A DNA stretch of 64,000 nt from Peribacillus sp. FSL P2-0133 (lineage in GTDB: Bacteria; Bacillota; Bacilli; Bacillales; DSM-1321). Position 1 is the stretch's first letter, and every line of letters starts with the position of its first letter. Position numbers and translations under genes: made by a program. This document shows, piece by piece, positions 1 to 64,000 of this stretch. A model generated the notes under the pieces. That model searched no databases. It was not told where the DNA came from and saw only the letters and a list, made by a program, of their open reading frames with translations. Location of the stretch: the NCBI RefSeq assembly GCF_037975445.1, contig NZ_CP150254.1, positions 4,462,001 to 4,526,000 of the forward strand, given 5' to 3'.

Positions 1-404
1 ATATGGGACATGCCTGCCGGAATCGAGATCAGGCTTCTGATCAGCGGAACCAGTCTGCAGAAAAACACGGTCCATGACCCGTACTTGTCAAACCATGAAT
101 TCGCCTTGTGGACGTCCGATACCGTTAACCTAAGAATATGGCCCCACCTTTCCACGAACTTTTCAATGACCTTCACATCAAGAAGTAAACCAATTCCATA
201 AAGGACGACTGCCCCTGCCACTGACCCTATAGTCGATGCGATCACGACGCCCATAATCGTCATATTCGCTGTTGTCGTCATGAAACCGCCAAAAGTAAGA
301 ATGACCTCAGACGGGATCGGCGGGAAAATATTTTCCAATGCTATTAATAGAAAGATTCCCATATACCCAAAATCATTCATGAATTCCGTAATCCAGTTTT
401 CCAT
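1..404 (-). CDS. DedA family membrane protein (3' end outside window)
   Basis: The first 134 residues read as a DedA (SNARE-associated, PF09335) membrane protein. I see an N-terminal re-entrant region with ENIFPPIPSEVIL, a small-residue-rich membrane segment, and the family signature FFCRLVPLIRSLISIPAG around residues 115-132. The ATG at 404 has a TTAGGAG site 8 bases upstream. The gene runs off the left edge, so the last helices are missing. DedA proteins include lipid flippases such as UptA-type undecaprenyl phosphate translocases. The PAP2 phosphatase 83 bases upstream on the same strand makes a role in lipid-carrier recycling plausible, but this is inference. Confidence 0.88.
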   Translation of the reverse strand, partial: MENWITEFMNDFGYMGIFLLIALENIFPPIPSEVILTFGGFMTTTANMTIMGVVIASTIGSVAGAVVLYGIGLLLDVKVIEKFVERWGHILRLTVSDVHKANSWFDKYGSWTVFFCRLVPLIRSLISIPAGMSH

Positions 405-487
405 TTAATACGCTCCTAACTTTCTTGAATCAACAGCTGGCTTGTTACCTGCCGGCTGCTTATCTTGCAATAATCTTGTTCTCTTTA

Positions 488-1138
488 TTAACGATCTTTG
501 TTCTTCCGCCGGTCTTGATACCTTTGGAAAAACCAAATGGAAATCGCAATCCAACAACCACCCGCCAAATATCCGGCAATGATATCACTAGGATAATGGA
601 CCCCTAAATATATTCGGCTTATACCGATCGAGAGGATCATCATCATGCTGAACAGAATCAATAGAATCCTTGCCCACCTAGCCGTAATGTGACGCCATAG
701 CAGAAACGTGAGAATTCCGTATAATGAGAATGCATTCATGGCATGTCCACTAGGGAAACTGTACCCCCCTATTTCAATGAGCCGATGTAAATCGGGACGG
801 GCGCGTTGAAAGAATAGCTTAACCATCAAATTGAGAAGAGGTGAACCAACCATGACTGCAGTGAATAGGACTAGTTCCAGACGATGCTTCAAAACTCTAT
901 ATAAGAAAAACAAAATGACCAAGGAAAGGATGAATATGGAACCGGTTGAACCTATATAGGTAAAGAACTTCATGATGTCCGTCAGAAGGGGAGATTCAAA
1001 TCCTTGCACCAAGGAAATCACATCTTCATCAAATTTCAGGTATTCATTTGCACTTATGGTAAATGCCATGAAACTGAACCCGATTAAAGAAAATACACTT
1101 ATTATAAAGGCAATGGTTAATTGCTGCTTTAATTTCAT
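488..1138 (-). CDS. PAP2 superfamily membrane phosphatase
   Basis: A 216-residue integral membrane protein of the PAP2 (type 2 phosphatidic acid phosphatase) superfamily. All three phosphatase motifs are present: KLFFQRARP (KX6RP), PSGHAMN (PSGH) and SRIYLGVHYPSD (SRX5HX3D). The first helix starts near residue 8 and about six hydrophobic segments follow. Family members dephosphorylate lipid phosphates such as undecaprenyl pyrophosphate, phosphatidylglycerol phosphate or phosphatidic acid; the substrate cannot be told from the sequence. It lies upstream of and co-oriented with the DedA gene, so the two may form an operon acting on the same lipid carrier. Confidence 0.9.
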   Translation of the reverse strand: MKLKQQLTIAFIISVFSLIGFSFMAFTISANEYLKFDEDVISLVQGFESPLLTDIMKFFTYIGSTGSIFILSLVILFFLYRVLKHRLELVLFTAVMVGSPLLNLMVKLFFQRARPDLHRLIEIGGYSFPSGHAMNAFSLYGILTFLLWRHITARWARILLILFSMMMILSIGISRIYLGVHYPSDIIAGYLAGGCWIAISIWFFQRYQDRRKNKDR

Positions 1139-1395
1139 AATAACATCCTCTCACTTTTTAAAACCGTTTCATATGGAACTTTCTATTTTATCTATCTTCT
1201 TCATTGCATGGTGCATGTAAATGCTTGATCGCCAGCCAACCTAATTCGGGGAACATGCCTGGGCACAAAATTTGCTACTTTATCATATTACTCTATTCGT
1301 CATTGTCACCTCAACTTCAGGTAACTATAAGATTTCCTGTCGAACGTTTCAGGAAGTGGCAGGGACATGTATGCAATGCCTCCCTACTAAAAAGA

Positions 1396-1431
1396 AAAAA
1401 ACCTTATGCAGGTTAGTGCACAAGGTTTTTT
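1396..1431 (-). terminator. Terminator after the P450 gene
   Basis: Ten-base arms AAAAAACCTT and AAGGTTTTTT flank a 16-base loop, 7 bases beyond the P450 stop codon. The A-rich left arm gives a U run on the minus-strand transcript. Confidence 0.75.
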
Positions 1432-1437
1432 CGTTTT

Positions 1438-2673
1438 TTAAACTGTAGGGAACGCCCTAAGCGGTAGTGATGTCAAAGTTTGCCCGGTTGCTGAATCGGT
1501 AAGATTCTCTTCTAACTGGAATGATGGCACCGCTTCAATATGCTTGAATTTCTTCAGGAATGTAGTTAGCGCAATCTTTGCTTCCAGTCTGGCTAGCGGC
1601 GCTCCCAGGCAGAAATGAGGGCCATTTCCGAAGGTAAGGTGTTTCTTATTATTAGGGCGGTGGATATTAAGGGTGAAAGGATCTTCAAACATCTCTTCGT
1701 CCAAGTTAGCTGCGCTCATCCAAACAACCACGTTATCGCCTTCTTTCAATTCCACTCCCAATAGATCGTTATCTTCCTTTACGGTGCGATCCAATTTAAT
1801 AAGATTGAATCGGAAACGGAGCATTTCTTCGACCGCCTGCGGAACCAGATCCAGGTTTTCATGTAACTCTTGATAAACCTCTTTGTCATCATATAGCAAG
1901 GAATAAAAGCTATTGGCCAGTAAATGACTTGTTGTCTCGACCCCCGCTCCTAAAATCAGCATGGTCGTCCGGACAACCTCATCATCCGTAAACATTTCCC
2001 CATCCACTTCTGACTTCAATAGATCTGAGATGATATCATCTGCCGGGTTTAATCGTTTTTGCACTACAATCGGATACAAATACTGATAGTATTCTTTTGC
2101 TGCCACTTGCTTCAATTCATTTACTTCTTCTTGTTTTTCTTTATCAAACGGAAGGAATAAGATATCCACCCATTTCCTAAACAATAAACGATCTTTTGAG
2201 GGAACGCCCATCAAATCCGACATGACAATGATCGGAAGCGGACTCGCCAATGATTGCACAATATCGATTTCCGTGTCCTCATCCATTTCTCCGATCAATT
2301 CATCTGCAATTTCCTGAATGCGAGGTTCCCAGTTTTGAAGACTTCTAGGTGTGAATGCTGCGGCAAGCAGTGAACGGCGTTTTCTATGCTCAGGTGGATC
2401 AGCTTCAGTGATTTGGATCTTTTCAGGCACAGAACCTTCATCACTATCCGTTCCAACCGATATGGTAGTCCGTTTCCGAACACTTGAAAAATATTTATAA
2501 TCACTGAGAACCCGCTTCACATCTTCATATTTAAAAACATTCCACGTATCCGTTCCTTCGTGATAACTCACGGGGTCATTTTCTAGCATCCGTTTGCACC
2601 AAGCGTACGGACTAAATTCCTCCGTCCGTGTTTTAAACCTAGTAATTTCTTTTACTGCAATAACTTCTTTCAT
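1438..2673 (-). CDS. cyp106A: Cytochrome P450 of the CYP106A family (steroid/terpenoid hydroxylase)
   Basis: A 411-residue soluble bacterial class I P450. The heme-binding loop FGNGPHFCLGAP places the axial cysteine at residue 355, the I-helix oxygen-binding motif is GAGVETTS, and the ExxR motif is EEMLRFR. From memory the protein is nearly colinear with CYP106A2 (P450meg, steroid 15-beta-hydroxylase), starting with the same MKEVIAVKEITRF; I could not run an alignment. The frame extends upstream to a GTG at 2691, but the GGGAGGAG site lies inside that extension, 8 bases before the ATG at 2673, so I use 2673. No ferredoxin or ferredoxin reductase gene is adjacent, so electron partners must be encoded elsewhere. 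The natural substrate is unknown. Confidence 0.9.
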   Translation of the reverse strand: MKEVIAVKEITRFKTRTEEFSPYAWCKRMLENDPVSYHEGTDTWNVFKYEDVKRVLSDYKYFSSVRKRTTISVGTDSDEGSVPEKIQITEADPPEHRKRRSLLAAAFTPRSLQNWEPRIQEIADELIGEMDEDTEIDIVQSLASPLPIIVMSDLMGVPSKDRLLFRKWVDILFLPFDKEKQEEVNELKQVAAKEYYQYLYPIVVQKRLNPADDIISDLLKSEVDGEMFTDDEVVRTTMLILGAGVETTSHLLANSFYSLLYDDKEVYQELHENLDLVPQAVEEMLRFRFNLIKLDRTVKEDNDLLGVELKEGDNVVVWMSAANLDEEMFEDPFTLNIHRPNNKKHLTFGNGPHFCLGAPLARLEAKIALTTFLKKFKHIEAVPSFQLEENLTDSATGQTLTSLPLRAFPTV

Positions 2674-3145
2674 GATACCGACTCCTCCCACTTCTCAAAA
2701 GTTACCTAACAAAAGGATCGAATGTTCAGCATTCTCCATCTCCGTCGATTTGTTATAGGGTCGAGCATTCCTGATAGAGTTTTTCACCGAATCCTTAAAT
2801 ACACATCTATTCCATTATAGGGTAAAAATCCGCAACAAACCATGCATCTTCCATACCAGCAGCCGTACATGAAATTTGCACCACTATCCCAACACCCCTA
2901 TGTAAAACTGCTTATTTTTTACAATTTACTTTCTTTTTCTATTTTTTTATGTCTCTCAATTGATGCTCAAAATCCAATCCTCTTTTTCAAATTCGGAGAC
3001 AGTGCTTTTACTAAGTTATTTCAATATAGATTATTTTTATAATTTCCTGAGTTTGAACCGGAATGCCTCCACTGCATAGAGAACGGCTGCACATACAGCC
3101 GTCCAGTTTGTTAAACCCTAACTGGATTGTTTTTCAAATAAAAAA
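2674..3145. other. Intergenic region upstream of the P450 gene
   Basis: No gene is supported here. A short hairpin with arms ACGGCTG and CAGCCGT sits at 3083-3102 without a clear U tract. A TATAAT hexamer at about 2814-2819 on the minus strand could be a -10 element for the P450, but I see no convincing -35. Confidence 0.4.
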
Positions 3146-3185
3146 ACTGCAGGCAAACTCGCTTTTCTTCGAGTTTGCCTGCAGT
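3146..3185 (-). terminator. Strong terminator, 16-bp perfect stem
   Basis: ACTGCAGGCAAACTCG pairs perfectly with its complement across an 8-base loop. Six A residues on the left become a U run on the minus transcript, which ends the small gene at 3202-3384. Confidence 0.88.
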
Positions 3186-3201
3186 CTGAACGATGCTGCC
3201 G

Positions 3202-3384
3202 TCAATTTTTGCCCCTTTTAATCAGTTCATGTAAATCATCCATTTTCTTTTCCATGATATCCAGTCTGGTTTTACGTTGCTTCATGGAACGGAAAAGGGA
3301 TACGGTCCCAACGATGATCAGGATTAGAAATACAAGGCAAAACAATTGGTATATCATATCCGCAATATTAAAACCACTACTCAC
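3202..3384 (-). CDS. Small single-pass membrane protein (DUF4083-like)
   Basis: A 60-residue protein with one transmembrane helix at about residues 10-30, followed by a basic, heptad-like cytoplasmic tail (MKQRKTRLDIMEKKMDDLHELIKRGK). The start is GTG at 3384 with a GGGGG-type site about 7-9 bases upstream, and a strong terminator follows the stop, which supports a real gene. The layout (helix, FR/RK junction, EKKMD coiled tail) resembles the small Bacillus DUF4083 proteins, but I am not certain of the family. Function unknown. Confidence 0.65.
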   Translation of the reverse strand: MSSGFNIADMIYQLFCLVFLILIIVGTVSLFRSMKQRKTRLDIMEKKMDDLHELIKRGKN

Positions 3385-3477
3385 TATGTAATCCCCCTAA
3401 ATGGCATTCTCAATATTCTATTATACACCAGGAAAAATGAACAATTTAACCTTTTTAAGGAGAATCGGGAATAAAAA

Positions 3478-3500
3478 ACCGATAGCCATTTGCTATCGGT
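3478..3500 (-). terminator. Terminator after the DUF975 gene
   Basis: Arms ACCGATAGC and GCTATCGGT flank a 5-base loop, with an A run on the left (U run in the minus transcript), 8 bases past the DUF975 stop. Confidence 0.8.
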
Positions 3501-3507
3501 TGATCTT

Positions 3508-4188
3508 TTATCCCTCTATTTGTTGATCGTCGTCAATATCTTCTTGAGGCACAATTAATTCGTTATAGAATGCAGCAGTTGTTGTTCCTGCATAAGGAAT
3601 CAACCATAGTAAACCAATTCCCAGCGTGAACATGCAAAGGATGCCCCACCCGATGAAGCTTAGGTGCATAAGGAAATACTTCCATTTCAAGCCCTTCATT
3701 CTTTTTCTGCTCTCTGTAATGGCTTCAAGCACCGTGTATTCAGGATGATCCTTCAATAAGAAAAACTGCTGCGAATAAGCGATAGCCTTGATGATACCCG
3801 GAATGATTAATAATAATGACCATAAAAAAATGAAAATTGCTTGTAAGATGGATGCCCCAATAAGCTTGAAAGAGGTTTTTCCATCTTTATAGATAGCGAA
3901 TACTTCTGGAATATCAGGGTTTTCTTCCCTAACCAAATTCAGGTAGAACCAAGTGGTTGAAATGGTAAGCGGGATTAGGGCAATGGAAAAGACCATGCTG
4001 AAGATATCAGTCCATAATGGTGTTTCTTCCTGCATGAGCCATTGTGAAAACCCACCGCTTCCGATCACTTCGACAATTAAAGGTAAAATGAGGTTGATCA
4101 AGAACAAGAGCAACATAAGCGAAACAGTTACTCCCCATTTACCTCCCAACGACTGAAGGGCTTTCCTCTTTAATTCTGAGATTCTCAT
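3508..4188 (-). CDS. DUF975 family integral membrane protein
   Basis: The start MRISELKRKALQSLGGKWG at 4188 is typical of the DUF975 (PF06161) family. A GGGGAG site lies about 12 bases upstream. The open frame continues to 4296, but the extra 36 residues are polar and unlike the family, so I exclude them. The protein is 226 residues with about six hydrophobic segments, including LLLLFLINLILPLIVEVIG near the N-terminus. The internal segment ITESRKRMKGLKWKYF is typical of the family. Function is not established for the family. The gene stands alone with its own terminator. Confidence 0.85.
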   Translation of the reverse strand: MRISELKRKALQSLGGKWGVTVSLMLLLFLINLILPLIVEVIGSGGFSQWLMQEETPLWTDIFSMVFSIALIPLTISTTWFYLNLVREENPDIPEVFAIYKDGKTSFKLIGASILQAIFIFLWSLLLIIPGIIKAIAYSQQFFLLKDHPEYTVLEAITESRKRMKGLKWKYFLMHLSFIGWGILCMFTLGIGLLWLIPYAGTTTAAFYNELIVPQEDIDDDQQIEG

Positions 4189-4602
4189 ACTCTGATTTAA
4201 CTCCCCTTTTTTAAACGGCAGAATTCTGAATGTTCCTTTATTGTAAATTTGGATAGATTCAGAAAAACCACTATTTATTTGATGTCTAAATCTCATAATA
4301 TTTCTAGTCGCGGGCTTAAATTCCTAGAAAGCTCACACGGATAGAGTCAAGCGGTTGAACCGGTTTCGAGCAACCATGATCAACTCCTTTCTTGCCCTTG
4401 GTCTACTGGCTTGTTTGTTCCATAACAGTTTATGAAGGGGAATATGGCAATATGCCCTTCCAAATTAAAATACCTTCGCGAAACCATACCCTGTTAGGAG
4501 GGTGTACGGTCAGCGAAGGCGCTTGTATTTATCGTTAAAAGTACTTTCGTTAATCTAGTTCTATTTTCCTTCTCCCAGATAGACCTGGCCACTCATTTAA
4601 TA
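4189..4602. other. Intergenic region with a nested hairpin
   Basis: No gene is supported. The only structure is at 4473-4519: outer arms CCTTCGC and GCGAAGG enclose inner arms ACCCT and AGGGT. On the minus strand it is followed by TATTTTAATTT, so it could be a weak terminator for the M20 gene that ends at 4603. Confidence 0.45.
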
Positions 4603-5778
4603 CTAACCTAAAATTTTCCGAACAGCATGGATAAAAATGTTAACACCGTACTCCATGGCATCTTCGTCAAAAGTAAAACGCGGATGATGGTGGGGATAGG
4701 TGATTCCCTTTTCCTTATTCCCGGCTCCTATCAAGAAATAATTGCTAGGTGCTTTCTGTTGGAAAGCCGAAAAGTCCTCAGCCCCCATCGTCGGTTTTTG
4801 ATGGTCGACAGAATGTTCTCCATAAACTTCACGGACAGTTTCTTCAATGAGCCTGGTGACTTCATTGTCATTTATGACTGGCCGATATCCAGTTAGATAG
4901 TTAAATTCATAAGAGGCACCATGTGCTTCCGTAATGCCTTTGATTACCCTTTCCATAAGAATTGGCATGGATTCCCGGAATTTCAAATCAAAACTTCGAA
5001 CCGTCCCGCTAATCTCTACGGAGTTTGCAATGACATTGGCCGCTTCCCCTCCAACGAACTTTCCGATGGAGAGAACCAAGTTGTCCAACGGATCTGTATT
5101 GCGGGACACGATATATTGAAGATTCGTAACGACCTGGGCACCGATCGCGATGCTGTCAATCGTTTCATGAGGTGCAGAACCATGGCCTCCCTTTCCTTTG
5201 ATGGTCAGAAAGAAACCATCCGGCGCAGCCATCATCGGGCCATACACGATGCCAACTTTCCCGACTTCAAAGGTGGACATGAGGTGGGCACCAATCACGA
5301 TATCCACACCTTCCATAACACCTGCATCTACCATTTCCTGCGCTCCCCCAGGAAAATACTCTTCGGCATGCTGAAAAAAGAAGCGGACTTCACCTTTCAG
5401 GCTATCTTTCATTCCGGAAAGGATTTTCGCCGTACCAAGAAGCATCGCCGTATGACCATCATGACCGCAAGCATGCATGACACCTGGTGTTTTGGATTTA
5501 AAATCGAAAGAGTTCTCTTCATCAATCGGCAGCGCATCCATATCTGCACGGATGCCTAATGTTTTTCCAGGCTGTGTACCAATCAAGCGGGCCATCACAC
5601 TGTATTTTGTCGGACGTGTAACTTCAAGGTTTCCAAATGACAACAGGGTTTCGTATACGAATTGCGATGTCTTCTCTTCTTGATAAGATAATTCCGGATG
5701 CTGGTGAAAATGACGTCGCCAAGCAATCACATCTTCTCTTACACTTTTTATTTCCGGATATAACTTCAAACTTTGCAT
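4603..5778 (-). CDS. M20 family amidohydrolase / N-acyl amino acid hydrolase
   Basis: A 391-residue M20D-type metallohydrolase related to IAA-amino acid, hippurate and N-acetyl-diaminopimelate deacylases. Metal and catalytic motifs are GIRADMDALPIDEE, MHACGHDGHTAMLLG, FFFQHAEEYFPGGAQ and MGAEDFSAFQQ; the dimerisation domain lies between about residues 180 and 290. An ATG at 5784 lies almost on the GAGGAGG site, so the next ATG at 5778 is the better start. A sigma-54 promoter lies at 5831-5846 with paired upstream palindromes, and the gene is separated from the next upstream gene by a terminator. It is therefore its own unit in a regulon with BrnQ and a second amidohydrolase. Release of free amino acids from acylated or amidated forms is the likely role; the substrate is unknown. 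Confidence 0.85.
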   Translation of the reverse strand: MQSLKLYPEIKSVREDVIAWRRHFHQHPELSYQEEKTSQFVYETLLSFGNLEVTRPTKYSVMARLIGTQPGKTLGIRADMDALPIDEENSFDFKSKTPGVMHACGHDGHTAMLLGTAKILSGMKDSLKGEVRFFFQHAEEYFPGGAQEMVDAGVMEGVDIVIGAHLMSTFEVGKVGIVYGPMMAAPDGFFLTIKGKGGHGSAPHETIDSIAIGAQVVTNLQYIVSRNTDPLDNLVLSIGKFVGGEAANVIANSVEISGTVRSFDLKFRESMPILMERVIKGITEAHGASYEFNYLTGYRPVINDNEVTRLIEETVREVYGEHSVDHQKPTMGAEDFSAFQQKAPSNYFLIGAGNKEKGITYPHHHPRFTFDEDAMEYGVNIFIHAVRKILG

Positions 5779-5830
5779 GACCATTTCCTCCTCAAATATG
5801 AACTATAAGATCTATCCATCCAGTAAATCA

Positions 5831-5846
5831 GCAAGTTGTGTGCCAA
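5831..5846 (-). promoter_or_regulatory. Sigma-54 (-24/-12) promoter of the M20 gene
   Basis: On the minus strand the sequence reads TTGGCAC, five bases, TTGC, an exact match to the sigma-54 core. It lies 53 bases upstream of the M20 start codon. Confidence 0.88.
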
Positions 5847-5962
5847 TTATTAATTTCCTGCAATTAACCTTCCCGCTCCTTGAAAAATAGGATTTCAGCA
5901 AACCCTTTGCGCCTCATACACTCAAACCGCAACATCGATTCCAGGCTTCCTCGCATGGAAGT

Positions 5963-6000
5963 GTAAAAAATTTTACCCTCTAGCGTAAAATTTTTTTTAC
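5963..6000. promoter_or_regulatory. Paired palindromes, predicted enhancer for the sigma-54 activator
   Basis: Two GTAAAA/TTTTAC palindromes (5963-5976 with a 2-base centre, 5985-6000 with a 4-base centre) are centred 23 bases apart and flank CCTCTAGC. They lie about 117-154 bases upstream of the -24 element. A near copy of the whole module is found at 9341-9376 before the brnQ promoter. Confidence 0.72.
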
Positions 6001-6031
6001 TACTATTGAACATCCGTACCAAGAAAGTGAA

Positions 6032-6067
6032 AGGGACGAAAAGGAAACCTGCCCCCTTTTCGTCCCT
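6032..6067 (-). terminator. Terminator after the YtcJ-like gene
   Basis: Thirteen-base arms AGGGACGAAAAGG and CCTTTTCGTCCCT flank a 10-base loop, 7 bases past the stop. It separates this unit from the downstream M20 promoter. Confidence 0.78.
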
Positions 6068-6074
6068 ATTTCTT

Positions 6075-7700
6075 CTATTTAGTTATCGTCTTTTCTTTTT
6101 GATAAACCAAAGAACCGCCCATATAGGTTTCTTCCACTGTAATCCTATCGATTTCCTCCGGTCTGATCGCCAAAATATCTTGGTCGAGCACAATGAAATC
6201 TGCATGATAGCCCGGAGTGAGCTGGCCGACATCCGGGATTCTCGTTATCTCCTGAGCTGCCCGCGTGTATAGTGTAATCGCAGTAGGCACATCTACACGC
6301 TGATCCTGACCTGTGTCCGTACCGTCATAGGCAACACGAGTTACGGCTGCCTTGATTCCAACGAACGGATTGACCGGATCGACCCATGCCGTTGCAGGTG
6401 CATCTGAAGAGAATGCCAGTTTAATGCCTGCTTCTAACATGGATTGGATGGGGTAGGTTCGCCTTGTGCGATCTGCACCCAGATTATTAAGGTAGCTTTC
6501 GATTTCGGCATATAAGAAGATTGGTTGGGGAACAAATGCGATACCCGTTTCAGCTGCCCGCTGAAGTGCTTGCTTTGTAGGCATGGCTGCATGTTCGATC
6601 CTTATCGATGGACCATCCGCGACCCATCCCGTTTTTCCGTAAAAGGTATTCACGATCAAATCGATCGCTTGCTCCCCCATTGCATGTATGACCAATTGAA
6701 TATTGTTTTTCCTGGCTGCTTCAGCTGCACTTAACAACTCTGCCTCAGATGTCATCTGTATGCCATGGTTCTTTTCTTCCCCTAAAAATGGCGGATAGAC
6801 CCACGCCGTTTGTCCCGACACACTGCCATCCGAGAATAACTTAACCCCACCTATATGATTCTGGCTTTCTCTGTTTGTTTTACCCTTATCTAGGAACATA
6901 TCATTCTTCATATCTTCCCAAATATAGTATAAAACTGTACGTTGCTTTAGGCCCTTTTCGCTTGCTGCCCTATACATATCCAAGTAATCGATCGGCTGGG
7001 TCCTTGCCAGGAGTTCAGTGATTGCAGTGATCCCATGCGATAATAATTTGGGACTCAGTTCGGCAAGAGCATCTGTTTCTTCTTCAAATGTTTGAACCGG
7101 CATCACTTTATTGACCAATTCTTTTGCATTTTCCCGTAATATCCCTGTCGGCTCCCCTTCTGAATCCCTGTCAATCTCCCCCCCTGCTGGATTTGGCGTA
7201 TCCTTCGTGATCCCGGCCAATTCCAATGCCTTGCTGTTGACGACGATAATATGGCCGCAGGTCCGGGTTATGACAACAGGGACGTCCGTTGTCGCCCTAT
7301 CCAAATCGTAGCGTGAAGGGGACCGTCCTTCGGTCAATTTCCCTTCATCATATCCCCAGCTTTCAATCCAATCGCCTGAATTATGGGATTTACACTGTTC
7401 ATGAACAGCCTTGATCAAATCCTCAATCGATTCAACGACAGGGGGCATACATGGAATTTGCTTGGCTGCCTTAGCTAAAAATAGCGGATGCAGATGTGCA
7501 TCAATTAGTCCGGGAAGTACCCGCCGCCCTAGAAGATCGATCCGTTCCCCATTCATTCCATCTGTCTCTGACTGTTCTCCAACCCACTCGATGCGCCCAT
7601 TACGAACAACCATGGCACTCGCATAAGGTTGTTTCGGATTCACTGTAAATATTTTTCCATTTATATAAATAAAATTCATATTTCGTTTATTCGCATTCAT
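6075..7700 (-). CDS. YtcJ-like amidohydrolase (amidohydrolase family 3)
   Basis: A 541-residue cytoplasmic metal-dependent hydrolase of the YtcJ / amidohydrolase_3 (PF07969) type. Features are an N-terminal beta domain (FIYINGKIFTVNP), the metal-binding LIDAHLHP, the conserved GVKLFSDGSVSGQTAWV, LVIHAMGEQAID, IRIEHAAMPT and LAFSSDAPATAW. The frame is open to 7763, but the AAGGAGAGGG site lies inside that part, just before the ATG at 7700. It follows brnQ by 90 bases without an obvious terminator, so both probably share the sigma-54 promoter at 9197-9212. Family members act on varied amides and cyclic amides; substrate unknown. The context points to amino acid derivatives. Confidence 0.85.
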   Translation of the reverse strand: MNANKRNMNFIYINGKIFTVNPKQPYASAMVVRNGRIEWVGEQSETDGMNGERIDLLGRRVLPGLIDAHLHPLFLAKAAKQIPCMPPVVESIEDLIKAVHEQCKSHNSGDWIESWGYDEGKLTEGRSPSRYDLDRATTDVPVVITRTCGHIIVVNSKALELAGITKDTPNPAGGEIDRDSEGEPTGILRENAKELVNKVMPVQTFEEETDALAELSPKLLSHGITAITELLARTQPIDYLDMYRAASEKGLKQRTVLYYIWEDMKNDMFLDKGKTNRESQNHIGGVKLFSDGSVSGQTAWVYPPFLGEEKNHGIQMTSEAELLSAAEAARKNNIQLVIHAMGEQAIDLIVNTFYGKTGWVADGPSIRIEHAAMPTKQALQRAAETGIAFVPQPIFLYAEIESYLNNLGADRTRRTYPIQSMLEAGIKLAFSSDAPATAWVDPVNPFVGIKAAVTRVAYDGTDTGQDQRVDVPTAITLYTRAAQEITRIPDVGQLTPGYHADFIVLDQDILAIRPEEIDRITVEETYMGGSLVYQKEKTITK

Positions 7701-7790
7701 ACTTTCCCTCTCCTTAATAAGTAAAATCAAATGATGAAAGCTTAACCCTCCATTTATTTCCACACTTAAACTTATGCCGTTTCACAACTT

Positions 7791-9125
7791 TTAAGATGAA
7801 TGGTTTTCGCCATTCATGGGGCTTGAAGGAATTTCCTGAGCCTGTTTTCCGTGGATGAACGTTCCCGCCACGAATCCCAGTACTGCCGGAATGAGCCAGG
7901 CAAACCCATACGAACTGAATGGAATGATGGAAATGAAATCATTTATGAATCCCATATGGATGCCTATGCTTTCCAATGTTTCGCATAAACTGATGATGAA
8001 AGTGGCCAGGACCGCCCCCTTATAGGCTCCCGCGTTTGGTATGTATCTGCGGAAAACGCCAAGTAAGACAAGCACAATCGAAACAGGGTAAATTCCCATG
8101 AATAACGGTACGGAGTAGTCAATGATCTTTTCGACACCCATTAGCCCCATCAACACTCCAGTGGCACAAACGACGATCACCCAATTGCGGTAACTCACTT
8201 TTTGCTTCGTCAACCCGCTAAGGAAGTCTGCTATCGAAGCAGTTATTCCAATCGAGGTGGTAAGGCACGCTAATGAAACTGCTATAGCCAATGCAATCGT
8301 GCCGTAATCACCAAGCAGATTATAAACCAGGCCCGTCACCAGCTGCGCACTTTCCATATCCTCCGGGAATAACCCGCTTCCTGTAGCACCGATATACAGA
8401 AGCCCTCCGTATATGATGAGCAACCCAAAACCAGCCACTATGGTTCCATTCAGGACCACTTTCTTCATTTTGGAATGTTCCTCATATCCTTTTGCTGCAA
8501 TCGAGCCAATGAAAACCGAGGCACAAAGAAGGCCCGTGAACACGTCACCCGTCTGATAAGCGCTAAAAAAGGAGTGGCCAAACGGATTTTGAATTTTCGT
8601 ATTTACAGGCGCCCCCAATGGGTCGAAAGTGCCTTTGATGACGATAAAAAGAAGAATCGCGAACAGAGCAGGCGTTAGCACTTGTCCGACTTTATCAATG
8701 AGATTGGATCGATCGCTGGCAAAATAAAAATTCAATCCAAAGAAAACGAGCATCGTCACGAAAGATGGTACATTCGGGAACAATGTATGAACCCCCATCT
8801 CATGGGTCGTAGCGGCCGTCCGGGGTACAGTGACGAGCATCGCAATCCCTATCATGACGACCAGATTGAATACCTTATAAAACCAGGGGCTTATCGGCCT
8901 TGTCAGTTCTTCAAATTTCCCTTTTGAATTCAGTACCGCCACAACTCCCAGTATAGGGAGTACGATTCCCGTAAGAATGAAGCCAACTAGCGCCACAGGC
9001 CAATCCGACCCTGATACAAGTCCGATCGACGGAGGGAAAATCAGGTTGCCAGCCCCAAAAAATACGGCAAATAAAGCAAAACCAAAAATAAGGCTGTCAC
9101 GTACTTTTTTCTTGTTTGTATTCAT
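7791..9125 (-). CDS. brnQ: BrnQ-type branched-chain amino acid:cation symporter
   Basis: A 444-residue transporter of the LIVCS family with about twelve transmembrane helices. The N-terminal signature SLIFGFALFAVFFGAGNLIFPP is diagnostic. Members import leucine, isoleucine and valine with Na+ or H+. The ATG at 9125 has GAGGTG five bases upstream. A sigma-54 promoter at 9197-9212 and an enhancer-like module at 9341-9376 indicate control by the activator encoded immediately upstream. The pairing with two amidohydrolases suggests uptake of amino acids, or possibly of an amino acid derivative that is then hydrolysed inside; the latter is my inference. Confidence 0.93.
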   Translation of the reverse strand: MNTNKKKVRDSLIFGFALFAVFFGAGNLIFPPSIGLVSGSDWPVALVGFILTGIVLPILGVVAVLNSKGKFEELTRPISPWFYKVFNLVVMIGIAMLVTVPRTAATTHEMGVHTLFPNVPSFVTMLVFFGLNFYFASDRSNLIDKVGQVLTPALFAILLFIVIKGTFDPLGAPVNTKIQNPFGHSFFSAYQTGDVFTGLLCASVFIGSIAAKGYEEHSKMKKVVLNGTIVAGFGLLIIYGGLLYIGATGSGLFPEDMESAQLVTGLVYNLLGDYGTIALAIAVSLACLTTSIGITASIADFLSGLTKQKVSYRNWVIVVCATGVLMGLMGVEKIIDYSVPLFMGIYPVSIVLVLLGVFRRYIPNAGAYKGAVLATFIISLCETLESIGIHMGFINDFISIIPFSSYGFAWLIPAVLGFVAGTFIHGKQAQEIPSSPMNGENHSS

Positions 9126-9196
9126 CCATTCACCTCTATTTTTTTATCACTCAATGAAACATCTTTTAATACGCCTATCCTACTATTAAGTATTAA

Positions 9197-9212
9197 GCAA
9201 ATTCCGTGCCAA
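9197..9212 (-). promoter_or_regulatory. Sigma-54 (-24/-12) promoter of brnQ
   Basis: The minus strand reads TTGGCAC, five bases, TTGC followed by TT, an exact core match, 72 bases upstream of the brnQ start. Confidence 0.88.
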
Positions 9213-9272
9213 TCTTAATAATATTTTAATATTTTTTATCCATACTAACCTATGACGCTACATACAAGGCAA

Positions 9273-9315
9273 AAAGGGCCACGATTCTATTTAGCGTATA
9301 GAATCTTGACCCTTT
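9273..9315 (-). terminator. Terminator after the sigma-54 activator gene
   Basis: A long hairpin with inner arms GATTCTAT/ATAGAATC and outer arms AAAGGG/CCCTTT; the left A run yields U residues on the minus transcript. It isolates the activator gene from brnQ. Confidence 0.72.
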
Positions 9316-9340
9316 GATTATCCAAATCCATTTAGAAGTG

Positions 9341-9376
9341 GTGAAATTTTTCCCCCTAGCGTAAAAAAAATTTTAC
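9341..9376. promoter_or_regulatory. Paired palindromes upstream of brnQ, predicted enhancer
   Basis: A degenerate GTGAAA-TT-TTTCCC (9341-9354) and an exact GTAAAA-AAAA-TTTTAC (9361-9376) are centred 21 bases apart and share the CCCCTAGC linker with the copy at 5963-6000. The module lies about 129-164 bases upstream of the brnQ -24 element and overlaps the stop codon of the activator gene. Confidence 0.7.
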
Positions 9377-10743
9377 CGTAATTTATGTTTTTCCATTTTA
9401 TATTTCAATAATTGTTTGGAGATGCCAAGCTGTCTGGCAGATTCCGCAATTTTACCGTTCGTATTTTTCAATTGACGCACAATGATCTCTTTTTCATATT
9501 GCTGAACCGCATCTTTTAAGGATTCCACATTAAGATTGTTGTCTTCAGTCATTGGAGATTCCGTATAATCTCTGATTCTTCCAGGAATATCATCAAGGGT
9601 GATTCTACTGGACTGGACATGATTATATGCCGTCTCGACCGCATTTTTCAATTCCCTGATATTCCCTGGCCATGGATATCTTTTGAAGCATTGGAGTACT
9701 TCATCCTGAACACCGTCTATATATATATTCATCGTATTGTTGTAAAAATTCAGATAATGATCAACAAGGACTTCTATATCCTCTTTTCTTTCCATCAAAC
9801 TTGGCAAGTCAATCTGCACGACACCAATTCTATAGAATAAATCTTCCCGCAGCCGTTTCTCAGCCAGTAAAATATCCGGTACCTCATTCGTTGCTGAAAT
9901 CACCCTAATGTCCAAGCGGATATTTTTCTTTCCGCCCAGTCTCCTGATCGTTTTCTCTTCTATCGCCTTCAGAAGCTTCACCTGAAGATCAATATCCAAG
10001 GAATTGATTTCATCCAGAAATAAAGTTCCGCCTTCGGCCTGTTCGAATAGACCCGGCATATCTTCCGACCCAGTGAAGCTCCCTTTATTCGTACCAAACA
10101 AAGTGCTTTCCCATAAACTTGCAGGAACCGCACTGCAGTTAAGTGAAATGAAGGGCTTTCCAAATCGATCGCTTAAATTATGGATCGCCTGGGCGATAAG
10201 TTCTTTCCCTGTGCCCGTTTCCCCAACGATCAACACATTTGAGGTCGTTAGCGCAATCCTTCCAAGTTTATCTTTAATGCTTTCCATTTTAGGGTTAACC
10301 GTGATTATATCATCGACCGTATAAACGGTATTATTTCTCCTGAAGATTTTATGGCTCGAATATTTGTCCAAATGTTGGATGGCATCTTTGGAAAAGAATC
10401 GCTTAGAGAATTCCACGGCCCCAATGATTTTACCGTTTTCGGCTATCGGAAATGTGGAATTGATCGTTTCGATGACCTCTCCCGTTTTGGTAATCATCTC
10501 TTGTTTTATATTACATAACGGTTTTCCCGTCCTTAACACATTCATGAGCGTACTATTTTCGTTCGTGATGTTTTTATAAAAGGAAGTGACACTCTTCCCC
10601 ATGAATTCTTCCGGCCTTATCCCAAGCTCTTTAAGGACATTTAAATCTGCCATATCATAAAAAATGATCATCCCTTTATCATCTACGACCAAAACATTAT
10701 CAAAATCGGTTAATCGCCTGAATATATCCACATCCATATTCAC
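9373..10743 (-). CDS. Sigma-54-dependent transcriptional activator (PAS-AAA-HTH)
   Basis: A 456-residue enhancer-binding protein. An N-terminal PAS-like sensor domain covers about residues 1-130. The AAA+ domain carries Walker A GETGTGKE, a sigma-54 contact loop GSFTGS in place of the usual GAFTGA, and Walker B GGTLFLDEI. The C-terminal Fis-type helix-turn-helix is KIAESARQLGISKQLLKYKM. The start may be GTG at 10743 or ATG at 10737; GGAGG and AAGGG sites fit each. It resembles RocR/BkdR-type regulators but is not clearly either. Predicted targets are the brnQ and M20 promoters because both carry the same palindromes. The effector is unknown. Confidence 0.9.
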   Translation of the reverse strand: MNMDVDIFRRLTDFDNVLVVDDKGMIIFYDMADLNVLKELGIRPEEFMGKSVTSFYKNITNENSTLMNVLRTGKPLCNIKQEMITKTGEVIETINSTFPIAENGKIIGAVEFSKRFFSKDAIQHLDKYSSHKIFRRNNTVYTVDDIITVNPKMESIKDKLGRIALTTSNVLIVGETGTGKELIAQAIHNLSDRFGKPFISLNCSAVPASLWESTLFGTNKGSFTGSEDMPGLFEQAEGGTLFLDEINSLDIDLQVKLLKAIEEKTIRRLGGKKNIRLDIRVISATNEVPDILLAEKRLREDLFYRIGVVQIDLPSLMERKEDIEVLVDHYLNFYNNTMNIYIDGVQDEVLQCFKRYPWPGNIRELKNAVETAYNHVQSSRITLDDIPGRIRDYTESPMTEDNNLNVESLKDAVQQYEKEIIVRQLKNTNGKIAESARQLGISKQLLKYKMEKHKLR

Positions 10744-10945
10744 CCTTCGAGCCTCCTCTCAACTTTACATATTCAACCCAAGACAATTCCCGCAGATCGG
10801 TTCATTCACTTTGTAGCTTTTTGGTTTGAAACTGCTTGGTGCATTGTCCAATCATTCTGATATTTTACCATGAAACAGGGCGTTTTTTCTTTTCAAACTT
10901 TTTCCTGACTTTATCATCACCATTTAAATGATCACAACAAAAAAA

Positions 10946-10989
10946 GAGCATCCCAAAGCAGAAATCGCTTCCGCCTTTGGAACACCCTC
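10946..10989 (-). terminator. Terminator of the rocA-rocD-rocG operon
   Basis: A hairpin with outer GAG/CTC and inner CCAAAG/CTTTGG pairing and a run of A residues on the left (U run on the minus strand), 10 bases past the stop of the last gene. Confidence 0.7.
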
Positions 10990-10999
10990 TTTCCTATAA

Positions 11000-11254
11000 T
11001 CAATCAGAGCCAGTTATAACAAAATCGTCTTGGAGCAAAGCTAAAGGAAGCTTTCTATTAATAGGATCCCCTGCCGAAACATTAATCTCAGTAATGTGAC
11101 CGCTGGCACCTATTGAAACATCAATCAATTTCCCATCATCCGTTTTCACTAAAAAGAGCCTCTCCCATTCATAAACATAGGAATTCTTTTGAACGTAAAC
11201 TTGTTCGACGGTCCCATCCTGAGCACACTCGATGGTATGAATCGGTTTTAACAC
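11000..11254 (-). CDS. Small biotinyl/lipoyl-like hypothetical protein in the roc operon
   Basis: An 84-residue acidic protein of unknown function. Two segments (CAQDGTVEQVYVQKNSYVYEWERLFLV and ASGHITEINVSAGDPINRKLPLALL) look like the two halves of a biotinyl/lipoyl hammerhead fold, where a Gly-x-Ile/Val turn is followed by a V..GD.V strand. The modifiable lysine in the usual MKM or DKA turn is absent, so I do not expect it to carry a cofactor. It follows rocG by 37 bases and precedes the operon terminator, so it is probably co-transcribed with arginine catabolism genes. It might be an assembly or regulatory partner; this is speculation. Confidence 0.7.
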   Translation of the reverse strand: MLKPIHTIECAQDGTVEQVYVQKNSYVYEWERLFLVKTDDGKLIDVSIGASGHITEINVSAGDPINRKLPLALLQDDFVITGSD

Positions 11255-11291
11255 GGAATCACTCCTCCACTCTCCATTATTTGACTAAAGC

Positions 11292-12557
11292 TTATACCCA
11301 GCCACGGAATATTGAGGCTTCTGCCATTTTTCTGACACCCACCATATACGCTGCCAGCCTCATATCCACTTTTCTTGTCTCGGACATTTCATATACTTGA
11401 TTAAATGAATTGACCAATAACTCTTTTAATTTGGTTTGGACTTCAGCATCTTCCCAATAATAACCTTGATTATTTTGAACCCATTCAAAGTAAGAAACTG
11501 TCACACCGCCTGAACTTGCCAATACATCAGGTACGAGAAGCACATTGCGTTCCGTCAAGATCTTGGTTGCTTCCAATGTGGTAGGTCCATTCGCTGCCTC
11601 CACGACAATTTGGGCTTTGATAAGATGTGCATTTTCTTTGGTGATTTGATTGGAAATGGCAGCAGGCACTAAAATATCACAATCTTGTTCCAGAAGTTCC
11701 TGATTGGTGATTGTATTATCGAATAGTGTCGTTACCGTTCCAAAGCTATCCCTTTTATCAAGTAAGTAATCGATATCCAGACCATCCTGGTTATAAATGG
11801 CACCATATGCGTCCGATATACCAATCACTTTCGCACCTGCATCATGCATGAATTTGGCCAAAAAGCTTCCTGCGTTCCCAAACCCTTGAACGATGATGCG
11901 TGCACCTTTCAATTCTATGCCCTTACGCTTTGCCGCTTCCTCGATACAGATGGTGACACCTTGTGCAGTCGCCTTTTCCCTACCGTGTGAACCGCCCAGT
12001 ACCAGAGGCTTACCTGTAATGAAACCAGGAGAATCGTGTTCTCTTATTCTACTGTACTCGTCCATCATCCATGCCATGATTTGTGAATTCGTATAAACAT
12101 CCGGGGCCGGAATATCTTTTGTCGGCCCCACTATTTGGCTGATTGCCCGAACGTATCCACGGCTAAGCCTTTCCAATTCACCGATGGACATTTGGCGCGG
12201 ATCACAGATGATGCCGCCTTTTCCTCCGCCATATGGCAGATTCACAATTCCGCATTTCAAACTCATCCACATTGAAAGTGCCTTGACTTCTTCCTCATCG
12301 ACTTCGGGATGAAAACGGATTCCGCCTTTCGTCGGACCGACAGCATCGTTGTGCTGGGCACGGTATCCAGTGAAAATCTTCGTCGTATTGTCATCCATCT
12401 TAATTGGAATCCGGACGGTCAGCATCCGAAGAGGTTCCTTCAAAAGCTCGAACACTTCTTCAGAATAGCCAAGCTTATCAAGCGCCTCCTTGATTACGAC
12501 CTGTGTTGAATCAAGCAAGCTGGCAGTTTCTTTTTCTTCTTTGACAGTTGTACTCAA
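11292..12557 (-). CDS. rocG: NAD-dependent glutamate dehydrogenase
   Basis: A 421-residue hexameric-type glutamate dehydrogenase converting glutamate to 2-oxoglutarate and ammonia. Seen motifs are the glutamate-binding VGPTKGGIRFHP, the catalytic lysine region LPYGGGKGGI, and the nucleotide-binding IVQGFGNAGSFLAKF. The start is TTG at 12557 with GAGGTG 7 bases upstream. It sits directly after rocD in a catabolic operon, so I call it rocG rather than gudB; the two are hard to separate by sequence. In Bacillus subtilis RocG also sequesters the regulator GltC. It completes the conversion of arginine/ornithine/proline carbon to 2-oxoglutarate. Confidence 0.92.
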   Translation of the reverse strand: MSTTVKEEKETASLLDSTQVVIKEALDKLGYSEEVFELLKEPLRMLTVRIPIKMDDNTTKIFTGYRAQHNDAVGPTKGGIRFHPEVDEEEVKALSMWMSLKCGIVNLPYGGGKGGIICDPRQMSIGELERLSRGYVRAISQIVGPTKDIPAPDVYTNSQIMAWMMDEYSRIREHDSPGFITGKPLVLGGSHGREKATAQGVTICIEEAAKRKGIELKGARIIVQGFGNAGSFLAKFMHDAGAKVIGISDAYGAIYNQDGLDIDYLLDKRDSFGTVTTLFDNTITNQELLEQDCDILVPAAISNQITKENAHLIKAQIVVEAANGPTTLEATKILTERNVLLVPDVLASSGGVTVSYFEWVQNNQGYYWEDAEVQTKLKELLVNSFNQVYEMSETRKVDMRLAAYMVGVRKMAEASIFRGWV

Positions 12558-12579
12558 TGGAATTCACCTCATAGGTATA

Positions 12580-13773
12580 TTAGGATAAAACTCTTTTAAT
12601 ACGTTCGATTGCCCAATCCAAGTCTTCTTTTGTAATCACTAATGGCGGAGCAAAACGGATAACTGTATCATGTGTTTCTTTACATAGCAGTTTTTCTTCT
12701 TTAAGCTGCTCACAATAAGGTCTTGCTGCTTCTGTTAATTCGACTCCGATGAATAAGCCTCTGCCGCGAATATCTTTAATCATTGGATTCTTGATTTCTT
12801 TTAAACTATCCATAAAGTATTGTCCAAGCTCCAATGAACGTTCCGCAAGCTTCTCTTCTTCAAGAACTTCCAATGAAGCGATGGAAACCGCACATGCCAA
12901 TGGATTGCCGCCGAATGTAGAACCATGGGAACCAGGATTGAATACGCCAAGGATTTCACGGTTTGCAGCTACGCAAGAGATTGGGAAAACCCCGCCGCCC
13001 AGCGCCTTACCTAAAATGTACATATCCGGAACTACTCCATCCCAGTCAGAGGCGAACATTTTTCCTGAACGTCCAAGTCCTGACTGAATTTCATCAGAAA
13101 CGAATAGGACATTATTTTCTTTACATAAGTCGTAAGCTTCTTTTAAGAATCCTTGTGGCGGTATGATGATTCCCGCTTCACCTTGAATCGGTTCGATTAA
13201 AAATCCAGCCGTTTGCGGTGTAATCGCTTCTTTCAATGCATCAAGATCGCCGTAAGGGATAAGCTTGATCCCTGGCAGCATCGGTCCAAAGCCTCTTCTA
13301 TATTCCTCATCGGATGATAAGGACACCGCTGCCATCGTACGGCCATGGAAGTTCCCGACACAAGCAATGATTTCAGCTTGGTTTTCTGCGATTCCCTTAA
13401 CATCATAACCCCAGCGTCTAACAGCCTTGATTGCTGTTTCAACAGCTTCAGCACCCGTATTCATAGGCAATGCCATGTCTTTTTGCGTAATGCGAGAAAC
13501 CATTTCATACCATGGGCCTAATTTATCACTATGGAATGCACGGGATGTTAATGTTACGCGATCAGCTTGTTTTTTTAATTCGTCGATGATTTTCGGATGC
13601 CTGTGGCCTTGGTTCACTGCTGAATAGGCACTAAGCATATCCATATATTTGTTGCCTTCAGGATCTTCCACCCAAACTCCTTCAGCCTTCGAAATGACGA
13701 TTGGAAGTGGATTATAATTGTTTGCACCATATTGTTCTGTTTGCTCGATTAATTTATCCGTTAATGTTGTCAT
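12580..13773 (-). CDS. rocD: Ornithine aminotransferase
   Basis: A 397-residue class III PLP-dependent aminotransferase transferring the delta-amino group of ornithine to 2-oxoglutarate to give glutamate semialdehyde. The PLP lysine is in [15 protein letters not shown], the cofactor aspartate in [15 protein letters not shown], and substrate-specific segments [14 protein letters not shown] and [14 protein letters not shown] match RocD. It has a GGGGG-type binding site before the ATG and lies 19 bases after rocA and 22 bases before rocG, so the three are one operon supplying and using pyrroline-5-carboxylate. Confidence 0.95.
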
Positions 13774-13791
13774 GTTGATTCCCCCTAAAAT

Positions 13792-15339
13792 TTATAGCGT
13801 TTCAGATGTTGTTTTCCCTTGAAGATGAAGAACTAAATAATCAGGACCGCCCGCTTTTGAATCTGTACCTGACATATTGAATCCGCCAAATGGCTGGTAT
13901 CCTACAATGGCACCAGTACAGCCGCGATTGAAATACAAGTTACCTACGTGGAAATCCTCACGCGCTTGTTCAATATGTTCAATATTGTTCGAGATGACCG
14001 CACCCGTTAATCCATAATCCGTGTTATTGGCAATCTCGATTGCATGATTGAAATCTTTTGCCTTACAGAATGCAACCACTGGTCCGAAAATCTCTTCTTT
14101 CATGACACGTGCGTTTTCATCTACATCGGCAATGATAGTTGGCTGAATGAAGAAACCTTTTGAATTGTCTCCTTCTCCCCCTGCAACAAGTTTCCCTTCT
14201 TGTTTACCGATTTCAACGTAGCTCATGACTTTGTCGTAAGCTGCTTGGTCGATGACCGGACCCATGAAGTTGTTTAGATCTGTTGGTTCCCCGACTGTTT
14301 TTTCTTTCGTTAATTCAATGACACGATTCAAGACTTGGTCATATACATCTTCCACGACTACGGTACGTGAACAAGCAGAACATTTTTGACCGGAGAATCC
14401 GAAAGCAGAAGCAACGATTGATTGTGCCGCCAATTCCAGATCAGCCTCTTTATCAACAACGATTGTATCTTTACCGCCCATTTCAGCGATGACACGCTTC
14501 AACCAGATTTGGCCTTCATGAACTTTTGCCGCACGCTCATAAATACGGATTCCAACATCACGCGATCCTGTAAAGCTGATGAAACGTGTACGGGGATGAT
14601 CCACCAAATAATCGCCCACTTCGGCACCGCTTCCTGGAATGAAGTTCACAACGCCTGCAGGTAAGCCCGCTTCTTCCAACACTTCAATGAATTTAGCTGC
14701 AATGACCGGTGTTGTACTGGCTGGTTTCAATAAGACTGTATTACCTGAAACAAGTGCTGCCGTCGTCATGCCTGCCATGATCGCAAACGGGAAATTCCAA
14801 GGTGAGATAATGACACCGACACCAAGTGGAACATATGTGAAAGCATTGTGTTCAATCGGGCGGCTTTCCACTGGCATGCCGTCTTTAAGCTTCAGCATTT
14901 GACGTGCATAGTATTCCATGAAGTCGATAGCTTCCGCTGTATCTGCATCTGCCTCATTCCAAGGCTTCCCTGCTTCTTTAACCAATAGTGCCGAGAAATA
15001 GTGTTTTCTTCTGCGAACAATGGCTGCAGTCCTGAATAAAATATTTGCCCGGACTTCCGCTTTCGTTTTTCTCCAAGTTTGGAATGTCTTATCTGCCGCT
15101 TGCATAGCTTGCTCAGCAAGATCTTTATTTGCTTTGGACACGGTTCCAATAACTTCTTCTTTATTTGCTGGGTTTACAGAGGTAATGACTTCATCAGTGA
15201 ACACTTTTTCACCATTAATGACTAGCGGGTATTTCTTCCCTAAATCATTAGCTACATCATTCAATGCCGTTTGAAAAGCTTTATTGTTTTCTTCGATTTT
15301 AAAATTAGTAAATGGTTCGTGTTTATATGGTTGGACCAT
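13792..15339 (-). CDS. rocA: 1-pyrroline-5-carboxylate dehydrogenase
   Basis: A 515-residue aldehyde dehydrogenase oxidising glutamate semialdehyde/P5C to glutamate with NAD. The nucleophile cysteine is in [12 protein letters not shown], the general-base glutamate in [10 protein letters not shown], the NAD-binding turn in FTGSRDVG, and the C-terminal [17 protein letters not shown] is characteristic of the RocA/PutC group. First gene of the minus-strand roc operon. Upstream are a sigma-54 promoter (15391-15406), a second -24/-12-like element (15551-15566) and three palindromes shared with the divergent activator gene, indicating induction by arginine or ornithine through the RocR-type protein. 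Confidence 0.95.
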
Positions 15340-15390
15340 TATGGCTCATCTCCCTAAAGTTTATGTTTTTATTTCACACTTATTTAATAA

Positions 15391-15406
15391 GCAAGTTCCG
15401 TGCCAA
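15391..15406 (-). promoter_or_regulatory. Sigma-54 promoter of rocA-rocD-rocG
   Basis: TTGGCAC, five bases, TTGC then TT on the minus strand, 52 bases upstream of the rocA start. Exact core match. Confidence 0.9.
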
Positions 15407-15550
15407 CTTTTCATTTTTTCGAAAAAATATTGTTCTTTTTTGAAATATGCAATGAAATTCAGCACTTCAGGGGCAAAATAGACAAAGAATGCCATTATTT
15501 TTTGCTCTAATCCCTATTTTTGTCGCTTAAACCTTACACTCTTTATTAAT

Positions 15551-15566
15551 GCAAAATTCATGCCAA
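15551..15566 (-). promoter_or_regulatory. Second sigma-54-like element upstream of rocA
   Basis: TTGGCAT, five bases, TTGC followed by AT, one mismatch in the -24 box, same direction as the main rocA promoter and 160 bases further upstream. It may be a tandem promoter or a decoy binding site. Confidence 0.5.
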
Positions 15567-15591
15567 CTAGAAAAACCATAAAAAACAGCGT

Positions 15592-15662
15592 TTTTGCACT
15601 TTTTCCGCAAAATATCTTTGCACTTCAATGCAAAATATTCTTGCTGTGCAAATTTTATTTGC
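15592..15662. promoter_or_regulatory. Three palindromes, predicted RocR enhancer sites
   Basis: TTTTGC-N9-GCAAAA (15592-15612), TTTGCA-N6-TGCAAA (15617-15634) and GCAAAT-TTT-ATTTGC (15648-15662). They lie about 190-260 bases upstream of the rocA -24 box and just before the activator gene. The third overlaps the predicted -35 of that gene, which would allow autoregulation. Confidence 0.68.
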
Positions 15663-15687
15663 GCCTTTGCTTCAATTCCTCTACAAT
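15659..15687 (+). promoter_or_regulatory. Candidate SigA promoter of the rocR gene
   Basis: TTGCGC, 17 bases, TACAAT, 35 bases upstream of the ATG at 15722. The -35 overlaps one palindrome. Confidence 0.5.
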
Positions 15688-15721
15688 AGCTCTAAGAAAA
15701 GAAGAAAAACGGGAGGCATTC

Positions 15722-17134
15722 ATGCATTTAGATCAAATCATTAAAATAGAAGGTTTCCAAACTATCCTCCATTCACTAGTGGACGTAATCGATATCGGGT
15801 TACATATAATCGATATAAAAGGGCGGACCATTATATATAACAAGAAAATGGCTGAAATAGAAGGCATGGATTCAGAAGAGGTATTAGGGAAAAAGATTCA
15901 CGAGATCTTTATATTCAAGGAAGAAACAGAGAGCACATTAATACGGGCGCTTCATTCTGGAAGGAAAACCGAAAACTCGAAGCAGACCTACTTCAATAAT
16001 CTCGGACAGGAAATTACAACAATCAATAATACGTTTCCTATTTTGGATCAGAATCAAAATATCATCGGAGCCATTGAAGTGGCAAAGGATATAACGAATC
16101 TTGAAAGAATCATTAAAGATAATATCTTGAATAAAGGCGATACGAAATATACGTTTGACAGCATCATCGGAACCAGTGAGAATTTCTTGGAAGTCATTGA
16201 AAAAAGCAAGCGTTCGACCAGGACGGCATCCTCCATCCTCATTGTCGGGGAGACGGGAACGGGAAAAGAACTCTTTGCCCAAAGCATCCATAATGGCAGC
16301 AGCCGTTCGACACATCCTTTCATCAGCCAAAACTGTGCTGCCCTGCCAGATAGTCTTATTGAAGGAATTCTTTTTGGTACGAAGAAAGGGGCCTTCACCG
16401 GATCGATTGAAAGGCCAGGTTTATTCGAACAGGCACAAGGCGGGACCATCCTTCTTGATGAAATCAATTCCTTAAATCCGAATATGCAGGCGAAATTATT
16501 AAGGGCCCTTCAAGAAAGGACGATTCGCCGTGTTGGGGATACAAAAGATAAAAATATTGACGTACGGGTCATAGCAACGATAAATGAAGATCCAATAGAT
16601 GCCATTGCAAATGATCATTTACGAAAGGATTTATATTATCGATTAAGTGTCGTTTCGTTATTCATCCCGCCTCTTCGTGAACGGAAAGAGGATATTCCCT
16701 TGCTGGCGCAATCCTTCATCGAGAAATTCAATGCGCTGTTCGAATTGAATATTGAAGGGATCAGCGAAGAGGTCTACTCGCTTTTTTATGATTACGACTG
16801 GCCCGGGAACGTAAGGGAACTTGAACATATCATTGAGGGGGCCATGAATTTAATGGAACCTGGCGATACAAAAATTGCCATCACCCACCTTCCGACTTTA
16901 TTTAGGAAGAAAGCCCATTTGGAAGACATTCATCCCGAAAGAAAAGAGAATCATGCAAATGGAGATATACAGGAGTCGACCTTATCTCTTGATGATTATA
17001 TCGCCAATACTGAAAAGCAATATTTGGAGAAAATCTTAAAAGAACATGGCATGAATATCTCCCAAGCTGCCAAGGCATTGAATATTAGCCGCCAAAGTCT
17101 TCAATATCGCTTGAAAAAGTATCAGGTCAAATAA
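15722..17134 (+). CDS. rocR: RocR-type sigma-54-dependent activator
   Basis: A 470-residue activator divergent from rocA. A PAS domain occupies about residues 15-120, with sequence VDVIDIGLHIIDIKGRTI. The AAA+ domain shows Walker A GETGTGKE, contact loop GAFTGS and Walker B GGTILLDEI. The C-terminal helix-turn-helix is ISQAAKALNISRQSLQYRL. The frame is open from 15560, but that part overlaps promoter elements and the GGGAGG site precedes the ATG at 15722. In Bacillus subtilis RocR responds to ornithine or citrulline and activates the roc operons with SigL; position and binding-site pattern support the same job here. Confidence 0.9.
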   Translation: MHLDQIIKIEGFQTILHSLVDVIDIGLHIIDIKGRTIIYNKKMAEIEGMDSEEVLGKKIHEIFIFKEETESTLIRALHSGRKTENSKQTYFNNLGQEITTINNTFPILDQNQNIIGAIEVAKDITNLERIIKDNILNKGDTKYTFDSIIGTSENFLEVIEKSKRSTRTASSILIVGETGTGKELFAQSIHNGSSRSTHPFISQNCAALPDSLIEGILFGTKKGAFTGSIERPGLFEQAQGGTILLDEINSLNPNMQAKLLRALQERTIRRVGDTKDKNIDVRVIATINEDPIDAIANDHLRKDLYYRLSVVSLFIPPLRERKEDIPLLAQSFIEKFNALFELNIEGISEEVYSLFYDYDWPGNVRELEHIIEGAMNLMEPGDTKIAITHLPTLFRKKAHLEDIHPERKENHANGDIQESTLSLDDYIANTEKQYLEKILKEHGMNISQAAKALNISRQSLQYRLKKYQVK

Positions 17135-17152
17135 CATCATTCCCGCACAAAA

Positions 17153-17179
17153 AAGGCCCCCATTAATATGGAGGGCCTT
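17153..17179. terminator. Bidirectional terminator between rocR and azoR
   Basis: AAGGCCC and GGGCCTT arms with partly paired inner bases, A run on the left and T-rich right side; it can end both the plus-strand rocR and the minus-strand azoR transcripts. Confidence 0.7.
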
Positions 17180-17207
17180 CTTTGCCTGCTATTCATTCCA
17201 CTCGCAA

Positions 17208-17834
17208 TTAGAATGTTTCAGCCGCTTTTGCAACGTTTTCCAAACCATCCGCGATGATTTTTTGTGTCCGATCCGGATACTGATTATGGCCTTCAATGAC
17301 CACGACCTCAGGATTGTTGATTCCCCATAGGCCAATGATATTTTTCACTAAATTCACGGCCATTTCAGCAGAAGCCATTCCTTCTAATGCATAATCAGAA
17401 CCGCGGGCATTCAATAGCATGACTTTTTTATCACCAGCATACCCGACAGGACCTTCCGCCGTATAATTGAACATTTTACCGGCTTGTGCCAAATAGGAAA
17501 GGTATGTGATTAGCGGTGCTGGAACCGTTGAGTTCCATAGAGGGAAAGCGAATACCACTTTATCCATGGCCAGGAATTGATTTAAATATTGGTCAACCAG
17601 TTCGGCCGCCTTTTCCTCTTCGGCTGTCAGTTCAAGACCTTGGTTGCGTTTATACAACCCGGTTATCGCCGTATTTCCATAGTAAGGAAGTTCTTCTTTA
17701 AATAAATCCAGCTCGGTCACTTCATCTGTACGGTGTGTCTCTTTATATGCTTTTAAGAATGTGTCATACATTTTCGAGCTGATTGCCTGATCTGCTGGAC
17801 GATCATTCACTTTAACGAATAATACTTTTGTCAT
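17208..17834 (-). CDS. azoR: FMN-dependent NADH-azoreductase / quinone reductase
   Basis: A flavodoxin-fold oxidoreductase reducing azo dyes and quinones with NADH by two-electron transfer. The start MTKVLFVKVNDRP and FPLWNSTVPAPL, GKMFNYTAEGP and LLNARGSDY are AzoR signatures. The chosen ATG at 17834 has AGGGGAG 9 bases upstream and gives the usual length (208 residues). A longer form from ATG 17894 (MGFLSRLFGN...) with GTGAGG upstream is also possible and would add 20 residues. It directly follows the catechol dioxygenase gene, so it forms a quinone-detoxification operon with catD and catE. Confidence 0.9.
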   Translation of the reverse strand: MTKVLFVKVNDRPADQAISSKMYDTFLKAYKETHRTDEVTELDLFKEELPYYGNTAITGLYKRNQGLELTAEEEKAAELVDQYLNQFLAMDKVVFAFPLWNSTVPAPLITYLSYLAQAGKMFNYTAEGPVGYAGDKKVMLLNARGSDYALEGMASAEMAVNLVKNIIGLWGINNPEVVVIEGHNQYPDRTQKIIADGLENVAKAAETF

Positions 17835-17923
17835 TTTTTCATTCTCCCCTGCCGCGGTTTCTTTATTTCCAAATAATCTACTTAAGAATCCCATTATCCT
17901 CACCCTTGCTTTCTGCTTTAAAT

Positions 17924-18772
17924 TCAAACGACTAAATGAATCTCATTGCCAGATGGATCTGTTACTGCGAAAAACCCTTCTTTTTCCGTGACGGCAGCTC
18001 CGATTCCTTTCAGTTGCTCCGTTACTTTGTTTCTCGCATCTTCATCTGCAAAAACGAGAGTATACCAGTTCAGCCCCACACTATTTTCCTTTGGAGCTGG
18101 GGCGCCAACGCCATTCCATGTGTTCAACCCGATGTGATGATGATATCCGCCGGTTGAAGTAAAGAGCGCTCCTCCATATCGATTCACAACGGTAAACCCA
18201 AGACCCTGCATGTAAAACTCCTCCGTTTTACGTAAATCCGCTACATGCAGATGTATATGCCCCATTAAAGTACCTGCAGGGAGTTTGCTCCACTCACCAT
18301 CGCTTTCTTCCAGAAGGTCATTCCCATCCAAAGGATCCGTGCCCATAGCGACTTCCCCACTGGCCCATCTCCAATCAGTGGATGGCCGGTCAGAGTATAC
18401 TTCAATGCCATTGCCATCCGGATCGGTAATGTACAGCGCTTCACTCACTTCATGATCCGCCGCTCCAAATGGATATTTCGTTTGAAGTAAATGTCGTAAA
18501 AAAATCGATAAGTCGGCACGGCTTGGCAGCAAAAGGGCAAAGTGATATAAGCCCGTCGTCCGCCCTTCTTTCGGAATCACATCCGCAGGCTGCTCAAGTG
18601 TCAGCAACGGGGTCTTTCCGTCTGTCGTTAAAACAGCTTGCCGGTCGGCTTTCTTCAATACTTGAAGACCGATGATTTCTTGATAAAACAGAATGGCCTT
18701 ATTCAAATCCAAAACATTTATACTGACTTCGCCAACAAAAGTAATTGGTTTTTGATGAAAATTTTTATCCAT
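17924..18772 (-). CDS. catE: Catechol-2,3-dioxygenase-like VOC protein
   Basis: A 282-residue two-domain vicinal-oxygen-chelate protein with the length and layout of Bacillus CatE (YfiE), an extradiol ring-cleavage dioxygenase. Likely metal ligands lie in the second module: GHIHLHVADL (His), YHHHIGLNTW (His) and DPSGNEIHLVV (Glu). The first module is the degenerate copy. It starts 4 bases after the catD stop and is followed by azoR; in Bacillus subtilis catDE respond to catechol and quinones under YodB/CatR. The matching operator upstream of catD supports the same regulation. MhqA/MhqO-type hydroquinone dioxygenases are an alternative. Confidence 0.85.
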   Translation of the reverse strand: MDKNFHQKPITFVGEVSINVLDLNKAILFYQEIIGLQVLKKADRQAVLTTDGKTPLLTLEQPADVIPKEGRTTGLYHFALLLPSRADLSIFLRHLLQTKYPFGAADHEVSEALYITDPDGNGIEVYSDRPSTDWRWASGEVAMGTDPLDGNDLLEESDGEWSKLPAGTLMGHIHLHVADLRKTEEFYMQGLGFTVVNRYGGALFTSTGGYHHHIGLNTWNGVGAPAPKENSVGLNWYTLVFADEDARNKVTEQLKGIGAAVTEKEGFFAVTDPSGNEIHLVV

Positions 18773-18776
18773 ATTG

Positions 18777-19181
18777 TCACTTCCCTTTTTTATTGAAAGT
18801 CAAATGATCCAAAGAAACAACCGTGCGGTTTGCACACGCTAGATAGACAGACATGGCCAGCAGCGCCAAGTCCAGTTCATAGCCCGCCGCTTGCCCGTTT
18901 CCAAGAAAACCGGCAGGTAATTTTGCCGTGAAGATCGCCCCCGCCATAATGACCGCAAATAGGACGGAAACGATTCGTGTTCCCAAACCCAGTATAACCG
19001 CAATTCCACCGATCAATTCGATTCCTGCAACGATGTATGCCATGAAGCCAGGAATGCCAAGACTATCGAAAAATCCAGCCGTATTCCCTATGCCCCCTTG
19101 AAACTTTGAAACTCCGTGAATGAAAAAAGTAAGACCTAAAATCACCCTTAAAAAAACTTGACCTGCATCATTTTTATTCAT
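18777..19181 (-). CDS. catD: DoxX-family membrane protein (CatD-like)
   Basis: A 134-residue DoxX family (PF07681) protein with four transmembrane helices. Signatures are FLRVILGLTFFIHGVSKFQ, the helix IAGIELIGGIAVILGLGTR, and a GAIFTAKLP loop. In Bacillus subtilis CatD (YfiD) is encoded before CatE; DoxX proteins are linked to quinone/thiol redox balance at the membrane, but the reaction is not settled. The ATG has a GGAGAA site. It is the first gene of the catD-catE-azoR operon with a near-consensus SigA promoter and DUF24-type operator. Confidence 0.87.
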   Translation of the reverse strand: MNKNDAGQVFLRVILGLTFFIHGVSKFQGGIGNTAGFFDSLGIPGFMAYIVAGIELIGGIAVILGLGTRIVSVLFAVIMAGAIFTAKLPAGFLGNGQAAGYELDLALLAMSVYLACANRTVVSLDHLTFNKKGK

Positions 19182-19203
19182 GTATGAATTCTCCTTTTCT
19201 CAG

Positions 19204-19248
19204 TTACTTTATGTAAGTGATTATATTTTAATAAGCTTGTAATGTCAA
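19204..19248 (-). promoter_or_regulatory. catD promoter with TTAC-N5-GTAA operator
   Basis: On the minus strand: -35 TTGACA (19248-19243), 17-base spacer, -10 TATAAT (19225-19220), a perfect SigA promoter. TTACTTTATGTAA (19204-19216) covers the expected transcription start and matches the TTAC-N5-GTAA sites reported for CatR/YodB-type (MarR/DUF24) repressors. Neither repressor gene is in this window. Confidence 0.85.
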
Positions 19249-19284
19249 GTAAGTTTATAGGAATATCTTTTTTCACCTTAAAAA

Positions 19285-19308
19285 AACGAATTGCCGAAGC
19301 AACTCGTT
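19285..19308 (-). terminator. Terminator after the ABC transporter operon
   Basis: AACGAATTGC pairs with GCAACTCGTT (one mismatch) across a 4-base loop, with six A residues on the left giving a U run on the minus transcript, 36 bases past the last stop. Confidence 0.75.
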
Positions 19309-19343
19309 CATCACGATTTAAAAATCAAATAATAACAACCTCA

Positions 19344-20108
19344 TTATTCAAACAACGAAATAAGTTCTTTTGTGTATGAATGGCGATCGCTGCAAAAAAG
19401 CTGTTCGTTTTCGAAAGAATCCACAATCCCCCCTCCTTTCATCACCATGATACGTTGGCTCATCTCCTGTACAGCCGATAGATCATGAGAAATAAAAAGG
19501 TAAGAAATGTTCAAAGTCTCCCGAAGCCCGTCTAACAATTTCAGCACCGCCGCTTGTGACAGAACGTCCAGGCTTGAAGCCGGTTCATCCAATATAATGA
19601 GGGCCGGTTCAATGCTGATCGCGCGGGCAATGGTCACCCGCTGCTTTTGTCCGCCGCTTAGCTCATGCGGGTAACGTTCAGCAAAACTCTTTGGAAGCTC
19701 CACGGTTTCCAGCAGCTGTCTGATAAAGTTCGCTTCACCTGTATACGTAAAATGTTTCATATTGACCTGGCTGCCAAATTGAAGATATGGATCCATTAGT
19801 GAATCTTTTATCCTTAGTTTTGGATTCAAGGCCGATGCAGGATTTTGCAAAACGGCCTGGATGTTCTTACGATACGGTTTTAAACCGCGTTCGCTTTTGT
19901 TTTGCAGCGCGGTTCCTTCAAATAGGATGCTGCCCTGGTCAAAAGATTCAATCTGAAGGATGAGTCTTGCCAGTGTGCTTTTTCCGCAGCCGCTCTCTCC
20001 CACTAACCCGAGGCATTCCTTCCTTTCGATGCTGAAATTCACGTTCCTTAGTATTTCCACTCCGTTATCATAGCTTTTGTGGACATTTCGCACGTCTAAT
20101 AAAGTCAT
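19344..20108 (-). CDS. ABC transporter ATPase, DppF/NikE/CntF-like
   Basis: A 254-residue ATPase of the peptide/nickel transporter group. Walker A is GESGCGKST, the signature LSGGQKQRV, Walker B ALIILDEPA and the H-loop histidine is in LFISHDLSAVQ. It lacks the long C-terminal oligopeptide-transporter extension seen in OppF, as in the shorter NikE/CntF type. The start overlaps the preceding ATPase gene by four bases, so translation is coupled. Last gene of a five-gene operon. Confidence 0.9.
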   Translation of the reverse strand: MTLLDVRNVHKSYDNGVEILRNVNFSIERKECLGLVGESGCGKSTLARLILQIESFDQGSILFEGTALQNKSERGLKPYRKNIQAVLQNPASALNPKLRIKDSLMDPYLQFGSQVNMKHFTYTGEANFIRQLLETVELPKSFAERYPHELSGGQKQRVTIARAISIEPALIILDEPASSLDVLSQAAVLKLLDGLRETLNISYLFISHDLSAVQEMSQRIMVMKGGGIVDSFENEQLFCSDRHSYTKELISLFE

Positions 20109-20902
20109 CCTGACACTCCTTCAAGCTTAAATGGAATTCTGCTCAATGATGGCGATGATTGAATCAGTTTATTCGTATAAGCATGCTGCGGATGATTTAA
20201 TACCTGATTTTTATCACCGGTCTCAATGATGGCACCGTCTCTCATGACCGCAATGCGATCCGCATACTTCTTGACATGACGTAAATCGTGGGTAATGAAT
20301 AAGACCGCACATCCGGTTTCTTTTTGGAGCCTTGATAACAGCTGTAAGACCTTAAAGGAAGATACACTGTCCAAGGCTGTGGTCGGTTCATCCGCTATCA
20401 AAATATCCGGTTCAAGCAGCAGGGCTATCGAAATGGATACGCGCTGAAGCTGCCCACCGCTTAATTGAAAAGGATATCTGCCGTAGATATCTTCATTCAG
20501 GCCAACCGATATGAGCGCTTTGACCGCCTGCTGCCTCCTTGCCTTTTTGGAAAGGTTCAAATGTGTTCGCTGATATTCGTCGAAATGTTGACCGATAGTA
20601 AGGAACGGTGTGAATGAACCCTGGTAATCTTGAAAAATATATGCCAGGCGCTTTCCGCGAATCTTCCTGATTTCAGAGGAAGATAGCGTTAAAAGATTCT
20701 TTTCCCCGTACCAAATTTCCCCCTTCGCTTGGAGATTGGGTGCCAGCAGCTGACATATTGCCATGGCCGTCATGCTTTTGCCGCTCCCACTTTGTCCGAC
20801 AAGTGCGAACCACTCACCTTCCTGCACATCTAACGAAAGATCCTTGACGATATGATTTTGCTTTCCCATGATATTTAGCTGCCTCACGGATAAAATGCTC
20901 AT
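20105..20902 (-). CDS. ABC transporter ATPase, DppD/NikD/CntD-like
   Basis: A 265-residue ATPase with Walker A GQSGSGKSM, signature LSGGQLQRVS, Walker B ILIADEPTTALD and H-loop LFITHDLRHVK. The C-terminal stretch after residue 240 is short and has no cysteine cluster typical of DppD/OppD iron-sulfur tails, again nearer the NikD/CntD group. It overlaps both neighbouring genes by four bases and forms the ATPase pair with the next gene. Confidence 0.9.
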   Translation of the reverse strand: MSILSVRQLNIMGKQNHIVKDLSLDVQEGEWFALVGQSGSGKSMTAMAICQLLAPNLQAKGEIWYGEKNLLTLSSSEIRKIRGKRLAYIFQDYQGSFTPFLTIGQHFDEYQRTHLNLSKKARRQQAVKALISVGLNEDIYGRYPFQLSGGQLQRVSISIALLLEPDILIADEPTTALDSVSSFKVLQLLSRLQKETGCAVLFITHDLRHVKKYADRIAVMRDGAIIETGDKNQVLNHPQHAYTNKLIQSSPSLSRIPFKLEGVSG

Positions 20903-21738
20903 GATCCCACCTCCTTTTTCACATCGAATGCATCGCGCAAATAATCACCGAGTATGTTGGATAGCAGGACGGCAAATACGATGGCGAGCCCCGGGTAAAT
21001 CATCAGCAACATATTCGATTGAAAGTATGGACGGGCATCATTCAGCATGGCTCCCCACTCTGGTGCCGGCGGCTGCGCCCCGAGCCCGATATAGGATAAG
21101 GAAGATATGAGCAAAATGATTTTTCCTAAATCAAGGCTAGCCAATACAAGCACGTTCCCGATAAGGTGCGGAAATAGATGCTTCCGCATAATCCCAAATG
21201 AACTTAATCCATTGATTTTAGCAGCAGTGACATAATCCTTCCGACGTTCGGTGATCACCGTACTTCGCACAAGCCGGGCATAATTCACCCATTTCACTAG
21301 AACGATTGCCAACAGGAGATTTTCGATTCCTGGCCCTAATAAGCCACTAAGCACAATGGCAACGATCGTATCAGGGAATGCGAGAAATGCGTCTGCAATG
21401 CGCATGAAGGTCCGATCGATAAGACCTCCTTTAAAACCGGCAATCACCCCGAACGGGACGCCGATGATAACAGCGGCAAACAGAGATAAGAGACCGTAGC
21501 CAACCGTCAGCTGGGCTCCAAGCAGAAGACGTGTCAATACATCACGCCCTAGATGATCCGTCCCTAACGGATGTTCCATGCTCGCCGGCCATAGCCTTTC
21601 TCCGAGATTGACCAGTGCGGGATCATGTTTCAGGATAAGAAAGGTGTAAGCCGAAACGGCAAGGACTGCAGCCATCACCGTAAAAAGGATAGTCATTCTC
21701 CAGCGCCTTTTGGATTTTTTTTTGATAACTAACTCCAT
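20899..21738 (-). CDS. ABC transporter permease, NikC/CntC-like
   Basis: A 279-residue inner-membrane permease of the DppC/NikC type with a BPD_transp_1 domain. The N-terminal HPLGTDHLGRDVLTRLLLG is the family hallmark and the ATPase-contact EAA loop is near AKINGLSSFGIMRKHLFPHL. About six transmembrane helices. It overlaps the upstream permease gene by ten bases and the downstream ATPase gene by four. Works as a heterodimer with the preceding gene product. Confidence 0.92.
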   Translation of the reverse strand: MELVIKKKSKRRWRMTILFTVMAAVLAVSAYTFLILKHDPALVNLGERLWPASMEHPLGTDHLGRDVLTRLLLGAQLTVGYGLLSLFAAVIIGVPFGVIAGFKGGLIDRTFMRIADAFLAFPDTIVAIVLSGLLGPGIENLLLAIVLVKWVNYARLVRSTVITERRKDYVTAAKINGLSSFGIMRKHLFPHLIGNVLVLASLDLGKIILLISSLSYIGLGAQPPAPEWGAMLNDARPYFQSNMLLMIYPGLAIVFAVLLSNILGDYLRDAFDVKKEVGS

Positions 21739-22682
21739 TTTCCATGCTTCCTTTCCTTCAGTCTTAGCTCCGGATTTAAATAGCGATAAGATAAATCCAC
21801 GGCGCTATTAACCATGAATACAATGATGGCCATGACCAACAGGTATCCTTGGATGACTGGATAATCCCGTGAACGAATCGAGTCCACGACCATCTTACCT
21901 ATGCCTGGATAGGCAAAAATCACTTCGATCACCACTACACCGCCGATCAGGCTGCCGAGGCTGACACCGAATACGGTAATGACCGGGGGCAGGCTATAAC
22001 GAAATGCATGGGCAAAGAATATCCGCATTTCCGAAATCCCCCTTGATCGGGCAGCCCTGATGAAATCATGACTGAGGGAATCAATCAAACTCGAACGCAG
22101 CAAACGGACGTACACACTTGTGATGGCCAGCCCCAACGTGACTGATGGCAGTATCAAAGAAAGAAATCCGTCCCTGCCCATTGTTGGAAGGGCCCCCCAC
22201 CGTACCGCAAATAAATCCATCAAGAGCATTCCCAGCCAAAAGCTAGGAATGGATGCGCCCAACAAAGAAACAGCACGGCTTATCTGATCAATCCAGCTTC
22301 CCCTGTACAAGGCAGCAAGCGAACCTAATGGAATGGCTATACCAAGCATCACAAACAAAGCGCCAACCGCCAGCTCAAGTGTTGCAGGCAGCCCGCTCAT
22401 GATCATCTCCATCACAGGCTGATTCGTCAGATAGGAATTACCGAAATCCAATTGGATAAAGTCCCTAAACCAATCGCCATACTGCACTAACAGCGGATCA
22501 TTGAACCCCAATTCTTCACGAAGCTCATTGACTTGTTCGTTTGTGATCGACACATCATCCACTTGAAGTATCGAGAGAACCGGGTCCCCTGGAGCAAGCC
22601 GAACAAAAAGGAAAGAGATGAATGTAATCACAAGGACAAAAATCACGACCTCCATGAATCGCCGCACTAAGATGCTGAACAT
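21729..22682 (-). CDS. ABC transporter permease, NikB/CntB-like
   Basis: A 317-residue permease of the DppB/NikB type. An N-terminal helix (VIFVLVITFISFLFVRLAPGDP) and a periplasmic loop are followed by the BPD_transp_1 domain, with the EAA-like loop ARSRGISEMRIFFAHAFRY. About six helices. It begins directly after the binding-protein gene. The ten-base overlap with the next permease indicates one transcript. Confidence 0.92.
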   Translation of the reverse strand: MFSILVRRFMEVVIFVLVITFISFLFVRLAPGDPVLSILQVDDVSITNEQVNELREELGFNDPLLVQYGDWFRDFIQLDFGNSYLTNQPVMEMIMSGLPATLELAVGALFVMLGIAIPLGSLAALYRGSWIDQISRAVSLLGASIPSFWLGMLLMDLFAVRWGALPTMGRDGFLSLILPSVTLGLAITSVYVRLLRSSLIDSLSHDFIRAARSRGISEMRIFFAHAFRYSLPPVITVFGVSLGSLIGGVVVIEVIFAYPGIGKMVVDSIRSRDYPVIQGYLLVMAIIVFMVNSAVDLSYRYLNPELRLKERKHGKWS

Positions 22683-24212
22683 TCACTTCACATCCAGTTC
22701 ATTCGTCAGCATGTAGTATTCGCTTCTCGAAGTAATCCAGTTTTTAACTTTATCAGCATCATAAGCAACAAGTGTATTCGGATGTAAAATGAAAGAATTA
22801 TACACTTGTTCATCAACATACATCGCAATATCCTCAGCTAAATCCGAGCGCTTCTCCTGCTCGACCGTTACGTTCAGCTTATCAATCAGGGACGTCAGGT
22901 GATCATCATCGGCCCCACTGAAGTTCAAGGCTCCCTTTGGATGATAGGTAGCATTTAAATAATAGCCGGCATCCCCGCGCGGAGCCGTTAAATTGCTGTA
23001 GGTCGTTAAATCCCAATCGCGATTGGCAGCCATATACTCTTCAGGGATTTCTATTTGCTTGATTTTCACATCAATCCCCAACTGGCCGGCATCAGATTGA
23101 AAAACTTGGGCAATTAACGGCAGGTCGGCACGTGAACTGTATGTAAGAAGTGTAAACGTTAACGGTTTGCCGTCTTTTTGCATGACACCATCAACTTTTT
23201 TATATCCCGCCTGATCAAGAAACCCCTTAGCCGCTTCCATTCCATTCACTTTTTTCGGATAGTCCGGAGCAAAAGAGAAAGTGGACGGAAATGGCCCTGT
23301 TGCCACTTCTGCATGACCATGTAAAATCGTATCAGCAATGGATGAACGGTCGATCAAGGCATCTATCGCCTTTCGGACGTGTATGTCCTGCAGTGCTTTA
23401 CGTTCCAAATTCATCGTCATTTGATGTACTCGGAAAGTGGATGTCGATTCAACCTTCACACCATCTATCGCCTCTAAATTTCCCAGGCTTTCCACTTCCG
23501 GACGGAAAACAATATCGGCGTCTCCCGATTCAAGGGCAAGGGACCGTGCATTGGCATCTTCATTAAACGAAAACCTGGCTCTCTCTAGCTTTGCGGCTCC
23601 ATCCCAGTAAGACTCATACCGTATTAAATCAACAGCCGTACCAGGTATGAATTTCGAAACGGCAAATGGCCCTGTTCCTATCGGCTTGTTTATATAGTCA
23701 CGTTCCTTCACATCAATAATCGATGTATTTGGATGGACCAATTCAGAAGGAAACTCAGGAAAGGGAACCTCCGTCTTAATGGTCAGCGCATTCCCATCCG
23801 CTTCAATCGATTCAATGCGCAAAGCATTCTTTATCGCCGGACTATCCTTCATCGCCCTCTCCAAGGAAGCCTTTACCGCTTTGCCATCCATCGGCTTTCC
23901 ATTCTGAAAAGTCACACCCTCCCTTAACTCAAAATTCCATAACTGACCCTCCTTGCTATCCCAGCTTTTCGCCAGCCAAGGTTCGATGGTCAAATCCTCA
24001 TCATTGAGATGCACCAATGTCTCAGTGATCCCAGCCCTTAGTGACACATAACTAGTATCAACATTCGGATCAAGCGAGCTAGCCGCAAAATTAAAAAGCA
24101 AGTTCACTTCCTTCTCCCCTCCCGCTTCATCATTCGCAGACTCGGTGGAACAAGCAGCCAAAAGAAAGAATGAAAAACATACAATAAAAATCGATTTACA
24201 TTTTCTGAACAC
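22683..24212 (-). CDS. Solute-binding lipoprotein, NikA/CntA-like, predicted zinc-regulated
   Basis: A 509-residue SBP_bac_5 (PF00496) lipoprotein. The signal peptide ends in the lipobox LLAAC, lipid-anchoring Cys near residue 21. The segment LRAGITETLVHLNDEDLTIEPWLAKSW and the overall length point to the nickel/opine-metallophore branch (NikA, CntA) rather than oligopeptide OppA. The start is GTG at 24212 with GGAGG 9 bases upstream. A 21-base Zur-type palindrome lies 46 bases upstream, so the operon is probably induced by zinc starvation and could import a zinc-metallophore complex. No metallophore synthesis genes (cntKLM-like) are in the window. Confidence 0.85.
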   Translation of the reverse strand: MFRKCKSIFIVCFSFFLLAACSTESANDEAGGEKEVNLLFNFAASSLDPNVDTSYVSLRAGITETLVHLNDEDLTIEPWLAKSWDSKEGQLWNFELREGVTFQNGKPMDGKAVKASLERAMKDSPAIKNALRIESIEADGNALTIKTEVPFPEFPSELVHPNTSIIDVKERDYINKPIGTGPFAVSKFIPGTAVDLIRYESYWDGAAKLERARFSFNEDANARSLALESGDADIVFRPEVESLGNLEAIDGVKVESTSTFRVHQMTMNLERKALQDIHVRKAIDALIDRSSIADTILHGHAEVATGPFPSTFSFAPDYPKKVNGMEAAKGFLDQAGYKKVDGVMQKDGKPLTFTLLTYSSRADLPLIAQVFQSDAGQLGIDVKIKQIEIPEEYMAANRDWDLTTYSNLTAPRGDAGYYLNATYHPKGALNFSGADDDHLTSLIDKLNVTVEQEKRSDLAEDIAMYVDEQVYNSFILHPNTLVAYDADKVKNWITSRSEYYMLTNELDVK

Positions 24213-24257
24213 GATAGATTTCCTCCATTACCTCAACTATTTTTAATGGCTGTTGCA

Positions 24258-24278
24258 AAATCGTATTGATTACGATTT
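24258..24278. promoter_or_regulatory. Zur box upstream of the ABC transporter operon
   Basis: AAATCGTAttgatTACGATTT is a 21-base palindrome with 8-base arms matching the Bacillus Zur box (AAATCGTAATNATTACGATTT) except at one central base. It lies 46 bases before the binding-protein start. Confidence 0.82.
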
Positions 24279-24377
24279 AGATCGCAGCTTTGCTTTACTA
24301 TCATGACAAACCAGGCAACGCACTGCCAGTAGCTATCCGAAATCAAACTATGTAATGCTCCTTGAGAGTAAACATTA

Positions 24378-25012
24378 ATTCACGAGTATTTGCTCCAAAC
24401 TCACGAGTAAACGCATCAAACTCACGAGTAAACGTATCAAACTCACGAGTAAATGCATCAAACTCACAAGTAAATGCGCCAAACTCACGAGTAACGGCTC
24501 TAAACCCGTGAGTGACAGCTTAAATCTCGTGCAATACCCGCAAAATCTTGAGTAAAATCAACCAACTCGTGTTTGAACACCAATTCACGAGTATTTGTGC
24601 CAAACTCACGAGTATTTGCGTCAAACTCACGAGTAAATGCGCCAAACTCACGAGTAAACGCTCCAAACTCACGAGTAACGGCTCTAAACCCGTGAGTAAC
24701 AGCTTAAATCTCGTGCAATACCCGCAAAATCTTGAGTAAAATCAACCAACTCGTGTTTGAACAATAATTCACGAGTATTTGCGTCAAACGCACGAGTAAA
24801 CGCTCTAAACCCGTGATTAACAACTTAAATCTCGTGCAATCCCCGCAAAATCTTGAGTAAAATCAACCAACTCGTGTTTGAACATCAATTCACGAGTAAA
24901 TGCGCCAAACTCACGAGTATTTGCGTCAAACTCACGAGTAAACGCTCCAAACTCACGAGTAAACGCTCCAAACTCACGAGTAACGGCTCTAAACCCGTGA
25001 GTAACAGCTTAA
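24378..25012. repeat. 21-bp tandem repeat array (ACTCACGAGTAAA units)
   Basis: About 18 canonical copies of CTCACGAGTAAA-type units, mostly with a 21-base period, plus degenerate copies (CCCGTGAGT, AATCTCGTGC). The array has higher-order structure: the stretch AATCTTGAGTAAAATCAACC starts at 24543, 24728 and 24848, so blocks of about 185 and 120 bases were duplicated. It lies between the Zur-regulated operon and mtlD. The same unit in opposite orientation forms arrays at 44.6 and 58.6 kb. Open frames within it encode only 7-residue repeats and are not genes. Confidence 0.93.
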
Positions 25013-25062
25013 ATCTGTGCAATAGCACCCAAAATCTTAAGAAATAACAACTAACTTTTGAT

Positions 25063-25101
25063 TTACTGCACTAATTCGCATTTTGTAAAACCTAATCTCA
25101 T
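25063..25101 (-). CDS. Possible 12-codon leader peptide downstream of a Zur-like promoter
   Basis: ATG at 25101 is preceded by AAAGGAG at good spacing (7 bases) and encodes MRLGFTKCELVQ. It follows a TTGTAA/TATAAT promoter with Zur-like sites at 25121-25141 and 25184-25204. It may be a leader peptide or the remnant of a gene interrupted by growth of the repeat array. Expression is not shown. Confidence 0.3.
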   Translation of the reverse strand: MRLGFTKCELVQ

Positions 25102-25120
25102 AAAAAAGCTCCTTTCAAAC

Positions 25121-25141
25121 AAATCATAATGATTACGATTT
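25121..25141. promoter_or_regulatory. Second Zur-type box
   Basis: AAATCATAATGATTACGATTT, a 21-base Zur-type palindrome with one arm mismatch, between the short frame at 25063-25101 and the promoter at 25179-25208. Confidence 0.72.
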
Positions 25142-25178
25142 ATACCTTAAATAAACCCTCTTGTCTTGACTGTCTTTC

Positions 25179-25208
25179 ATTATAAAACGTAATGATTACT
25201 GTTTACAA
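25179..25208 (-). promoter_or_regulatory. Promoter with embedded Zur-like site
   Basis: Minus strand: TTGTAA (25208-25203), 18 bases, TATAAT (25184-25179). The spacer is almost filled by a third Zur-like palindrome (25184-25204, core CGTAATGATTACTG). It fires toward the ABC operon, about 970 bases away across the repeat array. Confidence 0.6.
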
Positions 25209-25263
25209 GGTTTTTTTAAGTTTTAAAGTTTATCTGATATATAATTGGCTTTTTGATTAAGAA

Positions 25264-25294
25264 AAAACTCCTGAAAAAAGATTTCAGGAGTTTT
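25264..25294 (-). terminator. Terminator after mtlD
   Basis: Thirteen-base perfect arms AAAACTCCTGAAA and TTTCAGGAGTTTT, 5-base loop, just past the mtlD stop. Confidence 0.85.
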
Positions 25295-25300
25295 CGGCTT

Positions 25301-26452
25301 TTATTTCAAATTGTTGTAGTGGTTGATAACTTCTTTGGTTATTTCGTTATTTTCGTCCAATCCGCTAACTTCTTTAAGTGCTGTAGCTATACCGTTTTCT
25401 TTGATCATCGTTTGCAGTTTAAGGGCTTCTTCATCTTCGTTAAAATCAAAGAGTAATGCGGCGGCTATCGCTTTCGCCAGATTAGTATAGGAAAGTCCGG
25501 CTTTTTTAGCTTCTACGGCAGGGCGCACGAGGCGGTCGTTTGGCCCGAGCTTGCGCAGCGGTGAACGGCCGACTCTATTCACCGAGTCATTCAGGTAGGA
25601 GTTTTTAAATCGATTAATGATTTTTTCGATATACTGCTGATGCTCATCTGCATCCAAACCGTATTGCTTTATTAAATAAGCGCCCGTTTCCCCTAGGGTT
25701 TTCTTGACTTGCTCTACAATGCCTGCGTCCTCCAATGATTGGTCAATCGTCGATTTTTTATTTTTGAGATAACCGAGGTAAGCAATGACGGCATGTCCTG
25801 TATTAACGGTGAACAGTTTTCTCTCAATGAACGGAGCGAGTTCTTTTACAATGGTCATCCCTTCCACGGCAGGAATGCTTTCATTCGTTTCAACGACCCA
25901 TTCATAATAAGGTTCCACCAAAACATCGAGTGATCCTTCGTTATTTTGGATAGGAACGATGCGATCGACTGCTGAGTTAAAGAAGTATACTTTATCGGCT
26001 AGTTTTTCTTTTGTATCTTGATCCAAGTTTTCTAGAATGTAGCCTTCTAAAAGGTCTGTTGCCGATATTTGGTTTTCACAAGCGATCACATATAATTTTT
26101 CATCGGTTTCCTTTACCCTTGAGGCTAATCCTTTAGCAATTAAAGGCGCGATATGAGGCAAAATATTGGGACCGATAGCTGTAGTGAGGTAGGTTGCTTC
26201 GGAAATTGCTTTAATGATTTCCTCTTCCTGCTTTAAGCTGTTTAAACCCGAAACATTTTCTACTGTTTCGGATTCTTGTTGATCAGTAGCCAGTTTGACT
26301 TGGTATTGCTTTTTATCATTTAACTGATCGATGATTTGATCGGCTATGTCCACAAAAGTCACATGATATCCAGATTGTGAAAAGAGTGCTCCGATAAATC
26401 CTCTTCCAATGTTTCCTGCACCGAAATGTACTGCTTGTTTCATTACAATCAT
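25301..26452 (-). CDS. mtlD: Mannitol-1-phosphate 5-dehydrogenase
   Basis: A 383-residue polyol-specific long-chain dehydrogenase oxidising mannitol-1-phosphate to fructose-6-phosphate with NAD. The N-terminal Rossmann turn is HFGAGNIGRGFIG, and the catalytic lysine region is NTGHAVIAYLGYLKNKK, with substrate residues in NDSVNRVGRSPLRKLGPNDRLV. It overlaps the mtlR stop by four bases, so the two are translationally coupled, and mtlA lies upstream on the same strand. Last gene of the mannitol operon. Confidence 0.95.
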   Translation of the reverse strand: MIVMKQAVHFGAGNIGRGFIGALFSQSGYHVTFVDIADQIIDQLNDKKQYQVKLATDQQESETVENVSGLNSLKQEEEIIKAISEATYLTTAIGPNILPHIAPLIAKGLASRVKETDEKLYVIACENQISATDLLEGYILENLDQDTKEKLADKVYFFNSAVDRIVPIQNNEGSLDVLVEPYYEWVVETNESIPAVEGMTIVKELAPFIERKLFTVNTGHAVIAYLGYLKNKKSTIDQSLEDAGIVEQVKKTLGETGAYLIKQYGLDADEHQQYIEKIINRFKNSYLNDSVNRVGRSPLRKLGPNDRLVRPAVEAKKAGLSYTNLAKAIAAALLFDFNEDEEALKLQTMIKENGIATALKEVSGLDENNEITKEVINHYNNLK

Positions 26453-28539
26453 CCCTTTATCAAGTTAGTATATAAATAATCCAAAAATATGGCTTCCAGC
26501 CTTCTGTTAATCATTTCCTCGTCCGAAGATGAAAAAATCATGATGGATTCATTGCTTTCAATTAAGCTTGAGCTTATTAAGCTGACGATTTCCTGCTGCT
26601 TCACACTCAATTCTTCAGGTGCCAGCATCAGAAGTAAATTTTTCATATGGACTTCATTTCCATCCATACCTTTGACCAGTCGATATTCCTCCAGGTGGGC
26701 CACCTGAAATATCAGTTCTTTCACATTCTTGTGTCTCGTATGGAAAAGGCCCATTCCAGTGCCAGGAATGCCTAAACCACCTTTTTTTTCCCTTTCGTTC
26801 AAGGATTCGATTACATCATCCGCACCCATTAGCAGTGATTCATTTTCAGCCATTCTGACCATTTCTTCGATGATCTCTGGATGTCCTTTAAGATGCGGCA
26901 GCCGATAAAACCGGAAATTATCCATGATTGACTCGATGCTCTGCTGGGCATCTTTCAATTCCTGCAGCACTTCTTTCAATTCGCCATCCTCTTTTTTGGT
27001 CACGGTATCCTTATGGGCTGAATGACTGCCATAACGCTTATTCTTCGTGAAGTTTTCGATATTCTTCCTTAAATAATTCCTGATGTTCAATATATTCTCT
27101 TCACTCAAAAGAGGGGATACAAGAATATAATCACTATCGATATACGGAAGCCGGACGGTAGAAATGATCACATCATAGTTTTTCAGGCTGCCCTGCTGCT
27201 GGATGTCTTTGATCGTCTTGATTTCTACAGTCTCGATTTCGATGATTTCTTTTTTGATCCGGCTTGCAAGCATCTTCGACGTGCCGATACCTGTCGGGCA
27301 AACGATAAGTGCCCTTATTGATATTTCTTCCTCCCGCAGCACTAATGCAGATCCGAAATGCAGGACGATGAAGGCTATTTCATCTTCGGGAAATTCTCTT
27401 ATTTCTTTGAATCCCTTTTCCAGACTGGTCTTTACTGCCAAAAAGAGAACCGGATACTTTCGTTTAATATCTTCGGTTAAGGGGTTGTACAATCCCATTT
27501 CCTGTTTGATCCGGAAAAGCGATGGTTCCATATGGGCAAGGAGCCCTTGATACAATGGGAAATCCTTGGTCAAATCGATTTGCAGTTGTGCCGAAACATC
27601 TTTTATCAGGTTTCTTATCAGCTGGCCAAGCAACACACTGTCATATGGAACAGCATCCGCCGCATGAAGCTTGGAACCTTTAAGGATGGCTGCCAGGTAG
27701 CTTATATCATCGATGGTAAAAGAGACTTCCAGCATGGTGCTGAGTTCCTTGCCTATTTTATTCATGAGATTATTCTCATCGGAAAGTTCGCTTATTTTCT
27801 TGAAGTCCTTCTCCAAAAAAAATTGGCTTTCATTCCTTTGCAGGGTTACATAAATATGTACAATTAACCCTATATACCCGCTATCCGCCAATCGAGAATG
27901 GACACTGTTAAAAGTGGAAAACAGCACCCCATCGATAGCCTGAAGATATTCGGGATCGAAATAGTCGAGGATTTTCGCTTCTGGGAATTTTCCTTCTTGC
28001 AACAAAAATAAACTTTCAATCAGCTCTTCATTAAAAAAGTGCAAAAAATAGGCGGCCTGTGCTTTCCGTTTATTTTCTTCAGTGCCGGCAAGCTCTATTC
28101 CGACTCCCCTTTTTCTCGTAATCACGATATTAAAATTCTTTAACCATTCAGTCAGTTCGTCCAAATAGGTTGTAAGAGTCGTAATGCTTATACCGAGATC
28201 CCCCGCAAGAACTTGAGTTTTATATGATTCTTCCTGCAGTAAAGCTAACAGGAGATGCAACTTTCTTTCTTGTGGCGTTTGATCGATTGGATGATTGCCC
28301 ATCAGGTGCTGTACAAGCCGAAAGACTTGTTCATTCTTCCCGTCGATGGTCAGTCCCTCATGTGTATTTCGTGTTAAATGCAACTCAAATGATTGCAGGA
28401 TTTTTTCTATGGACTTCAGATCACGTTGAACAGTCCGGACACTAACATTCAATTGTGTCGCAATGGATAAGGCTGTATGTTTTCCAGAAGTTTTTATGAT
28501 CAATTCTATGATTGATTTTTCCCTTGAAGTAATATACAT
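26449..28539 (-). CDS. mtlR: PTS-controlled mannitol operon activator
   Basis: A 696-residue multidomain regulator. The N-terminal helix-turn-helix (ALSIATQLNVSVRTVQRDLK) is followed by a second HTH region, two PRDs (about residues 180-400), an EIIB-Gat-like domain with the phosphorylatable cysteine in ALIVCPTGIGTSKM, and an EIIA-Mtl-like C-terminal domain with GLFHTRHKNVKE. In Bacillus, MtlR is activated by HPr phosphorylation of PRD2 and inhibited through EIIA/EIIB, coupling mtl transcription to mannitol transport. It lies between mtlA and mtlD with a hairpin before it. Confidence 0.93.
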   Translation of the reverse strand: MYITSREKSIIELIIKTSGKHTALSIATQLNVSVRTVQRDLKSIEKILQSFELHLTRNTHEGLTIDGKNEQVFRLVQHLMGNHPIDQTPQERKLHLLLALLQEESYKTQVLAGDLGISITTLTTYLDELTEWLKNFNIVITRKRGVGIELAGTEENKRKAQAAYFLHFFNEELIESLFLLQEGKFPEAKILDYFDPEYLQAIDGVLFSTFNSVHSRLADSGYIGLIVHIYVTLQRNESQFFLEKDFKKISELSDENNLMNKIGKELSTMLEVSFTIDDISYLAAILKGSKLHAADAVPYDSVLLGQLIRNLIKDVSAQLQIDLTKDFPLYQGLLAHMEPSLFRIKQEMGLYNPLTEDIKRKYPVLFLAVKTSLEKGFKEIREFPEDEIAFIVLHFGSALVLREEEISIRALIVCPTGIGTSKMLASRIKKEIIEIETVEIKTIKDIQQQGSLKNYDVIISTVRLPYIDSDYILVSPLLSEENILNIRNYLRKNIENFTKNKRYGSHSAHKDTVTKKEDGELKEVLQELKDAQQSIESIMDNFRFYRLPHLKGHPEIIEEMVRMAENESLLMGADDVIESLNEREKKGGLGIPGTGMGLFHTRHKNVKELIFQVAHLEEYRLVKGMDGNEVHMKNLLLMLAPEELSVKQQEIVSLISSSLIESNESIMIFSSSDEEMINRRLEAIFLDYLYTNLIKG

Positions 28540-28584
28540 GCTACCAACTCATTTCTGGTGGAGTAACACGAGAAAATACTGAAT

Positions 28585-28607
28585 AGAAAAGCGTAAAACG
28601 CTTTTCT
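28585..28607. terminator. Hairpin between mtlA and mtlR
   Basis: AGAAAAGCGT and ACGCTTTTCT arms with a 3-base loop. Only a weak U tract follows on the minus strand, so it may attenuate or stabilise the mtlA message rather than fully stop transcription. Confidence 0.6.
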
Positions 28608-28634
28608 ATTCTTGGTTAAGTTTATTTAATTATT

Positions 28635-30569
28635 TCAGACATTTATAATGTCCATCAATTCCCTGGCTGATGTGGCTTTAACCATCTTTTCGATATTCTC
28701 CATCTCAGAGCAGGTAACTGCAATGCCAGATAGAATTTCAAGATGTGTACCGTCCTTGCCGGCAATGCCGAATATCAATCGTGCCTTTTGGCCGTCAAAG
28801 TCGACTCCATCAGGAATTTGTAGAACGGTAAATCCAGATTTAAGGACATCTTTCTTAGCTTCCTCGGTTCCGTGCGGAATGGCTACATCATTCCCCATAT
28901 AGGTTGAAGTCAATTCATCACGGGCAATCATTGCTTCAATATAGCTTTCCTTAACGTAACCTGCATTGACCAAAGCTCTTCCCGCAAAGCGGATCGCTTC
29001 TTCCTTATTGGCGAATTGTTGATTAAGGAAGACGTTTTCTTCGCGAAGCAATTCATTATCATCCTGCTCATCAACGTTGATGCCAGGCTCGATTGAATGT
29101 TCACGAACACCGGGAACCTTCTCTTCAGCATCTTCGACGATTTCATGCAGCTCATCGGTGCCATCGTCCTGAAGCCGTGCAAGCAATGAATCGTATTCAG
29201 GGCTCGATAGAAAATTATCGACGGATACATGATAAGCATTCGGCACTTTATTCTGTGCCCTTGGAGTTAACTCTTCCTGTGTTATGACGATTTGTGCATC
29301 AGCAGGAATGTTCGAGATCGCCGTATTGGTCACGGTGATATTCAATCCGGCTTCCTTCACCTTCTTGCGAAGCAGCGAAGCTCCCATCGCACTTGACCCC
29401 ATCCCAGCATCGCAGGCAAATATTATTTTGCTGACGTTTGTTGGCATCGTTCCCGGATCTGAAGCGAATACATCGGCAACAGAGCTTTTCTTGCCTTTCA
29501 TTTCTTGCATTTTTTTCGCGGCATCTTCAATATTCTCTTCAGATTGCTTTCCTGTTTTCAGGATGAATGCACCGACGATGAATGAAACAAGGGCGGCTAC
29601 GATCACGCCTGCAAAGTTAGCAATATATGCGCCCGCATTATGCGGAGTTACTGCTGTAATGGCAAGTATGCTGCCTGGAGAAGCAGGAGCGAACAATCCT
29701 CCGCCTAGTAGGACCAATGTGAAAACTCCACTCATGCCTCCAAGAATGACGGCTAAGAATAACATCGGCTTCATTAGGATATAAGGGAAATAAATTTCAT
29801 GGATCCCCCCGAAGAAATGAATGATGGCAGCTCCTGGAGCCGATTTCTTCGCCGTTCCCTTTCCAAAAAAGCAATAGGCAAGCAATACGCCGATACCCGG
29901 TCCAGGATTCGATTCCAGCAGGAACAGGATTGAAGCCCCTGTTTGTTTAACTTGCTCTACACCGATTGGTGATAGTACACCATGATTGATGGCATTGTTC
30001 AAGAACAATACCTTGGCAGGCTCGATCAGGATACTTGTCAACGGCAGTAAACCTGTACCGACAAGCCAATCGACTCCTGCTACAAGCCAGCCTGTAAATA
30101 CGTCTACAGCAGGCCCGATGGCCAAGAAGGATAGAATGGACAATAAGCCGCCAATTATCCCCGCTGAGAAATTATTAACAAGCATTTCAAAACCGGCTTT
30201 TATTTTCCCTTCAATCAATTGATCGAATTTCTTGATGACATATCCGCCGAACGGTCCCATTATCATGGCGCCAAGGAACATCGGGATATCAGATCCGACG
30301 ATGACGCCCATTGTCGCAATGGCACCGACTACGCCGCCACGGTGGTCATGGATTAGCTTACCACCCGTATACCCAATTAAAAGCGGCAGTAAAAACGTAA
30401 CCATCGGTGTAACCATTTTGGCAAGGCTTTCATTTGGCAGGAAACCAGATGGGATGAATAGGGCAGTGATTAGCCCCCATGCTATGAAAGCTGATATATT
30501 CGGCATGACCATTGAACTTAGAAAGTTACCGAACTTTTGAACTGCAACTTTTATATTAAAGTGAGCCAT
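28635..30569 (-). CDS. mtlA: PTS mannitol transporter EIICBA
   Basis: A 644-residue fused permease. The EIIC membrane domain (about residues 1-340) contains GGIHEIYFPYILM; the EIIB domain (about 375-470) has the phosphocysteine in FACDAGMGSSAMGASLLRKK; the EIIA domain (about 495-640) has the active histidine in VAIPHGTEEAKKDV. The EIIA domain is fused at the C-terminus instead of being a separate MtlF as in Bacillus subtilis. It imports and phosphorylates mannitol. First gene of mtlA-mtlR-mtlD with GAAGGGA before the ATG and a SigA-like promoter at 30608-30636. Confidence 0.95.
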   Translation of the reverse strand: MAHFNIKVAVQKFGNFLSSMVMPNISAFIAWGLITALFIPSGFLPNESLAKMVTPMVTFLLPLLIGYTGGKLIHDHRGGVVGAIATMGVIVGSDIPMFLGAMIMGPFGGYVIKKFDQLIEGKIKAGFEMLVNNFSAGIIGGLLSILSFLAIGPAVDVFTGWLVAGVDWLVGTGLLPLTSILIEPAKVLFLNNAINHGVLSPIGVEQVKQTGASILFLLESNPGPGIGVLLAYCFFGKGTAKKSAPGAAIIHFFGGIHEIYFPYILMKPMLFLAVILGGMSGVFTLVLLGGGLFAPASPGSILAITAVTPHNAGAYIANFAGVIVAALVSFIVGAFILKTGKQSEENIEDAAKKMQEMKGKKSSVADVFASDPGTMPTNVSKIIFACDAGMGSSAMGASLLRKKVKEAGLNITVTNTAISNIPADAQIVITQEELTPRAQNKVPNAYHVSVDNFLSSPEYDSLLARLQDDGTDELHEIVEDAEEKVPGVREHSIEPGINVDEQDDNELLREENVFLNQQFANKEEAIRFAGRALVNAGYVKESYIEAMIARDELTSTYMGNDVAIPHGTEEAKKDVLKSGFTVLQIPDGVDFDGQKARLIFGIAGKDGTHLEILSGIAVTCSEMENIEKMVKATSARELMDIINV

Positions 30570-30607
30570 TTTGCACTCTTCCCTTCATATTAATATAGTT
30601 TCCTTTA

Positions 30608-30636
30608 ATCTTAAGGTACGTACCTTCCGCATTCAA
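30608..30636 (-). promoter_or_regulatory. mtlA promoter with a palindrome in the spacer
   Basis: Minus strand TTGAAT, 17 bases, TAAGAT. The spacer and the start of the -10 contain a perfect 14-base palindrome AAGGTACGTACCTT (30613-30626), a possible regulator site. Confidence 0.62.
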
Positions 30637-30653
30637 TAAAAGTAAAAGCTAAC

Positions 30654-30676
30654 TTTGTCGCGAAAGAGAAGACAAA
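30654..30676. promoter_or_regulatory. Candidate MtlR operator
   Basis: TTTGTC-N11-GACAAA dyad 18 bases upstream of the mtlA -35 element, where an activator would bind. Assignment to MtlR is by position only. Confidence 0.45.
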
Positions 30677-30726
30677 CATAATGTATCTCACTTTTCCAGA
30701 TTTATTCAGTGCTTGATAAAGACAAA

Positions 30727-30764
30727 AAAGAGTCCCGTTCGCATCTTGGCGAACGGGACTCTTT
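30727..30764 (-). terminator. Terminator after citM
   Basis: A 16-bp perfect stem (AAAGAGTCCCGTTCGC) with a 6-base loop and A run on the left (U run on the minus transcript), 7 bases past the citM stop. Confidence 0.9.
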
Positions 30765-30770
30765 AGGGCT

Positions 30771-32072
30771 TTATAGCGGGATGATTCCCAATAGGACACA
30801 TACCACTATCATGACAAGCGTCGATCCGCATGCCCATTTCAGGAAGGTACGCTGCAATGCACCGAAATCTTCCCCTACCATTCCAACCAATAGATAGGTA
30901 GATGGAACAAGCGGGCTTAATAGATGGACGGGCAACCCTAATAGTGAAGCTCTGCCGATCAGGGCAGGGTCAATTCCATAAGCAGCTCCCGCTTTAGCAA
31001 GCAATGGGAGCACACCATAATAAAATGCATCATTAGACATGAAGAACGTAAAAGGTGCTGAGATGATGGCTGTGATGACAGCAAAATGTGCACCCATTTG
31101 TTCTGGAATATGCTGAATCAAAGAGTTTGCCATGGCATCGACCATTTCCGTACCGGCAAGGATTCCAGTGAAGACACCTGCTGCAAAAATCATCGAAATT
31201 ACAGATAAAGCATTGTCCGCATAGTTTGCCACACGCTCTTTTTGATCACTGAGTTTCGGATAATTAACCGTAATGGCAATGGCAAAACCAATCATGAACA
31301 GAACCGCTGAAGGCATAAGTTCCATAATCAGCGCCACCAGCAATGTAAGAGTCAATGCGTAATTGAATATAATCATTTTAGGACGCTTAAGATAAGCATC
31401 TTCCGTTGCAGCCGCTTGCTGTGCCATAACATGATAATCGACTTCTATGATCCCGATTCTTTTTCTTTCTTTTTTACCCAGGCAATATGCCATGAAAAGG
31501 ACGAACAGGACTCCGCCGATCATCGCTGGGATGACAGGAGTGAAAACATCGGACATTTCAAGTTTTAAAGCGGTCATCACCCGTGCTGTAGGGCCTCCCC
31601 AAGGAAGAAGGTTCATAACTCCAGATGACGAAACGGCAATACCGGCCAATACAAGCGGTCTCATACCAATCCGTTTATATAGCGGAAGCATGGCTGAAAT
31701 CGTTATCATATATGTGGTTGTACCATCTCCATCCAAGGAAATCAGCAAAGCCAGAACTGCCGTGCCGATCGCAATTTTCACGGGATCTCCTTTTACAACT
31801 TTAAGTATCGTATTGATGATCGGATCAAAAACGCCAGCATCGATCAAAATGCCAAAGAAAAGGATCGCAAATAAAATCATGATTCCCGTTGGCGCAACGT
31901 CTTTGATCCCTTCCAGCGCCATCTCACCCATTTTACCGCCAAACCCGCCAATAAGTGCAAAGGCACTTGGTACTGCAATCAAAGCTATCATGGCTGAAAG
32001 TCGCCCTGTCATAATTAAAATCATAAACGCTACTATCATTAAGTATCCTAATAAAGCGAGCATATCAATCAC
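30771..32072 (-). CDS. citM: CitMHS-family metal-citrate transporter
   Basis: A 433-residue transporter of the CitMHS family (TC 2.A.11), about eleven to twelve helices. Conserved blocks include LLISLDGDGTTTYMITISAMLPLYKR, MNLLPWGGPTARVMTAL, and the C-terminal LGLPVHLLSPLVPSTYLLVG. Bacillus CitM imports the Mg-citrate complex with protons; CitH prefers Ca-citrate, and the metal cannot be assigned here. Two cre-like sites lie upstream, and a CitS/CitT-type two-component system is encoded nearby on the same strand, which matches citrate induction and glucose repression of citM. Confidence 0.9.
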   Translation of the reverse strand: MIDMLALLGYLMIVAFMILIMTGRLSAMIALIAVPSAFALIGGFGGKMGEMALEGIKDVAPTGIMILFAILFFGILIDAGVFDPIINTILKVVKGDPVKIAIGTAVLALLISLDGDGTTTYMITISAMLPLYKRIGMRPLVLAGIAVSSSGVMNLLPWGGPTARVMTALKLEMSDVFTPVIPAMIGGVLFVLFMAYCLGKKERKRIGIIEVDYHVMAQQAAATEDAYLKRPKMIIFNYALTLTLLVALIMELMPSAVLFMIGFAIAITVNYPKLSDQKERVANYADNALSVISMIFAAGVFTGILAGTEMVDAMANSLIQHIPEQMGAHFAVITAIISAPFTFFMSNDAFYYGVLPLLAKAGAAYGIDPALIGRASLLGLPVHLLSPLVPSTYLLVGMVGEDFGALQRTFLKWACGSTLVMIVVCVLLGIIPL

Positions 32073-32102
32073 TCCTTATCTTCTAATAAGGTAAATTGTA
32101 TA

Positions 32103-32131
32103 TGAAATCGCTTCATTTGTAAGCGTTCTCA
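32103..32131. promoter_or_regulatory. Two cre-like CcpA sites upstream of citM
   Basis: TGAAATCGCTTCA (32103-32115) and TGTAAGCGTTCTCA (32118-32131) both fit the CcpA catabolite-response consensus, 31-59 bases before the citM start, where bound CcpA would block transcription. Confidence 0.72.
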
Positions 32132-32312
32132 ATTTATTGTGTTTTAAAACTATTTTGTTATTTTTGTTCATTGTGTTCACGGAAGCGATTTTTCGAGGCT
32201 GAACCGGCGCCACTCCCCGGGTTGAATGGCGGGTTCTTTAAAGAAATGATTGCAATTATTAAGAAAACTTTGACTATATCTTTATCGCCGGCAAAGGCAT
32301 GCTACTGCGCAT

Positions 32313-33194
32313 TTATTCTTCAAAAGATAGATTTGCCGGTCCATCCAAGAGGTCACTTCCGTAATCTATATTGGTCGTTGGTGTATCTTTACTGACTTCC
32401 TCGAATTCCAGTTCATCGATCCATACTTTGCCACGCCCTGAAAGAAGGACCCCGAATGAAATGATTGCACTGTTTTCAGGTACATCCAAGACAATATAAT
32501 AATGGTTCCATTCCGTATCGTTAACGATGGGCCGGTTCCCCATATTGTCGAATTGTAAAACATCATGAAGGGCATTATCCACCCTCATCCATAAACCACA
32601 AAATCCATCAACATCTTTTGATTTTATAAAACCCGACAGTTTCATTCTTTTACCAAGGTAATTTTCCGCCTTGAATTGTTGCATCATCGTTGCAAATTCC
32701 TCCTTGGATTCCTCAGTGACGGATTTCAGGTAACCTGATGCCTGGCCTTTATGGAATGTCTCCCGGTCAATTCCCATTTTATAATTGAATGGATGACTCC
32801 CGCTTAAATTCCACCCTTTTAATAATTGTTCGTTTTTCATCGTCATTTCCTCCTTTTGCAAGGTTAATTTACTTACGAGTTTCCTATATTGCCCTGGCGG
32901 CAGTTCATAATATTTCTTAAATGAACGAGTAAAGGATTCTTGTGTTTCAAAGCGGTAATAAAAAGCAATGTCGATTATTTTTTCATCTGTATAAAGCAGC
33001 ATGTTAGCTGCATTGGCGATCCTTCGATATCGAATATATTCTGATACGGTCACGCCAACCTCCTTGCGAAAAATACGATGATAATGAAATTTCGAAAAAC
33101 CTGCGAATCGTGCGATGTTCTCCAAGGACAATTCCTTTTGTAAGCTATTCTCTATATATTCAATCGTTTCTTGGATGATGGGACTGTATCTCAT
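32313..33194 (-). CDS. AraC family regulator with C-terminal beta-sandwich-like domain
   Basis: A 293-residue protein with an N-terminal AraC double helix-turn-helix (about residues 8-107: LSLENIARFAGFSKFHYHRIFRK and ETQESFTRSFKKYYELPPGQYR). The C-terminal 180 residues look like a carbohydrate-binding or NPCBM-like jelly-roll (SGFIKSKDVDGFCGLWMRVDN, VWIDELEFEEV). The effector is unknown. It lies between citM and citT but with 240 bases to citM and its own binding site, so I see no reason to link it to citrate. Confidence 0.85.
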   Translation of the reverse strand: MRYSPIIQETIEYIENSLQKELSLENIARFAGFSKFHYHRIFRKEVGVTVSEYIRYRRIANAANMLLYTDEKIIDIAFYYRFETQESFTRSFKKYYELPPGQYRKLVSKLTLQKEEMTMKNEQLLKGWNLSGSHPFNYKMGIDRETFHKGQASGYLKSVTEESKEEFATMMQQFKAENYLGKRMKLSGFIKSKDVDGFCGLWMRVDNALHDVLQFDNMGNRPIVNDTEWNHYYIVLDVPENSAIISFGVLLSGRGKVWIDELEFEEVSKDTPTTNIDYGSDLLDGPANLSFEE

Positions 33195-33295
33195 TTCCGA
33201 ACCTCCTTAAGAATAAGATAACAGATTAAAACATCGTTTTTTTGACATATATTGCTTTTTTTGAAATCTTTCAATTCTTACATGCATAATAAAAA

Positions 33296-33315
33296 CACCT
33301 CCAATCTTGAAGGTG
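33296..33315 (-). terminator. Terminator after citST
   Basis: CACCTCCA and TGAAGGTG arms (one G-U pair in RNA) with a 4-base loop, A run on the left, 15 bases past the citT stop. Confidence 0.7.
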
Positions 33316-33329
33316 CTTCACACTTAATT

Positions 33330-34034
33330 CTATTGAATTTTATAATATCTTCGCTCAGGTCTTCCCACTACCCCGTATACGACTTCCGCTTTACATTTCT
33401 TTACGGATATCAAATATTCCAGATAGCGTCTCGCGGTTGTCCTGGAAGCGCCGATCTGTCCGCTCACTTGCTCAGCAGACAAACCGATATCGCTTGCTTT
33501 AAGTACCTCGATCACTTTCGCCAAAGTGATTTCGTCGACCCCTTTCGGTAAGGCCGGCCCATCGTTCGTTTCTGCAATCGCAGTTCCCTTATTCAAAATG
33601 AGATCAACAAAATCCTGATCTATCTCTTGTTTGGATTTCATCAGATGGACTTTCTTCAGATACTCTTCGATAACTTGGTTGAAACGCTTCATTTCCACTG
33701 GTTTAATTAAATAATTCTCTACACCATAGTGAAGCGCCTTTTCAAGTTGGTCTCTATCCGTTGCCGCGGTAATCATGATGATATCCACATTCGGGAACTT
33801 TTTCCGTATGTCCGGAAGAAGGTCTGTACCAAGTTGATCCGGCATATAAACATCAAGCAAAAGCAGATCCGGGCTTTTTTGCTCCAAGATCCGAAGCGTT
33901 TTTTTGGCATTGACAGCTTTTCCGACCACTTCTATTTCATCAAAGTTTTTTAAGAATTTTTCATGGATATCCGCTACACGAAAATCATCTTCTGCGATGA
34001 CTGCTCTTATCTTCAGCATTCTTTCCCTCCTCAC
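33330..34034 (-). CDS. citT: CitT/DcuR-type response regulator
   Basis: A 234-residue response regulator. The receiver domain (about residues 5-125) has acidic residues in AVIAEDDFRV, the phospho-aspartate in LLLLDVYMPDQLG and the lysine in LIKPVEMKRF. The C-terminal DNA-binding HTH (GLSAEQVSGQIGASRTTARRYLEYL) is of the CitB/DcuR/DpiA type. It overlaps the sensor gene by four bases. Together they should sense citrate or a dicarboxylate outside the cell and activate citM. Confidence 0.9.
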   Translation of the reverse strand: MRRERMLKIRAVIAEDDFRVADIHEKFLKNFDEIEVVGKAVNAKKTLRILEQKSPDLLLLDVYMPDQLGTDLLPDIRKKFPNVDIIMITAATDRDQLEKALHYGVENYLIKPVEMKRFNQVIEEYLKKVHLMKSKQEIDQDFVDLILNKGTAIAETNDGPALPKGVDEITLAKVIEVLKASDIGLSAEQVSGQIGASRTTARRYLEYLISVKKCKAEVVYGVVGRPERRYYKIQ

Positions 34035-35608
34035 TGTTCTTTAGGAAGATACACGGTGAATATGGTGTTTCCATCCTCGCTGTATACTTCGATGATGCCG
34101 CCCAGCTCTTTGACGACATGATCAGCATTCGAAAGTCCATAACCACTCGGACTTCCGCTGTTTTTCGAAGTGAAACCCCGATCGAAAATATGGGCGATGG
34201 CATCCTCAGGTATTCCTTTTCCGTTATCACTCACTTCAAATACCATATCATTTCCGATATCTGTGGCGAAAAATTTCACGAGCGGCTCTTCCATGCTTGA
34301 AACCGCTTCAAGTGCATTATCGATAATATTGCCTAGAATCAATGTTAGTTGTGACAATTTTATATGATCCGGCAGTTTCTCTAGATAACTTTGTGCGTCT
34401 ATTTCAAAGATGATCTTCTTCTCCGATGCTTTCCCTATCTTTCCAAGTAAAAGAGCTTGTACCTTTGTATCTTTTATCTGTTCGAACACGACACGGTTCA
34501 GGGAATGCAATTCGGATGTTTCGCTTTGAATCATATCTATTGCTTCATCATATTCGCCTAATTGTATCAAACCTGAAAGGACGTATAGTTTATTGGTGAA
34601 CTCATGGGTTTGTGCCCTTAAATCCTCTGAATGCATCTTCACTTCCGATAATGTGTTGACCATTTCCTCAATTTCCGTTCGATCACGGAACGAAGCGACA
34701 ACACCGCTTACCCCTTCACTATCGAAGATCGGCGTACAATTGACGATAACGGATTTGTCTTTCCATGAAATCTCCTTATCCACTTGCGGTTCACCGGACT
34801 TCAGCACTTCGAATAAATATTTCGAAGGAAATAGGCCATCCACATTCAAATGGCGAACGGACTCTTGAATATCCAGCAATTTTTTTGCCGGCTGATTCAT
34901 CGAGGTAATCAACCCATTTTGGTCAATGGCCAGAATCCCTTCTTTCACCGATTGAAGCACTGCATTTTTTTCTTTATATAAATTGGCGATTTCAAATGGT
35001 TCCAGCCCCAAAGTATCTTTACGTATGCTCCTTGCCAGCATATAACTGCCAATGATCGATATCATGATGGCCACTAAAGATACAATCATCTCTTTGGACA
35101 AGTCCTTGAAAATTTGAGCGCGGACATCGTCGACTAAAAAACCGACGGAGACGATTCCAATTATTTTTCCATCCGCACCGAATACCGGTGACTTCCCCCG
35201 AATGGAAAGACCGAGTGATCCTGCCGCTTCGGAAACATAATATTCGCCTTCCTGAATGGCCCTGGCATTATCCCCGCCTTCCATCCTCTTCCCAATTTCG
35301 GAAGCAAGCGGATGGGAATAGCGAATTCCCTCTTTATTCCCGACAACGATGAACTCAGCCCCTGTTTCCCTGCGGATCTTTTCGGCAATCGGCTGAATTG
35401 TCCTAGCGGGATCATCCGTTTCAAAGGCCTCTGTAACTGTGGGCATGAAGCTAATCGTCTTTGAAAGTTCCAACGCCAATTGACCTTTATCCTTCGCTAT
35501 TTGCCTTCCTTCCATATAGGAAAAAGTAGTCGTCAATAAAATAATCAAAAACAGGCTCAACGATAAGACTAACCCGAGAATCTTGGTTTCAATCGATACT
35601 TTCCTCAT
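34031..35608 (-). CDS. citS: CitS/DcuS-type sensor histidine kinase
   Basis: A 525-residue membrane kinase. TM1 is at about residues 10-32 and TM2 at about 165-190, enclosing an extracytoplasmic Cache/PAS ligand domain with RYSHPLASEIGKRMEGG, typical of citrate/C4-dicarboxylate sensors. A cytoplasmic PAS (about 215-310) precedes the phospho-histidine region RAQTHEFTNKLYVLSGLIQLG and an HATPase domain with NIIDNALEA and SGYGLSNADHVV. An upstream ATG at 35620 sits on the AGAGG site, so ATG 35608 is preferred. Specificity for citrate is inferred from the neighbouring citM. Confidence 0.9.
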   Translation of the reverse strand: MRKVSIETKILGLVLSLSLFLIILLTTTFSYMEGRQIAKDKGQLALELSKTISFMPTVTEAFETDDPARTIQPIAEKIRRETGAEFIVVGNKEGIRYSHPLASEIGKRMEGGDNARAIQEGEYYVSEAAGSLGLSIRGKSPVFGADGKIIGIVSVGFLVDDVRAQIFKDLSKEMIVSLVAIMISIIGSYMLARSIRKDTLGLEPFEIANLYKEKNAVLQSVKEGILAIDQNGLITSMNQPAKKLLDIQESVRHLNVDGLFPSKYLFEVLKSGEPQVDKEISWKDKSVIVNCTPIFDSEGVSGVVASFRDRTEIEEMVNTLSEVKMHSEDLRAQTHEFTNKLYVLSGLIQLGEYDEAIDMIQSETSELHSLNRVVFEQIKDTKVQALLLGKIGKASEKKIIFEIDAQSYLEKLPDHIKLSQLTLILGNIIDNALEAVSSMEEPLVKFFATDIGNDMVFEVSDNGKGIPEDAIAHIFDRGFTSKNSGSPSGYGLSNADHVVKELGGIIEVYSEDGNTIFTVYLPKEQ

Positions 35609-35785
35609 ATTCAACAGCATCCTCTATTTTCATTTTCATTCACTAAATTTTATAGGAGCATAATGATTTTACCATTTCTATTAAATATTGAACATTGTTG
35701 GCCTTTTATTTCTCCACATTCAAAAACGAAAGGATTTAAATAACAAAATAAGGTATAATTTAATAAAAAAAGGAGTGTGAATTTC

Positions 35786-36142
35786 TTGATTCCTTTTCAA
35801 ATGATTTATATGATCATCATCACCCTTTTGCTTATTAATGATTTTTTTCCAGTAAGTTTTCTATCTCATATCGTTTCACCCGAGGTACTTCTTGGAGTTA
35901 TGATCGGTTTATTTCTCAGTGTCCTATTTAAGAAAGATGGTCACACCGATCATGATGTGAGGATCAAGGCGCAGTTGTTTTACACCATGTATCTCCTTTC
36001 CCTAGTCGGAGTGTTGACCGCTTTAGGGGGTCGATCAACGATAGGCATTTCCCTTAATGATATTTTTCTTTGGATAGTGCTGCTTCTGTCTTGCTGCCAT
36101 ACCTTTTCGTATTGGAAGAAAGCAAAACAATCTGAAACATAA
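35786..36142 (+). CDS. Small hypothetical membrane protein
   Basis: About 118 residues with four predicted transmembrane segments (near residues 3-19, 29-46, 63-82 and 91-109) and a charged loop KKDGHTDHDVRIK. The GTG at 35777 is too close to AAGGAG; TTG at 35786 has a 10-base spacing and is the likelier start. A strong terminator follows. No family recognised. Single-gene unit divergent from citST. Confidence 0.72.
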   Translation: MIPFQMIYMIIITLLLINDFFPVSFLSHIVSPEVLLGVMIGLFLSVLFKKDGHTDHDVRIKAQLFYTMYLLSLVGVLTALGGRSTIGISLNDIFLWIVLLLSCCHTFSYWKKAKQSET

Positions 36143-36143
36143 A

Positions 36144-36173
36144 ATGCTCAAAGGAAACATCTCCTTTGAGCAT
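36144..36173 (+). terminator. Terminator, 12-bp stem plus U run
   Basis: ATGCTCAAAGGA and TCCTTTGAGCAT arms with a 6-base loop followed by TTTTT on the plus strand. Confidence 0.88.
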
Positions 36174-36177
36174 TTTT

Positions 36178-36597
36178 TCAAAAACAGCTAAATGAATTGA
36201 TTTGTCTTGTATCGATACCAAAAATCGTCCAGAACCTGCCATTCCACCTGAAGCCGGCAACAGAACGCGGACCGATGAAAATGGGGTAATACCAGAAACT
36301 CGCACCATTGTTTAGCCATATAAAAGTATTCCTGAACAGACAAAACGAAATGGCACCTGGATCTACGGCAAATGTTGAAGCCGATTGCTGTTGAGGGATA
36401 AACGCTGGCGGGGGAGCTGTTGGTGCTTGCGAACTCGGCGGTGGTCCTGGTTGACCTGGAAATTGAGGCGCACCGGGAAAACCGGGTTGGCCTGGAAAGC
36501 CCGGTGATCCTGGTATGCCTGGAATGCCGGATAGACCGGGAAACTGCCGTTCAAGAAAAACTTGATCTTCATAATGATACGTTGGGTACATATACAT
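36178..36597 (-). CDS. Collagen-like (PG-rich) small protein
   Basis: About 139 residues. A tyrosine-rich N-terminus (MYMYPTYHYEDQV) is followed at about residues 20-50 by a short Pro-Gly repeat (PGLSGIPGIPGSPGFPGQPGFPG), a Pro/Gln/Ala linker, and a compact aromatic C-terminal domain (FCLFRNTFIWLNNGASFWYYPIFIGPRSVAGFRWNG). No signal peptide. Such proteins occur in spore-forming bacilli and some are spore-surface components, but I know no function for this one. ATG at 36603 is only 2 bases from GAGGTG, so the ATG at 36597 is preferred. Confidence 0.75.
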   Translation of the reverse strand: MYMYPTYHYEDQVFLERQFPGLSGIPGIPGSPGFPGQPGFPGAPQFPGQPGPPPSSQAPTAPPPAFIPQQQSASTFAVDPGAISFCLFRNTFIWLNNGASFWYYPIFIGPRSVAGFRWNGRFWTIFGIDTRQINSFSCF

Positions 36598-36672
36598 GGT
36601 CATTCACCTCTATAAGATTGAATGTAATAAGTTATGATATATGGACTCAAGGTGTTTGGGCAGGAGATGCAG

Positions 36673-37193
36673 TTTATCTCCGAATAGAGATATATCGACG
36701 TAATCTATAGTTTTATCTCCGAATTTAGGGATATATCGACGAAATTTATAGTTTTATCTCCGAATTTAGAGATATATCGACGAAACCTACTGTTTTATCT
36801 CCGAATTTAGAGATATATCGACGAAATTTATAGTTTTATCTCCGAATTTAGAGATATATCGAAGTAATTTACTGTTTTATCTCCGAATTTAGAGATATAT
36901 CGACGTAATCTATAGTTTTATCTCCGAATTTAGGGATATATCGACGAAATTTATAGTTTTATCTCCGAATTTAGAGATATATCGACGAAACCTACTGTTT
37001 TATCTCCGAATTTAGAGATATATCGACGAAATTTATAGTTTTATCTCCGAATTTAGAGATATATCGAAGTAATTTACTGTTTTATCTCCGAATTTAGAGA
37101 TATATCGACGTAATCTATAGTTTTATCTCCGAATTTAGGGATATATCGACGTAATCTACTGATTTATCTCCGATTATAGATATATATACGAAG
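36673..37193. repeat. 41-bp tandem repeat array with internal hairpin
   Basis: Thirteen units, eleven of them exactly 41 bases apart from 36711 onward. Each unit contains TATCTC-N8-GAGATA (or GGGATA) followed by TATCGACG. The five-unit block 36711-36915 is repeated exactly as 36916-37120 (205 bases), showing a recent segmental duplication. The array ends at the alkA stop codon and lies upstream of the collagen-like gene. No coding capacity. Confidence 0.95.
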
Positions 37194-38102
37194 TCAATAT
37201 AGCAATCTCCATAAATAGAAGGTCGCATAGGATTCCCAATCGGCCCACGCTTCCGATAGTTTCAGGATTTCCGCTTTCGTTGGTTTTGCTTCCGTTTCCA
37301 TGACCAGTTTCATGGAATTATGCAGCCCGACGTCATCGATGGGAAAGGCTGCGGGAAAACGCAAACAGCGCATCAAGACATAGTTCGCTGTCCACGGACC
37401 GATTCCCCGTATTTTGGTCAGCATTTTTTCGGCCTCTTTTACATCCTTTGCATTTAACAGCTTTTCTATAGTAAGTTCCCCTTCTGCAATCAGTTGAGCA
37501 ACTCCTATTAAATATTCACACTTCTTCACCGTCATCCTCAAATCGGCAAAATCTTCGACCGTCAATTTCGCGATCACTTCAGGCTTTGGAAACAGCCAAT
37601 ATTGCTTTCCTTCGAATTCAACAAAATCACCAAATCCCTCCACAAGCCTCCGTTTCAAGGTATAGGCATATGTCAAGTTAATCTGCTGTCCAAGTATTCC
37701 CCAGGCAATCGCTTCAAATAAATCCGGGATGCCCATATTTCTCAAACCGAAGAATTGGCTTACCGGCTTGTGCAATAAAGGGTCATTTTGGGCCAGCTCA
37801 TAAAAAGGAAGCAGGTTTGTCTCAAGATCGAACCAATGACGAACGTATTGGGAAACAGCATCCTTTACCTGATTATCCATCGGTGCAGTTCGTCCTGGAA
37901 ACCGAACGGTCAGTTTCGTTTCATCCATCGCACTGATTTCCACTAGGAGTGTCTCGTTTTCGACAACAAGTGCTCGATAAATTTTTTGATCAACAATATC
38001 GAACAGACATTCATTGGAGGATCTTGATAGGTATTTAAGATTTTCCGAAAAACTAAACTCCTTTGGTGCATGAATCCTCAATTCAATCATGCCTTCATCC
38101 AT
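37194..38102 (-). CDS. alkA: DNA-3-methyladenine glycosylase II
   Basis: A 302-residue AlkA-type glycosylase removing alkylated purines. The N-terminal domain is followed by the HhH-GPD fold: LGQQINLTYAYTLKRRLVEGFG, the helix-hairpin-helix LTKIRGIGPWTANYVLMRCL, and the catalytic aspartate in FPIDDVGLHNSM. The ATG at 38102 has AAAGGAGGA. It is divergent from adaA-adaB with shared operator-like direct repeats, the same arrangement as the adaptive response of Bacillus subtilis. Confidence 0.93.
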   Translation of the reverse strand: MDEGMIELRIHAPKEFSFSENLKYLSRSSNECLFDIVDQKIYRALVVENETLLVEISAMDETKLTVRFPGRTAPMDNQVKDAVSQYVRHWFDLETNLLPFYELAQNDPLLHKPVSQFFGLRNMGIPDLFEAIAWGILGQQINLTYAYTLKRRLVEGFGDFVEFEGKQYWLFPKPEVIAKLTVEDFADLRMTVKKCEYLIGVAQLIAEGELTIEKLLNAKDVKEAEKMLTKIRGIGPWTANYVLMRCLRFPAAFPIDDVGLHNSMKLVMETEAKPTKAEILKLSEAWADWESYATFYLWRLLY

Positions 38103-38152
38103 TGATAATGTCCTCCTTTATCCTAATTCTCTTTATTCTAATGAAAAATGGA

Positions 38153-38207
38153 TACGTTATCTTGCGCTTTCATTTAACTCCCTTATTTTAACATTACGTT
38201 ATCTTGC
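38153..38207. promoter_or_regulatory. Direct repeats, predicted AdaA operator
   Basis: TACGTTATCTTGC occurs at 38153-38165 and again at 38195-38207, 42 bases (four helical turns) apart, in the divergent alkA/adaA promoter region. Methylated AdaA is the likely ligand. Confidence 0.7.
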
Positions 38208-38271
38208 TTTTATATTATCAATATGTTTGTATATCACCCCTTTCTTGTATACTAAAAACAGAGGTGATGTG

Positions 38272-38868
38272 TTGAATCCAAAAAAAGCAGATTTCCCGAA
38301 TGAATATTGGAGAGCTATTATAGATTGTGATGCAGCATATGATGATCATTTTTTATACGGAGTAATTACGACGGGCATCTTTTGCAGGCCCTCCTGTAAA
38401 TCCAGGGTGCCTAATAAGGAAAACGTGAAGATTTTCAAAAATGCCATGATGGCTTTGGAAGAAGATTTCCGGCCTTGTAAACGATGTAAGCCGGAAGGAT
38501 TGAATTTGCCGACAGAAGAATGGGTTGAACAAATTGCCGAATGGATCGACACCCATTACAGCGAACCTCTCACACTGAACATATTGGCGGATATTTCCCA
38601 CGGCAGCCCCTATCATTTACAACGATCATTCAAGCGTGTGAAGGGGATATCGCCCACTGAATACATCCAACGGCTACGCCTTGAAAAAGCAACGTGGCTG
38701 CTGGAAAAGTCCGAACAGCCGATAAATGAAATAGGCTTGGCTGTCGGGTTCTCCAGTACACCCTATTTCATGACACTATTCAAAAGGAAAATGGGGAATA
38801 CTCCTTCAGAATATCGGAAAGCTTATCTCAAAACTCAAGCTTTGGAGCGTGAAGAAAGTGAAGAATGA
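38272..38868 (+). CDS. adaA: Methylphosphotriester-DNA methyltransferase / AraC activator
   Basis: About 198 residues. The N-terminal Ada zinc domain has four cysteines in GIFCRPSCKSR and RPCKRCKPEG, one of which accepts the methyl group. The C-terminal AraC HTH spans about residues 95-190 (LTLNILADISHGSPYHLQRSFKRVKG, INEIGLAVGFSSTPYFMTLFKRKMG). The preferred start is TTG at 38272 (AGAGG 7 bases upstream); GTG 38269 is possible. The open frame extends to 38089 through the operator, which I exclude. Overlaps adaB. Confidence 0.92.
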   Translation: MNPKKADFPNEYWRAIIDCDAAYDDHFLYGVITTGIFCRPSCKSRVPNKENVKIFKNAMMALEEDFRPCKRCKPEGLNLPTEEWVEQIAEWIDTHYSEPLTLNILADISHGSPYHLQRSFKRVKGISPTEYIQRLRLEKATWLLEKSEQPINEIGLAVGFSSTPYFMTLFKRKMGNTPSEYRKAYLKTQALEREESEE

Positions 38869-39382
38869 TAAAGAACAAACCATTGATTGGGCCATATTGC
38901 ATTATGATAGGTGGCAGTTATATGTGGCCAAAACGGAAAAAGGGCTTTGCTATGTAGGCTCTCCCGGTCAAACGTACGGGGAACTGGAGTCTTGGCTACA
39001 AAAACGCTTTCCAAATGCGAGACTTTTTGAAAATGAAAAAGCATTAACACCCTATCTAAAAGAACTCCAAGAATATTTCGAAGGGACCAGGCAGACTTTC
39101 TCTCTTCCGACAGATGTAAAGGGCACGCCCTTTCAACAAGAAATTTGGGCAGCGCTGAATCAAATACCTTACGGAAAAACCTGTTCCTATTCCGATATTG
39201 CCCAAATCATCCAAAGACCTGCAGCTGTTCGGGCTGTCGGTACGGCCATTGGTGCCAATCCTGTTCTGATCACGGTACCATGTCATCGGGTTATCGGAAA
39301 AAACGGGAACATTACCGGTTACCGTGGAGGTATGGAGATGAAACAATATCTACTTCATTTGGAAGCGGAAATGAAAGTGTGA
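38858..39382 (+). CDS. adaB: Methylated-DNA--protein-cysteine methyltransferase
   Basis: About 174 residues. The alkyl-accepting cysteine is in ITVPCHRVIGKNGNITGYRGG, and the DNA-binding HTH contains GTPFQQEIWAALNQIPYGKTCSYSDIA and RAVGTAIGANP. It repairs O6-methylguanine and O4-methylthymine. GTG at 38849 is too close to GGAG; GTG 38858 has 10-base spacing. The gene overlaps the adaA end, so translation is coupled, as in the Bacillus adaAB operon. Confidence 0.93.
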   Translation: MKNDKEQTIDWAILHYDRWQLYVAKTEKGLCYVGSPGQTYGELESWLQKRFPNARLFENEKALTPYLKELQEYFEGTRQTFSLPTDVKGTPFQQEIWAALNQIPYGKTCSYSDIAQIIQRPAAVRAVGTAIGANPVLITVPCHRVIGKNGNITGYRGGMEMKQYLLHLEAEMKV

Positions 39383-39400
39383 GTACAAACTGACCGCAAA

Positions 39401-39432
39401 AAAAAAGCATCCGACCATACGGATGCTTTTTT
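39401..39432. terminator. Bidirectional terminator between adaB and the DUF2690 gene
   Basis: AAAAAAGCATCCG and CGGATGCTTTTTT perfect arms with a 6-base loop; A run left and T run right serve both strands. Confidence 0.9.
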
Positions 39433-39443
39433 GCCTTTGTTTT

Positions 39444-39920
39444 TTAGTACCAAATGGTCACAGCTTTATTATATGCATCACTATTAGGGATTGCATGTAT
39501 CCCTTGGGCCTGTGCCTTACGCGGGTCATAATCATATACCATTGGTGTATAGCACGCGGTCTGCCCTTTGTTCACAACACCGTTGCCCCCGGAACTGGCG
39601 CATGTATAGGCTTTCCCATCAGTACTTCGGATGATCCTGGCATCCGCTTCATGGTTGTAAACGGCGGGGCGTGTTACGGTCACTTTTGCCCAGGCGGTTT
39701 TACAGACAGTGCTGAATTTCAATTCTACGTACGAATTGGAATCGATCCATTTCTTATCCTTTGTTACGGCCGAACTTGCACAACTATTATAGTATGGACT
39801 TTTTCCATCATAAGCATGTGTTTCTGCCAGTGCTTGATTTTTCCCTAATCCAAAATCGACAAGAAACATCGACAGTGTCATCACCATGGATAAACCTATC
39901 ATTTTAAGCTTTTTATTCAA
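39444..39920 (-). CDS. Secreted DUF2690 family protein, copy 1
   Basis: About 158 residues with an N-terminal signal peptide (KLKMIGLSMVMTLSMFLVDFGLG, cleavage near QALAET). The mature part has the DUF2690 pattern HAYDGKSPYYNSCASSAV, LKFSTVCKTAWAKVTVTRPA and YTCASSGGNG...TACYTPMVYD with four conserved cysteines, probably two disulfides. An ATG at 39929 abuts AAGAAAGG, so TTG 39920 (9-base spacing) is the likelier start. Function unknown for the family. Tandem paralogue of the next gene. Confidence 0.85.
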   Translation of the reverse strand: MNKKLKMIGLSMVMTLSMFLVDFGLGKNQALAETHAYDGKSPYYNSCASSAVTKDKKWIDSNSYVELKFSTVCKTAWAKVTVTRPAVYNHEADARIIRSTDGKAYTCASSGGNGVVNKGQTACYTPMVYDYDPRKAQAQGIHAIPNSDAYNKAVTIWY

Positions 39921-39971
39921 TTCATTCATCCTTTCTTTGCATAAAAATAGATGAAAGTTTTTCTTTTTTCA

Positions 39972-40433
39972 TTAATACCAGCCGGTTTCACCTGCTGTAT
40001 ATGGCCAAAAAGCGACCGCTTTTGCTTTTCGCGGATCTAAATCATATACCATTGGTGTATAGCAAGTCGTTTGACCTTTATTTATTTCTCCATTTCCTCC
40101 AGGAGATGCACAGCTATATTGTTTATTATCAGTATTTCGGACAACCAATGCCGTTGCCTCCCCATCCGTTTTAGCCGGTCTGCTTAGAGTCATCTTTGCC
40201 CAGGCCGTTTTGCAAGTTGTGCTGAATTTCAACTCCAAATTGGCAGAAGCACCGTTGGCATAAATTTTCACGGACTTCTTCGTGACTGCGCTATTCGCAC
40301 AACTATTATAGTAAGGACTTTTTCCATCATAGGTGTGTGTTTCTGCTGATGCTTTGCTGGCAAAAGAATCAAGGGAGCCAAAAAGGACTAAAGAAGCTAC
40401 AAAAAATGAAATACATAAAACCATTTTTTTCAT
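39972..40433 (-). CDS. Secreted DUF2690 family protein, copy 2
   Basis: About 153 residues: signal peptide KKMVLCISFFVASLVLFGSLDSFA (cleavage near KASAET), then HTYDGKSPYYNSCANSAV, LKFSTTCKTAWAKMTLSRPA, QYSCASPGGNG and TTCYTPMVYDLDPRKA. The four cysteines align with copy 1, and the two proteins are alike over the full mature region, so they arose by tandem duplication. ATG 40433 is preferred over 40445, which overlaps the binding site. A short gap and no clear terminator between the copies suggest one transcript. Confidence 0.87.
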   Translation of the reverse strand: MKKMVLCISFFVASLVLFGSLDSFASKASAETHTYDGKSPYYNSCANSAVTKKSVKIYANGASANLELKFSTTCKTAWAKMTLSRPAKTDGEATALVVRNTDNKQYSCASPGGNGEINKGQTTCYTPMVYDLDPRKAKAVAFWPYTAGETGWY

Positions 40434-40445
40434 TATTTCACTCAT

Positions 40446-40750
40446 CCCCTTAACAAAATTTGTACACTGTTCATCTTACAATTTTGTCATATTCTTACAA
40501 GTGATAAATTCCCTAGTTCATGAAAAACTACATAAACCTCCTTTAACTCGCAGCCTGCCATCACTATTACAGTCTGGTATGTCTCGCTTTATCAACTGAA
40601 TCACCACAGAGACAAAGTCAATATCCCTATGAGCAAGTCAGGACAAATAAGGTAACAACTAAGGACATATGCGTATCAAACTGTGACAAAACGAGCCAAT
40701 AGGCTGCGGTTCCCCGGAAAAGATACAGGTCGAAGTACTTAATGTTAAAA
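40446..40750. other. Intergenic region, nothing recognised
   Basis: Promoter region of the DUF2690 pair on the minus strand. I see no gene, repeat or clear regulator site. Confidence 0.4.
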
Positions 40751-40787
40751 AAGCCCCGACAAAACTCGAATCGTTTTGTCGGGGCTT
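40751..40787 (-). terminator. Terminator, 15-bp stem
   Basis: AAGCCCCGACAAAAC and its perfect complement with a 7-base loop, A run on the left. It follows the Nudix pseudogene on the minus strand. Confidence 0.85.
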
Positions 40788-40792
40788 CATTT

Positions 40793-41274
40793 TCATTTAG
40801 CGAGGTTTTCCCTGATCAATCTAATGATGCTTTCATAATAGGAAAGATCATGCTGAACGAACTCATCCCGTCCAACAAACCGATTGATCATCATCCTACG
40901 GTCTTCGTGATTCATTTCAAACCCCTTAATATTCACTTTGTCCTCCGCTCCGGTCCATAGCCCTTCGAAGTCATTCAGCGCAACCTTCACCATTCCGGAA
41001 ACCTCTTCTGGCTGCAGGGTGAAATCATCGAAGCTATGTGCACTTTCATATAGAAAGACGTTTGCCTGTTCTTTGTTGATGAAATCTTCTTGGAACCAAC
41101 TCGTCAAAGGAAACGTCAATGCCTATTTCTTCTTTAATCTCCCTGAATCCGTCGTATACCGCTTCCCTACTGAAAACCAACAGGCCAATGCCCCAATCTA
41201 TGTACTTCCTCACGCGAAGCCACACCTGCTTGTATGCGATCGGAATCGAAAACTTTCAACAACTTAGTTTCCAT
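40793..41274 (-). pseudogene. Nudix hydrolase pseudogene (IPP-isomerase-like type)
   Basis: Remnant of a Nudix hydrolase. From ATG 41274 the frame reads METKLLKVFDSDRIQAGVASREEVHRLGHWPVGF then a stop. The next frame continues REAVYDGFREIKEEIGIDVSFDELVP, containing the REIKEEIGI part of the Nudix box but missing the Gly-rich start. The third frame resumes with SWFQEDFINKEQANVFLYESAHSF to the C-terminus. I infer a deletion of roughly 40 residues in the middle plus frameshifts. The terminator is still present. The 108-residue open frame alone lacks the catalytic motif and is unlikely to work. Confidence 0.82.
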
Positions 41275-41313
41275 GGAGCTTCACTACCAGCCCTTTTTTA
41301 TAAAAAAACTGCT

Positions 41314-41580
41314 TCACCCTTTTTCTTTTCTCCAATTCTTCGGGTTTAAATAACCTTTATATTTAGCAGCCACTTCTTTCCCGACCAAAAGCGCGCCTGC
41401 CCAAAACATGACTTCCGCAAAGACGATCGCACCTGTTATGACCCCCGCTTTAGCCGCAGTTGAAAATGGCGTAAAAGGAGCTACGACAGGAATGATCCAA
41501 GTGAGAAGGGAAATGATCAGGAATCCCATCCCTACTTTGTAAAACCTCGATTTCTTTACTTCCTTACTTTCTTTATCCAA
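41314..41580 (-). CDS. Small two-helix membrane protein (transporter-suffix-like)
   Basis: An 88-residue protein with two transmembrane helices (about residues 18-36 and 45-66) between a charged N-terminus (KESKEVKKSRFYK) and C-terminal KYKGYLNPKNWRKEKG. The layout matches the family named transporter suffix domain proteins, whose function is unknown. Single gene. Confidence 0.72.
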   Translation of the reverse strand: MDKESKEVKKSRFYKVGMGFLIISLLTWIIPVVAPFTPFSTAAKAGVITGAIVFAEVMFWAGALLVGKEVAAKYKGYLNPKNWRKEKG

Positions 41581-41866
41581 TTAAATAACCTCCGTCATGA
41601 TGATTTTCATTTAATTACCCAGCCAGACATTCCACTTTCAAATATACGATTGAATATATTCTTTTTTTATACGTTCGAATGTTCATTTCGTTTCATAAAT
41701 ATGAGAAATAAAGAAATTCCATTTGAGAAAAGCTAAGGAAAACTAGTGCAGGTATTTGATGAGAGGTCATGATATCTATTAATGAATTGACTTTACTATT
41801 CTTAATGGATTTAATAATCTTATACAAGCTATTCTTATAACACTTGCATGCAGGAAGGAAAATCCA

Positions 41867-42547
41867 ATGTACATTGAATTCATTGCCACAACGATAGAAG
41901 ATGCCATTTTAATCGGAGAATCCGGCGCAGACCGAATCGAGCTTGTCAGTTCTTTGGCCGAGGGGGGATTAACTCCCAGCCACGCCTTGATAGAAGCTGT
42001 CGTCCATTCAGTAAAGATACCAGTCAACGTGATGGTGAGGCCTCATAGCCAGTCGTTTTGTTATACTCAAAAAGATTTGGAAATTATGAAAAAGGATATC
42101 CAAATCATTCGTTCACTCGGTGCGAACGGGGTCGTATTGGGTGTATTAAATGAAAAAAATGAAATCAATCGACCTTACCTCGAAGAATTATTGACGGTAT
42201 GTGAAGGTTTGGAGATTACATTCCACCGAGCCATCGATGAAACAAACGACCCAGTCATTTCAGCTGAAACGCTGGCACAATATCCAGAAATCACAACGAT
42301 ATTGACGTCAGGTGGGCATGGGGAATTCCCCAGCCGCATGAAAACGATTCAACAAATGAAAAGAGTCTGCGGCGACATAGCGATACTGGTTGGAAGCGGT
42401 CTAAATAAGGATAATATCCTTGCTATCCATTCCGAACTGCATACCGGTCACTATCATTTCGGTACGGCTGTTCGAAAAAACAACAGTATCATTGAAGGAG
42501 TTACATTAGAAAAAGCTAAGGAAATCGTAAACATGCTAAAGAAATAA
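41867..42547 (+). CDS. cutC: CutC family protein
   Basis: A 226-residue TIM-barrel protein of the CutC family (PF03932). Signatures are ADRIELVSSLAEGGLTPS, the loop VNVMVRPHSQSF, GVVLGVLNEKNEI, TFHRAIDETNDP and ILTSGGHGE. CutC was linked to copper homeostasis in E. coli, but its biochemical role is debated. It stands alone with its own terminator; no copper genes are near. Confidence 0.9.
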   Translation: MYIEFIATTIEDAILIGESGADRIELVSSLAEGGLTPSHALIEAVVHSVKIPVNVMVRPHSQSFCYTQKDLEIMKKDIQIIRSLGANGVVLGVLNEKNEINRPYLEELLTVCEGLEITFHRAIDETNDPVISAETLAQYPEITTILTSGGHGEFPSRMKTIQQMKRVCGDIAILVGSGLNKDNILAIHSELHTGHYHFGTAVRKNNSIIEGVTLEKAKEIVNMLKK

Positions 42548-42553
42548 TGTCGG

Positions 42554-42580
42554 AAAGGGACCGCTTCTTTGGTCCCTTTT
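42554..42580 (+). terminator. Terminator after cutC
   Basis: AAAGGGACC and GGTCCCTTT arms with an 8-base loop, T tail on the plus strand. Confidence 0.8.
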
Positions 42581-42676
42581 ATGATGCAGATCTCTTTTTT
42601 TGTAAATAGACCGAGTCCTAAAACCAAAAAAATAATGCCGCACATAACTTCTTTGTTCCAATCGATATAAGAAAAA

Positions 42677-42706
42677 GCGCCTCTAAAAACATTTCTTTAG
42701 AGTGCG
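42677..42706 (-). terminator. Terminator overlapping the end of the methyltransferase gene
   Basis: CTCTAAA/TTTAGAG with outer CGC/GCG pairs and a left A run; the right arm includes the stop codon of the minus-strand gene. Confidence 0.55.
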
Positions 42707-43551
42707 GGTCTGGTTCCAATTACGACAGTGGCGTCCAGTTCTTCACACTTTACCACCCGTGGCATCACCCCGTATCTAGCAAAGATTTCTACGGTCTGCA
42801 TCGCTTGCCGCTCACTGGTCTCGACTAACAAATGGGAGCCCGGTGCCAGCCAAAGTGTTGCCGAAGCCGCCACCCTTCTCTGGACATCAAGCCCGTCCGA
42901 CCCGCCATCTAATGCCACCCTCGCCTCATGCATGCGCGCTTCATGGGGTAAAAGACCGATTCCCTCAGTAGGGACGTATGGTGCGTTTGCGACCAGTACG
43001 TCAACACGTCCCCGTAAATTGGCCGGAAGCGGTTCATAGAGGTCCCCTTCGTATACCTGACCATTGACTGAAGTGACGTTACGACGCGCGCACCGCACCG
43101 CTGCTGGGTCAATGTCGACGGCGTACAACTCGATTTCTTCGAGAACATCGCCCACAGCGGAGCCAACCGCGCCCGTGCCGCAGCACAAGTCCACCACAAC
43201 TGCTCCTGGCATAGCGAGTGCTGCCGCTTGGCGGACTAAAAACTCGGTCCGTCTGCGGGGTACGAAGACTCCGAGGTCAACTTCTATCCGGATACCGCAG
43301 AATTCCGCCCAGCCGATGACGTGCTCAAGGGGTAAACCCGCTATCCGTCTATCCACCATCCCGGCCAATTCGGCCGTTGTCCCTGCTGCGATGATGAGCA
43401 ACCGGGCCTCTTCCTCGGCGAAAACACAACCTGCGGCCCGAAGTTTAGTGACGATGCTTGTATAAATGGCATCTCCATTAAAAACAGCCACTTTACTTCC
43501 ATCAACATCATTGATTTTCCCGAGGTTAAAGGCGGCATTCCTAAACTCCAT
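42697..43551 (-). CDS. HemK/PrmC-like protein N5-glutamine methyltransferase, probably acquired
   Basis: A 284-residue SAM-dependent methyltransferase. The SAM motif is VVDLCCGTGAVGSAV, the acidic ligand is in LYAVDIDPAAV, and the substrate motif is NAPYVPTE, a variant of the HemK NPPY. Such proteins methylate glutamines in release factors or other targets; the NAPY group is less studied. The first 30 codons are AT-rich, but most of the rest is strongly GC-rich (two sampled lines gave 63% and 67%, against about 40% nearby), pointing to horizontal transfer from a high-GC donor. ATG 43551 has a GGGGGAA site; the open frame extends to 43599. Confidence 0.82.
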   Translation of the reverse strand: MEFRNAAFNLGKINDVDGSKVAVFNGDAIYTSIVTKLRAAGCVFAEEEARLLIIAAGTTAELAGMVDRRIAGLPLEHVIGWAEFCGIRIEVDLGVFVPRRRTEFLVRQAAALAMPGAVVVDLCCGTGAVGSAVGDVLEEIELYAVDIDPAAVRCARRNVTSVNGQVYEGDLYEPLPANLRGRVDVLVANAPYVPTEGIGLLPHEARMHEARVALDGGSDGLDVQRRVAASATLWLAPGSHLLVETSERQAMQTVEIFARYGVMPRVVKCEELDATVVIGTRPAL

Positions 43552-43651
43552 AAGTTTCCCCCTATTCTCTATAAATCGGAATATTATAAATATTACCATA
43601 ACTATAGTATACAGCTTCTTAAACTGACTGTCCCTTTAGCTATACAATAAG

Positions 43652-43671
43652 AAGGTTGCCGGAGCAACCTT
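43652..43671 (-). terminator. Hairpin after the TipA-type regulator
   Basis: AAGGTTGC and GCAACCTT perfect arms, 4-base loop, weak U tract on the minus strand. Confidence 0.6.
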
Positions 43672-43688
43672 CCATCTAATCTGGGGAT

Positions 43689-44426
43689 TCAATTTTTGTT
43701 AGCGTCAGCAAAATGCCCCATCGCATCACACATGAATTTTGCTAAACCATCACCGTATTTGTCGATATTTTTGGTGAAGCGTTGATCATCCACGTACATT
43801 TGACCTAATCCTTTGAAAGCATCCAGTGAGTATGTGCCGAAGTTATTGTTCAAACAATCATACCATTCTTTAATTAGCTCTTGTGCCTCCTCCGACTTGG
43901 GAGAGTCTTTTCGGATTGAAGCAAGTTTTATATAGATATCCGATACAATTTTCTGTGCATCCTTGGACATGCCCGCCACTTTAGCCTTCGATTCATCGAC
44001 AGCTTTATCCCCCCAAAGCTTGCGGGCTTCTTCTTCATATGGATTCTGACTGAAGTCAAATCCTTCAAATTTTTCTTTATTTGTCATTTGAATTTCCCCT
44101 TTCATATGCTTAATCGACTTTTCGACTGTCTCAATTAATTTATCGAGCTGACTGCGTTTCTCCAGTAACATTTTTTGATGTTGCTTTAACGCATCTTGTT
44201 TATCAAACGAAGAGCTGCTTATCATTTGCTTTATTTCCTTTAACGGCATGCCAAGTTCCCTGAAAAACAGGATTTGCTGCAACATCTCAAGATTATCATT
44301 CGAATAAAGGCGATAACCTGAATCTGTTATTTCCTCTGGAGATAATAACCCGATTTCATCATAATAATGCAGTGTCCGCACACTAATGCCAACTAAATCG
44401 GCTAGCTCTTTCACTTTCATTGCCAC
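43689..44426 (-). CDS. MerR family regulator, TipA/Mta type
   Basis: A 246-residue regulator. The N-terminal MerR HTH (VKELADLVGISVRTLHYYDEIGLLSP) and dimerisation coiled coil (about residues 75-110) precede a TipAS domain (about 115-245, EKFEGFDFSQNPYEEEARKLWG) that binds thiopeptide or other hydrophobic drugs in relatives such as TipA and Mta. The GTG at 44426 has a perfect AAGGAGG 9 bases upstream; the ATG at 44420 is the alternative. It probably activates its own and a transporter promoter, but no efflux gene is adjacent. Confidence 0.9.
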   Translation of the reverse strand: MAMKVKELADLVGISVRTLHYYDEIGLLSPEEITDSGYRLYSNDNLEMLQQILFFRELGMPLKEIKQMISSSSFDKQDALKQHQKMLLEKRSQLDKLIETVEKSIKHMKGEIQMTNKEKFEGFDFSQNPYEEEARKLWGDKAVDESKAKVAGMSKDAQKIVSDIYIKLASIRKDSPKSEEAQELIKEWYDCLNNNFGTYSLDAFKGLGQMYVDDQRFTKNIDKYGDGLAKFMCDAMGHFADANKN

Positions 44427-44455
44427 TGCTTCTTACCTCCTTTCGATATCATTTA

Positions 44456-44485
44456 CTTTAAGGTATTACGCAACGTCAGAGTCAA
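44456..44485 (-). promoter_or_regulatory. Candidate MerR-type self-promoter
   Basis: Minus strand TTGACT, 18-base spacer containing GACGTTGCGTAA, then TTAAAG. TTGACTC plus a long spacer is typical of promoters that MerR proteins activate by untwisting. Confidence 0.55.
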
Positions 44486-44617
44486 ATGGAAAAATGAAAG
44501 TTTTCCGCCCAATTATAAAAGACGATCCTTCCTAATGAAGAATCGCATGTTAGTATAGAGTTCACTTTTTGTAAAAGCTTAGGATTAAAGCTAAATCTAT
44601 GTATTAAATTTCCCCAT

Positions 44618-44714
44618 TACTCGTGAATTTGACGCCTTAACTCGTGAATTTGTGCTTTTTACTCGTGAGTTTCCGCCTTTTACTCGTGAGTCTGACGCTT
44701 TTACTCGTGAATTA
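44618..44714. repeat. Five-copy 21-bp ACTCGTGA repeat
   Basis: CTCGTGA starts at 44620, 44641, 44662, 44683 and 44704, exactly 21 bases apart. Same unit as the large arrays at 24.4 and 58.6 kb. It lies between the TipA regulator promoter and the end of the pentapeptide-repeat gene. Confidence 0.92.
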
Positions 44715-44778
44715 AACCATTTTCATTCATGATGCGTTTACGCTGCATGAAAGTTAGCTTCCGATCTTGGCTTTACTT

Positions 44779-45633
44779 CTACCTCCAATGATCGGGAATG
44801 TTTAATGTGAGCGGTAATTTTGTCTTCGTATCACCTTTAGCCGAGTTAATCTGTGCTTGTGTGATGAAGAAACTCCCGGTGAGATCGGCACCGCTTAAAT
44901 CAGCGTCCCTAAAGTCTGCACCGATAAGATCCGTCACTCTCATGTCAGCTTCTCTGAGGTCGGATGCGATAAGTAAAGCTCCTCTTAAGTTCGCTCCCCT
45001 AAGGTCAGCACCTCTCAACTTTGCACCGATAAGGTCACTTCCCCTCCCTATTTTGTTCTGTTTTTTCTGATTTTTATTTTTATTAAATGATACCTTTTCA
45101 CGTACGAGTTCACTTGTGCGCAGAAGTAAATCATTAACGATCGCTCTATGAGCTGGTACATTCAGGTCCATGATGGACTTTGGACTTTGCTTAGTGAGAT
45201 ATTCCGTTTCGTCAAAAGCAGCCTGCAAATCTTGATAAAGAGGTTTCGCATCTTCTAAATTCAGTGCTTCATTTAAGTAACAAAGCATTTCATGAAGTTG
45301 TTGCATAATAGGAAACACATCGAACATTTCCTTTGCTGACGCTGGGTTGTCTCTCCAATCGTTTCCATCATATGTGAGTTGAGATACCTTTTGACCGGCA
45401 CCGAAGCATTCATATACCGTGCAGCCCCTAAATCCCTTTGCTCTGAGATTTTCATGGATGCCGCAACGATAATCCGATTGCAGGTTTGAACATGGTGTAC
45501 CTCCATTTTTATCAAATGCAAAATCAGCAGATTTTGCATAAGGCAAAGCTACACAGCACAAACCAAAACAATTCTCACAGTCTGCACGTAAATGATTAAG
45601 AATACTATCGTTATTCGTTAATTGATTAAACAA
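44779..45633 (-). CDS. Pentapeptide-repeat protein with N-terminal cysteine-rich domain
   Basis: A 284-residue protein. The N-terminal 65 residues carry a cysteine cluster (CENCFGLCC, PCSNL, YRCGIHENLRAKGFRGCTVYECF) that looks metal-binding, similar to YkgJ-like or zinc-ribbon arrangements. A helical middle (about 85-190) leads to about ten pentapeptide repeats (SDLIGAKLRGADLRGANLRG to ADLSGADLTG) forming a right-handed beta-helix. The start is TTG at 45633 with AAGGAAG. Some pentapeptide proteins protect DNA gyrase, but the cysteine domain makes a Qnr-type role doubtful. Function unknown. Confidence 0.85.
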   Translation of the reverse strand: MFNQLTNNDSILNHLRADCENCFGLCCVALPYAKSADFAFDKNGGTPCSNLQSDYRCGIHENLRAKGFRGCTVYECFGAGQKVSQLTYDGNDWRDNPASAKEMFDVFPIMQQLHEMLCYLNEALNLEDAKPLYQDLQAAFDETEYLTKQSPKSIMDLNVPAHRAIVNDLLLRTSELVREKVSFNKNKNQKKQNKIGRGSDLIGAKLRGADLRGANLRGALLIASDLREADMRVTDLIGADFRDADLSGADLTGSFFITQAQINSAKGDTKTKLPLTLNIPDHWR

Positions 45634-45675
45634 TACTTACACTTCCTTCTATTAAATAAAACCAATCGTTTCATA

Positions 45676-46155
45676 CTAGTAGATTTTTTTGTTTTCTTCT
45701 ATAGAATTTAGTTCTTCCCATTCTTCAATTGAAAGTTTTTCAGTTATATGCTTATATGCATCAGGGACTTCTACCGAACACATGAGTTCGAGACTATTTC
45801 CATCCGGGTCATTGAAATAGACGGAAGCGTTTCCTTGGTTCGGCCGCACAAAAGGTTCAATCGATGTCCTTTTTCCAAAAGGGACCACTTCAATTTTTAG
45901 GGATTGGAGCCAAGTTAATGCATTTTTCATATTTTCATAAGATACCCGAAATGCGATATGCCTTATTGAAGGGTGGTATGGAGTTTGATATTCTTTCCCT
46001 TCCCATAATCCGACCCAGCTTTTGTTTTCTTCTATCCAAAAGAAGGCAGTATCTTCATCCCTCCAAGCTAGTTTCAAGCCTATTTTCTTATAAAAACCCA
46101 TAGAGATGGCCAGGTTCTTGACGGGTAGATGGGCTTCATATAAACCTTCTATCAT
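45676..46155 (-). CDS. VOC (glyoxalase/bleomycin resistance) family protein
   Basis: A 159-residue single-module vicinal-oxygen-chelate protein. Likely metal ligands are in GLYEAHLPVKNL (His), SIRHIAFRVS (His) and DPDGNSLELMCSV (Glu). Members include fosfomycin thiol transferases, glyoxalases and dioxygenases; no specific function is evident. Its C-terminal 25 residues (HITEKLSIEEWEELNS) extend beyond the usual fold. Confidence 0.85.
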   Translation of the reverse strand: MIEGLYEAHLPVKNLAISMGFYKKIGLKLAWRDEDTAFFWIEENKSWVGLWEGKEYQTPYHPSIRHIAFRVSYENMKNALTWLQSLKIEVVPFGKRTSIEPFVRPNQGNASVYFNDPDGNSLELMCSVEVPDAYKHITEKLSIEEWEELNSIEENKKIY

Positions 46156-46277
46156 ATTATATTATCCTTTCTCCTTTTAAGTAATGAAATCTTTTGCCGC
46201 GAAAATATCTCGAGATTATTTCTTCATCTCTTAAATCCTTTTCACTTTATGCGGTCTATTAATAGAAGAAAATGGAT

Positions 46278-46790
46278 TTAAAGGTTCCTACTATAATGGT
46301 AGAACATTAGCTTTTGACCCGAATCCACACTAATTTCCTCATTAATCGAAATCCGTTCAAAACCGTTTTTCACTAAAACCTTTTGGGAGGCAATATTGTC
46401 GCTTGTCGTTTTGGCTTGTATTTGAGTCACATTCAATTCCGGCGCCAGATTAACCAAAAGCCTTAAAGCTTCATTCGCTATCCCCTTTTGCGTAAACTTT
46501 TCACCGATTCTGTAACCGACATGAGCCGTACCATTAATGGGATCGATATCCACAAGGTTAATCCTGCCGACGATTATGCCTGAACCATCCTTAATTAAAT
46601 TAAAAGAGGAGATGGCATCTTCTTGTTCTTTTAATAATTCCTTATGCCTGATCTCAAACGTTCCAAAGCTATAATAATCATCTCCCCGGCCTGGCACCGT
46701 TTGCTCGAAAAACCTTCTATTATTGCATTCAAATGCAAATAACGCTTGTGCATCCTGTTCATTTAGCATGTGAATGTATATATCCATCAT
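46278..46790 (-). CDS. GNAT family N-acetyltransferase (RimJ/RimL-like)
   Basis: A 170-residue acetyltransferase. The acetyl-CoA site is in VGYRIGEKFTQKGIANEALRLL, and the late strand-helix TTSDNIASQKVLVKNGFERI is typical of the RimJ/RimL group, which acetylates protein N-termini or amino groups of small molecules. Start ATG at 46790 or the adjacent ATG 46787. Substrate unknown. Confidence 0.87.
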   Translation of the reverse strand: MMDIYIHMLNEQDAQALFAFECNNRRFFEQTVPGRGDDYYSFGTFEIRHKELLKEQEDAISSFNLIKDGSGIIVGRINLVDIDPINGTAHVGYRIGEKFTQKGIANEALRLLVNLAPELNVTQIQAKTTSDNIASQKVLVKNGFERISINEEISVDSGQKLMFYHYSRNL

Positions 46791-47083
46791 TCCTTCATCC
46801 TCTCAAAAAATGCTAAGCATATGCGACCTGATATATCATTCAAGAAAACCAAGGGATTATCCTCCCTGTTAAATGTATATAATGGAAGATTTGTACCTAG
46901 CTTGTTCCAGCCTCCTCTTTATTGTTCCCTCTAACCCAGTTCGTGAATAGAGATATATACATGAATTACTTGAAAAGTCAAAAAAAAATTATTTTCTTCT
47001 GGTAAAAAATCAACGGATGATGTATCATAGTCTTCAGATATTCATTATTCTTATTTGGTTAATCGGAATTAGGAGGAATATAT

Positions 47084-48472
47084 ATGATTGGTTATGTGTT
47101 TTTAAATCTTGCCATAATGCTCGTTCTTTTAGGCGTTTTATTTTACATGAATAAGAAGCATGTTTCCTTTACAAAAAGGGTCTTTACTGGACTTGGTTTA
47201 GGGATCGTATTCGGACTTCTTTTGCAGTATTTCTATGAACCTCAGTCAGAAGCGATCGTTAAATCGGTCGATTGGTTTAACATTGTAGGTTCCGGCTATG
47301 TCAAGTTCCTGCAAATGATCGTCATGCCGCTTGTCTTCATTTCGATCTTATCAGCATTCACAAGATTGAAACTGACTAGCAATATTGGAAAGATCAGTGT
47401 CCTGATCATCGGAATCCTGCTTGGAACGACTGCGATTGCAGCAGCTGTCGGGATCACCTCGGCAACTGTATTCAATTTGGAAGCCGTTCAAATTGAGCAA
47501 GGGGAAGCGGAGTTAAGCCGCGGGGATCAAATATCGGAAACATACGGTACGATTCAGGATAAAACGATGCCGCAGCAAATCCTTGAATTGATTCCATCCA
47601 ACCCGTTCCTTGATTTAACGGGAGCACGTCCGACATCAACGATTTCCGTTGTAATTTTTGCTGCATTTCTTGGGATTGCCTATTTAGGAGTCAAACGGAA
47701 GCAGCCTGAACATGCTGAATTTTTTGCTAAAATAGTAGATACATTGCACAGCATCATCATGCGTGTCGTAACATTGATCCTTCGTTTAACACCTTACGGG
47801 ATCTTGGCAATCATGACGAAGACGGTAGCTACGAGTGATTTGGATGCCATCCTGAAATTGGGGAAATTCGTGGGAGCCTCTTATGTCGCCCTGATCGTCA
47901 TGTTCCTCATCCATTTGCTATTGCTGATGCTTGCAGGATTGAACCCAATCGTATATTTAAGAAAAGCGTTCCCGGTATTATCGTTTGCCTTCACTTCAAG
48001 AACAAGTGCAGGAGCTCTTCCATTGAACATCCAAACACAGAAACAACTAGGGGTGTCGGAAGGTATTGCCAACTTTGCCGGATCCTTCGGCTTGTCGATC
48101 GGTCAAAACGGCTGTGCCGGAATCTATCCGGCCATGTTAGCGGTCATGATTGCTCCAACGGTTGGAATCAACCCACTGGAGCCTTCATTTATCGCCATGT
48201 TGATTGCCATCGTGGCCATTAGCTCTTTCGGGGTTGCAGGTGTAGGCGGAGGAGCAACATTCGCTGCCATCCTGGTATTATCCGCAATGAACTTGCCAAT
48301 CGCCTTGGCCGGATTGTTGATTTCCGTCGAGCCATTGATCGATATGGGAAGAACGGCTGTGAATGTCAGCGGAAGCATGACTTCCGGTATTCTTACTAGT
48401 AAAATAACAGGCGACCTAGATAAGGAACAGTTCAGCGAAGAATCGTCTTTGAAAATTGAAGCTGAAATGTAA
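47084..48472 (+). CDS. tcyP: Sodium-dependent L-cystine symporter
   Basis: A 462-residue dicarboxylate/amino acid:cation symporter (DAACS) closest to TcyP (YhcL). Signatures are YVKFLQMIVMPLVFISILSAFTRL, the re-entrant loop FTSRTSAGALPLNIQTQKQLGV, and FGLSIGQNGCAGIYPAMLAVM. It imports L-cystine. The AGGAGG site precedes the ATG. AATCGGAATTA at 47061-47071 partly resembles CymR boxes that repress tcyP in Bacillus, but the match is incomplete. Confidence 0.92.
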   Translation: MIGYVFLNLAIMLVLLGVLFYMNKKHVSFTKRVFTGLGLGIVFGLLLQYFYEPQSEAIVKSVDWFNIVGSGYVKFLQMIVMPLVFISILSAFTRLKLTSNIGKISVLIIGILLGTTAIAAAVGITSATVFNLEAVQIEQGEAELSRGDQISETYGTIQDKTMPQQILELIPSNPFLDLTGARPTSTISVVIFAAFLGIAYLGVKRKQPEHAEFFAKIVDTLHSIIMRVVTLILRLTPYGILAIMTKTVATSDLDAILKLGKFVGASYVALIVMFLIHLLLLMLAGLNPIVYLRKAFPVLSFAFTSRTSAGALPLNIQTQKQLGVSEGIANFAGSFGLSIGQNGCAGIYPAMLAVMIAPTVGINPLEPSFIAMLIAIVAISSFGVAGVGGGATFAAILVLSAMNLPIALAGLLISVEPLIDMGRTAVNVSGSMTSGILTSKITGDLDKEQFSEESSLKIEAEM

Positions 48473-48477
48473 AAGAA

Positions 48478-48520
48478 AAAAGCATCGGACTTCCTGTATG
48501 GGAGGTTCAATGCTTTTTTT
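48478..48520 (+). terminator. Terminator after tcyP
   Basis: AAAGCAT...ATGCTTTT outer stem with imperfect inner pairs, T run on the plus strand. Confidence 0.75.
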
Positions 48521-48613
48521 TATGGGATGTCGGTATCAAATTTATGTTAGCAGACACCCCCAAAACGGGGTATTGATCTCCATGCTTCATTTTAAGCACC
48601 GATGTAATTCATT

Positions 48614-49816
48614 TTAAATAAGTACATGCCAGATATTTTCTTGTTTCTTATATCTTCCCTTTATTTCTCCAACATCATCAATTGTAAGCGAATCAATGTT
48701 TTCAATGGGTGCTTTCCCTAATATCAGGTGTAATTTATTTATGTTTTTAATTCCATTGCCAACATGGGCAATAACAGGTTGTTGAATAAGAAAATCTTGG
48801 TTGTTCATTCTTACATTTATAAAGCTCTTATGTAAAAGTTTATCTTCTAATGGGATGATATTCATCGGGTCAAAGGATTCAGCAGTTATTTCCCCTTCAA
48901 TATATAGATGAATTCCTGCTTGTTCATTAAACTCTTCAAATGCTTTTATTCTCTTTTCTATGGCAAAATTAACGACTTCCTCTGTTTCAGAACTTATCTT
49001 CACATCAGCTATTGAATCTTCCATATAGTCACCGGTATGCTGTTTTAATAGGTCATATAATGTTTCTTCTCTATCAAAAAAACTTTCCATCCAGCCTGGT
49101 GAAAGCTCCTCAAGTAACAAACACATAAACAAACCGGAACTATAACAACTACTTCTAATACTAGAAGTAGATTCATATTTGTTTTTTAGTTGTTGTGCAT
49201 ACTTTTTTAAAACTGAATGGTAATCAAGCGGGCCTTTTTCGGAGTAAGCCCTTAATTCGACATACCACGCAGGTCCCTCAATGGTTTCAATCAATTTTTC
49301 ATATGTTAGGTACTCTTCAACTTTAGCTGCTCTTTTTTCCCTTAGTGCAATGAAAGCATTAAGGCATTGTTTCTTCTTAATTATGTTATTTTCCAACAAC
49401 GCATGATAAAGATTTGTTCTTTCCTGATTTCGCAATTCCACATTTTCTTTTGACAACGGATATGTGATTCCCATCATTTCATCAGGAAACCGTTTTTCAT
49501 CTTTAATATACTGATAGCCGTGAAATAATTCGTGAACCACTATTGAATACAAATCTTCATAATCCTCATACGAATCCATATTAACAATTGCAGTGGGATA
49601 TTCTTCATACAAAATAATTGTGTCGCCAGTAAACTGTACATCCCACTTTAAAGTATGATATGCACAATGTGGATTGTTACTGAATTTGGGATGATTGAAT
49701 AGATAAACATTTCTCTTATCATATAATGCATAAGCAACAAGTTCAAAACCCGACCAATAATTTTCCAACTTCGCTTTAACCAAGTCTTCAGCAATTCGAT
49801 TAAGATGATGTGGCAT
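48614..49816 (-). CDS. Unrecognised HExxH (zincin-like) protein
   Basis: A 400-residue cytoplasmic protein without signal peptide or membrane segment. The helix YSIVVHELFHGYQYIKDE carries an HExxH zinc-protease motif (His95-Glu96-His99). A candidate third ligand is a glutamate or aspartate downstream, for example in GPAWYVELRAYSE. The C-terminal 120 residues are rich in beta strands. I do not recognise the family. Good GGAGG before the ATG. AT-rich composition and no operon partners suggest an accessory gene. Confidence 0.72.
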   Translation of the reverse strand: MPHHLNRIAEDLVKAKLENYWSGFELVAYALYDKRNVYLFNHPKFSNNPHCAYHTLKWDVQFTGDTIILYEEYPTAIVNMDSYEDYEDLYSIVVHELFHGYQYIKDEKRFPDEMMGITYPLSKENVELRNQERTNLYHALLENNIIKKKQCLNAFIALREKRAAKVEEYLTYEKLIETIEGPAWYVELRAYSEKGPLDYHSVLKKYAQQLKNKYESTSSIRSSCYSSGLFMCLLLEELSPGWMESFFDREETLYDLLKQHTGDYMEDSIADVKISSETEEVVNFAIEKRIKAFEEFNEQAGIHLYIEGEITAESFDPMNIIPLEDKLLHKSFINVRMNNQDFLIQQPVIAHVGNGIKNINKLHLILGKAPIENIDSLTIDDVGEIKGRYKKQENIWHVLI

Positions 49817-49907
49817 TCTTTTCCTCCCGCCATTGTTTCAATTCGACTAAAAAAATAATATCATATATAATTTAACATAAATATCCAAATTTTTAATATA
49901 CAAAAAA

Positions 49908-49952
49908 CCACTGTAACTTATCAGCTCATGGGAGCTAATATTCTTACAGTGG
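49908..49952 (-). terminator. Terminator after the second PAP2-like gene
   Basis: CCACTGTAA and TTACAGTGG outer arms enclose an inner AGCTC/GAGCT hairpin; six A residues on the left give a U run. Confidence 0.78.
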
Positions 49953-49964
49953 CTTAACTGTGAT

Positions 49965-50621
49965 TCATTTTTTAATTTGCCTTGCTGCGTAATGATTGGC
50001 CTGATAAGCCGATAGGGCTTGGAACATATACTGGACAGATGCATATACCCCACATGCAAGAAGTATCCCTGCTAGTACATCCAATACAGCATGCTGTTTC
50101 GTAAATAGTGTGGAAAGGATAATCAGAGTTCCGAATGCAGTGACACTTGCATACTCCCATTTGTGCTGTTCTTTCCGCTTATGGGCGACGATCATCATGA
50201 TGAATGTAGTCAGTACATGAATGCTGGGAAGACAGTTGACAGGTTGATCATGACTATAGACGATTCTCATTAAATGGGCAAAGATATCGTTGCCCACCAC
50301 TTCTGGACGCGGGACTGTCGATTGCCAAAGGCAATATACAAGAAAACAGAGTAGTTTCCCCGATACCAAACTGCCTAATCCTACGAAATAGTGCTTTCGG
50401 TCAACAAAACAGTAGTAAATCAGCAAGCCATAAATATACGGATACCAAAGTAAATAAGGAACGACAAATTCTTTAATAAAGGGAATCTCCCTATCTATTA
50501 TAGTCGTAACATCGACAGCATGACCTGAAGATTGATTGATGATTGAATAGATGGAACTAGTAATCACCAAAAGTAATAAATAATATAACGGGTGAAAGGA
50601 TAGTATGGAATTGTTTTTCAT
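49965..50621 (-). CDS. PAP2-related membrane phosphatase / inositolphosphotransferase-like
   Basis: A 218-residue membrane protein with about six helices. Degenerate PAP2 motifs are seen: STVPRPEV (KX6RP side), CLPSIHVLTTF (PSxH) and STLFTKQHAVLDVLAG (the third motif with catalytic His and Asp). The PSIH variant and the SIHVL context resemble the Aur1/Ipt1-type PAP2 group. Substrate is likely a lipid phosphate or phosphoalcohol. Not similar to the PAP2 gene at 488-1138 beyond the motifs. Confidence 0.82.
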   Translation of the reverse strand: MKNNSILSFHPLYYLLLLVITSSIYSIINQSSGHAVDVTTIIDREIPFIKEFVVPYLLWYPYIYGLLIYYCFVDRKHYFVGLGSLVSGKLLCFLVYCLWQSTVPRPEVVGNDIFAHLMRIVYSHDQPVNCLPSIHVLTTFIMMIVAHKRKEQHKWEYASVTAFGTLIILSTLFTKQHAVLDVLAGILLACGVYASVQYMFQALSAYQANHYAARQIKK

Positions 50622-50776
50622 AGCTCGCTCCGGCTTTCAATATATTGGTTTTTTTCCAAAGATTATTATACAACATTTTTCACTAGATTAACTCTTTAAT
50701 TGCTAAAGTTAATGATTCCCATGAACTAGTAAAATGGATATCTCTTACTTTTCACCAGACCAAGAATACATAACGA

Positions 50777-50801
50777 AAGCCATGGCATGCTACCATGGCT
50801 T
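50777..50801 (-). terminator. Hairpin downstream of the T-box permease gene
   Basis: AAGCCATGG and CCATGGCTT arms with a 7-base loop; followed by a moderately U-rich stretch on the minus strand. Confidence 0.5.
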
Positions 50802-50850
50802 GAAACTGAAACTTCTATGCGAGAAGGCAAAAGCGATATCCACGCTTTCT

Positions 50851-52200
50851 CTAGATTTTGTTATGGCGTTTTTTCCATACATACGTCAATGATATGAAGA
50901 TGTAGATGCAAAGTGTAATGATCGTAACGATTATGGATGTCGTGAAAATGATTCCGATCAGGATCGTTATTAAAGCGATGATCGCAGCCCAAGTCGTATA
51001 CGGGAACCATTTTACCGAATAGGCACTTGTTTTTTGGGACTGTTGTTTACGTGATTTCAAATGGGCGAAAGCTATGATCAACCAGATGAATAATACGGTA
51101 TATCCCAGCGAACCCATTAGGAAATCGAAGGTCTTGCTTCCAGCAAATAAGGAAATCAGTACACCGCCATATAAAGCTGAAGTACACATTAATATTGCGG
51201 GAACAGGTACTTTCTTCTTGGATAAACGGGAAAAGATTTTCGGAATGCGACCATCCACGGCTTGTGTATACAGAACGCGGGATGAACCATACAACCCGGA
51301 GTTCATCGATGAAATGATCGCTAATAGAACAACGGCGTTCATAATATGGTCGGCACCAGGAATCCCAATCATTTGAAAGACCATTACAAACGGACTTTCC
51401 TGCACCCCGTTTACTTCGTTCCAAGGAATTAAGCTAACGATGATGAAAAAAGGAATGATATAGAAAGAAATGATCCTGATCAATGTACTGCGAACGGCTT
51501 TTGGAACCACTTTTTCAGGATTTTTCGTTTCAGCTAATGTGACCCCGATGATTTCCGTACCGCCATATGAATAGATTACCACCAGCATCGCCGTGATCAA
51601 ACCTGTCGATCCATTCGGAAAGAAACCGCCATGCTCAGTCAAGTTAGAAAAACCGACGGCTGTATGATCACCAAAAGTAACGAGCAGCAACAATAATCCA
51701 GCCATGATGAACACAATGATGACGGTTATTTTAATTAAAGCAAGCCAGTACTCCGTTTCAGCAAAAACCTTAACCGACAGTAAGTTAACCGCAGTAACTA
51801 AAACCGAAACAGCTAATGCCAGTATCCAGATTGGATATCCCGGCAGCCAATATTGAAGGAAAATCGCCGCAACCACTGATTCGGCCGCGATATTCAATAC
51901 CCACATTTTCCAATAGATCCAATCCAGGAAATAGGCAGGATACTTTCCTAAAATCGATTGGACCAAATCCCTGAATGTTCGTGCACCGCTATTGCGGACC
52001 GCCATTTCAGCTAAACCTTGCATGATGAATAATAGGATGATGCCCCCTATCAAGTACGCAATGATTACGGAAGGGCCTGCCATATCAATGGCTGAACTGC
52101 TTCCTTTAAATAAACCTGCCCCGATGGCACCGCCTAATGCCATCATCGTAATATGCCTTGAAGTCATTGTCCTCTGTAAATTCCGTTTGTCCGTCTCCAT
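50851..52200 (-). CDS. APC family amino acid permease under T-box control
   Basis: A 449-residue permease with twelve helices of the amino acid-polyamine-organocation family. The first helix motif is ALGGAIGAGLFKGSSSAI, and SYGGTEIIGVTLAETKNPEKVVPKA is the conserved helix 6 to loop region. The frame opens at TTG 52215, but this lies on the GGGAGG site, so ATG 52200 (7-base spacing) is preferred. A full T-box leader precedes it, so expression rises when a specific tRNA is uncharged. It resembles AapA/YbxG-type permeases; substrate should be the amino acid read by the T-box, which I cannot fix. Confidence 0.92.
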   Translation of the reverse strand: METDKRNLQRTMTSRHITMMALGGAIGAGLFKGSSSAIDMAGPSVIIAYLIGGIILLFIMQGLAEMAVRNSGARTFRDLVQSILGKYPAYFLDWIYWKMWVLNIAAESVVAAIFLQYWLPGYPIWILALAVSVLVTAVNLLSVKVFAETEYWLALIKITVIIVFIMAGLLLLLVTFGDHTAVGFSNLTEHGGFFPNGSTGLITAMLVVIYSYGGTEIIGVTLAETKNPEKVVPKAVRSTLIRIISFYIIPFFIIVSLIPWNEVNGVQESPFVMVFQMIGIPGADHIMNAVVLLAIISSMNSGLYGSSRVLYTQAVDGRIPKIFSRLSKKKVPVPAILMCTSALYGGVLISLFAGSKTFDFLMGSLGYTVLFIWLIIAFAHLKSRKQQSQKTSAYSVKWFPYTTWAAIIALITILIGIIFTTSIIVTIITLCIYIFISLTYVWKKRHNKI

Positions 52201-52220
52201 ATCCTTACCTCCCAAAAATC

Positions 52221-52500
52221 AAAAAAAGCATATCGTCTCTTCCTTCATAATCAAATGAAGAAAGAGACGATATGCCTTAAGCTTACCGCGGTACCACTCT
52301 TATTGGCTCTTTTCTAGAACCCTGCTTTAAAAACCTTGTAACGAAGGTCAATCGTTAAAACAAAAGAATGGATAATTCCTATCTTTCGCTTTACCACTCC
52401 CAGGCAAGTTCAAAGTATCATTGGACTGCGTTGCACCAACCCGCAGCTCTCTTTACCGAATAATGTGCTTTTACTACTCCTGATCATTGCGTTTCAAAAA
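52221..52500 (-). ncRNA. T-box riboswitch leader with terminator
   Basis: The minus strand contains the T-box core AAGAGTGGTACCGCGG (complement of 52286-52301), an upstream Stem I with AGTA-type loop near 52475-52480, and a terminator of two 21-base arms at 52228-52248 and 52255-52275 (one G-U pair) followed by seven U residues. In Stem I the stretch GAACTTGCC could hold a CUU (Leu) specifier, but I did not fold the RNA. Confidence 0.92.
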
Positions 52501-52819
52501 TTAAATTATATCTGAATATTTTTAATAATATCCAATACTATACGGACTCGAAGTAAATTTGTCAATAACTTTCTTAGGATAATATTTTAAAAGAAACAAA
52601 TCATCGGAAAATGTGTTGAGCCAGCCATATGTAATTCGTGAAATACTATTTAGAATAAAATTGATGCAAGTACTTTACCCATATCTGTAATTAAGTTCAA
52701 TAAGAAATGAATCATACGTCGCCTTCCCCATCAAAGCAAAACCGTTGCTTTTTCATCATTAACCCCCGCTGGAATAACCAACAATTAACACAAGCCCAGG
52801 CTCTCCTTAACTTTTAAAA
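52501..52819. other. Intergenic region, nothing recognised
   Basis: AT-rich stretch upstream of the T-box leader; it should hold the leader promoter. I see no gene or repeat. Confidence 0.4.
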
Positions 52820-53044
52820 CTAAATCCCTAACCATGATGCAGCCACCATCAGGACACCAACGACAATCACAATAACCGGTCCTACAACAATTAATCCAAA
52901 TAGCAATGAGACTACTGCGTCCATGAAGGTTCGAAATAGTCCTGCTTTTCCCCTTTTATTCTGCTGCGTTATTAAGTCTTCAAGATGACCGACTTTTTGC
53001 TTCAGTTCCTGCAACTCTTGAATCACTTTTGTGTCTTGATCCAT
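52820..53044 (-). CDS. Small coiled-coil membrane protein
   Basis: A 74-residue protein. Residues 5-30 form a likely coiled coil (IQELQELKQKVGHLEDLI), and residues 40-72 one or two hydrophobic helices (VVSLLFGLIVVGPVIVIVVGVLMVAASWLG). A GAGGGTG site precedes the ATG. Similar in plan to small Bacillus stress or holin-like proteins, but no family can be named. Confidence 0.62.
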   Translation of the reverse strand: MDQDTKVIQELQELKQKVGHLEDLITQQNKRGKAGLFRTFMDAVVSLLFGLIVVGPVIVIVVGVLMVAASWLGI

Positions 53045-53248
53045 TAAATATCACCCTCTCTAATTAACAATAAGTGTTAATTCTATCAATAACATCCATT
53101 TTTTAAAAGTGAAATATAACCTCGAAACCAACTCTATCATTCTATTTTCATCCATAAAAATTAAAACTATTTTTTCAAATTCTGTCATCAATGTTACAAT
53201 AACAAGGTTGAAATCAATCTATAGAACACGTGAGGTATCATATTTTTT

Positions 53249-54412
53249 ATGAAAGCAATACGATTATTAAAGGGTTTTAACTTTTTATATTTTGGACTGC
53301 TTGCCATTTTCATTCCGTTTCTCCCAGTCTATCTGGCTGATCAAGGTTTGCGTCCAGCCCAAATCGGGTTCATCATCGGTACAGGAGGTTTTGTCACCCT
53401 CATCACCCAGCCTTTATGGGGAATGATCAGCGACAAAACAAGGACGATACGAAAAGTTCTGTTGTTACTCATCTTTTTCTCGAGCGTAATCGGTTATTTC
53501 CTCTATGATTCAAGCAGTTATCTTCAGCTCATCCTGTTTGCCATGCTGCTATATTTCTTTCTGATGCCGATCGATCCCCTGACGGAAAGCCTTAACTTTA
53601 CGATGGCAGAGAAATCCGGGATCAGTTATGGTTCCATTCGGACATATGGTGCATTGGGTTATGCGGTCATATCGCTGATCACCGGCTATGTTATGTCATA
53701 TTTCGGAGCGAACAGCCTGGCCTTTCTTTTTGCGGGCATAGGATTGATCAGTTTCATTATCAGCTGGATGATGCCTGATGCACCCGTTTCGGGAAAACCA
53801 GTCACCTTAAGCAGCCTGAAGCATTTTTTCAGCAATAAAGAGACGCTTCTCTTTCTGTTATTAGTCTTTATCTGTGCTGTTCCAGCAAGGATGAACGATA
53901 CTTTCCTCGGAGTGTATATCCGGGAACTTGGAGGAAGTGCCAAGCTTGTAGGCTTGACCTGGTTCTTAGCGGCGGGAAGTGAAATCGTTGTGTTCGCACT
54001 AAGCTTTTGGTGGCTTCGCAAGGGTAAGGAAATCATCATCATTTCTTTTGCAGCGGCGTTTTTCTTTATCCGTTATTTCATCTCTGCGTGGATTACCGAT
54101 CCACAACTATTAGCTTATTTGCAAGTCATGCAGATATTGACTTTCCCGATTTTCTACTCGGCGGCCATCCAATATCTGTATCGGATCGTTCCGGTGGAAT
54201 GGCGTGCCACAGGCCAGACCGTACTGGCGCTGCTATTCTTCGGGGTTTCGGGAATCATTGCTTCTTATATAGGCGGAGCCATATATGGGGCTTACGGCGG
54301 CAAGACCCTTTACCTGTTCATCTCCTCCATCTCCTTTATAGGAATGGTATTTGCCCTGGTTCTTTATCGGATTTACGGCAAGAGGCTCGATACCGCAGAG
54401 GAAGCCGTATAA
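53249..54412 (+). CDS. MFS transporter (LacY/YwbF-like)
   Basis: A 387-residue transporter with twelve helices of the MFS_1-like group related to YwbF, HcaT and nucleoside:proton symporters. The motif A-like loop is PLWGMISDKTRTIRK, and IPFLPVYLADQGL begins the first periplasmic loop. The binding site GTGAGG is weak with long spacing, so expression may be low. Substrate unknown. Single gene with a perfect terminator. Confidence 0.87.
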   Translation: MKAIRLLKGFNFLYFGLLAIFIPFLPVYLADQGLRPAQIGFIIGTGGFVTLITQPLWGMISDKTRTIRKVLLLLIFFSSVIGYFLYDSSSYLQLILFAMLLYFFLMPIDPLTESLNFTMAEKSGISYGSIRTYGALGYAVISLITGYVMSYFGANSLAFLFAGIGLISFIISWMMPDAPVSGKPVTLSSLKHFFSNKETLLFLLLVFICAVPARMNDTFLGVYIRELGGSAKLVGLTWFLAAGSEIVVFALSFWWLRKGKEIIIISFAAAFFFIRYFISAWITDPQLLAYLQVMQILTFPIFYSAAIQYLYRIVPVEWRATGQTVLALLFFGVSGIIASYIGGAIYGAYGGKTLYLFISSISFIGMVFALVLYRIYGKRLDTAEEAV

Positions 54413-54428
54413 TCAAAAAAATCGTATA

Positions 54429-54464
54429 AAAAAGAGCATGTTTTGATCAAAACATGCTCTTTTT
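54429..54464. terminator. Perfect 36-base palindromic terminator
   Basis: AAAAAGAGCATGTTTTGA and its exact complement without mismatch; A and T runs at the ends serve both the MFS gene and the minus-strand gene at 54473. Confidence 0.9.
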
Positions 54465-54472
54465 GCATTCCG

Positions 54473-54772
54473 TTAGCGAAATAAAGGGGCAACCGTTAAC
54501 ATTAGCACAGAGAAGCAAAGCAGTATAGTAGTTGTCCTGCTTGAGAGTTTTACTTGTCCGTCATTTTTATAGAACCCTGAAAATTGAAGCCGGTTTTTAT
54601 AGAGTACATAAAGTAATGGGAAAATTGCCATACCAACAATCCATCCGCCTGCGGTATTCTCTACGGTTATACCAAAAATCGCATAGATTGAATTAATGAT
54701 GAACCCCATTATCATTCCAATAACGAAAATAATGGTGATTATACGAAATAATTCTAAGATAACTCTTAACAT
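54473..54772 (-). CDS. Small hypothetical membrane protein
   Basis: About 99 residues with three hydrophobic helices (near 3-28, 37-55 and 77-96) and a basic loop (YKNRLQFSGFYKNDGQVKLSSR). AGGTG lies 5 bases before the ATG at 54772; the frame extends to 54817 without a binding site. No family recognised. Confidence 0.68.
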   Translation of the reverse strand: MLRVILELFRIITIIFVIGMIMGFIINSIYAIFGITVENTAGGWIVGMAIFPLLYVLYKNRLQFSGFYKNDGQVKLSSRTTTILLCFSVLMLTVAPLFR

Positions 54773-54817
54773 CATTTCACCTGCCTTTTTCCCGTGACCA
54801 TAAAAAAAAGGCTGCAA

Positions 54818-54838
54818 TCAGCAACCTTGAATGAACTT
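54818..54838 (-). terminator. Terminator of the lia operon
   Basis: AAGGCTGC and GCAACCTT arms (one mismatch), 5-base loop, with eight A residues at the left end giving a U run. Confidence 0.75.
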
Positions 54839-54899
54839 TACAGGATGGGATATTTATCTAAATATAGCAAACTTTCCTCTATTGGTAAATAGACGCTCT

Positions 54900-55541
54900 T
54901 TACTGCTCTTCTTGAACGAGCGAATGTTTAAATGCGTAAATCACTGCTTGCGTGCGGTCCTGTACGGCAAGCTTACTTAATATATTGCTGACATGCACTT
55001 TGGCTGTTTTCAGGGCTATGTATAGTTCATCCGCAATTTCCTGATTCGTTTTCCCTTGTGTCATCAGCAGCAAAATTTCCATTTCTCGGTTTGTCAATTG
55101 ATCATGAAGCTGGGTAATCTTTGGGCGACGTAACTTCTCCATCATTTTTCCCGTCACTTCAGGTTCAAGTACGCTTTGTCCCTGGAAAGTGGAACGGACG
55201 GCTCTCGCAATCTCGCTGGCCTTTGATGTTTTCAACATATAGCTCGTCGCTCCGGCTTCCAATGCCGGGTACACTTTTTCATCATCCAGGAAGCTTGTCA
55301 CAATGATGATCTTTGCTTCAGGCCATTTTTCGATAATTCGTTTCGTCGCTTCTATGCCGTCCATTTCCGGCATCACTAAATCCATCAAAATGATATCCGG
55401 ACGCAATTCCAATGCCAGTTCGACAGCTTTCAAGCCATTGTCCGCTTCCCCGATCACTTCGATATCCGGCTGTGCAGATAAATAAGCCGATACCCCTATC
55501 CTTACCATTTCATGGTCATCGACAAATAATACTTTAATCAT
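54900..55541 (-). CDS. liaR: Cell-envelope stress response regulator
   Basis: A 213-residue NarL-type response regulator. Receiver acidic pair in [10 protein letters not shown], phospho-aspartate in [15 protein letters not shown], lysine in [10 protein letters not shown]. The C-terminal LuxR HTH is [45 protein letters not shown] precedes two ATGs; 55541 (8-base spacing) is preferred over 55544. Overlaps liaS. It activates liaI upon cell-wall antibiotic stress in Bacillus. Confidence 0.93.
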
Positions 55542-56580
55542 CATGATCACCTCCAGCATTTAATAATGGGATTTTCACTTCAAGTTTCGTTCCTTTATTC
55601 GGAACGCTTACAAGTTGCATCGTCCCGCCTAATTCAACAGCCCGTTCATGCATGTTTTGCAGACCATATGATCCCGTTTTTGACTCCTCGACGTTAAAGC
55701 CGATGCCGTCATCCGTTATCCTTAAAATGATCAGCCCATCACGAACGATCAATAGCACTTCAAGCGAGCTCGCTTTTGCATGTCTCAGTGTATTGGAAAT
55801 CGATTCTTGTAAAATCCGAAACAGATGGTCCTCAATCCCCTTATCCAGAGTGACGGGCTCCATCTTCCAATTTATATCCATCGTCACTTTTTGGGCCAAT
55901 TCCAAAAGAAGCTCCTTCATTCCTTCATGTAAAGATTTTCCCTTTAATGCAACAGGCCTCAAGTGAAGCAATAACGCCCTCATCTCAAGCTGGGATTGAT
56001 GGATCATTTCTTCCACTACCTTGAATTGTTTCATTTCCGTTTTTTCCATATCGGATTGTGACTCGGTGATGGCCGACATGAACATCGAAGCGGCAAACAA
56101 TTGCTGGCTCACTGAATCATGCAGTTCCCGCGCCAAACGGTTTCGTTCCTGGGAAACGATTTCCTGAATCTGTTTCTCCTGATCAATGGCCTTTTCATTC
56201 GCCATTTTTTGTGATAATTTTGTCTGCTCATTGATTTGCTTATGGATTAGATGCATCCTTTCCACCATTTTAGCCATCTCTTGGACCGGATACGTCTCCT
56301 GTTGCGAAGGTAAGCGGCCCTGTTCAAGTAAGTACAGCCCTTCATCCACCCTTTCCAGCTGCCTCTTCCAAAACATTCCCGAAACGACTCCATAAATCAG
56401 CCCTACCGTCATGACCAGACTTGGCAGGAATATGACGAAGGGTAAGCCCATGACCACTTTCTCCCACAATAAGCTCCAGTCGGATAAAGGAAAGATGAAG
56501 AAAACCGCCGCCGGCAAGGCAAGGGAAAGAACGAAAGCAACTCCAAGGGCAGTCAATATCTGCCGTGTCAGTATACTCAT
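55534..56580 (-). CDS. liaS: Cell-envelope stress sensor histidine kinase
   Basis: A 348-residue kinase of the intramembrane-sensing type: two helices (about residues 10-30 and 45-70) with a very short outer loop, a HAMP-like linker, a coiled coil (about 105-145) and a HisKA_3 domain with phospho-histidine in [17 protein letters not shown]. The HATPase N box is [14 protein letters not shown] and G box [11 protein letters not shown]. The start overlaps the liaF stop by four bases. LiaF holds it inactive without stress. Confidence 0.93.
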
Positions 56581-57323
56581 ATCCGCTTCACCTCTAAATC
56601 CCCAACTAAGATTGAAGTGATGATATGAACCTTTTGATCCGTTTCATTGAACCCTTCCGTTTGGTAGGAATAAATTTGATTAAAGACCCTGGATTCAGGC
56701 TTATTTTCAAAAATCCTCGCTCTGCCTGCAATGACAGAATGATGGACCCTGATTTCGATGCCATATGGTACGAGAACAGTGATATTGCCAATGATATTCC
56801 TGATGGAAATGACAGCGTCGCCTTTCGGTAAAATCGTTTTGCTTAAATCGATAACCGTATCACCGACCCCGCCCTGAACATTCACGGAATTCCATTCATA
56901 TACTTGCTCGGCCGTCTGTTGATGACCGAAAAACTTATTTTTAAAAAGGTAGTCGGTTTTCAGCAATTGTTCCTTATTGATCTTTTCTTCGTCCGAATCA
57001 TCATTGATTAAAATGGGACTGACCCAATCAGGATTCTTTTTGGACTGATAATATAAAAACAAAAGATAAATGAGGATCGCCATTAGGAAAAATTTAAAGA
57101 CGAACATATTCAAGACATTGATGATAAGCGAAATCAACCCTATAAAAAATAGGATTTTCCCGATTGTCCGTTTTGTGAATTTCCTGCCTAAATAGATGCA
57201 TCCTATTGAAAAAGCGAAGGAAAAAAGGAGACCTCCACCCTTAAATGCAATCTCTAAAAAAATCAGGACGACTCCGATGAGAAGTATCCATCCCATATAG
57301 TCCGTCTTCATCTTGTTCAACAT
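56577..57323 (-). CDS. liaF: LiaF inhibitor of LiaS
   Basis: A 248-residue membrane protein with four hydrophobic segments in the N-terminal 95 residues and a soluble C-terminal domain (about 125-248) with the family pattern INVQGGVGDTVIDLSKTILP-like strands and the PYGIEIRVHHSVIAGRARIF block. It represses LiaSR in the absence of stress. AGGGGAGG lies 7 bases before ATG 57323. A 16-bp hairpin separates it from liaH. Confidence 0.9.
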   Translation of the reverse strand: MLNKMKTDYMGWILLIGVVLIFLEIAFKGGGLLFSFAFSIGCIYLGRKFTKRTIGKILFFIGLISLIINVLNMFVFKFFLMAILIYLLFLYYQSKKNPDWVSPILINDDSDEEKINKEQLLKTDYLFKNKFFGHQQTAEQVYEWNSVNVQGGVGDTVIDLSKTILPKGDAVISIRNIIGNITVLVPYGIEIRVHHSVIAGRARIFENKPESRVFNQIYSYQTEGFNETDQKVHIITSILVGDLEVKRI

Positions 57324-57352
57324 CGGTTCGCCTCCCCTTTATATGATCACGA

Positions 57353-57392
57353 TATTCTTAAAAGGCACAGGAACCCGTGCCTTTTAAGAATA
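57353..57392. terminator. Hairpin between liaH and liaF
   Basis: TATTCTTAAAAGGCAC and its perfect 16-base complement across an 8-base loop. It should end most liaI-liaH transcripts and lower liaFSR expression, as the hairpin downstream of liaH does in Bacillus subtilis. Confidence 0.82.
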
Positions 57393-57480
57393 CCATGAAA
57401 TTATCATTTTCTGACAGCCCGTTTTCCCCCGCCCTCCATTCCAAAAGGTCAGGGGATAACAGCGATGCCTTAAAAAAACT

Positions 57481-58116
57481 TTACGCTTCTTTCTGTTCCA
57501 ATTCTTTTTCAAGCTGGACAATCCTGGCATCGATCGTATGCCGATTATAATCAGTATGGACCTGGTGCTCGATGCGATCAATATAATGCTCCATTTCTTC
57601 AAACATCGCTACCGGTTTGGCTTCGGATCTGCCCCCATCCAAAACCCGATTGATCCGGTTGTTTGCCCGGGCAATATTTTCCCTGCCCATCAGCTCCAGA
57701 CGCTTTAGATGCATATCCTTCAGCTTATGCTTCATTTCTTCATATTTCCGCTCCAGTTCAGCCAACTGAACCTCTGCACTTTTATGCGCCTCCTTCAAAC
57801 TTAGCGCTCGCTCTTCATAGTGCAGGCTTTCCTTTACAGCAAACTCCATTAAATCCGTTTCTCCCGACTGCTTGGCAATCTCAGCCTGATGCTTACGTTT
57901 TTCAGCCAGATTTTGCGCTTGATTATATTCACGCGTAAACTCTTCTTTCAAAAGATATTGACGTTCAAGCAGCTTACCGACCTTTTCCGCCTCCTGCTCA
58001 CATTGACGCAAATATTGATTTAACATTCCAATTGGATTTTTTTGCTCCTTTTTATCCAACAAGTCGTGAAAATCCGCTGAAATCGTTTGTTTCATTCTTG
58101 AAAATAAATTACCCAT
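57481..58116 (-). CDS. liaH: PspA/IM30 family phage-shock protein
   Basis: A 211-residue, almost wholly coiled-coil protein of the PspA/IM30 family, starting MGNLFSRMKQTISADFHDLLDKKEQKNPIGMLNQYLRQCE. Charged heptads run through about residues 30-150 (AEVQLAELERKYEEMKHKLKDMHLKRLELM). It forms large oligomers at the membrane under envelope stress. The major target of LiaR together with liaI, 19 bases upstream. Confidence 0.93.
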   Translation of the reverse strand: MGNLFSRMKQTISADFHDLLDKKEQKNPIGMLNQYLRQCEQEAEKVGKLLERQYLLKEEFTREYNQAQNLAEKRKHQAEIAKQSGETDLMEFAVKESLHYEERALSLKEAHKSAEVQLAELERKYEEMKHKLKDMHLKRLELMGRENIARANNRINRVLDGGRSEAKPVAMFEEMEHYIDRIEHQVHTDYNRHTIDARIVQLEKELEQKEA

Positions 58117-58135
58117 TCCAATTACATCCCTTCTA

Positions 58136-58483
58136 TTAGTTCTTATTCAACTCTTTCCACTCTCTTTCAAAATTTGAGAATGGGTCATTTTCTTTCGATG
58201 ATGCACTTTCATCATTTTCATTCCATTTTTTATAGACTAGGTAAAGAACATAAGCTGCCACCAATCCCAATATTGCCGGGATATGAGAAATAGAAATGAT
58301 CAGCACGATAATGGAGACGGACCCCCATGCAATCTTGGCCCCTGTCGATTCGGACTTCATGAACTGCTTGAATCCAAAGTATAGGATCGCCAAGCAAATC
58401 GCCAGGCTGATCAATGGACCAACATTCGCCAGTAAAAAAAATAAGGCGATCAGTCCTACAATAAATAAACCAAATTTCTTCAT
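58136..58483 (-). CDS. liaI: LiaI membrane anchor for LiaH
   Basis: A 115-residue protein with about three hydrophobic helices (near 4-20, 22-38 and 47-78) and a charged C-terminal tail (NENDESASSKENDPFSNFEREWKELNKN). Longer than the usual two-helix LiaI but in the liaI position with GGAGG and the LiaR-type dyad upstream. It recruits LiaH to the membrane in Bacillus subtilis. Confidence 0.85.
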   Translation of the reverse strand: MKKFGLFIVGLIALFFLLANVGPLISLAICLAILYFGFKQFMKSESTGAKIAWGSVSIIVLIISISHIPAILGLVAAYVLYLVYKKWNENDESASSKENDPFSNFEREWKELNKN

Positions 58484-58565
58484 TGTTTTCGTCCTCCTTT
58501 CCTTGTTTATATCTTATCTACTTTTACAACTTCGTATAATGAGCCTTAGCTATATTTTCTAGTAA

Positions 58566-58591
58566 GACTTAAGGCGTAGACGCTGTAAGTC
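58566..58591. promoter_or_regulatory. Dyad upstream of liaI, predicted LiaR operator
   Basis: GACTTA-AG-GCGT-AG-ACGC-TG-TAAGTC, a 26-base dyad with nested arms, 83 bases upstream of liaI. Assigned to LiaR by position. Confidence 0.6.
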
Positions 58592-58627
58592 CCACGCTAA
58601 TGAGGGCGTTTTGATCGTGTGTTTGAG

Positions 58628-59420
58628 TGCTTTACTCGTGAGTTTTGGCGTTTACTCGTGAATTCTGCCGGCTTACTCGTGAGTTTGGTCGGTTTACTCG
58701 TGAGTTTGGGCATTTACTCGTGAATTCTGCACCTTTACTCTGAGTTTGGGTGGTTTACTCGTGAATTCTGCGCCTTTACTCGTGAGTTTGGGTGGTTTAC
58801 TTGTGAGTTTGGGTGGTTTACTCGTGAATTCTGCGGTTTTACTCGTGAGTTTAGGTGGTTTACTCGTGAATTCTGCGCCTTTACTCGTGAGTTTGGCGTT
58901 TACTCGTGGGTTCTGCTGGTTTACTCGTGAATTTTGCGGTTTTACTCGTGAGTTTGGTCGGTTTACTCGTGAATTCCGCCGGTTTACTCGTGAGTTTGGC
59001 GTTTACTCGTGGGTTCTGCTGGTTTACTTGTGAGTTTGGGTGGTTTACTCGTGAATTCTGCCGGCTTACTCGTGAGTTTGGGTGGTTTACTCGTGAGTTT
59101 GGTCGGTTTACTCGTGAATTCCGCCGGTTTACTCGTGAATTTGGCGTTTACTCGTGAATTCTGCGCCTTTACTCGTGAATTTGGCGTTTACTCGTGAATT
59201 CTGCCGGTTTACTCGTGAGTTTGGGTGGTTTACTCGTGAATTCTGCGCCTTTACTCGTGAGTTTGGGTGGTTTACTCGTGAATTCTGCGCCTTTACTCGT
59301 GAATTTTGCGGTTTTACTCGTGAGTTTGGGCGGTTTACTCGTGAATTCTGCCGGTTTACTCGTGAATTCCGCCGGTTTACTCGTGAATTCCGCCGGTTTA
59401 CTCGTGAGTTTAGTGTTTTT
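58628..59420. repeat. Large 21-bp tandem repeat array (TTTACTCGTGARTT units)
   Basis: About 38 copies of ACTCGTGAATT or ACTCGTGAGTT, separated mainly by 21 bases with some 19-base units. Spacers between cores are drawn from a small set (CTGCGCCTTT, GGGTGGTTT, CTGCCGGTTT). The 21-base period keeps all frames open in stretches, which explains several repeat-only open frames on both strands. Lies between the lia operon promoter and the tetR terminator. Confidence 0.95.
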
Positions 59421-59460
59421 GTTATGAATGCTTAATGCTGTAAAGCCTTGAATATAAAAA

Positions 59461-59485
59461 AATCTTCCGATATAACCGGAAGATT
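59461..59485 (-). terminator. Terminator after the TetR gene
   Basis: AATCTTCCG and CGGAAGATT arms, 7-base loop, A run on the left. Confidence 0.82.
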
Positions 59486-59503
59486 GGTGAACTGCTATTA
59501 TCA

Positions 59504-60118
59504 TTACAAATACAAGCCTTCGACGTAAACTGAGGTGATGGTTTGAGCAATTTCTTCGACAGAACTTTGATGTTCGTTTCGGACAATTTCCCATAGATAC
59601 ATTTCATTTGTGAAAAACCACCCTCTTGCCACTAGCTCATGGTTTAGTTCAGCTCTTGCCAGCCCATTTTGCTGTGCATAGTCGACGTCCTTTGAAATTC
59701 GCTGAATGAACTTCATGCGGATCGCTTTCCATTTATCTGAAATAATGGTTGAGATCCCAATGGCCTGTTCGAAAACTTGCATCATATTGCGTTCAGCTTC
59801 TGCCATTTTCAAAAAATCATTAGCTTGTCTGTTTATGATATGTTTTGCTTCGTCTTTTGATTTTGGAAAGAAAGAGGTCTCGGCAATTTCATAAAATTGC
59901 TCCATTACATTTTCCATTAATACAATTAACAGATCCTCTTTTCCTTTAAAATGAACATAGGCCGTTCCGTATCCGATGTTTGCCCTTTTGATCATTTGGG
60001 AAATAAGCGCAGCTTGATAACCTTCTTCAAGAAATGTTTCCTTTGCAGCTTCTAATAACTTTTGCCGTGTCATGATCGAGCGTAAATGCCGTTTATCCCC
60101 TACTTTGCCATTCTCCAT
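59504..60118 (-). CDS. TetR family regulator divergent from kynU
   Basis: A 204-residue TetR repressor. The HTH is at about residues 15-60 (TRQKLLEAAKETFLEEGYQAALISQMIKRANIGYGTAYVHFKGKEDLL); the C-terminal ligand domain is helical and diverse. GGGGAGG precedes the ATG. The divergent kynU promoter carries TGACATGATGTCA over its -35, a likely binding site. It probably responds to tryptophan, kynurenine or another effector, which I cannot name. Confidence 0.88.
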   Translation of the reverse strand: MENGKVGDKRHLRSIMTRQKLLEAAKETFLEEGYQAALISQMIKRANIGYGTAYVHFKGKEDLLIVLMENVMEQFYEIAETSFFPKSKDEAKHIINRQANDFLKMAEAERNMMQVFEQAIGISTIISDKWKAIRMKFIQRISKDVDYAQQNGLARAELNHELVARGWFFTNEMYLWEIVRNEHQSSVEEIAQTITSVYVEGLYL

Positions 60119-60220
60119 GCTTATTCCTCCCCTTATCTTCTAGCATAAAGGATTTCCATAAAATAAAAAACATTTGTTGGAAAGTTCGATTCAATGTTTA
60201 TAATTTTCTGAATTAACTTA

Positions 60221-60250
60221 TTGACATGATGTCATATTCTTTGGTACGAT
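60221..60250 (+). promoter_or_regulatory. kyn operon promoter with operator palindrome
   Basis: TTGACA (60221-60226), 18-base spacer, TACGAT (60245-60250). The perfect palindrome TGACAT-G-ATGTCA (60222-60234) overlaps the -35 and is the likely TetR operator. Confidence 0.72.
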
Positions 60251-60291
60251 TCTCCTAGAATTATTTAGAATACTAATATAGGAGGATGATT

Positions 60292-61569
60292 ATGGTTTCT
60301 GAATACACATTGGATCACGCTAAACAAATGGATGAGAAAGATACACTTAAAGGTTTTCGAGAAGAGTTTTATTTAAAGCCGGATTCCATCTATATGGATG
60401 GAAATTCATTGGGGCTTCTTTCGAAGAGGGCTGAACGTACTCTTTTGGAATCTTTGGAAGATTGGAAGGAACATGGGATTGATGGATGGACGCAAGGGAA
60501 TCACCCATGGTTTTTCATGGCTGAGAAATTGGGTGCGAAGATGGCCCCATTGGTCGGAGCTTCTCCCGAGGAAGTTATCGTAACCGGCTCCACAACTGTA
60601 AATCTGCATCAGCTTGTTGCCACTTTTTATAAGCCTGAAGGTACGCGCACAAAAATTTTAGCAGATGAATTAACCTTTCCGACTGATATTTATGCTCTTC
60701 AAAGTCAACTGCGTACACATGGATACGACCCGGAAACCGATCTCATCCGCGTCAAAAGCTCGGATGGCAGATTTCTTGAAGAGGATGACATCATCGAAGC
60801 AATGACAGATGACATCGCATTGATCATCTTGCCAACAGTCCTGTATCGCAGCGGTCAAATATTGGATATGAAACGATTAACTGCTGAAGCTCATAAAAGA
60901 GGAATAGTAATCGGATTTGACGGATGTCATTCTATCGGTGCCATTCCGCATTCATTCAGCGAATGGGATGTGGATTTTGCTTATTGGTGCAATTATAAAC
61001 ATTTAAATGGCGGTCCTGGCGGTGTTGGCGGTTTATATGTAAATCGAAAACATTTTGGAACGATGCCTGGATTGGCTGGATGGTTCGGCTCCAAAAAAGA
61101 TAAACAATTCGATATGGAACATACGTTAACACCAGCTGAATCAGCAGGCGCGTATCAAATTGGAACGCCGCATGTGTTAAGTTGCGCACCTTTGATTGGG
61201 TCTTTGGACATTTTTATTGAAGCGGGAATCGAGAATATTCGCGAAAAATCCCTGAAAATCAATCAATATTTAATGGATTTAGTCGAATCCGAATTGGCAG
61301 GCATGGGGTTTTTCATTGGAACTCCTAGAGAAGACATACGCCGTGGAGGCCATGTAAGCCTTGAGCATAAAGAAGCTGCACGGATATGCAAGGCATTGAA
61401 AGAGAACGGTGTCATTCCCGATTTCCGAGCACCTAACATCATTCGTCTCGCTCCGGTTGCACTATATACTTCCTACGCAGAAGTTTGGGAAGTTGTACAA
61501 ATACTCAAGAAAATCATGTCAGAAAAACAATATGAAAAATTCAAGAACGAGCGTGAAGTGGTCGCATAA
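60292..61569 (+). CDS. kynU: Kynureninase
   Basis: A 425-residue PLP enzyme cleaving kynurenine to anthranilate and alanine. The PLP lysine is in [20 protein letters not shown], the cofactor aspartate in [17 protein letters not shown], and substrate residues in [12 protein letters not shown] and [15 protein letters not shown]. The AGGAGG site ends 6 bases before ATG 60292; an ATG at 60286 overlaps the binding site. First gene of the kynU-permease-kynA operon. Confidence 0.95.
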
Positions 61570-61658
61570 CATGGGATTCGGCCAGATGGGGCTCATCCCT
61601 CAAATGGTTAGTTAATTTGGGCAGGATAAAATCTTTTTTGAAAAAAAGGGGATGAACT

Positions 61659-63080
61659 ATGGAGAACAAAAATACTCAATTGAACTTTAAAGATGAGCCA
61701 GAAAAAGGATTAAAACGTGAGCTGGAAACAAATCAGCTTTCAATGATCGCAATGGGCTGTGCCATCGGGACAGGGCTATTCCTTGGCAGCGGGCTTGCCA
61801 TTCAAGCGGCAGGGCCAAGTGTATTGCTCAGCTATGCACTCGGGGCGTTCATTGTTTTACTGTTGATGGGCTGTTTAGCCGAAATGACGGTTGCCCATCC
61901 CACTTCAGGATCTTTTGGGGCCATTGCTGAAAAGTACATGACTCCGATGGCTGGCTATCTTGTCCGCTATTCTTATTGGATTGCCAATGTTTTGGCTGTT
62001 GGGGTTGAGGTAAGTGCAGTCAGCGTGTATATGAAGTATTGGTTTCCGACCGTGCCGGGAATCGTATGGATTTTGGTGTTTGCAGGTGCCCTGATTTATG
62101 TAAATGCTACTAGCGTGAATACATTCGCTACATTTGAGTATTGGTTCTCCTTCATTAAAATAAGTGCCATTGTTGGTTTTATCCTTCTTGGATCCTATGT
62201 ACTATTCGGTTCATCCGATCAGCCGCATATAGGACCTGAGAACTTTGTAAATGAAGGCGGTTTTTTCCCATTTGGCGGGTGGGGAATGTGGGTAGCCGTA
62301 TTTATTTCTTTATTCAGCTTTCTTGGAACCGAAATGATAGCGGTTACATCAGGAGAAGCAAAAGATCCGGATGCAGCTGTTCCAAAAGCATTAAAAGCGA
62401 CCGTGTTCCGTTTATCCACCTTCTATGTGTTGACAATCGGCATCATGTTGATGATCGTTCCGTGGAAAACGGCTGGGATCGAGGAAAGTCCATTCGTCAA
62501 AGTAATGGAAATCTTGAACATTCCTGGTGCATCCGGGATCATGAACTTTATTATTTTAACGGCTGCATTATCTGCCATGAATGCCCAGCTCTATGCTTCA
62601 ACACGTATGATGTTTTCATTGGCTCGCGGTAAACATGCACCTAGCTTTTTAGGAAAGCTAAACAAAAGGGGCGTTCCGGGAAAAGCACTTGCTGTCTCTA
62701 CTACCGGGATTTTCATTGCGGCAGGCGTTCATGCGTTACTTCCTGGTTCATCCTATGCATTCATGATGGGGATCTCCATGTTCGGTGCCATGTTCACATG
62801 GCTCATGATCTTCATTTCCCATTTGTTTTTCAGGGTTAAATGGGAGAAAACCGGCGGACGCAAATTACCGGTAAGGATGATCGGTTTTCCATATTTAACG
62901 ATACTGGGAGCCGTTCTTCTATTCAGCTTAATGATTACAACATGGTTTACAGATTTCAAGATCATGCTTCAATTCGGGATACCTTGGTTACTATTTTTAA
63001 CTGTTGCTTATTTTGTTTCAAAAAGAAGAAATATTAACCATAATGTAATGGAAGAATCCCTGGAAAAGAAGATAGAATAG
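61659..63080 (+). CDS. APC family amino acid permease in the kyn operon
   Basis: A 473-residue permease with twelve helices. Conserved motifs are AMGCAIGTGLFLGSGLAIQAAGPS and SFLGTEMIAVTSGEAKDPDAAVPKA. Its place between kynU and kynA suggests uptake of tryptophan or kynurenine. AAAAGGGG precedes the ATG. It shares the general family of the T-box permease at 50851 but is a different subgroup. Confidence 0.92.
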   Translation: MENKNTQLNFKDEPEKGLKRELETNQLSMIAMGCAIGTGLFLGSGLAIQAAGPSVLLSYALGAFIVLLLMGCLAEMTVAHPTSGSFGAIAEKYMTPMAGYLVRYSYWIANVLAVGVEVSAVSVYMKYWFPTVPGIVWILVFAGALIYVNATSVNTFATFEYWFSFIKISAIVGFILLGSYVLFGSSDQPHIGPENFVNEGGFFPFGGWGMWVAVFISLFSFLGTEMIAVTSGEAKDPDAAVPKALKATVFRLSTFYVLTIGIMLMIVPWKTAGIEESPFVKVMEILNIPGASGIMNFIILTAALSAMNAQLYASTRMMFSLARGKHAPSFLGKLNKRGVPGKALAVSTTGIFIAAGVHALLPGSSYAFMMGISMFGAMFTWLMIFISHLFFRVKWEKTGGRKLPVRMIGFPYLTILGAVLLFSLMITTWFTDFKIMLQFGIPWLLFLTVAYFVSKRRNINHNVMEESLEKKIE

Positions 63081-63129
63081 AATGACGGAATAAATAGTTT
63101 TTCATATGGAAAAGTGAGGAGATTGCGGA

Positions 63130-63984
63130 ATGAAGAATATGGATAACAATGAACAAACAATAACTGGTCTAGAGAAAGAAATTCAAACCGATTTTCAAAA
63201 ATCGATGTCTTACGGAGATTATCTCCACCTTGATAAGATTTTAACTAGTCAACATAGGTGTTCCGATCATCATGATGAAATGCTATTCATCATTATCCAT
63301 CAAGCGAGTGAGCTATGGATGAAGCTCATTTTACATGAGTTGACAGCAGCAACTGAGTCCATCCGCCAAAACAAGTTGGAACCTTCGTTTAAAATGCTGT
63401 CGCGCGTTTCGAGGATCCAGCAGCAATTGATCCAGTCATGGAATGTCCTTTCAACTTTGACGCCGGCTGAATACATGGAGTTCAGGGATAAACTGGGACA
63501 ATCTTCCGGATTCCAATCTTATCAGAATCGTTTGATTGAATTTGCATTAGGAAACAAAAATGTCCATACGCTATCTGTCTATCAGCACCAAACGGATTTA
63601 TACGAGCAAATGCAGCAGGCCCTTCATGAGCCAAGTATTTATGACGCGGCGATCAATGCACTTGTGGCGCGCGGATTACCTATTGATCAAGAAGCCCTCA
63701 GCAGGGATTGGTCACAAAGATATGAACCAAATGCCAGTGTAGAAGAGGCGTGGCTGACAGTTTACCGCGATGTTGAGCAATATTGGGACTTATATGAACT
63801 GGGCGAGAAGTTAGTGGACATCGGCCATCAACAGCAATTATGGCGTTTTAATCATATGACCACGGTGGAAAGAATTATTGGTAATAAACAAGGTACTGGC
63901 GGATCATCAGGTGTAACGTATTTAAAAAGAGCACTGGATCAACACTTTTTCCCAGAACTATGGAGTCTAAGAACGAAGCTATAA
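63130..63984 (+). CDS. kynA: Tryptophan 2,3-dioxygenase
   Basis: A 284-residue heme enzyme opening the indole ring of tryptophan to N-formylkynurenine. The signature [20 protein letters not shown] holds active-site residues; [18 protein letters not shown] and the C-terminal [16 protein letters not shown] are typical. AGTGAGGAG precedes the ATG. The window ends 16 bases later, so a kynB formamidase may follow outside. Confidence 0.95.
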
Positions 63985-64000
63985 GATATTCAAGAAACAG

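What the first reader, a model, noticed from the sequence alone, without database searches (positions are those of the whole stretch)
24378..59420. 21-bp ACTCGTGA repeat family at three separate intergenic loci
Seen: arrays at 24378-25012 (minus orientation), 44618-44714 and 58628-59420 (plus orientation) share the core TTTACTCGTGARTT and a 21-base period, with about 18, 5 and 38 copies. The core ACTC-GT-GAGT is a short dyad; 21 bases equal two DNA turns, so all cores face the same side of the helix. This fits an ordered protein-binding or nucleoid array, though spread as a selfish repeat is also possible. No mobile element is adjacent.
Basis: partly seen in the sequence, partly recalled or inferred. 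Interest (0 to 1): 0.75.

Follow-up and report, generated by a model that had tools for sequence, protein, structure and literature searches.

The report
Replication-oriented 21-base DNA repeat arrays
Soil bacteria of the genus Peribacillus carry dozens of short tandem-repeat arrays between genes, mostly pointing the same way relative to DNA replication, whose shared 14-letter core has changed in step across one branch of the genus, which suggests that something in the cell reads it.

Summary
In detail: three arrays of about 18, 5 and 38 units with core TTTACTCGTGARTT. They are 3 of 35 arrays in this 5.81-Mb Peribacillus chromosome. The class is in print: 21-nt tandem repeats characteristic of the Bacillus simplex group (PMC8161180). 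The dyad and fixed helical face fail: the dyad breaks in 45-47% of units and is absent from a sister clade's core; 18-20-bp units shift the phase.

Not found in the papers I searched: (1) many arrays sit at orthologous sites with conserved orientation while copy number varies widely, so they are old. (2) AAYTCACGAGTAAA points origin-to-terminus in 195 of 226 arrays (37 of 47 loci), also in gene-neutral convergent gaps. (3) The core varies about 12 times less than the spacer. (4) In a sister clade the core became mostly TTTACTCGCCAATT genome-wide, with P. muralis mixed; exchange of tracts of 30 bp or more between loci is not evident.

Best reading: polar docking arrays for an unidentified sequence-specific DNA-binding factor that co-evolves with the core. 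Main rival: a selfish array amplified by a core-specific enzyme. No binder was identified. Novelty: new variant of a known kind.

The parts
24377..25012 (-). array 1: 18 cores (up to 2 mismatches) with three ~100-bp interludes of degenerate units; one of the minority arrays in leading-strand orientation
44616..44713 (+). array 2: 5 cores, majority (lagging) orientation
58631..59410 (+). array 3: 37 cores plus one with an internal deletion, majority (lagging) orientation; the same site carries 3-42 units in 20 of 22 compared Peribacillus genomes
59454..59486 (-). intrinsic terminator of the TetR-like gene, between its stop codon and array 3
   Evidence: sequence; script match
25260..25294 (-). 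intrinsic terminator of the mannitol-dehydrogenase-like gene, between its stop codon and array 1
   Evidence: sequence; script match
59504..60118 (-). TetR-family regulator gene next to array 3 (PF00440), used as anchor for the orthologous site
58136..58483 (-). 115-aa ORF downstream of array 3, no Pfam match
43689..44426 (-). MerR/TipAS-type regulator gene flanking array 2
44779..45633 (-). pentapeptide-repeat protein gene flanking array 2
22683..24212 (-). solute-binding protein gene (SBP_bac_5) flanking array 1
25301..26452 (-). mannitol dehydrogenase-like gene flanking array 1

Best explanation
The arrays are vertically inherited, non-coding docking sites for a sequence-specific, orientation-sensitive DNA-binding factor that acts on the replicating or segregating chromosome (a translocase, segregation or nucleoid factor; identity unknown). 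Shown: an asymmetric 14-bp core held far more tightly than its 4-7-bp spacer; many conserved sites and orientations; bias with replication direction that persists in convergent gaps; preference for convergent gaps and avoidance of divergent ones; a genome-wide change of core in one clade without evident exchange of longer tracts between loci. Inferred: that a trans-acting factor reads the core; that unit turnover inside each array lets every array follow a drift in the factor's specificity; that orientation matters because the factor works with the fork or along the origin-terminus axis.
For: Polarity: 28 of 35 arrays in the own genome; 195 of 226 arrays, no array of mixed orientation; 37 of 47 independent loci (p=1e-4); all 22 arrays read in G014 (see against). 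In convergent gaps, where gene direction is neutral: 66 of 82 arrays, 14 of 18 loci (p=0.03), 17 of 21 with three further G014 loci (p=0.007). Core constraint: adjacent 21-bp units differ 0.041 per site in the core (position 12 left out) and 0.466 in the spacer; random units from different arrays 0.051 and 0.636; units were picked by at most 2 core mismatches, which lowers the core figure, but only 186 intervals of 37-43 bp mark skipped units beside 2862 counted ones. Core switch: TTTACTCGCSAATT 147 and 218 exact copies in G014 and G030 against 4 and 3 of TTTACTCGTGARTT; own genome 2 against 263; P. muralis mixes TG and CG inside arrays; the switched genomes form one clade with P. muralis at its base. 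Same-genome different-locus pairs share a 42-mer no more often than different-genome different-locus pairs: 2 of 1531 against 10 of 6740. Divergent gaps avoided: 1 of 35 against 79 of 315.
Against: No binding protein was found or tested. Exact-core counts range from 8 (G028, a draft of about 130 contigs) to 523 (G031) among near relatives, and the pheT site of G028 has lost its array, so the arrays are dispensable at least in part. 14 of 36 genus genomes hold no exact core and a 400-kb stretch of one of them holds no comparable 21-bp array. 10 of 47 loci point the other way, seven of them in more than one array. In G014 about 15 exact copies on the other strand lie outside the listed places and were not read. 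Where both neighbours lie on the lagging strand, orientation is only 16 of 24 lagging (4 of 6 loci), so gene direction may contribute. Conversion tracts shorter than 30 bp are not excluded.
Confidence: 0.4

Rival explanations
1. Selfish arrays amplified by a trans-acting enzyme (nickase, HUH or recombination enzyme) that recognises the core on single-stranded DNA at the fork, so that units duplicate in one orientation; lineages that lose the enzyme let their arrays decay.
For: Polarity relative to the fork, core-only conservation, large copy-number swings and low-copy or degenerate lineages G018, G019, G028, core switch in one clade.
Against: Many sites are old and shared between species; median copy number does not differ between lagging and leading arrays (10 and 13, p=0.73); no core pair in IMG/VR contigs and no match in the plasmid and phage collections (the BLAST low-complexity filter is on); no candidate enzyme was searched for.
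Confidence: 0.27
2. Neutral minisatellites: replication slippage in untranscribed gaps, with core homogeneity from short-tract ectopic conversion and orientation fixed by history at array birth.
For: Arrays lie in gaps that tolerate insertion; copy number is hypervariable; orthologous loci share units more than other pairs do.
Against: Slippage alone would homogenise spacer and core alike; the core is about 12 times more conserved. Sharing between loci of one genome is hardly above that between genomes: 2.8 against 2.5% for 30-mers, 1.7 against 1.4% for 35-mers, 0.13 against 0.15% for 42-mers. The locus-level orientation bias needs a cause (p=1e-4).
Confidence: 0.15
3. Transcribed arrays that act as small RNAs or RNA sponges (suggested in print for such repeats).
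For: The TTTACTC strand of array 3 folds better than 20 shuffles (z -5.1), the other strand z -2.7; 52-nt repeats of B. coagulans are reported as transcribed (PMC8161180).
Against: Folding is weaker in the one sister-clade array tested (z -2.2 and -0.3), so the pairing is not clearly conserved; terminators were found between stop codon and array at 26 of 46 gene ends (no control); no Rfam match on an array in the window.
Confidence: 0.08
4. Orientation only mirrors gene direction, for example arrays as parts of 3' ends antisense to the gene, and has nothing to do with replication.
For: 106 of 112 arrays between two leading-strand genes are antisense to them; 34 of 35 own arrays face a gene 3' end; in convergent gaps the antisense gene is the nearer one in 51 of 82 arrays.
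Against: Bias persists in convergent gaps (14 of 18 loci) and in gaps between two lagging-strand genes (4 of 6 loci).
Confidence: 0.1

Closest known systems
21-nt tandem repeats of the Bacillus simplex group (Subirana and Messeguer 2021, PMC8161180)
   Same: Same group of organisms, same period, non-coding, many per genome, a shared short sequence; very probably the same repeats (inference). The paper proposes a nucleoid protein or small RNA and notes two helical turns.
   Different: In parts 1-3 of 5 and the term passages that I read: no replication orientation, no orthology of sites for these repeats, no clade-specific core switch.
STAR elements of Staphylococcus (PMC3532100)
   Same: Intergenic direct repeats, 14-bp conserved core, variable copy number, 32-39 loci per S. 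aureus genome; the authors argue against recombination between loci.
   Different: Different GC-rich core, spacers of 40 bp or more, at most 7 motifs per locus and mostly one, no locus shared between species; a term search of the paper gave no 'orientation' or 'leading'.
KOPS / SpoIIIE recognition sequences (FtsK family guides)
   Same: Asymmetric motif oriented origin to terminus in each arm (KOPS abstract start seen in the listing).
   Different: Those are 8-bp motifs spread singly over the chromosome (single spread recalled); here 14 bp in 21-bp tandem arrays and another sequence.
REP sequences with RAYT transposases (recalled)
   Same: Intergenic, clade-specific sequence types co-evolving with a trans-acting protein.
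   Different: REPs are palindromic hairpins; this core is not, and arrays are tandem at fixed sites.

Membership tests
21-nt tandem repeats of the B. simplex group | 20-21-nt tandem repeat, many arrays per genome | tested here: met
   35 arrays; 306 of 382 intervals are 21 bp (349 are 18-22 bp)
21-nt tandem repeats of the B. simplex group | restricted to the simplex group | tested here: inconclusive
21-nt tandem repeats of the B. simplex group | not protein-coding | tested here: met
   intervals of 18-20 bp break any frame; arrays lie between genes
21-nt tandem repeats of the B. simplex group | same repeat sequence as the listed families | not testable with these tools
STAR elements | 14-bp consensus T(G/A/T)TGTTG(G/T)GGCCC(C/A) | tested here: not met
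   core is TTTACTCGTGARTT
STAR elements | spacers of 40 bp or more | tested here: not met
   spacer mostly 4-7 bp
CRISPR array | repeats of 20 bp or more split by unique spacers of similar length (recalled) | tested here: not met
   14-bp core, mostly 4-7-bp spacers
FtsK/SpoIIIE guide motifs | oriented origin to terminus | tested here: met
   195 of 226 arrays
FtsK/SpoIIIE guide motifs | single short motifs spread over the chromosome (recalled) | tested here: not met
   cores occur mainly in tandem arrays
FtsK/SpoIIIE guide motifs | bound by the gamma domain | not testable with these tools
   needs a binding assay
REP/RAYT | palindromic hairpin unit (recalled) | tested here: not met
   dyad broken in 45-47% of units and absent in the sister-clade core
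Known RNA family | covariance-model match | tested here: not met
   only an unrelated T-box in the window at the gathering threshold

The most novel reading that the evidence does not exclude
A replication-polar address system: dozens of tandem docking arrays mark each chromosome arm with direction for a factor whose DNA specificity has drifted between species, dragging the arrays with it (TG to CG to CC at core positions 9-10), as a motor, segregation or fork-associated factor and its sites co-evolving.
Probability: 0.28. Interest if true: 0.88.

Novelty: new variant of a known kind. Interest (0 to 1): 0.62.

Why it matters
Bacterial 20-21-nt satellites have been catalogued without a function. 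Replication polarity, fixed sites and a clade-wide core switch turn them from a curiosity into a testable system: one factor with changed specificity between two sister clades should bind one core and not the other. If the factor is a chromosome motor or segregation protein, it would be a guide system in array form; if it is an amplifying enzyme, a new type of bacterial selfish repeat.

Tried and rejected
Coding repeat: rejected, intervals of 18-20 bp break the frame. Perfect dyad operator: rejected. Strict helical phasing: rejected for array 3. Recent mobile element: no match on plasmids or phages, no core pair in IMG/VR contigs, many sites shared between species. Composition skew as cause of orientation: on the TTTACTC strand G exceeds C (0.218 and 0.193), so the leading-strand version runs against the leading-strand GC skew seen in the G001 and G006 loci. 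Conserved RNA structure: weaker in the one sister-clade array tested. Ectopic gene conversion of tracts of 30 bp or more: no clear excess. Species without the exact core carrying other 21-bp arrays: none comparable in 400 kb of G011; only 20-21-bp repeats of up to 3.8 copies. Literature: the core string TTTACTCGTGA occurs in one unrelated paper (listing only); searches for Peribacillus plus tandem repeat, for orientation of tandem repeats, for the authors of the satellite papers, and for concerted evolution of intergenic repeats listed nothing whose title or abstract start describes the polarity or core switch. PMC8625621 was seen in passages only. The 2020 J. Bacteriol. paper of the same authors is not held. 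G014 was read from the first listed places only. A first gene call classed the 35 own gaps as 18 codirectional, 16 convergent, 1 divergent; searches use a second one (19, 15, 1). One search printed wrong flanks for 14 of 22 loci (orientation of loci); one search corrects it. In one search the neighbour gene is placed wrongly for some rows (repeat units read as ORF). A gene association with array copy number could not be run.
Full report
OBSERVATION. The window holds 62 matches to the core with up to 2 mismatches, 60 of them in the arrays; 100 shuffles gave a mean of 1.08 and a maximum of 4. The window is positions 4462001-4526000 of a one-contig 5.81-Mb genome with 263 exact cores and none of the reversed control. 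A BLAST scan and fetched stretches give 35 arrays of three or more copies; of 382 intervals between cores 306 are 21 bp, 29 are 19, 10 are 20, 3 are 18, 1 is 22 and the rest are longer.

WHO CARRIES IT. The exact core occurs in 22 of 36 genus genomes and in none of 7 other genomes of the family.

PRIOR KNOWLEDGE. PMC8161180 (parts 1-3 of 5 and term passages read) already reports 21-nt tandem repeats as the mark of the simplex group, notes that 21 nt is two helical turns, and proposes a nucleoid protein or small RNA. So the class is known. The parts read do not mention orientation with replication.

UNIT ANATOMY. Over 2862 units from 226 arrays, positions 1-11, 13 and 14 each keep one base in more than 92% of the 2441 units of 21 bp; position 12 is A 43%, G 55%; the spacer is nearly free apart from its first base. 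Adjacent 21-bp units differ 0.041 per site in the core (13 sites, position 12 left out) and 0.466 in the spacer; random units of different arrays 0.051 and 0.636. Units were picked by at most 2 core mismatches, which lowers the core figure; 186 intervals of 37-43 bp mark units that were skipped, too few to explain the gap. Array 3 drifts through more than one helical turn (vector strength 0.22).

POLARITY. dnaA starts the contig and a dif-like site lies at 2796205. In the own genome 28 of 35 arrays have TTTACTCGTGARTT on the lagging-strand side, that is, AAYTCACGAGTAAA reads from origin to terminus. I added the best-scoring arrays of five more chromosomes (the listing was cut at 150 rows over 8 genomes, so these are subsets) and all 120 contig loci. 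dnaA starts the contig in G031, G017 and G024 but not in G006. Of 252 arrays 26 were dropped as too near a stretch end; of the remaining 226, 195 have the majority orientation and none is mixed. GC skew gives the same arm as dif in 107 of 108 cases; for G001 and the 120 loci the arm was called by skew alone. Clustered by flanking proteins the 226 arrays are 47 independent loci, 37 with majority orientation (p=1e-4). Genes do not explain all of it: convergent gaps 66 of 82 arrays, 14 of 18 loci (p=0.03); gaps between two lagging-strand genes 16 of 24 arrays, 4 of 6 loci. Between two leading-strand genes it is 106 of 112. In G014 all 22 arrays read are majority-oriented by GC skew, but these came from the first listed places, and about 15 exact copies on the other strand lie outside them.

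SITES ARE OLD. 36 of the 47 loci have more than one array (mostly the same site in other genomes). Three arrays disagree with their locus; all three are in loci whose arm was called by skew alone, and for two of them (L040, L101) the orientation relative to the flanking genes matches the others. At the site of array 3, 20 of 22 genomes carry 3 to 42 units with similar flanking sequence; P. muralis has one degenerate unit and G010 none. Copy number over all arrays runs from 3, the cut-off, to 87. Median copies do not differ by orientation (10 and 13, p=0.73).

PLACEMENT. Of 35 own arrays 1 lies in a divergent gap against 79 of 315 array-free gaps in the same fetched stretches (p=0.001), and 15 lie in convergent gaps against 60 of 315 (p=0.004). 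34 of 35 face at least one gene 3' end; at 26 of 46 such ends within 400 bp a simple script finds a terminator between stop and array (no control was run). At the pheT site, where the gap was read correctly (for example L358, L359, L362), the array lies between two terminators, and the gap is short and empty in several distant species. The own genome has 26 arrays in the left arm and 9 in the right (p=0.01), unexplained.

CORE SWITCH. G014 and G030 hold 147 and 218 exact copies of TTTACTCGCSAATT against 4 and 3 of TTTACTCGTGARTT; the own genome 2 against 263. In 22 G014 arrays (156 cores) positions 9-10 are CC in 75%, CG 14%, TG 3%; in 32 own arrays (396 cores, same looser seed) TG 85%. By flank comparison 14 of the 22 G014 arrays match array loci of the other clade: 12 in the same sense (10 on both flanks), and two at L354 on one flank in the opposite sense, perhaps separate arrays. 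P. muralis (G013) mixes TG and CG inside arrays; its 20 loci were picked because they hold C-type cores, and L053 duplicates L418 in that table. A tree of the TetR gene from 21 of the 22 loci puts G013 at the base of the clade of G018, G019, G014 and G030, support 1.0 for the five (one short gene). Loci in one genome hardly share more 30-, 35- or 42-mers than loci in different genomes (42-mers: 2 of 1531 against 10 of 6740), while orthologous loci do (7 of 218). So exchange of such tracts between loci does not explain the uniform core; very short tracts remain possible.

HOW IT MOST LIKELY WORKS. Shown: core-only conservation, polarity, old sites, clade-wide switch. Inferred: a trans-acting factor reads the asymmetric core; arrays turn over by slippage, so that a drift in specificity spreads to all arrays; orientation matters for a process tied to replication or segregation. 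I hold this at 0.4, a core-specific amplifying enzyme at 0.27. The strongest points against a vital role are the exact-core range of 8 to 523 among near relatives and the array lost from the pheT site in G028.

RNA READING. The TTTACTC strand of array 3 folds with z -5.1 and the other strand -2.7 (20 shuffles each); a G014 array gives -2.2 and -0.3 (200 shuffles). Pairing is therefore not clearly a kept feature, though only one sister-clade array was tested.

COMPARISON. STAR elements (PMC3532100, parts 1-2 of 5 and passages) are the nearest architecture but differ in core, spacer, copy number and in not sharing sites between species. KOPS share the polarity only; that paper was seen as a listing entry.

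Noticed in passing
window 36673-37187: Another tandem array: 12.6 copies of a 41-bp unit that looks like two 20-21-bp half-units (TTTATCTCCGAATT... and ATATCGACGAAAT...), possibly a second repeat family of the same style.
   Followed up: partly
L282 and L289 (site of array 3 in G023 and G006): Inside the ACTCGTGA arrays lie several units of a different 21-bp type (GATATATTCG...GTTTGAGT), so two repeat types can share one array.
   Followed up: no
own genome, G000: Arrays are about three times as frequent in the left arm (26) as in the right (9); the same tendency in G031 (23 and 6), G017 (13 and 2) and, less, G024 (10 and 6), which were only partly listed.
   Followed up: partly
window 24377-25012: Array 1 has a higher-order structure: blocks of 21-bp units split by three ~100-bp degenerate interludes that hold core-like bits in the other orientation; its minority orientation is shared by its orthologues L108 and L147.
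   Followed up: partly
window 52260-52496: T-box leader on the minus strand (RF00230).
   Followed up: no
L369 (pheT site of G011): Scattered bits resembling TTTACTCGCCACTT and TTACTAACCAACTT in a species without exact cores, perhaps remains of an older array or a third core.
   Followed up: partly
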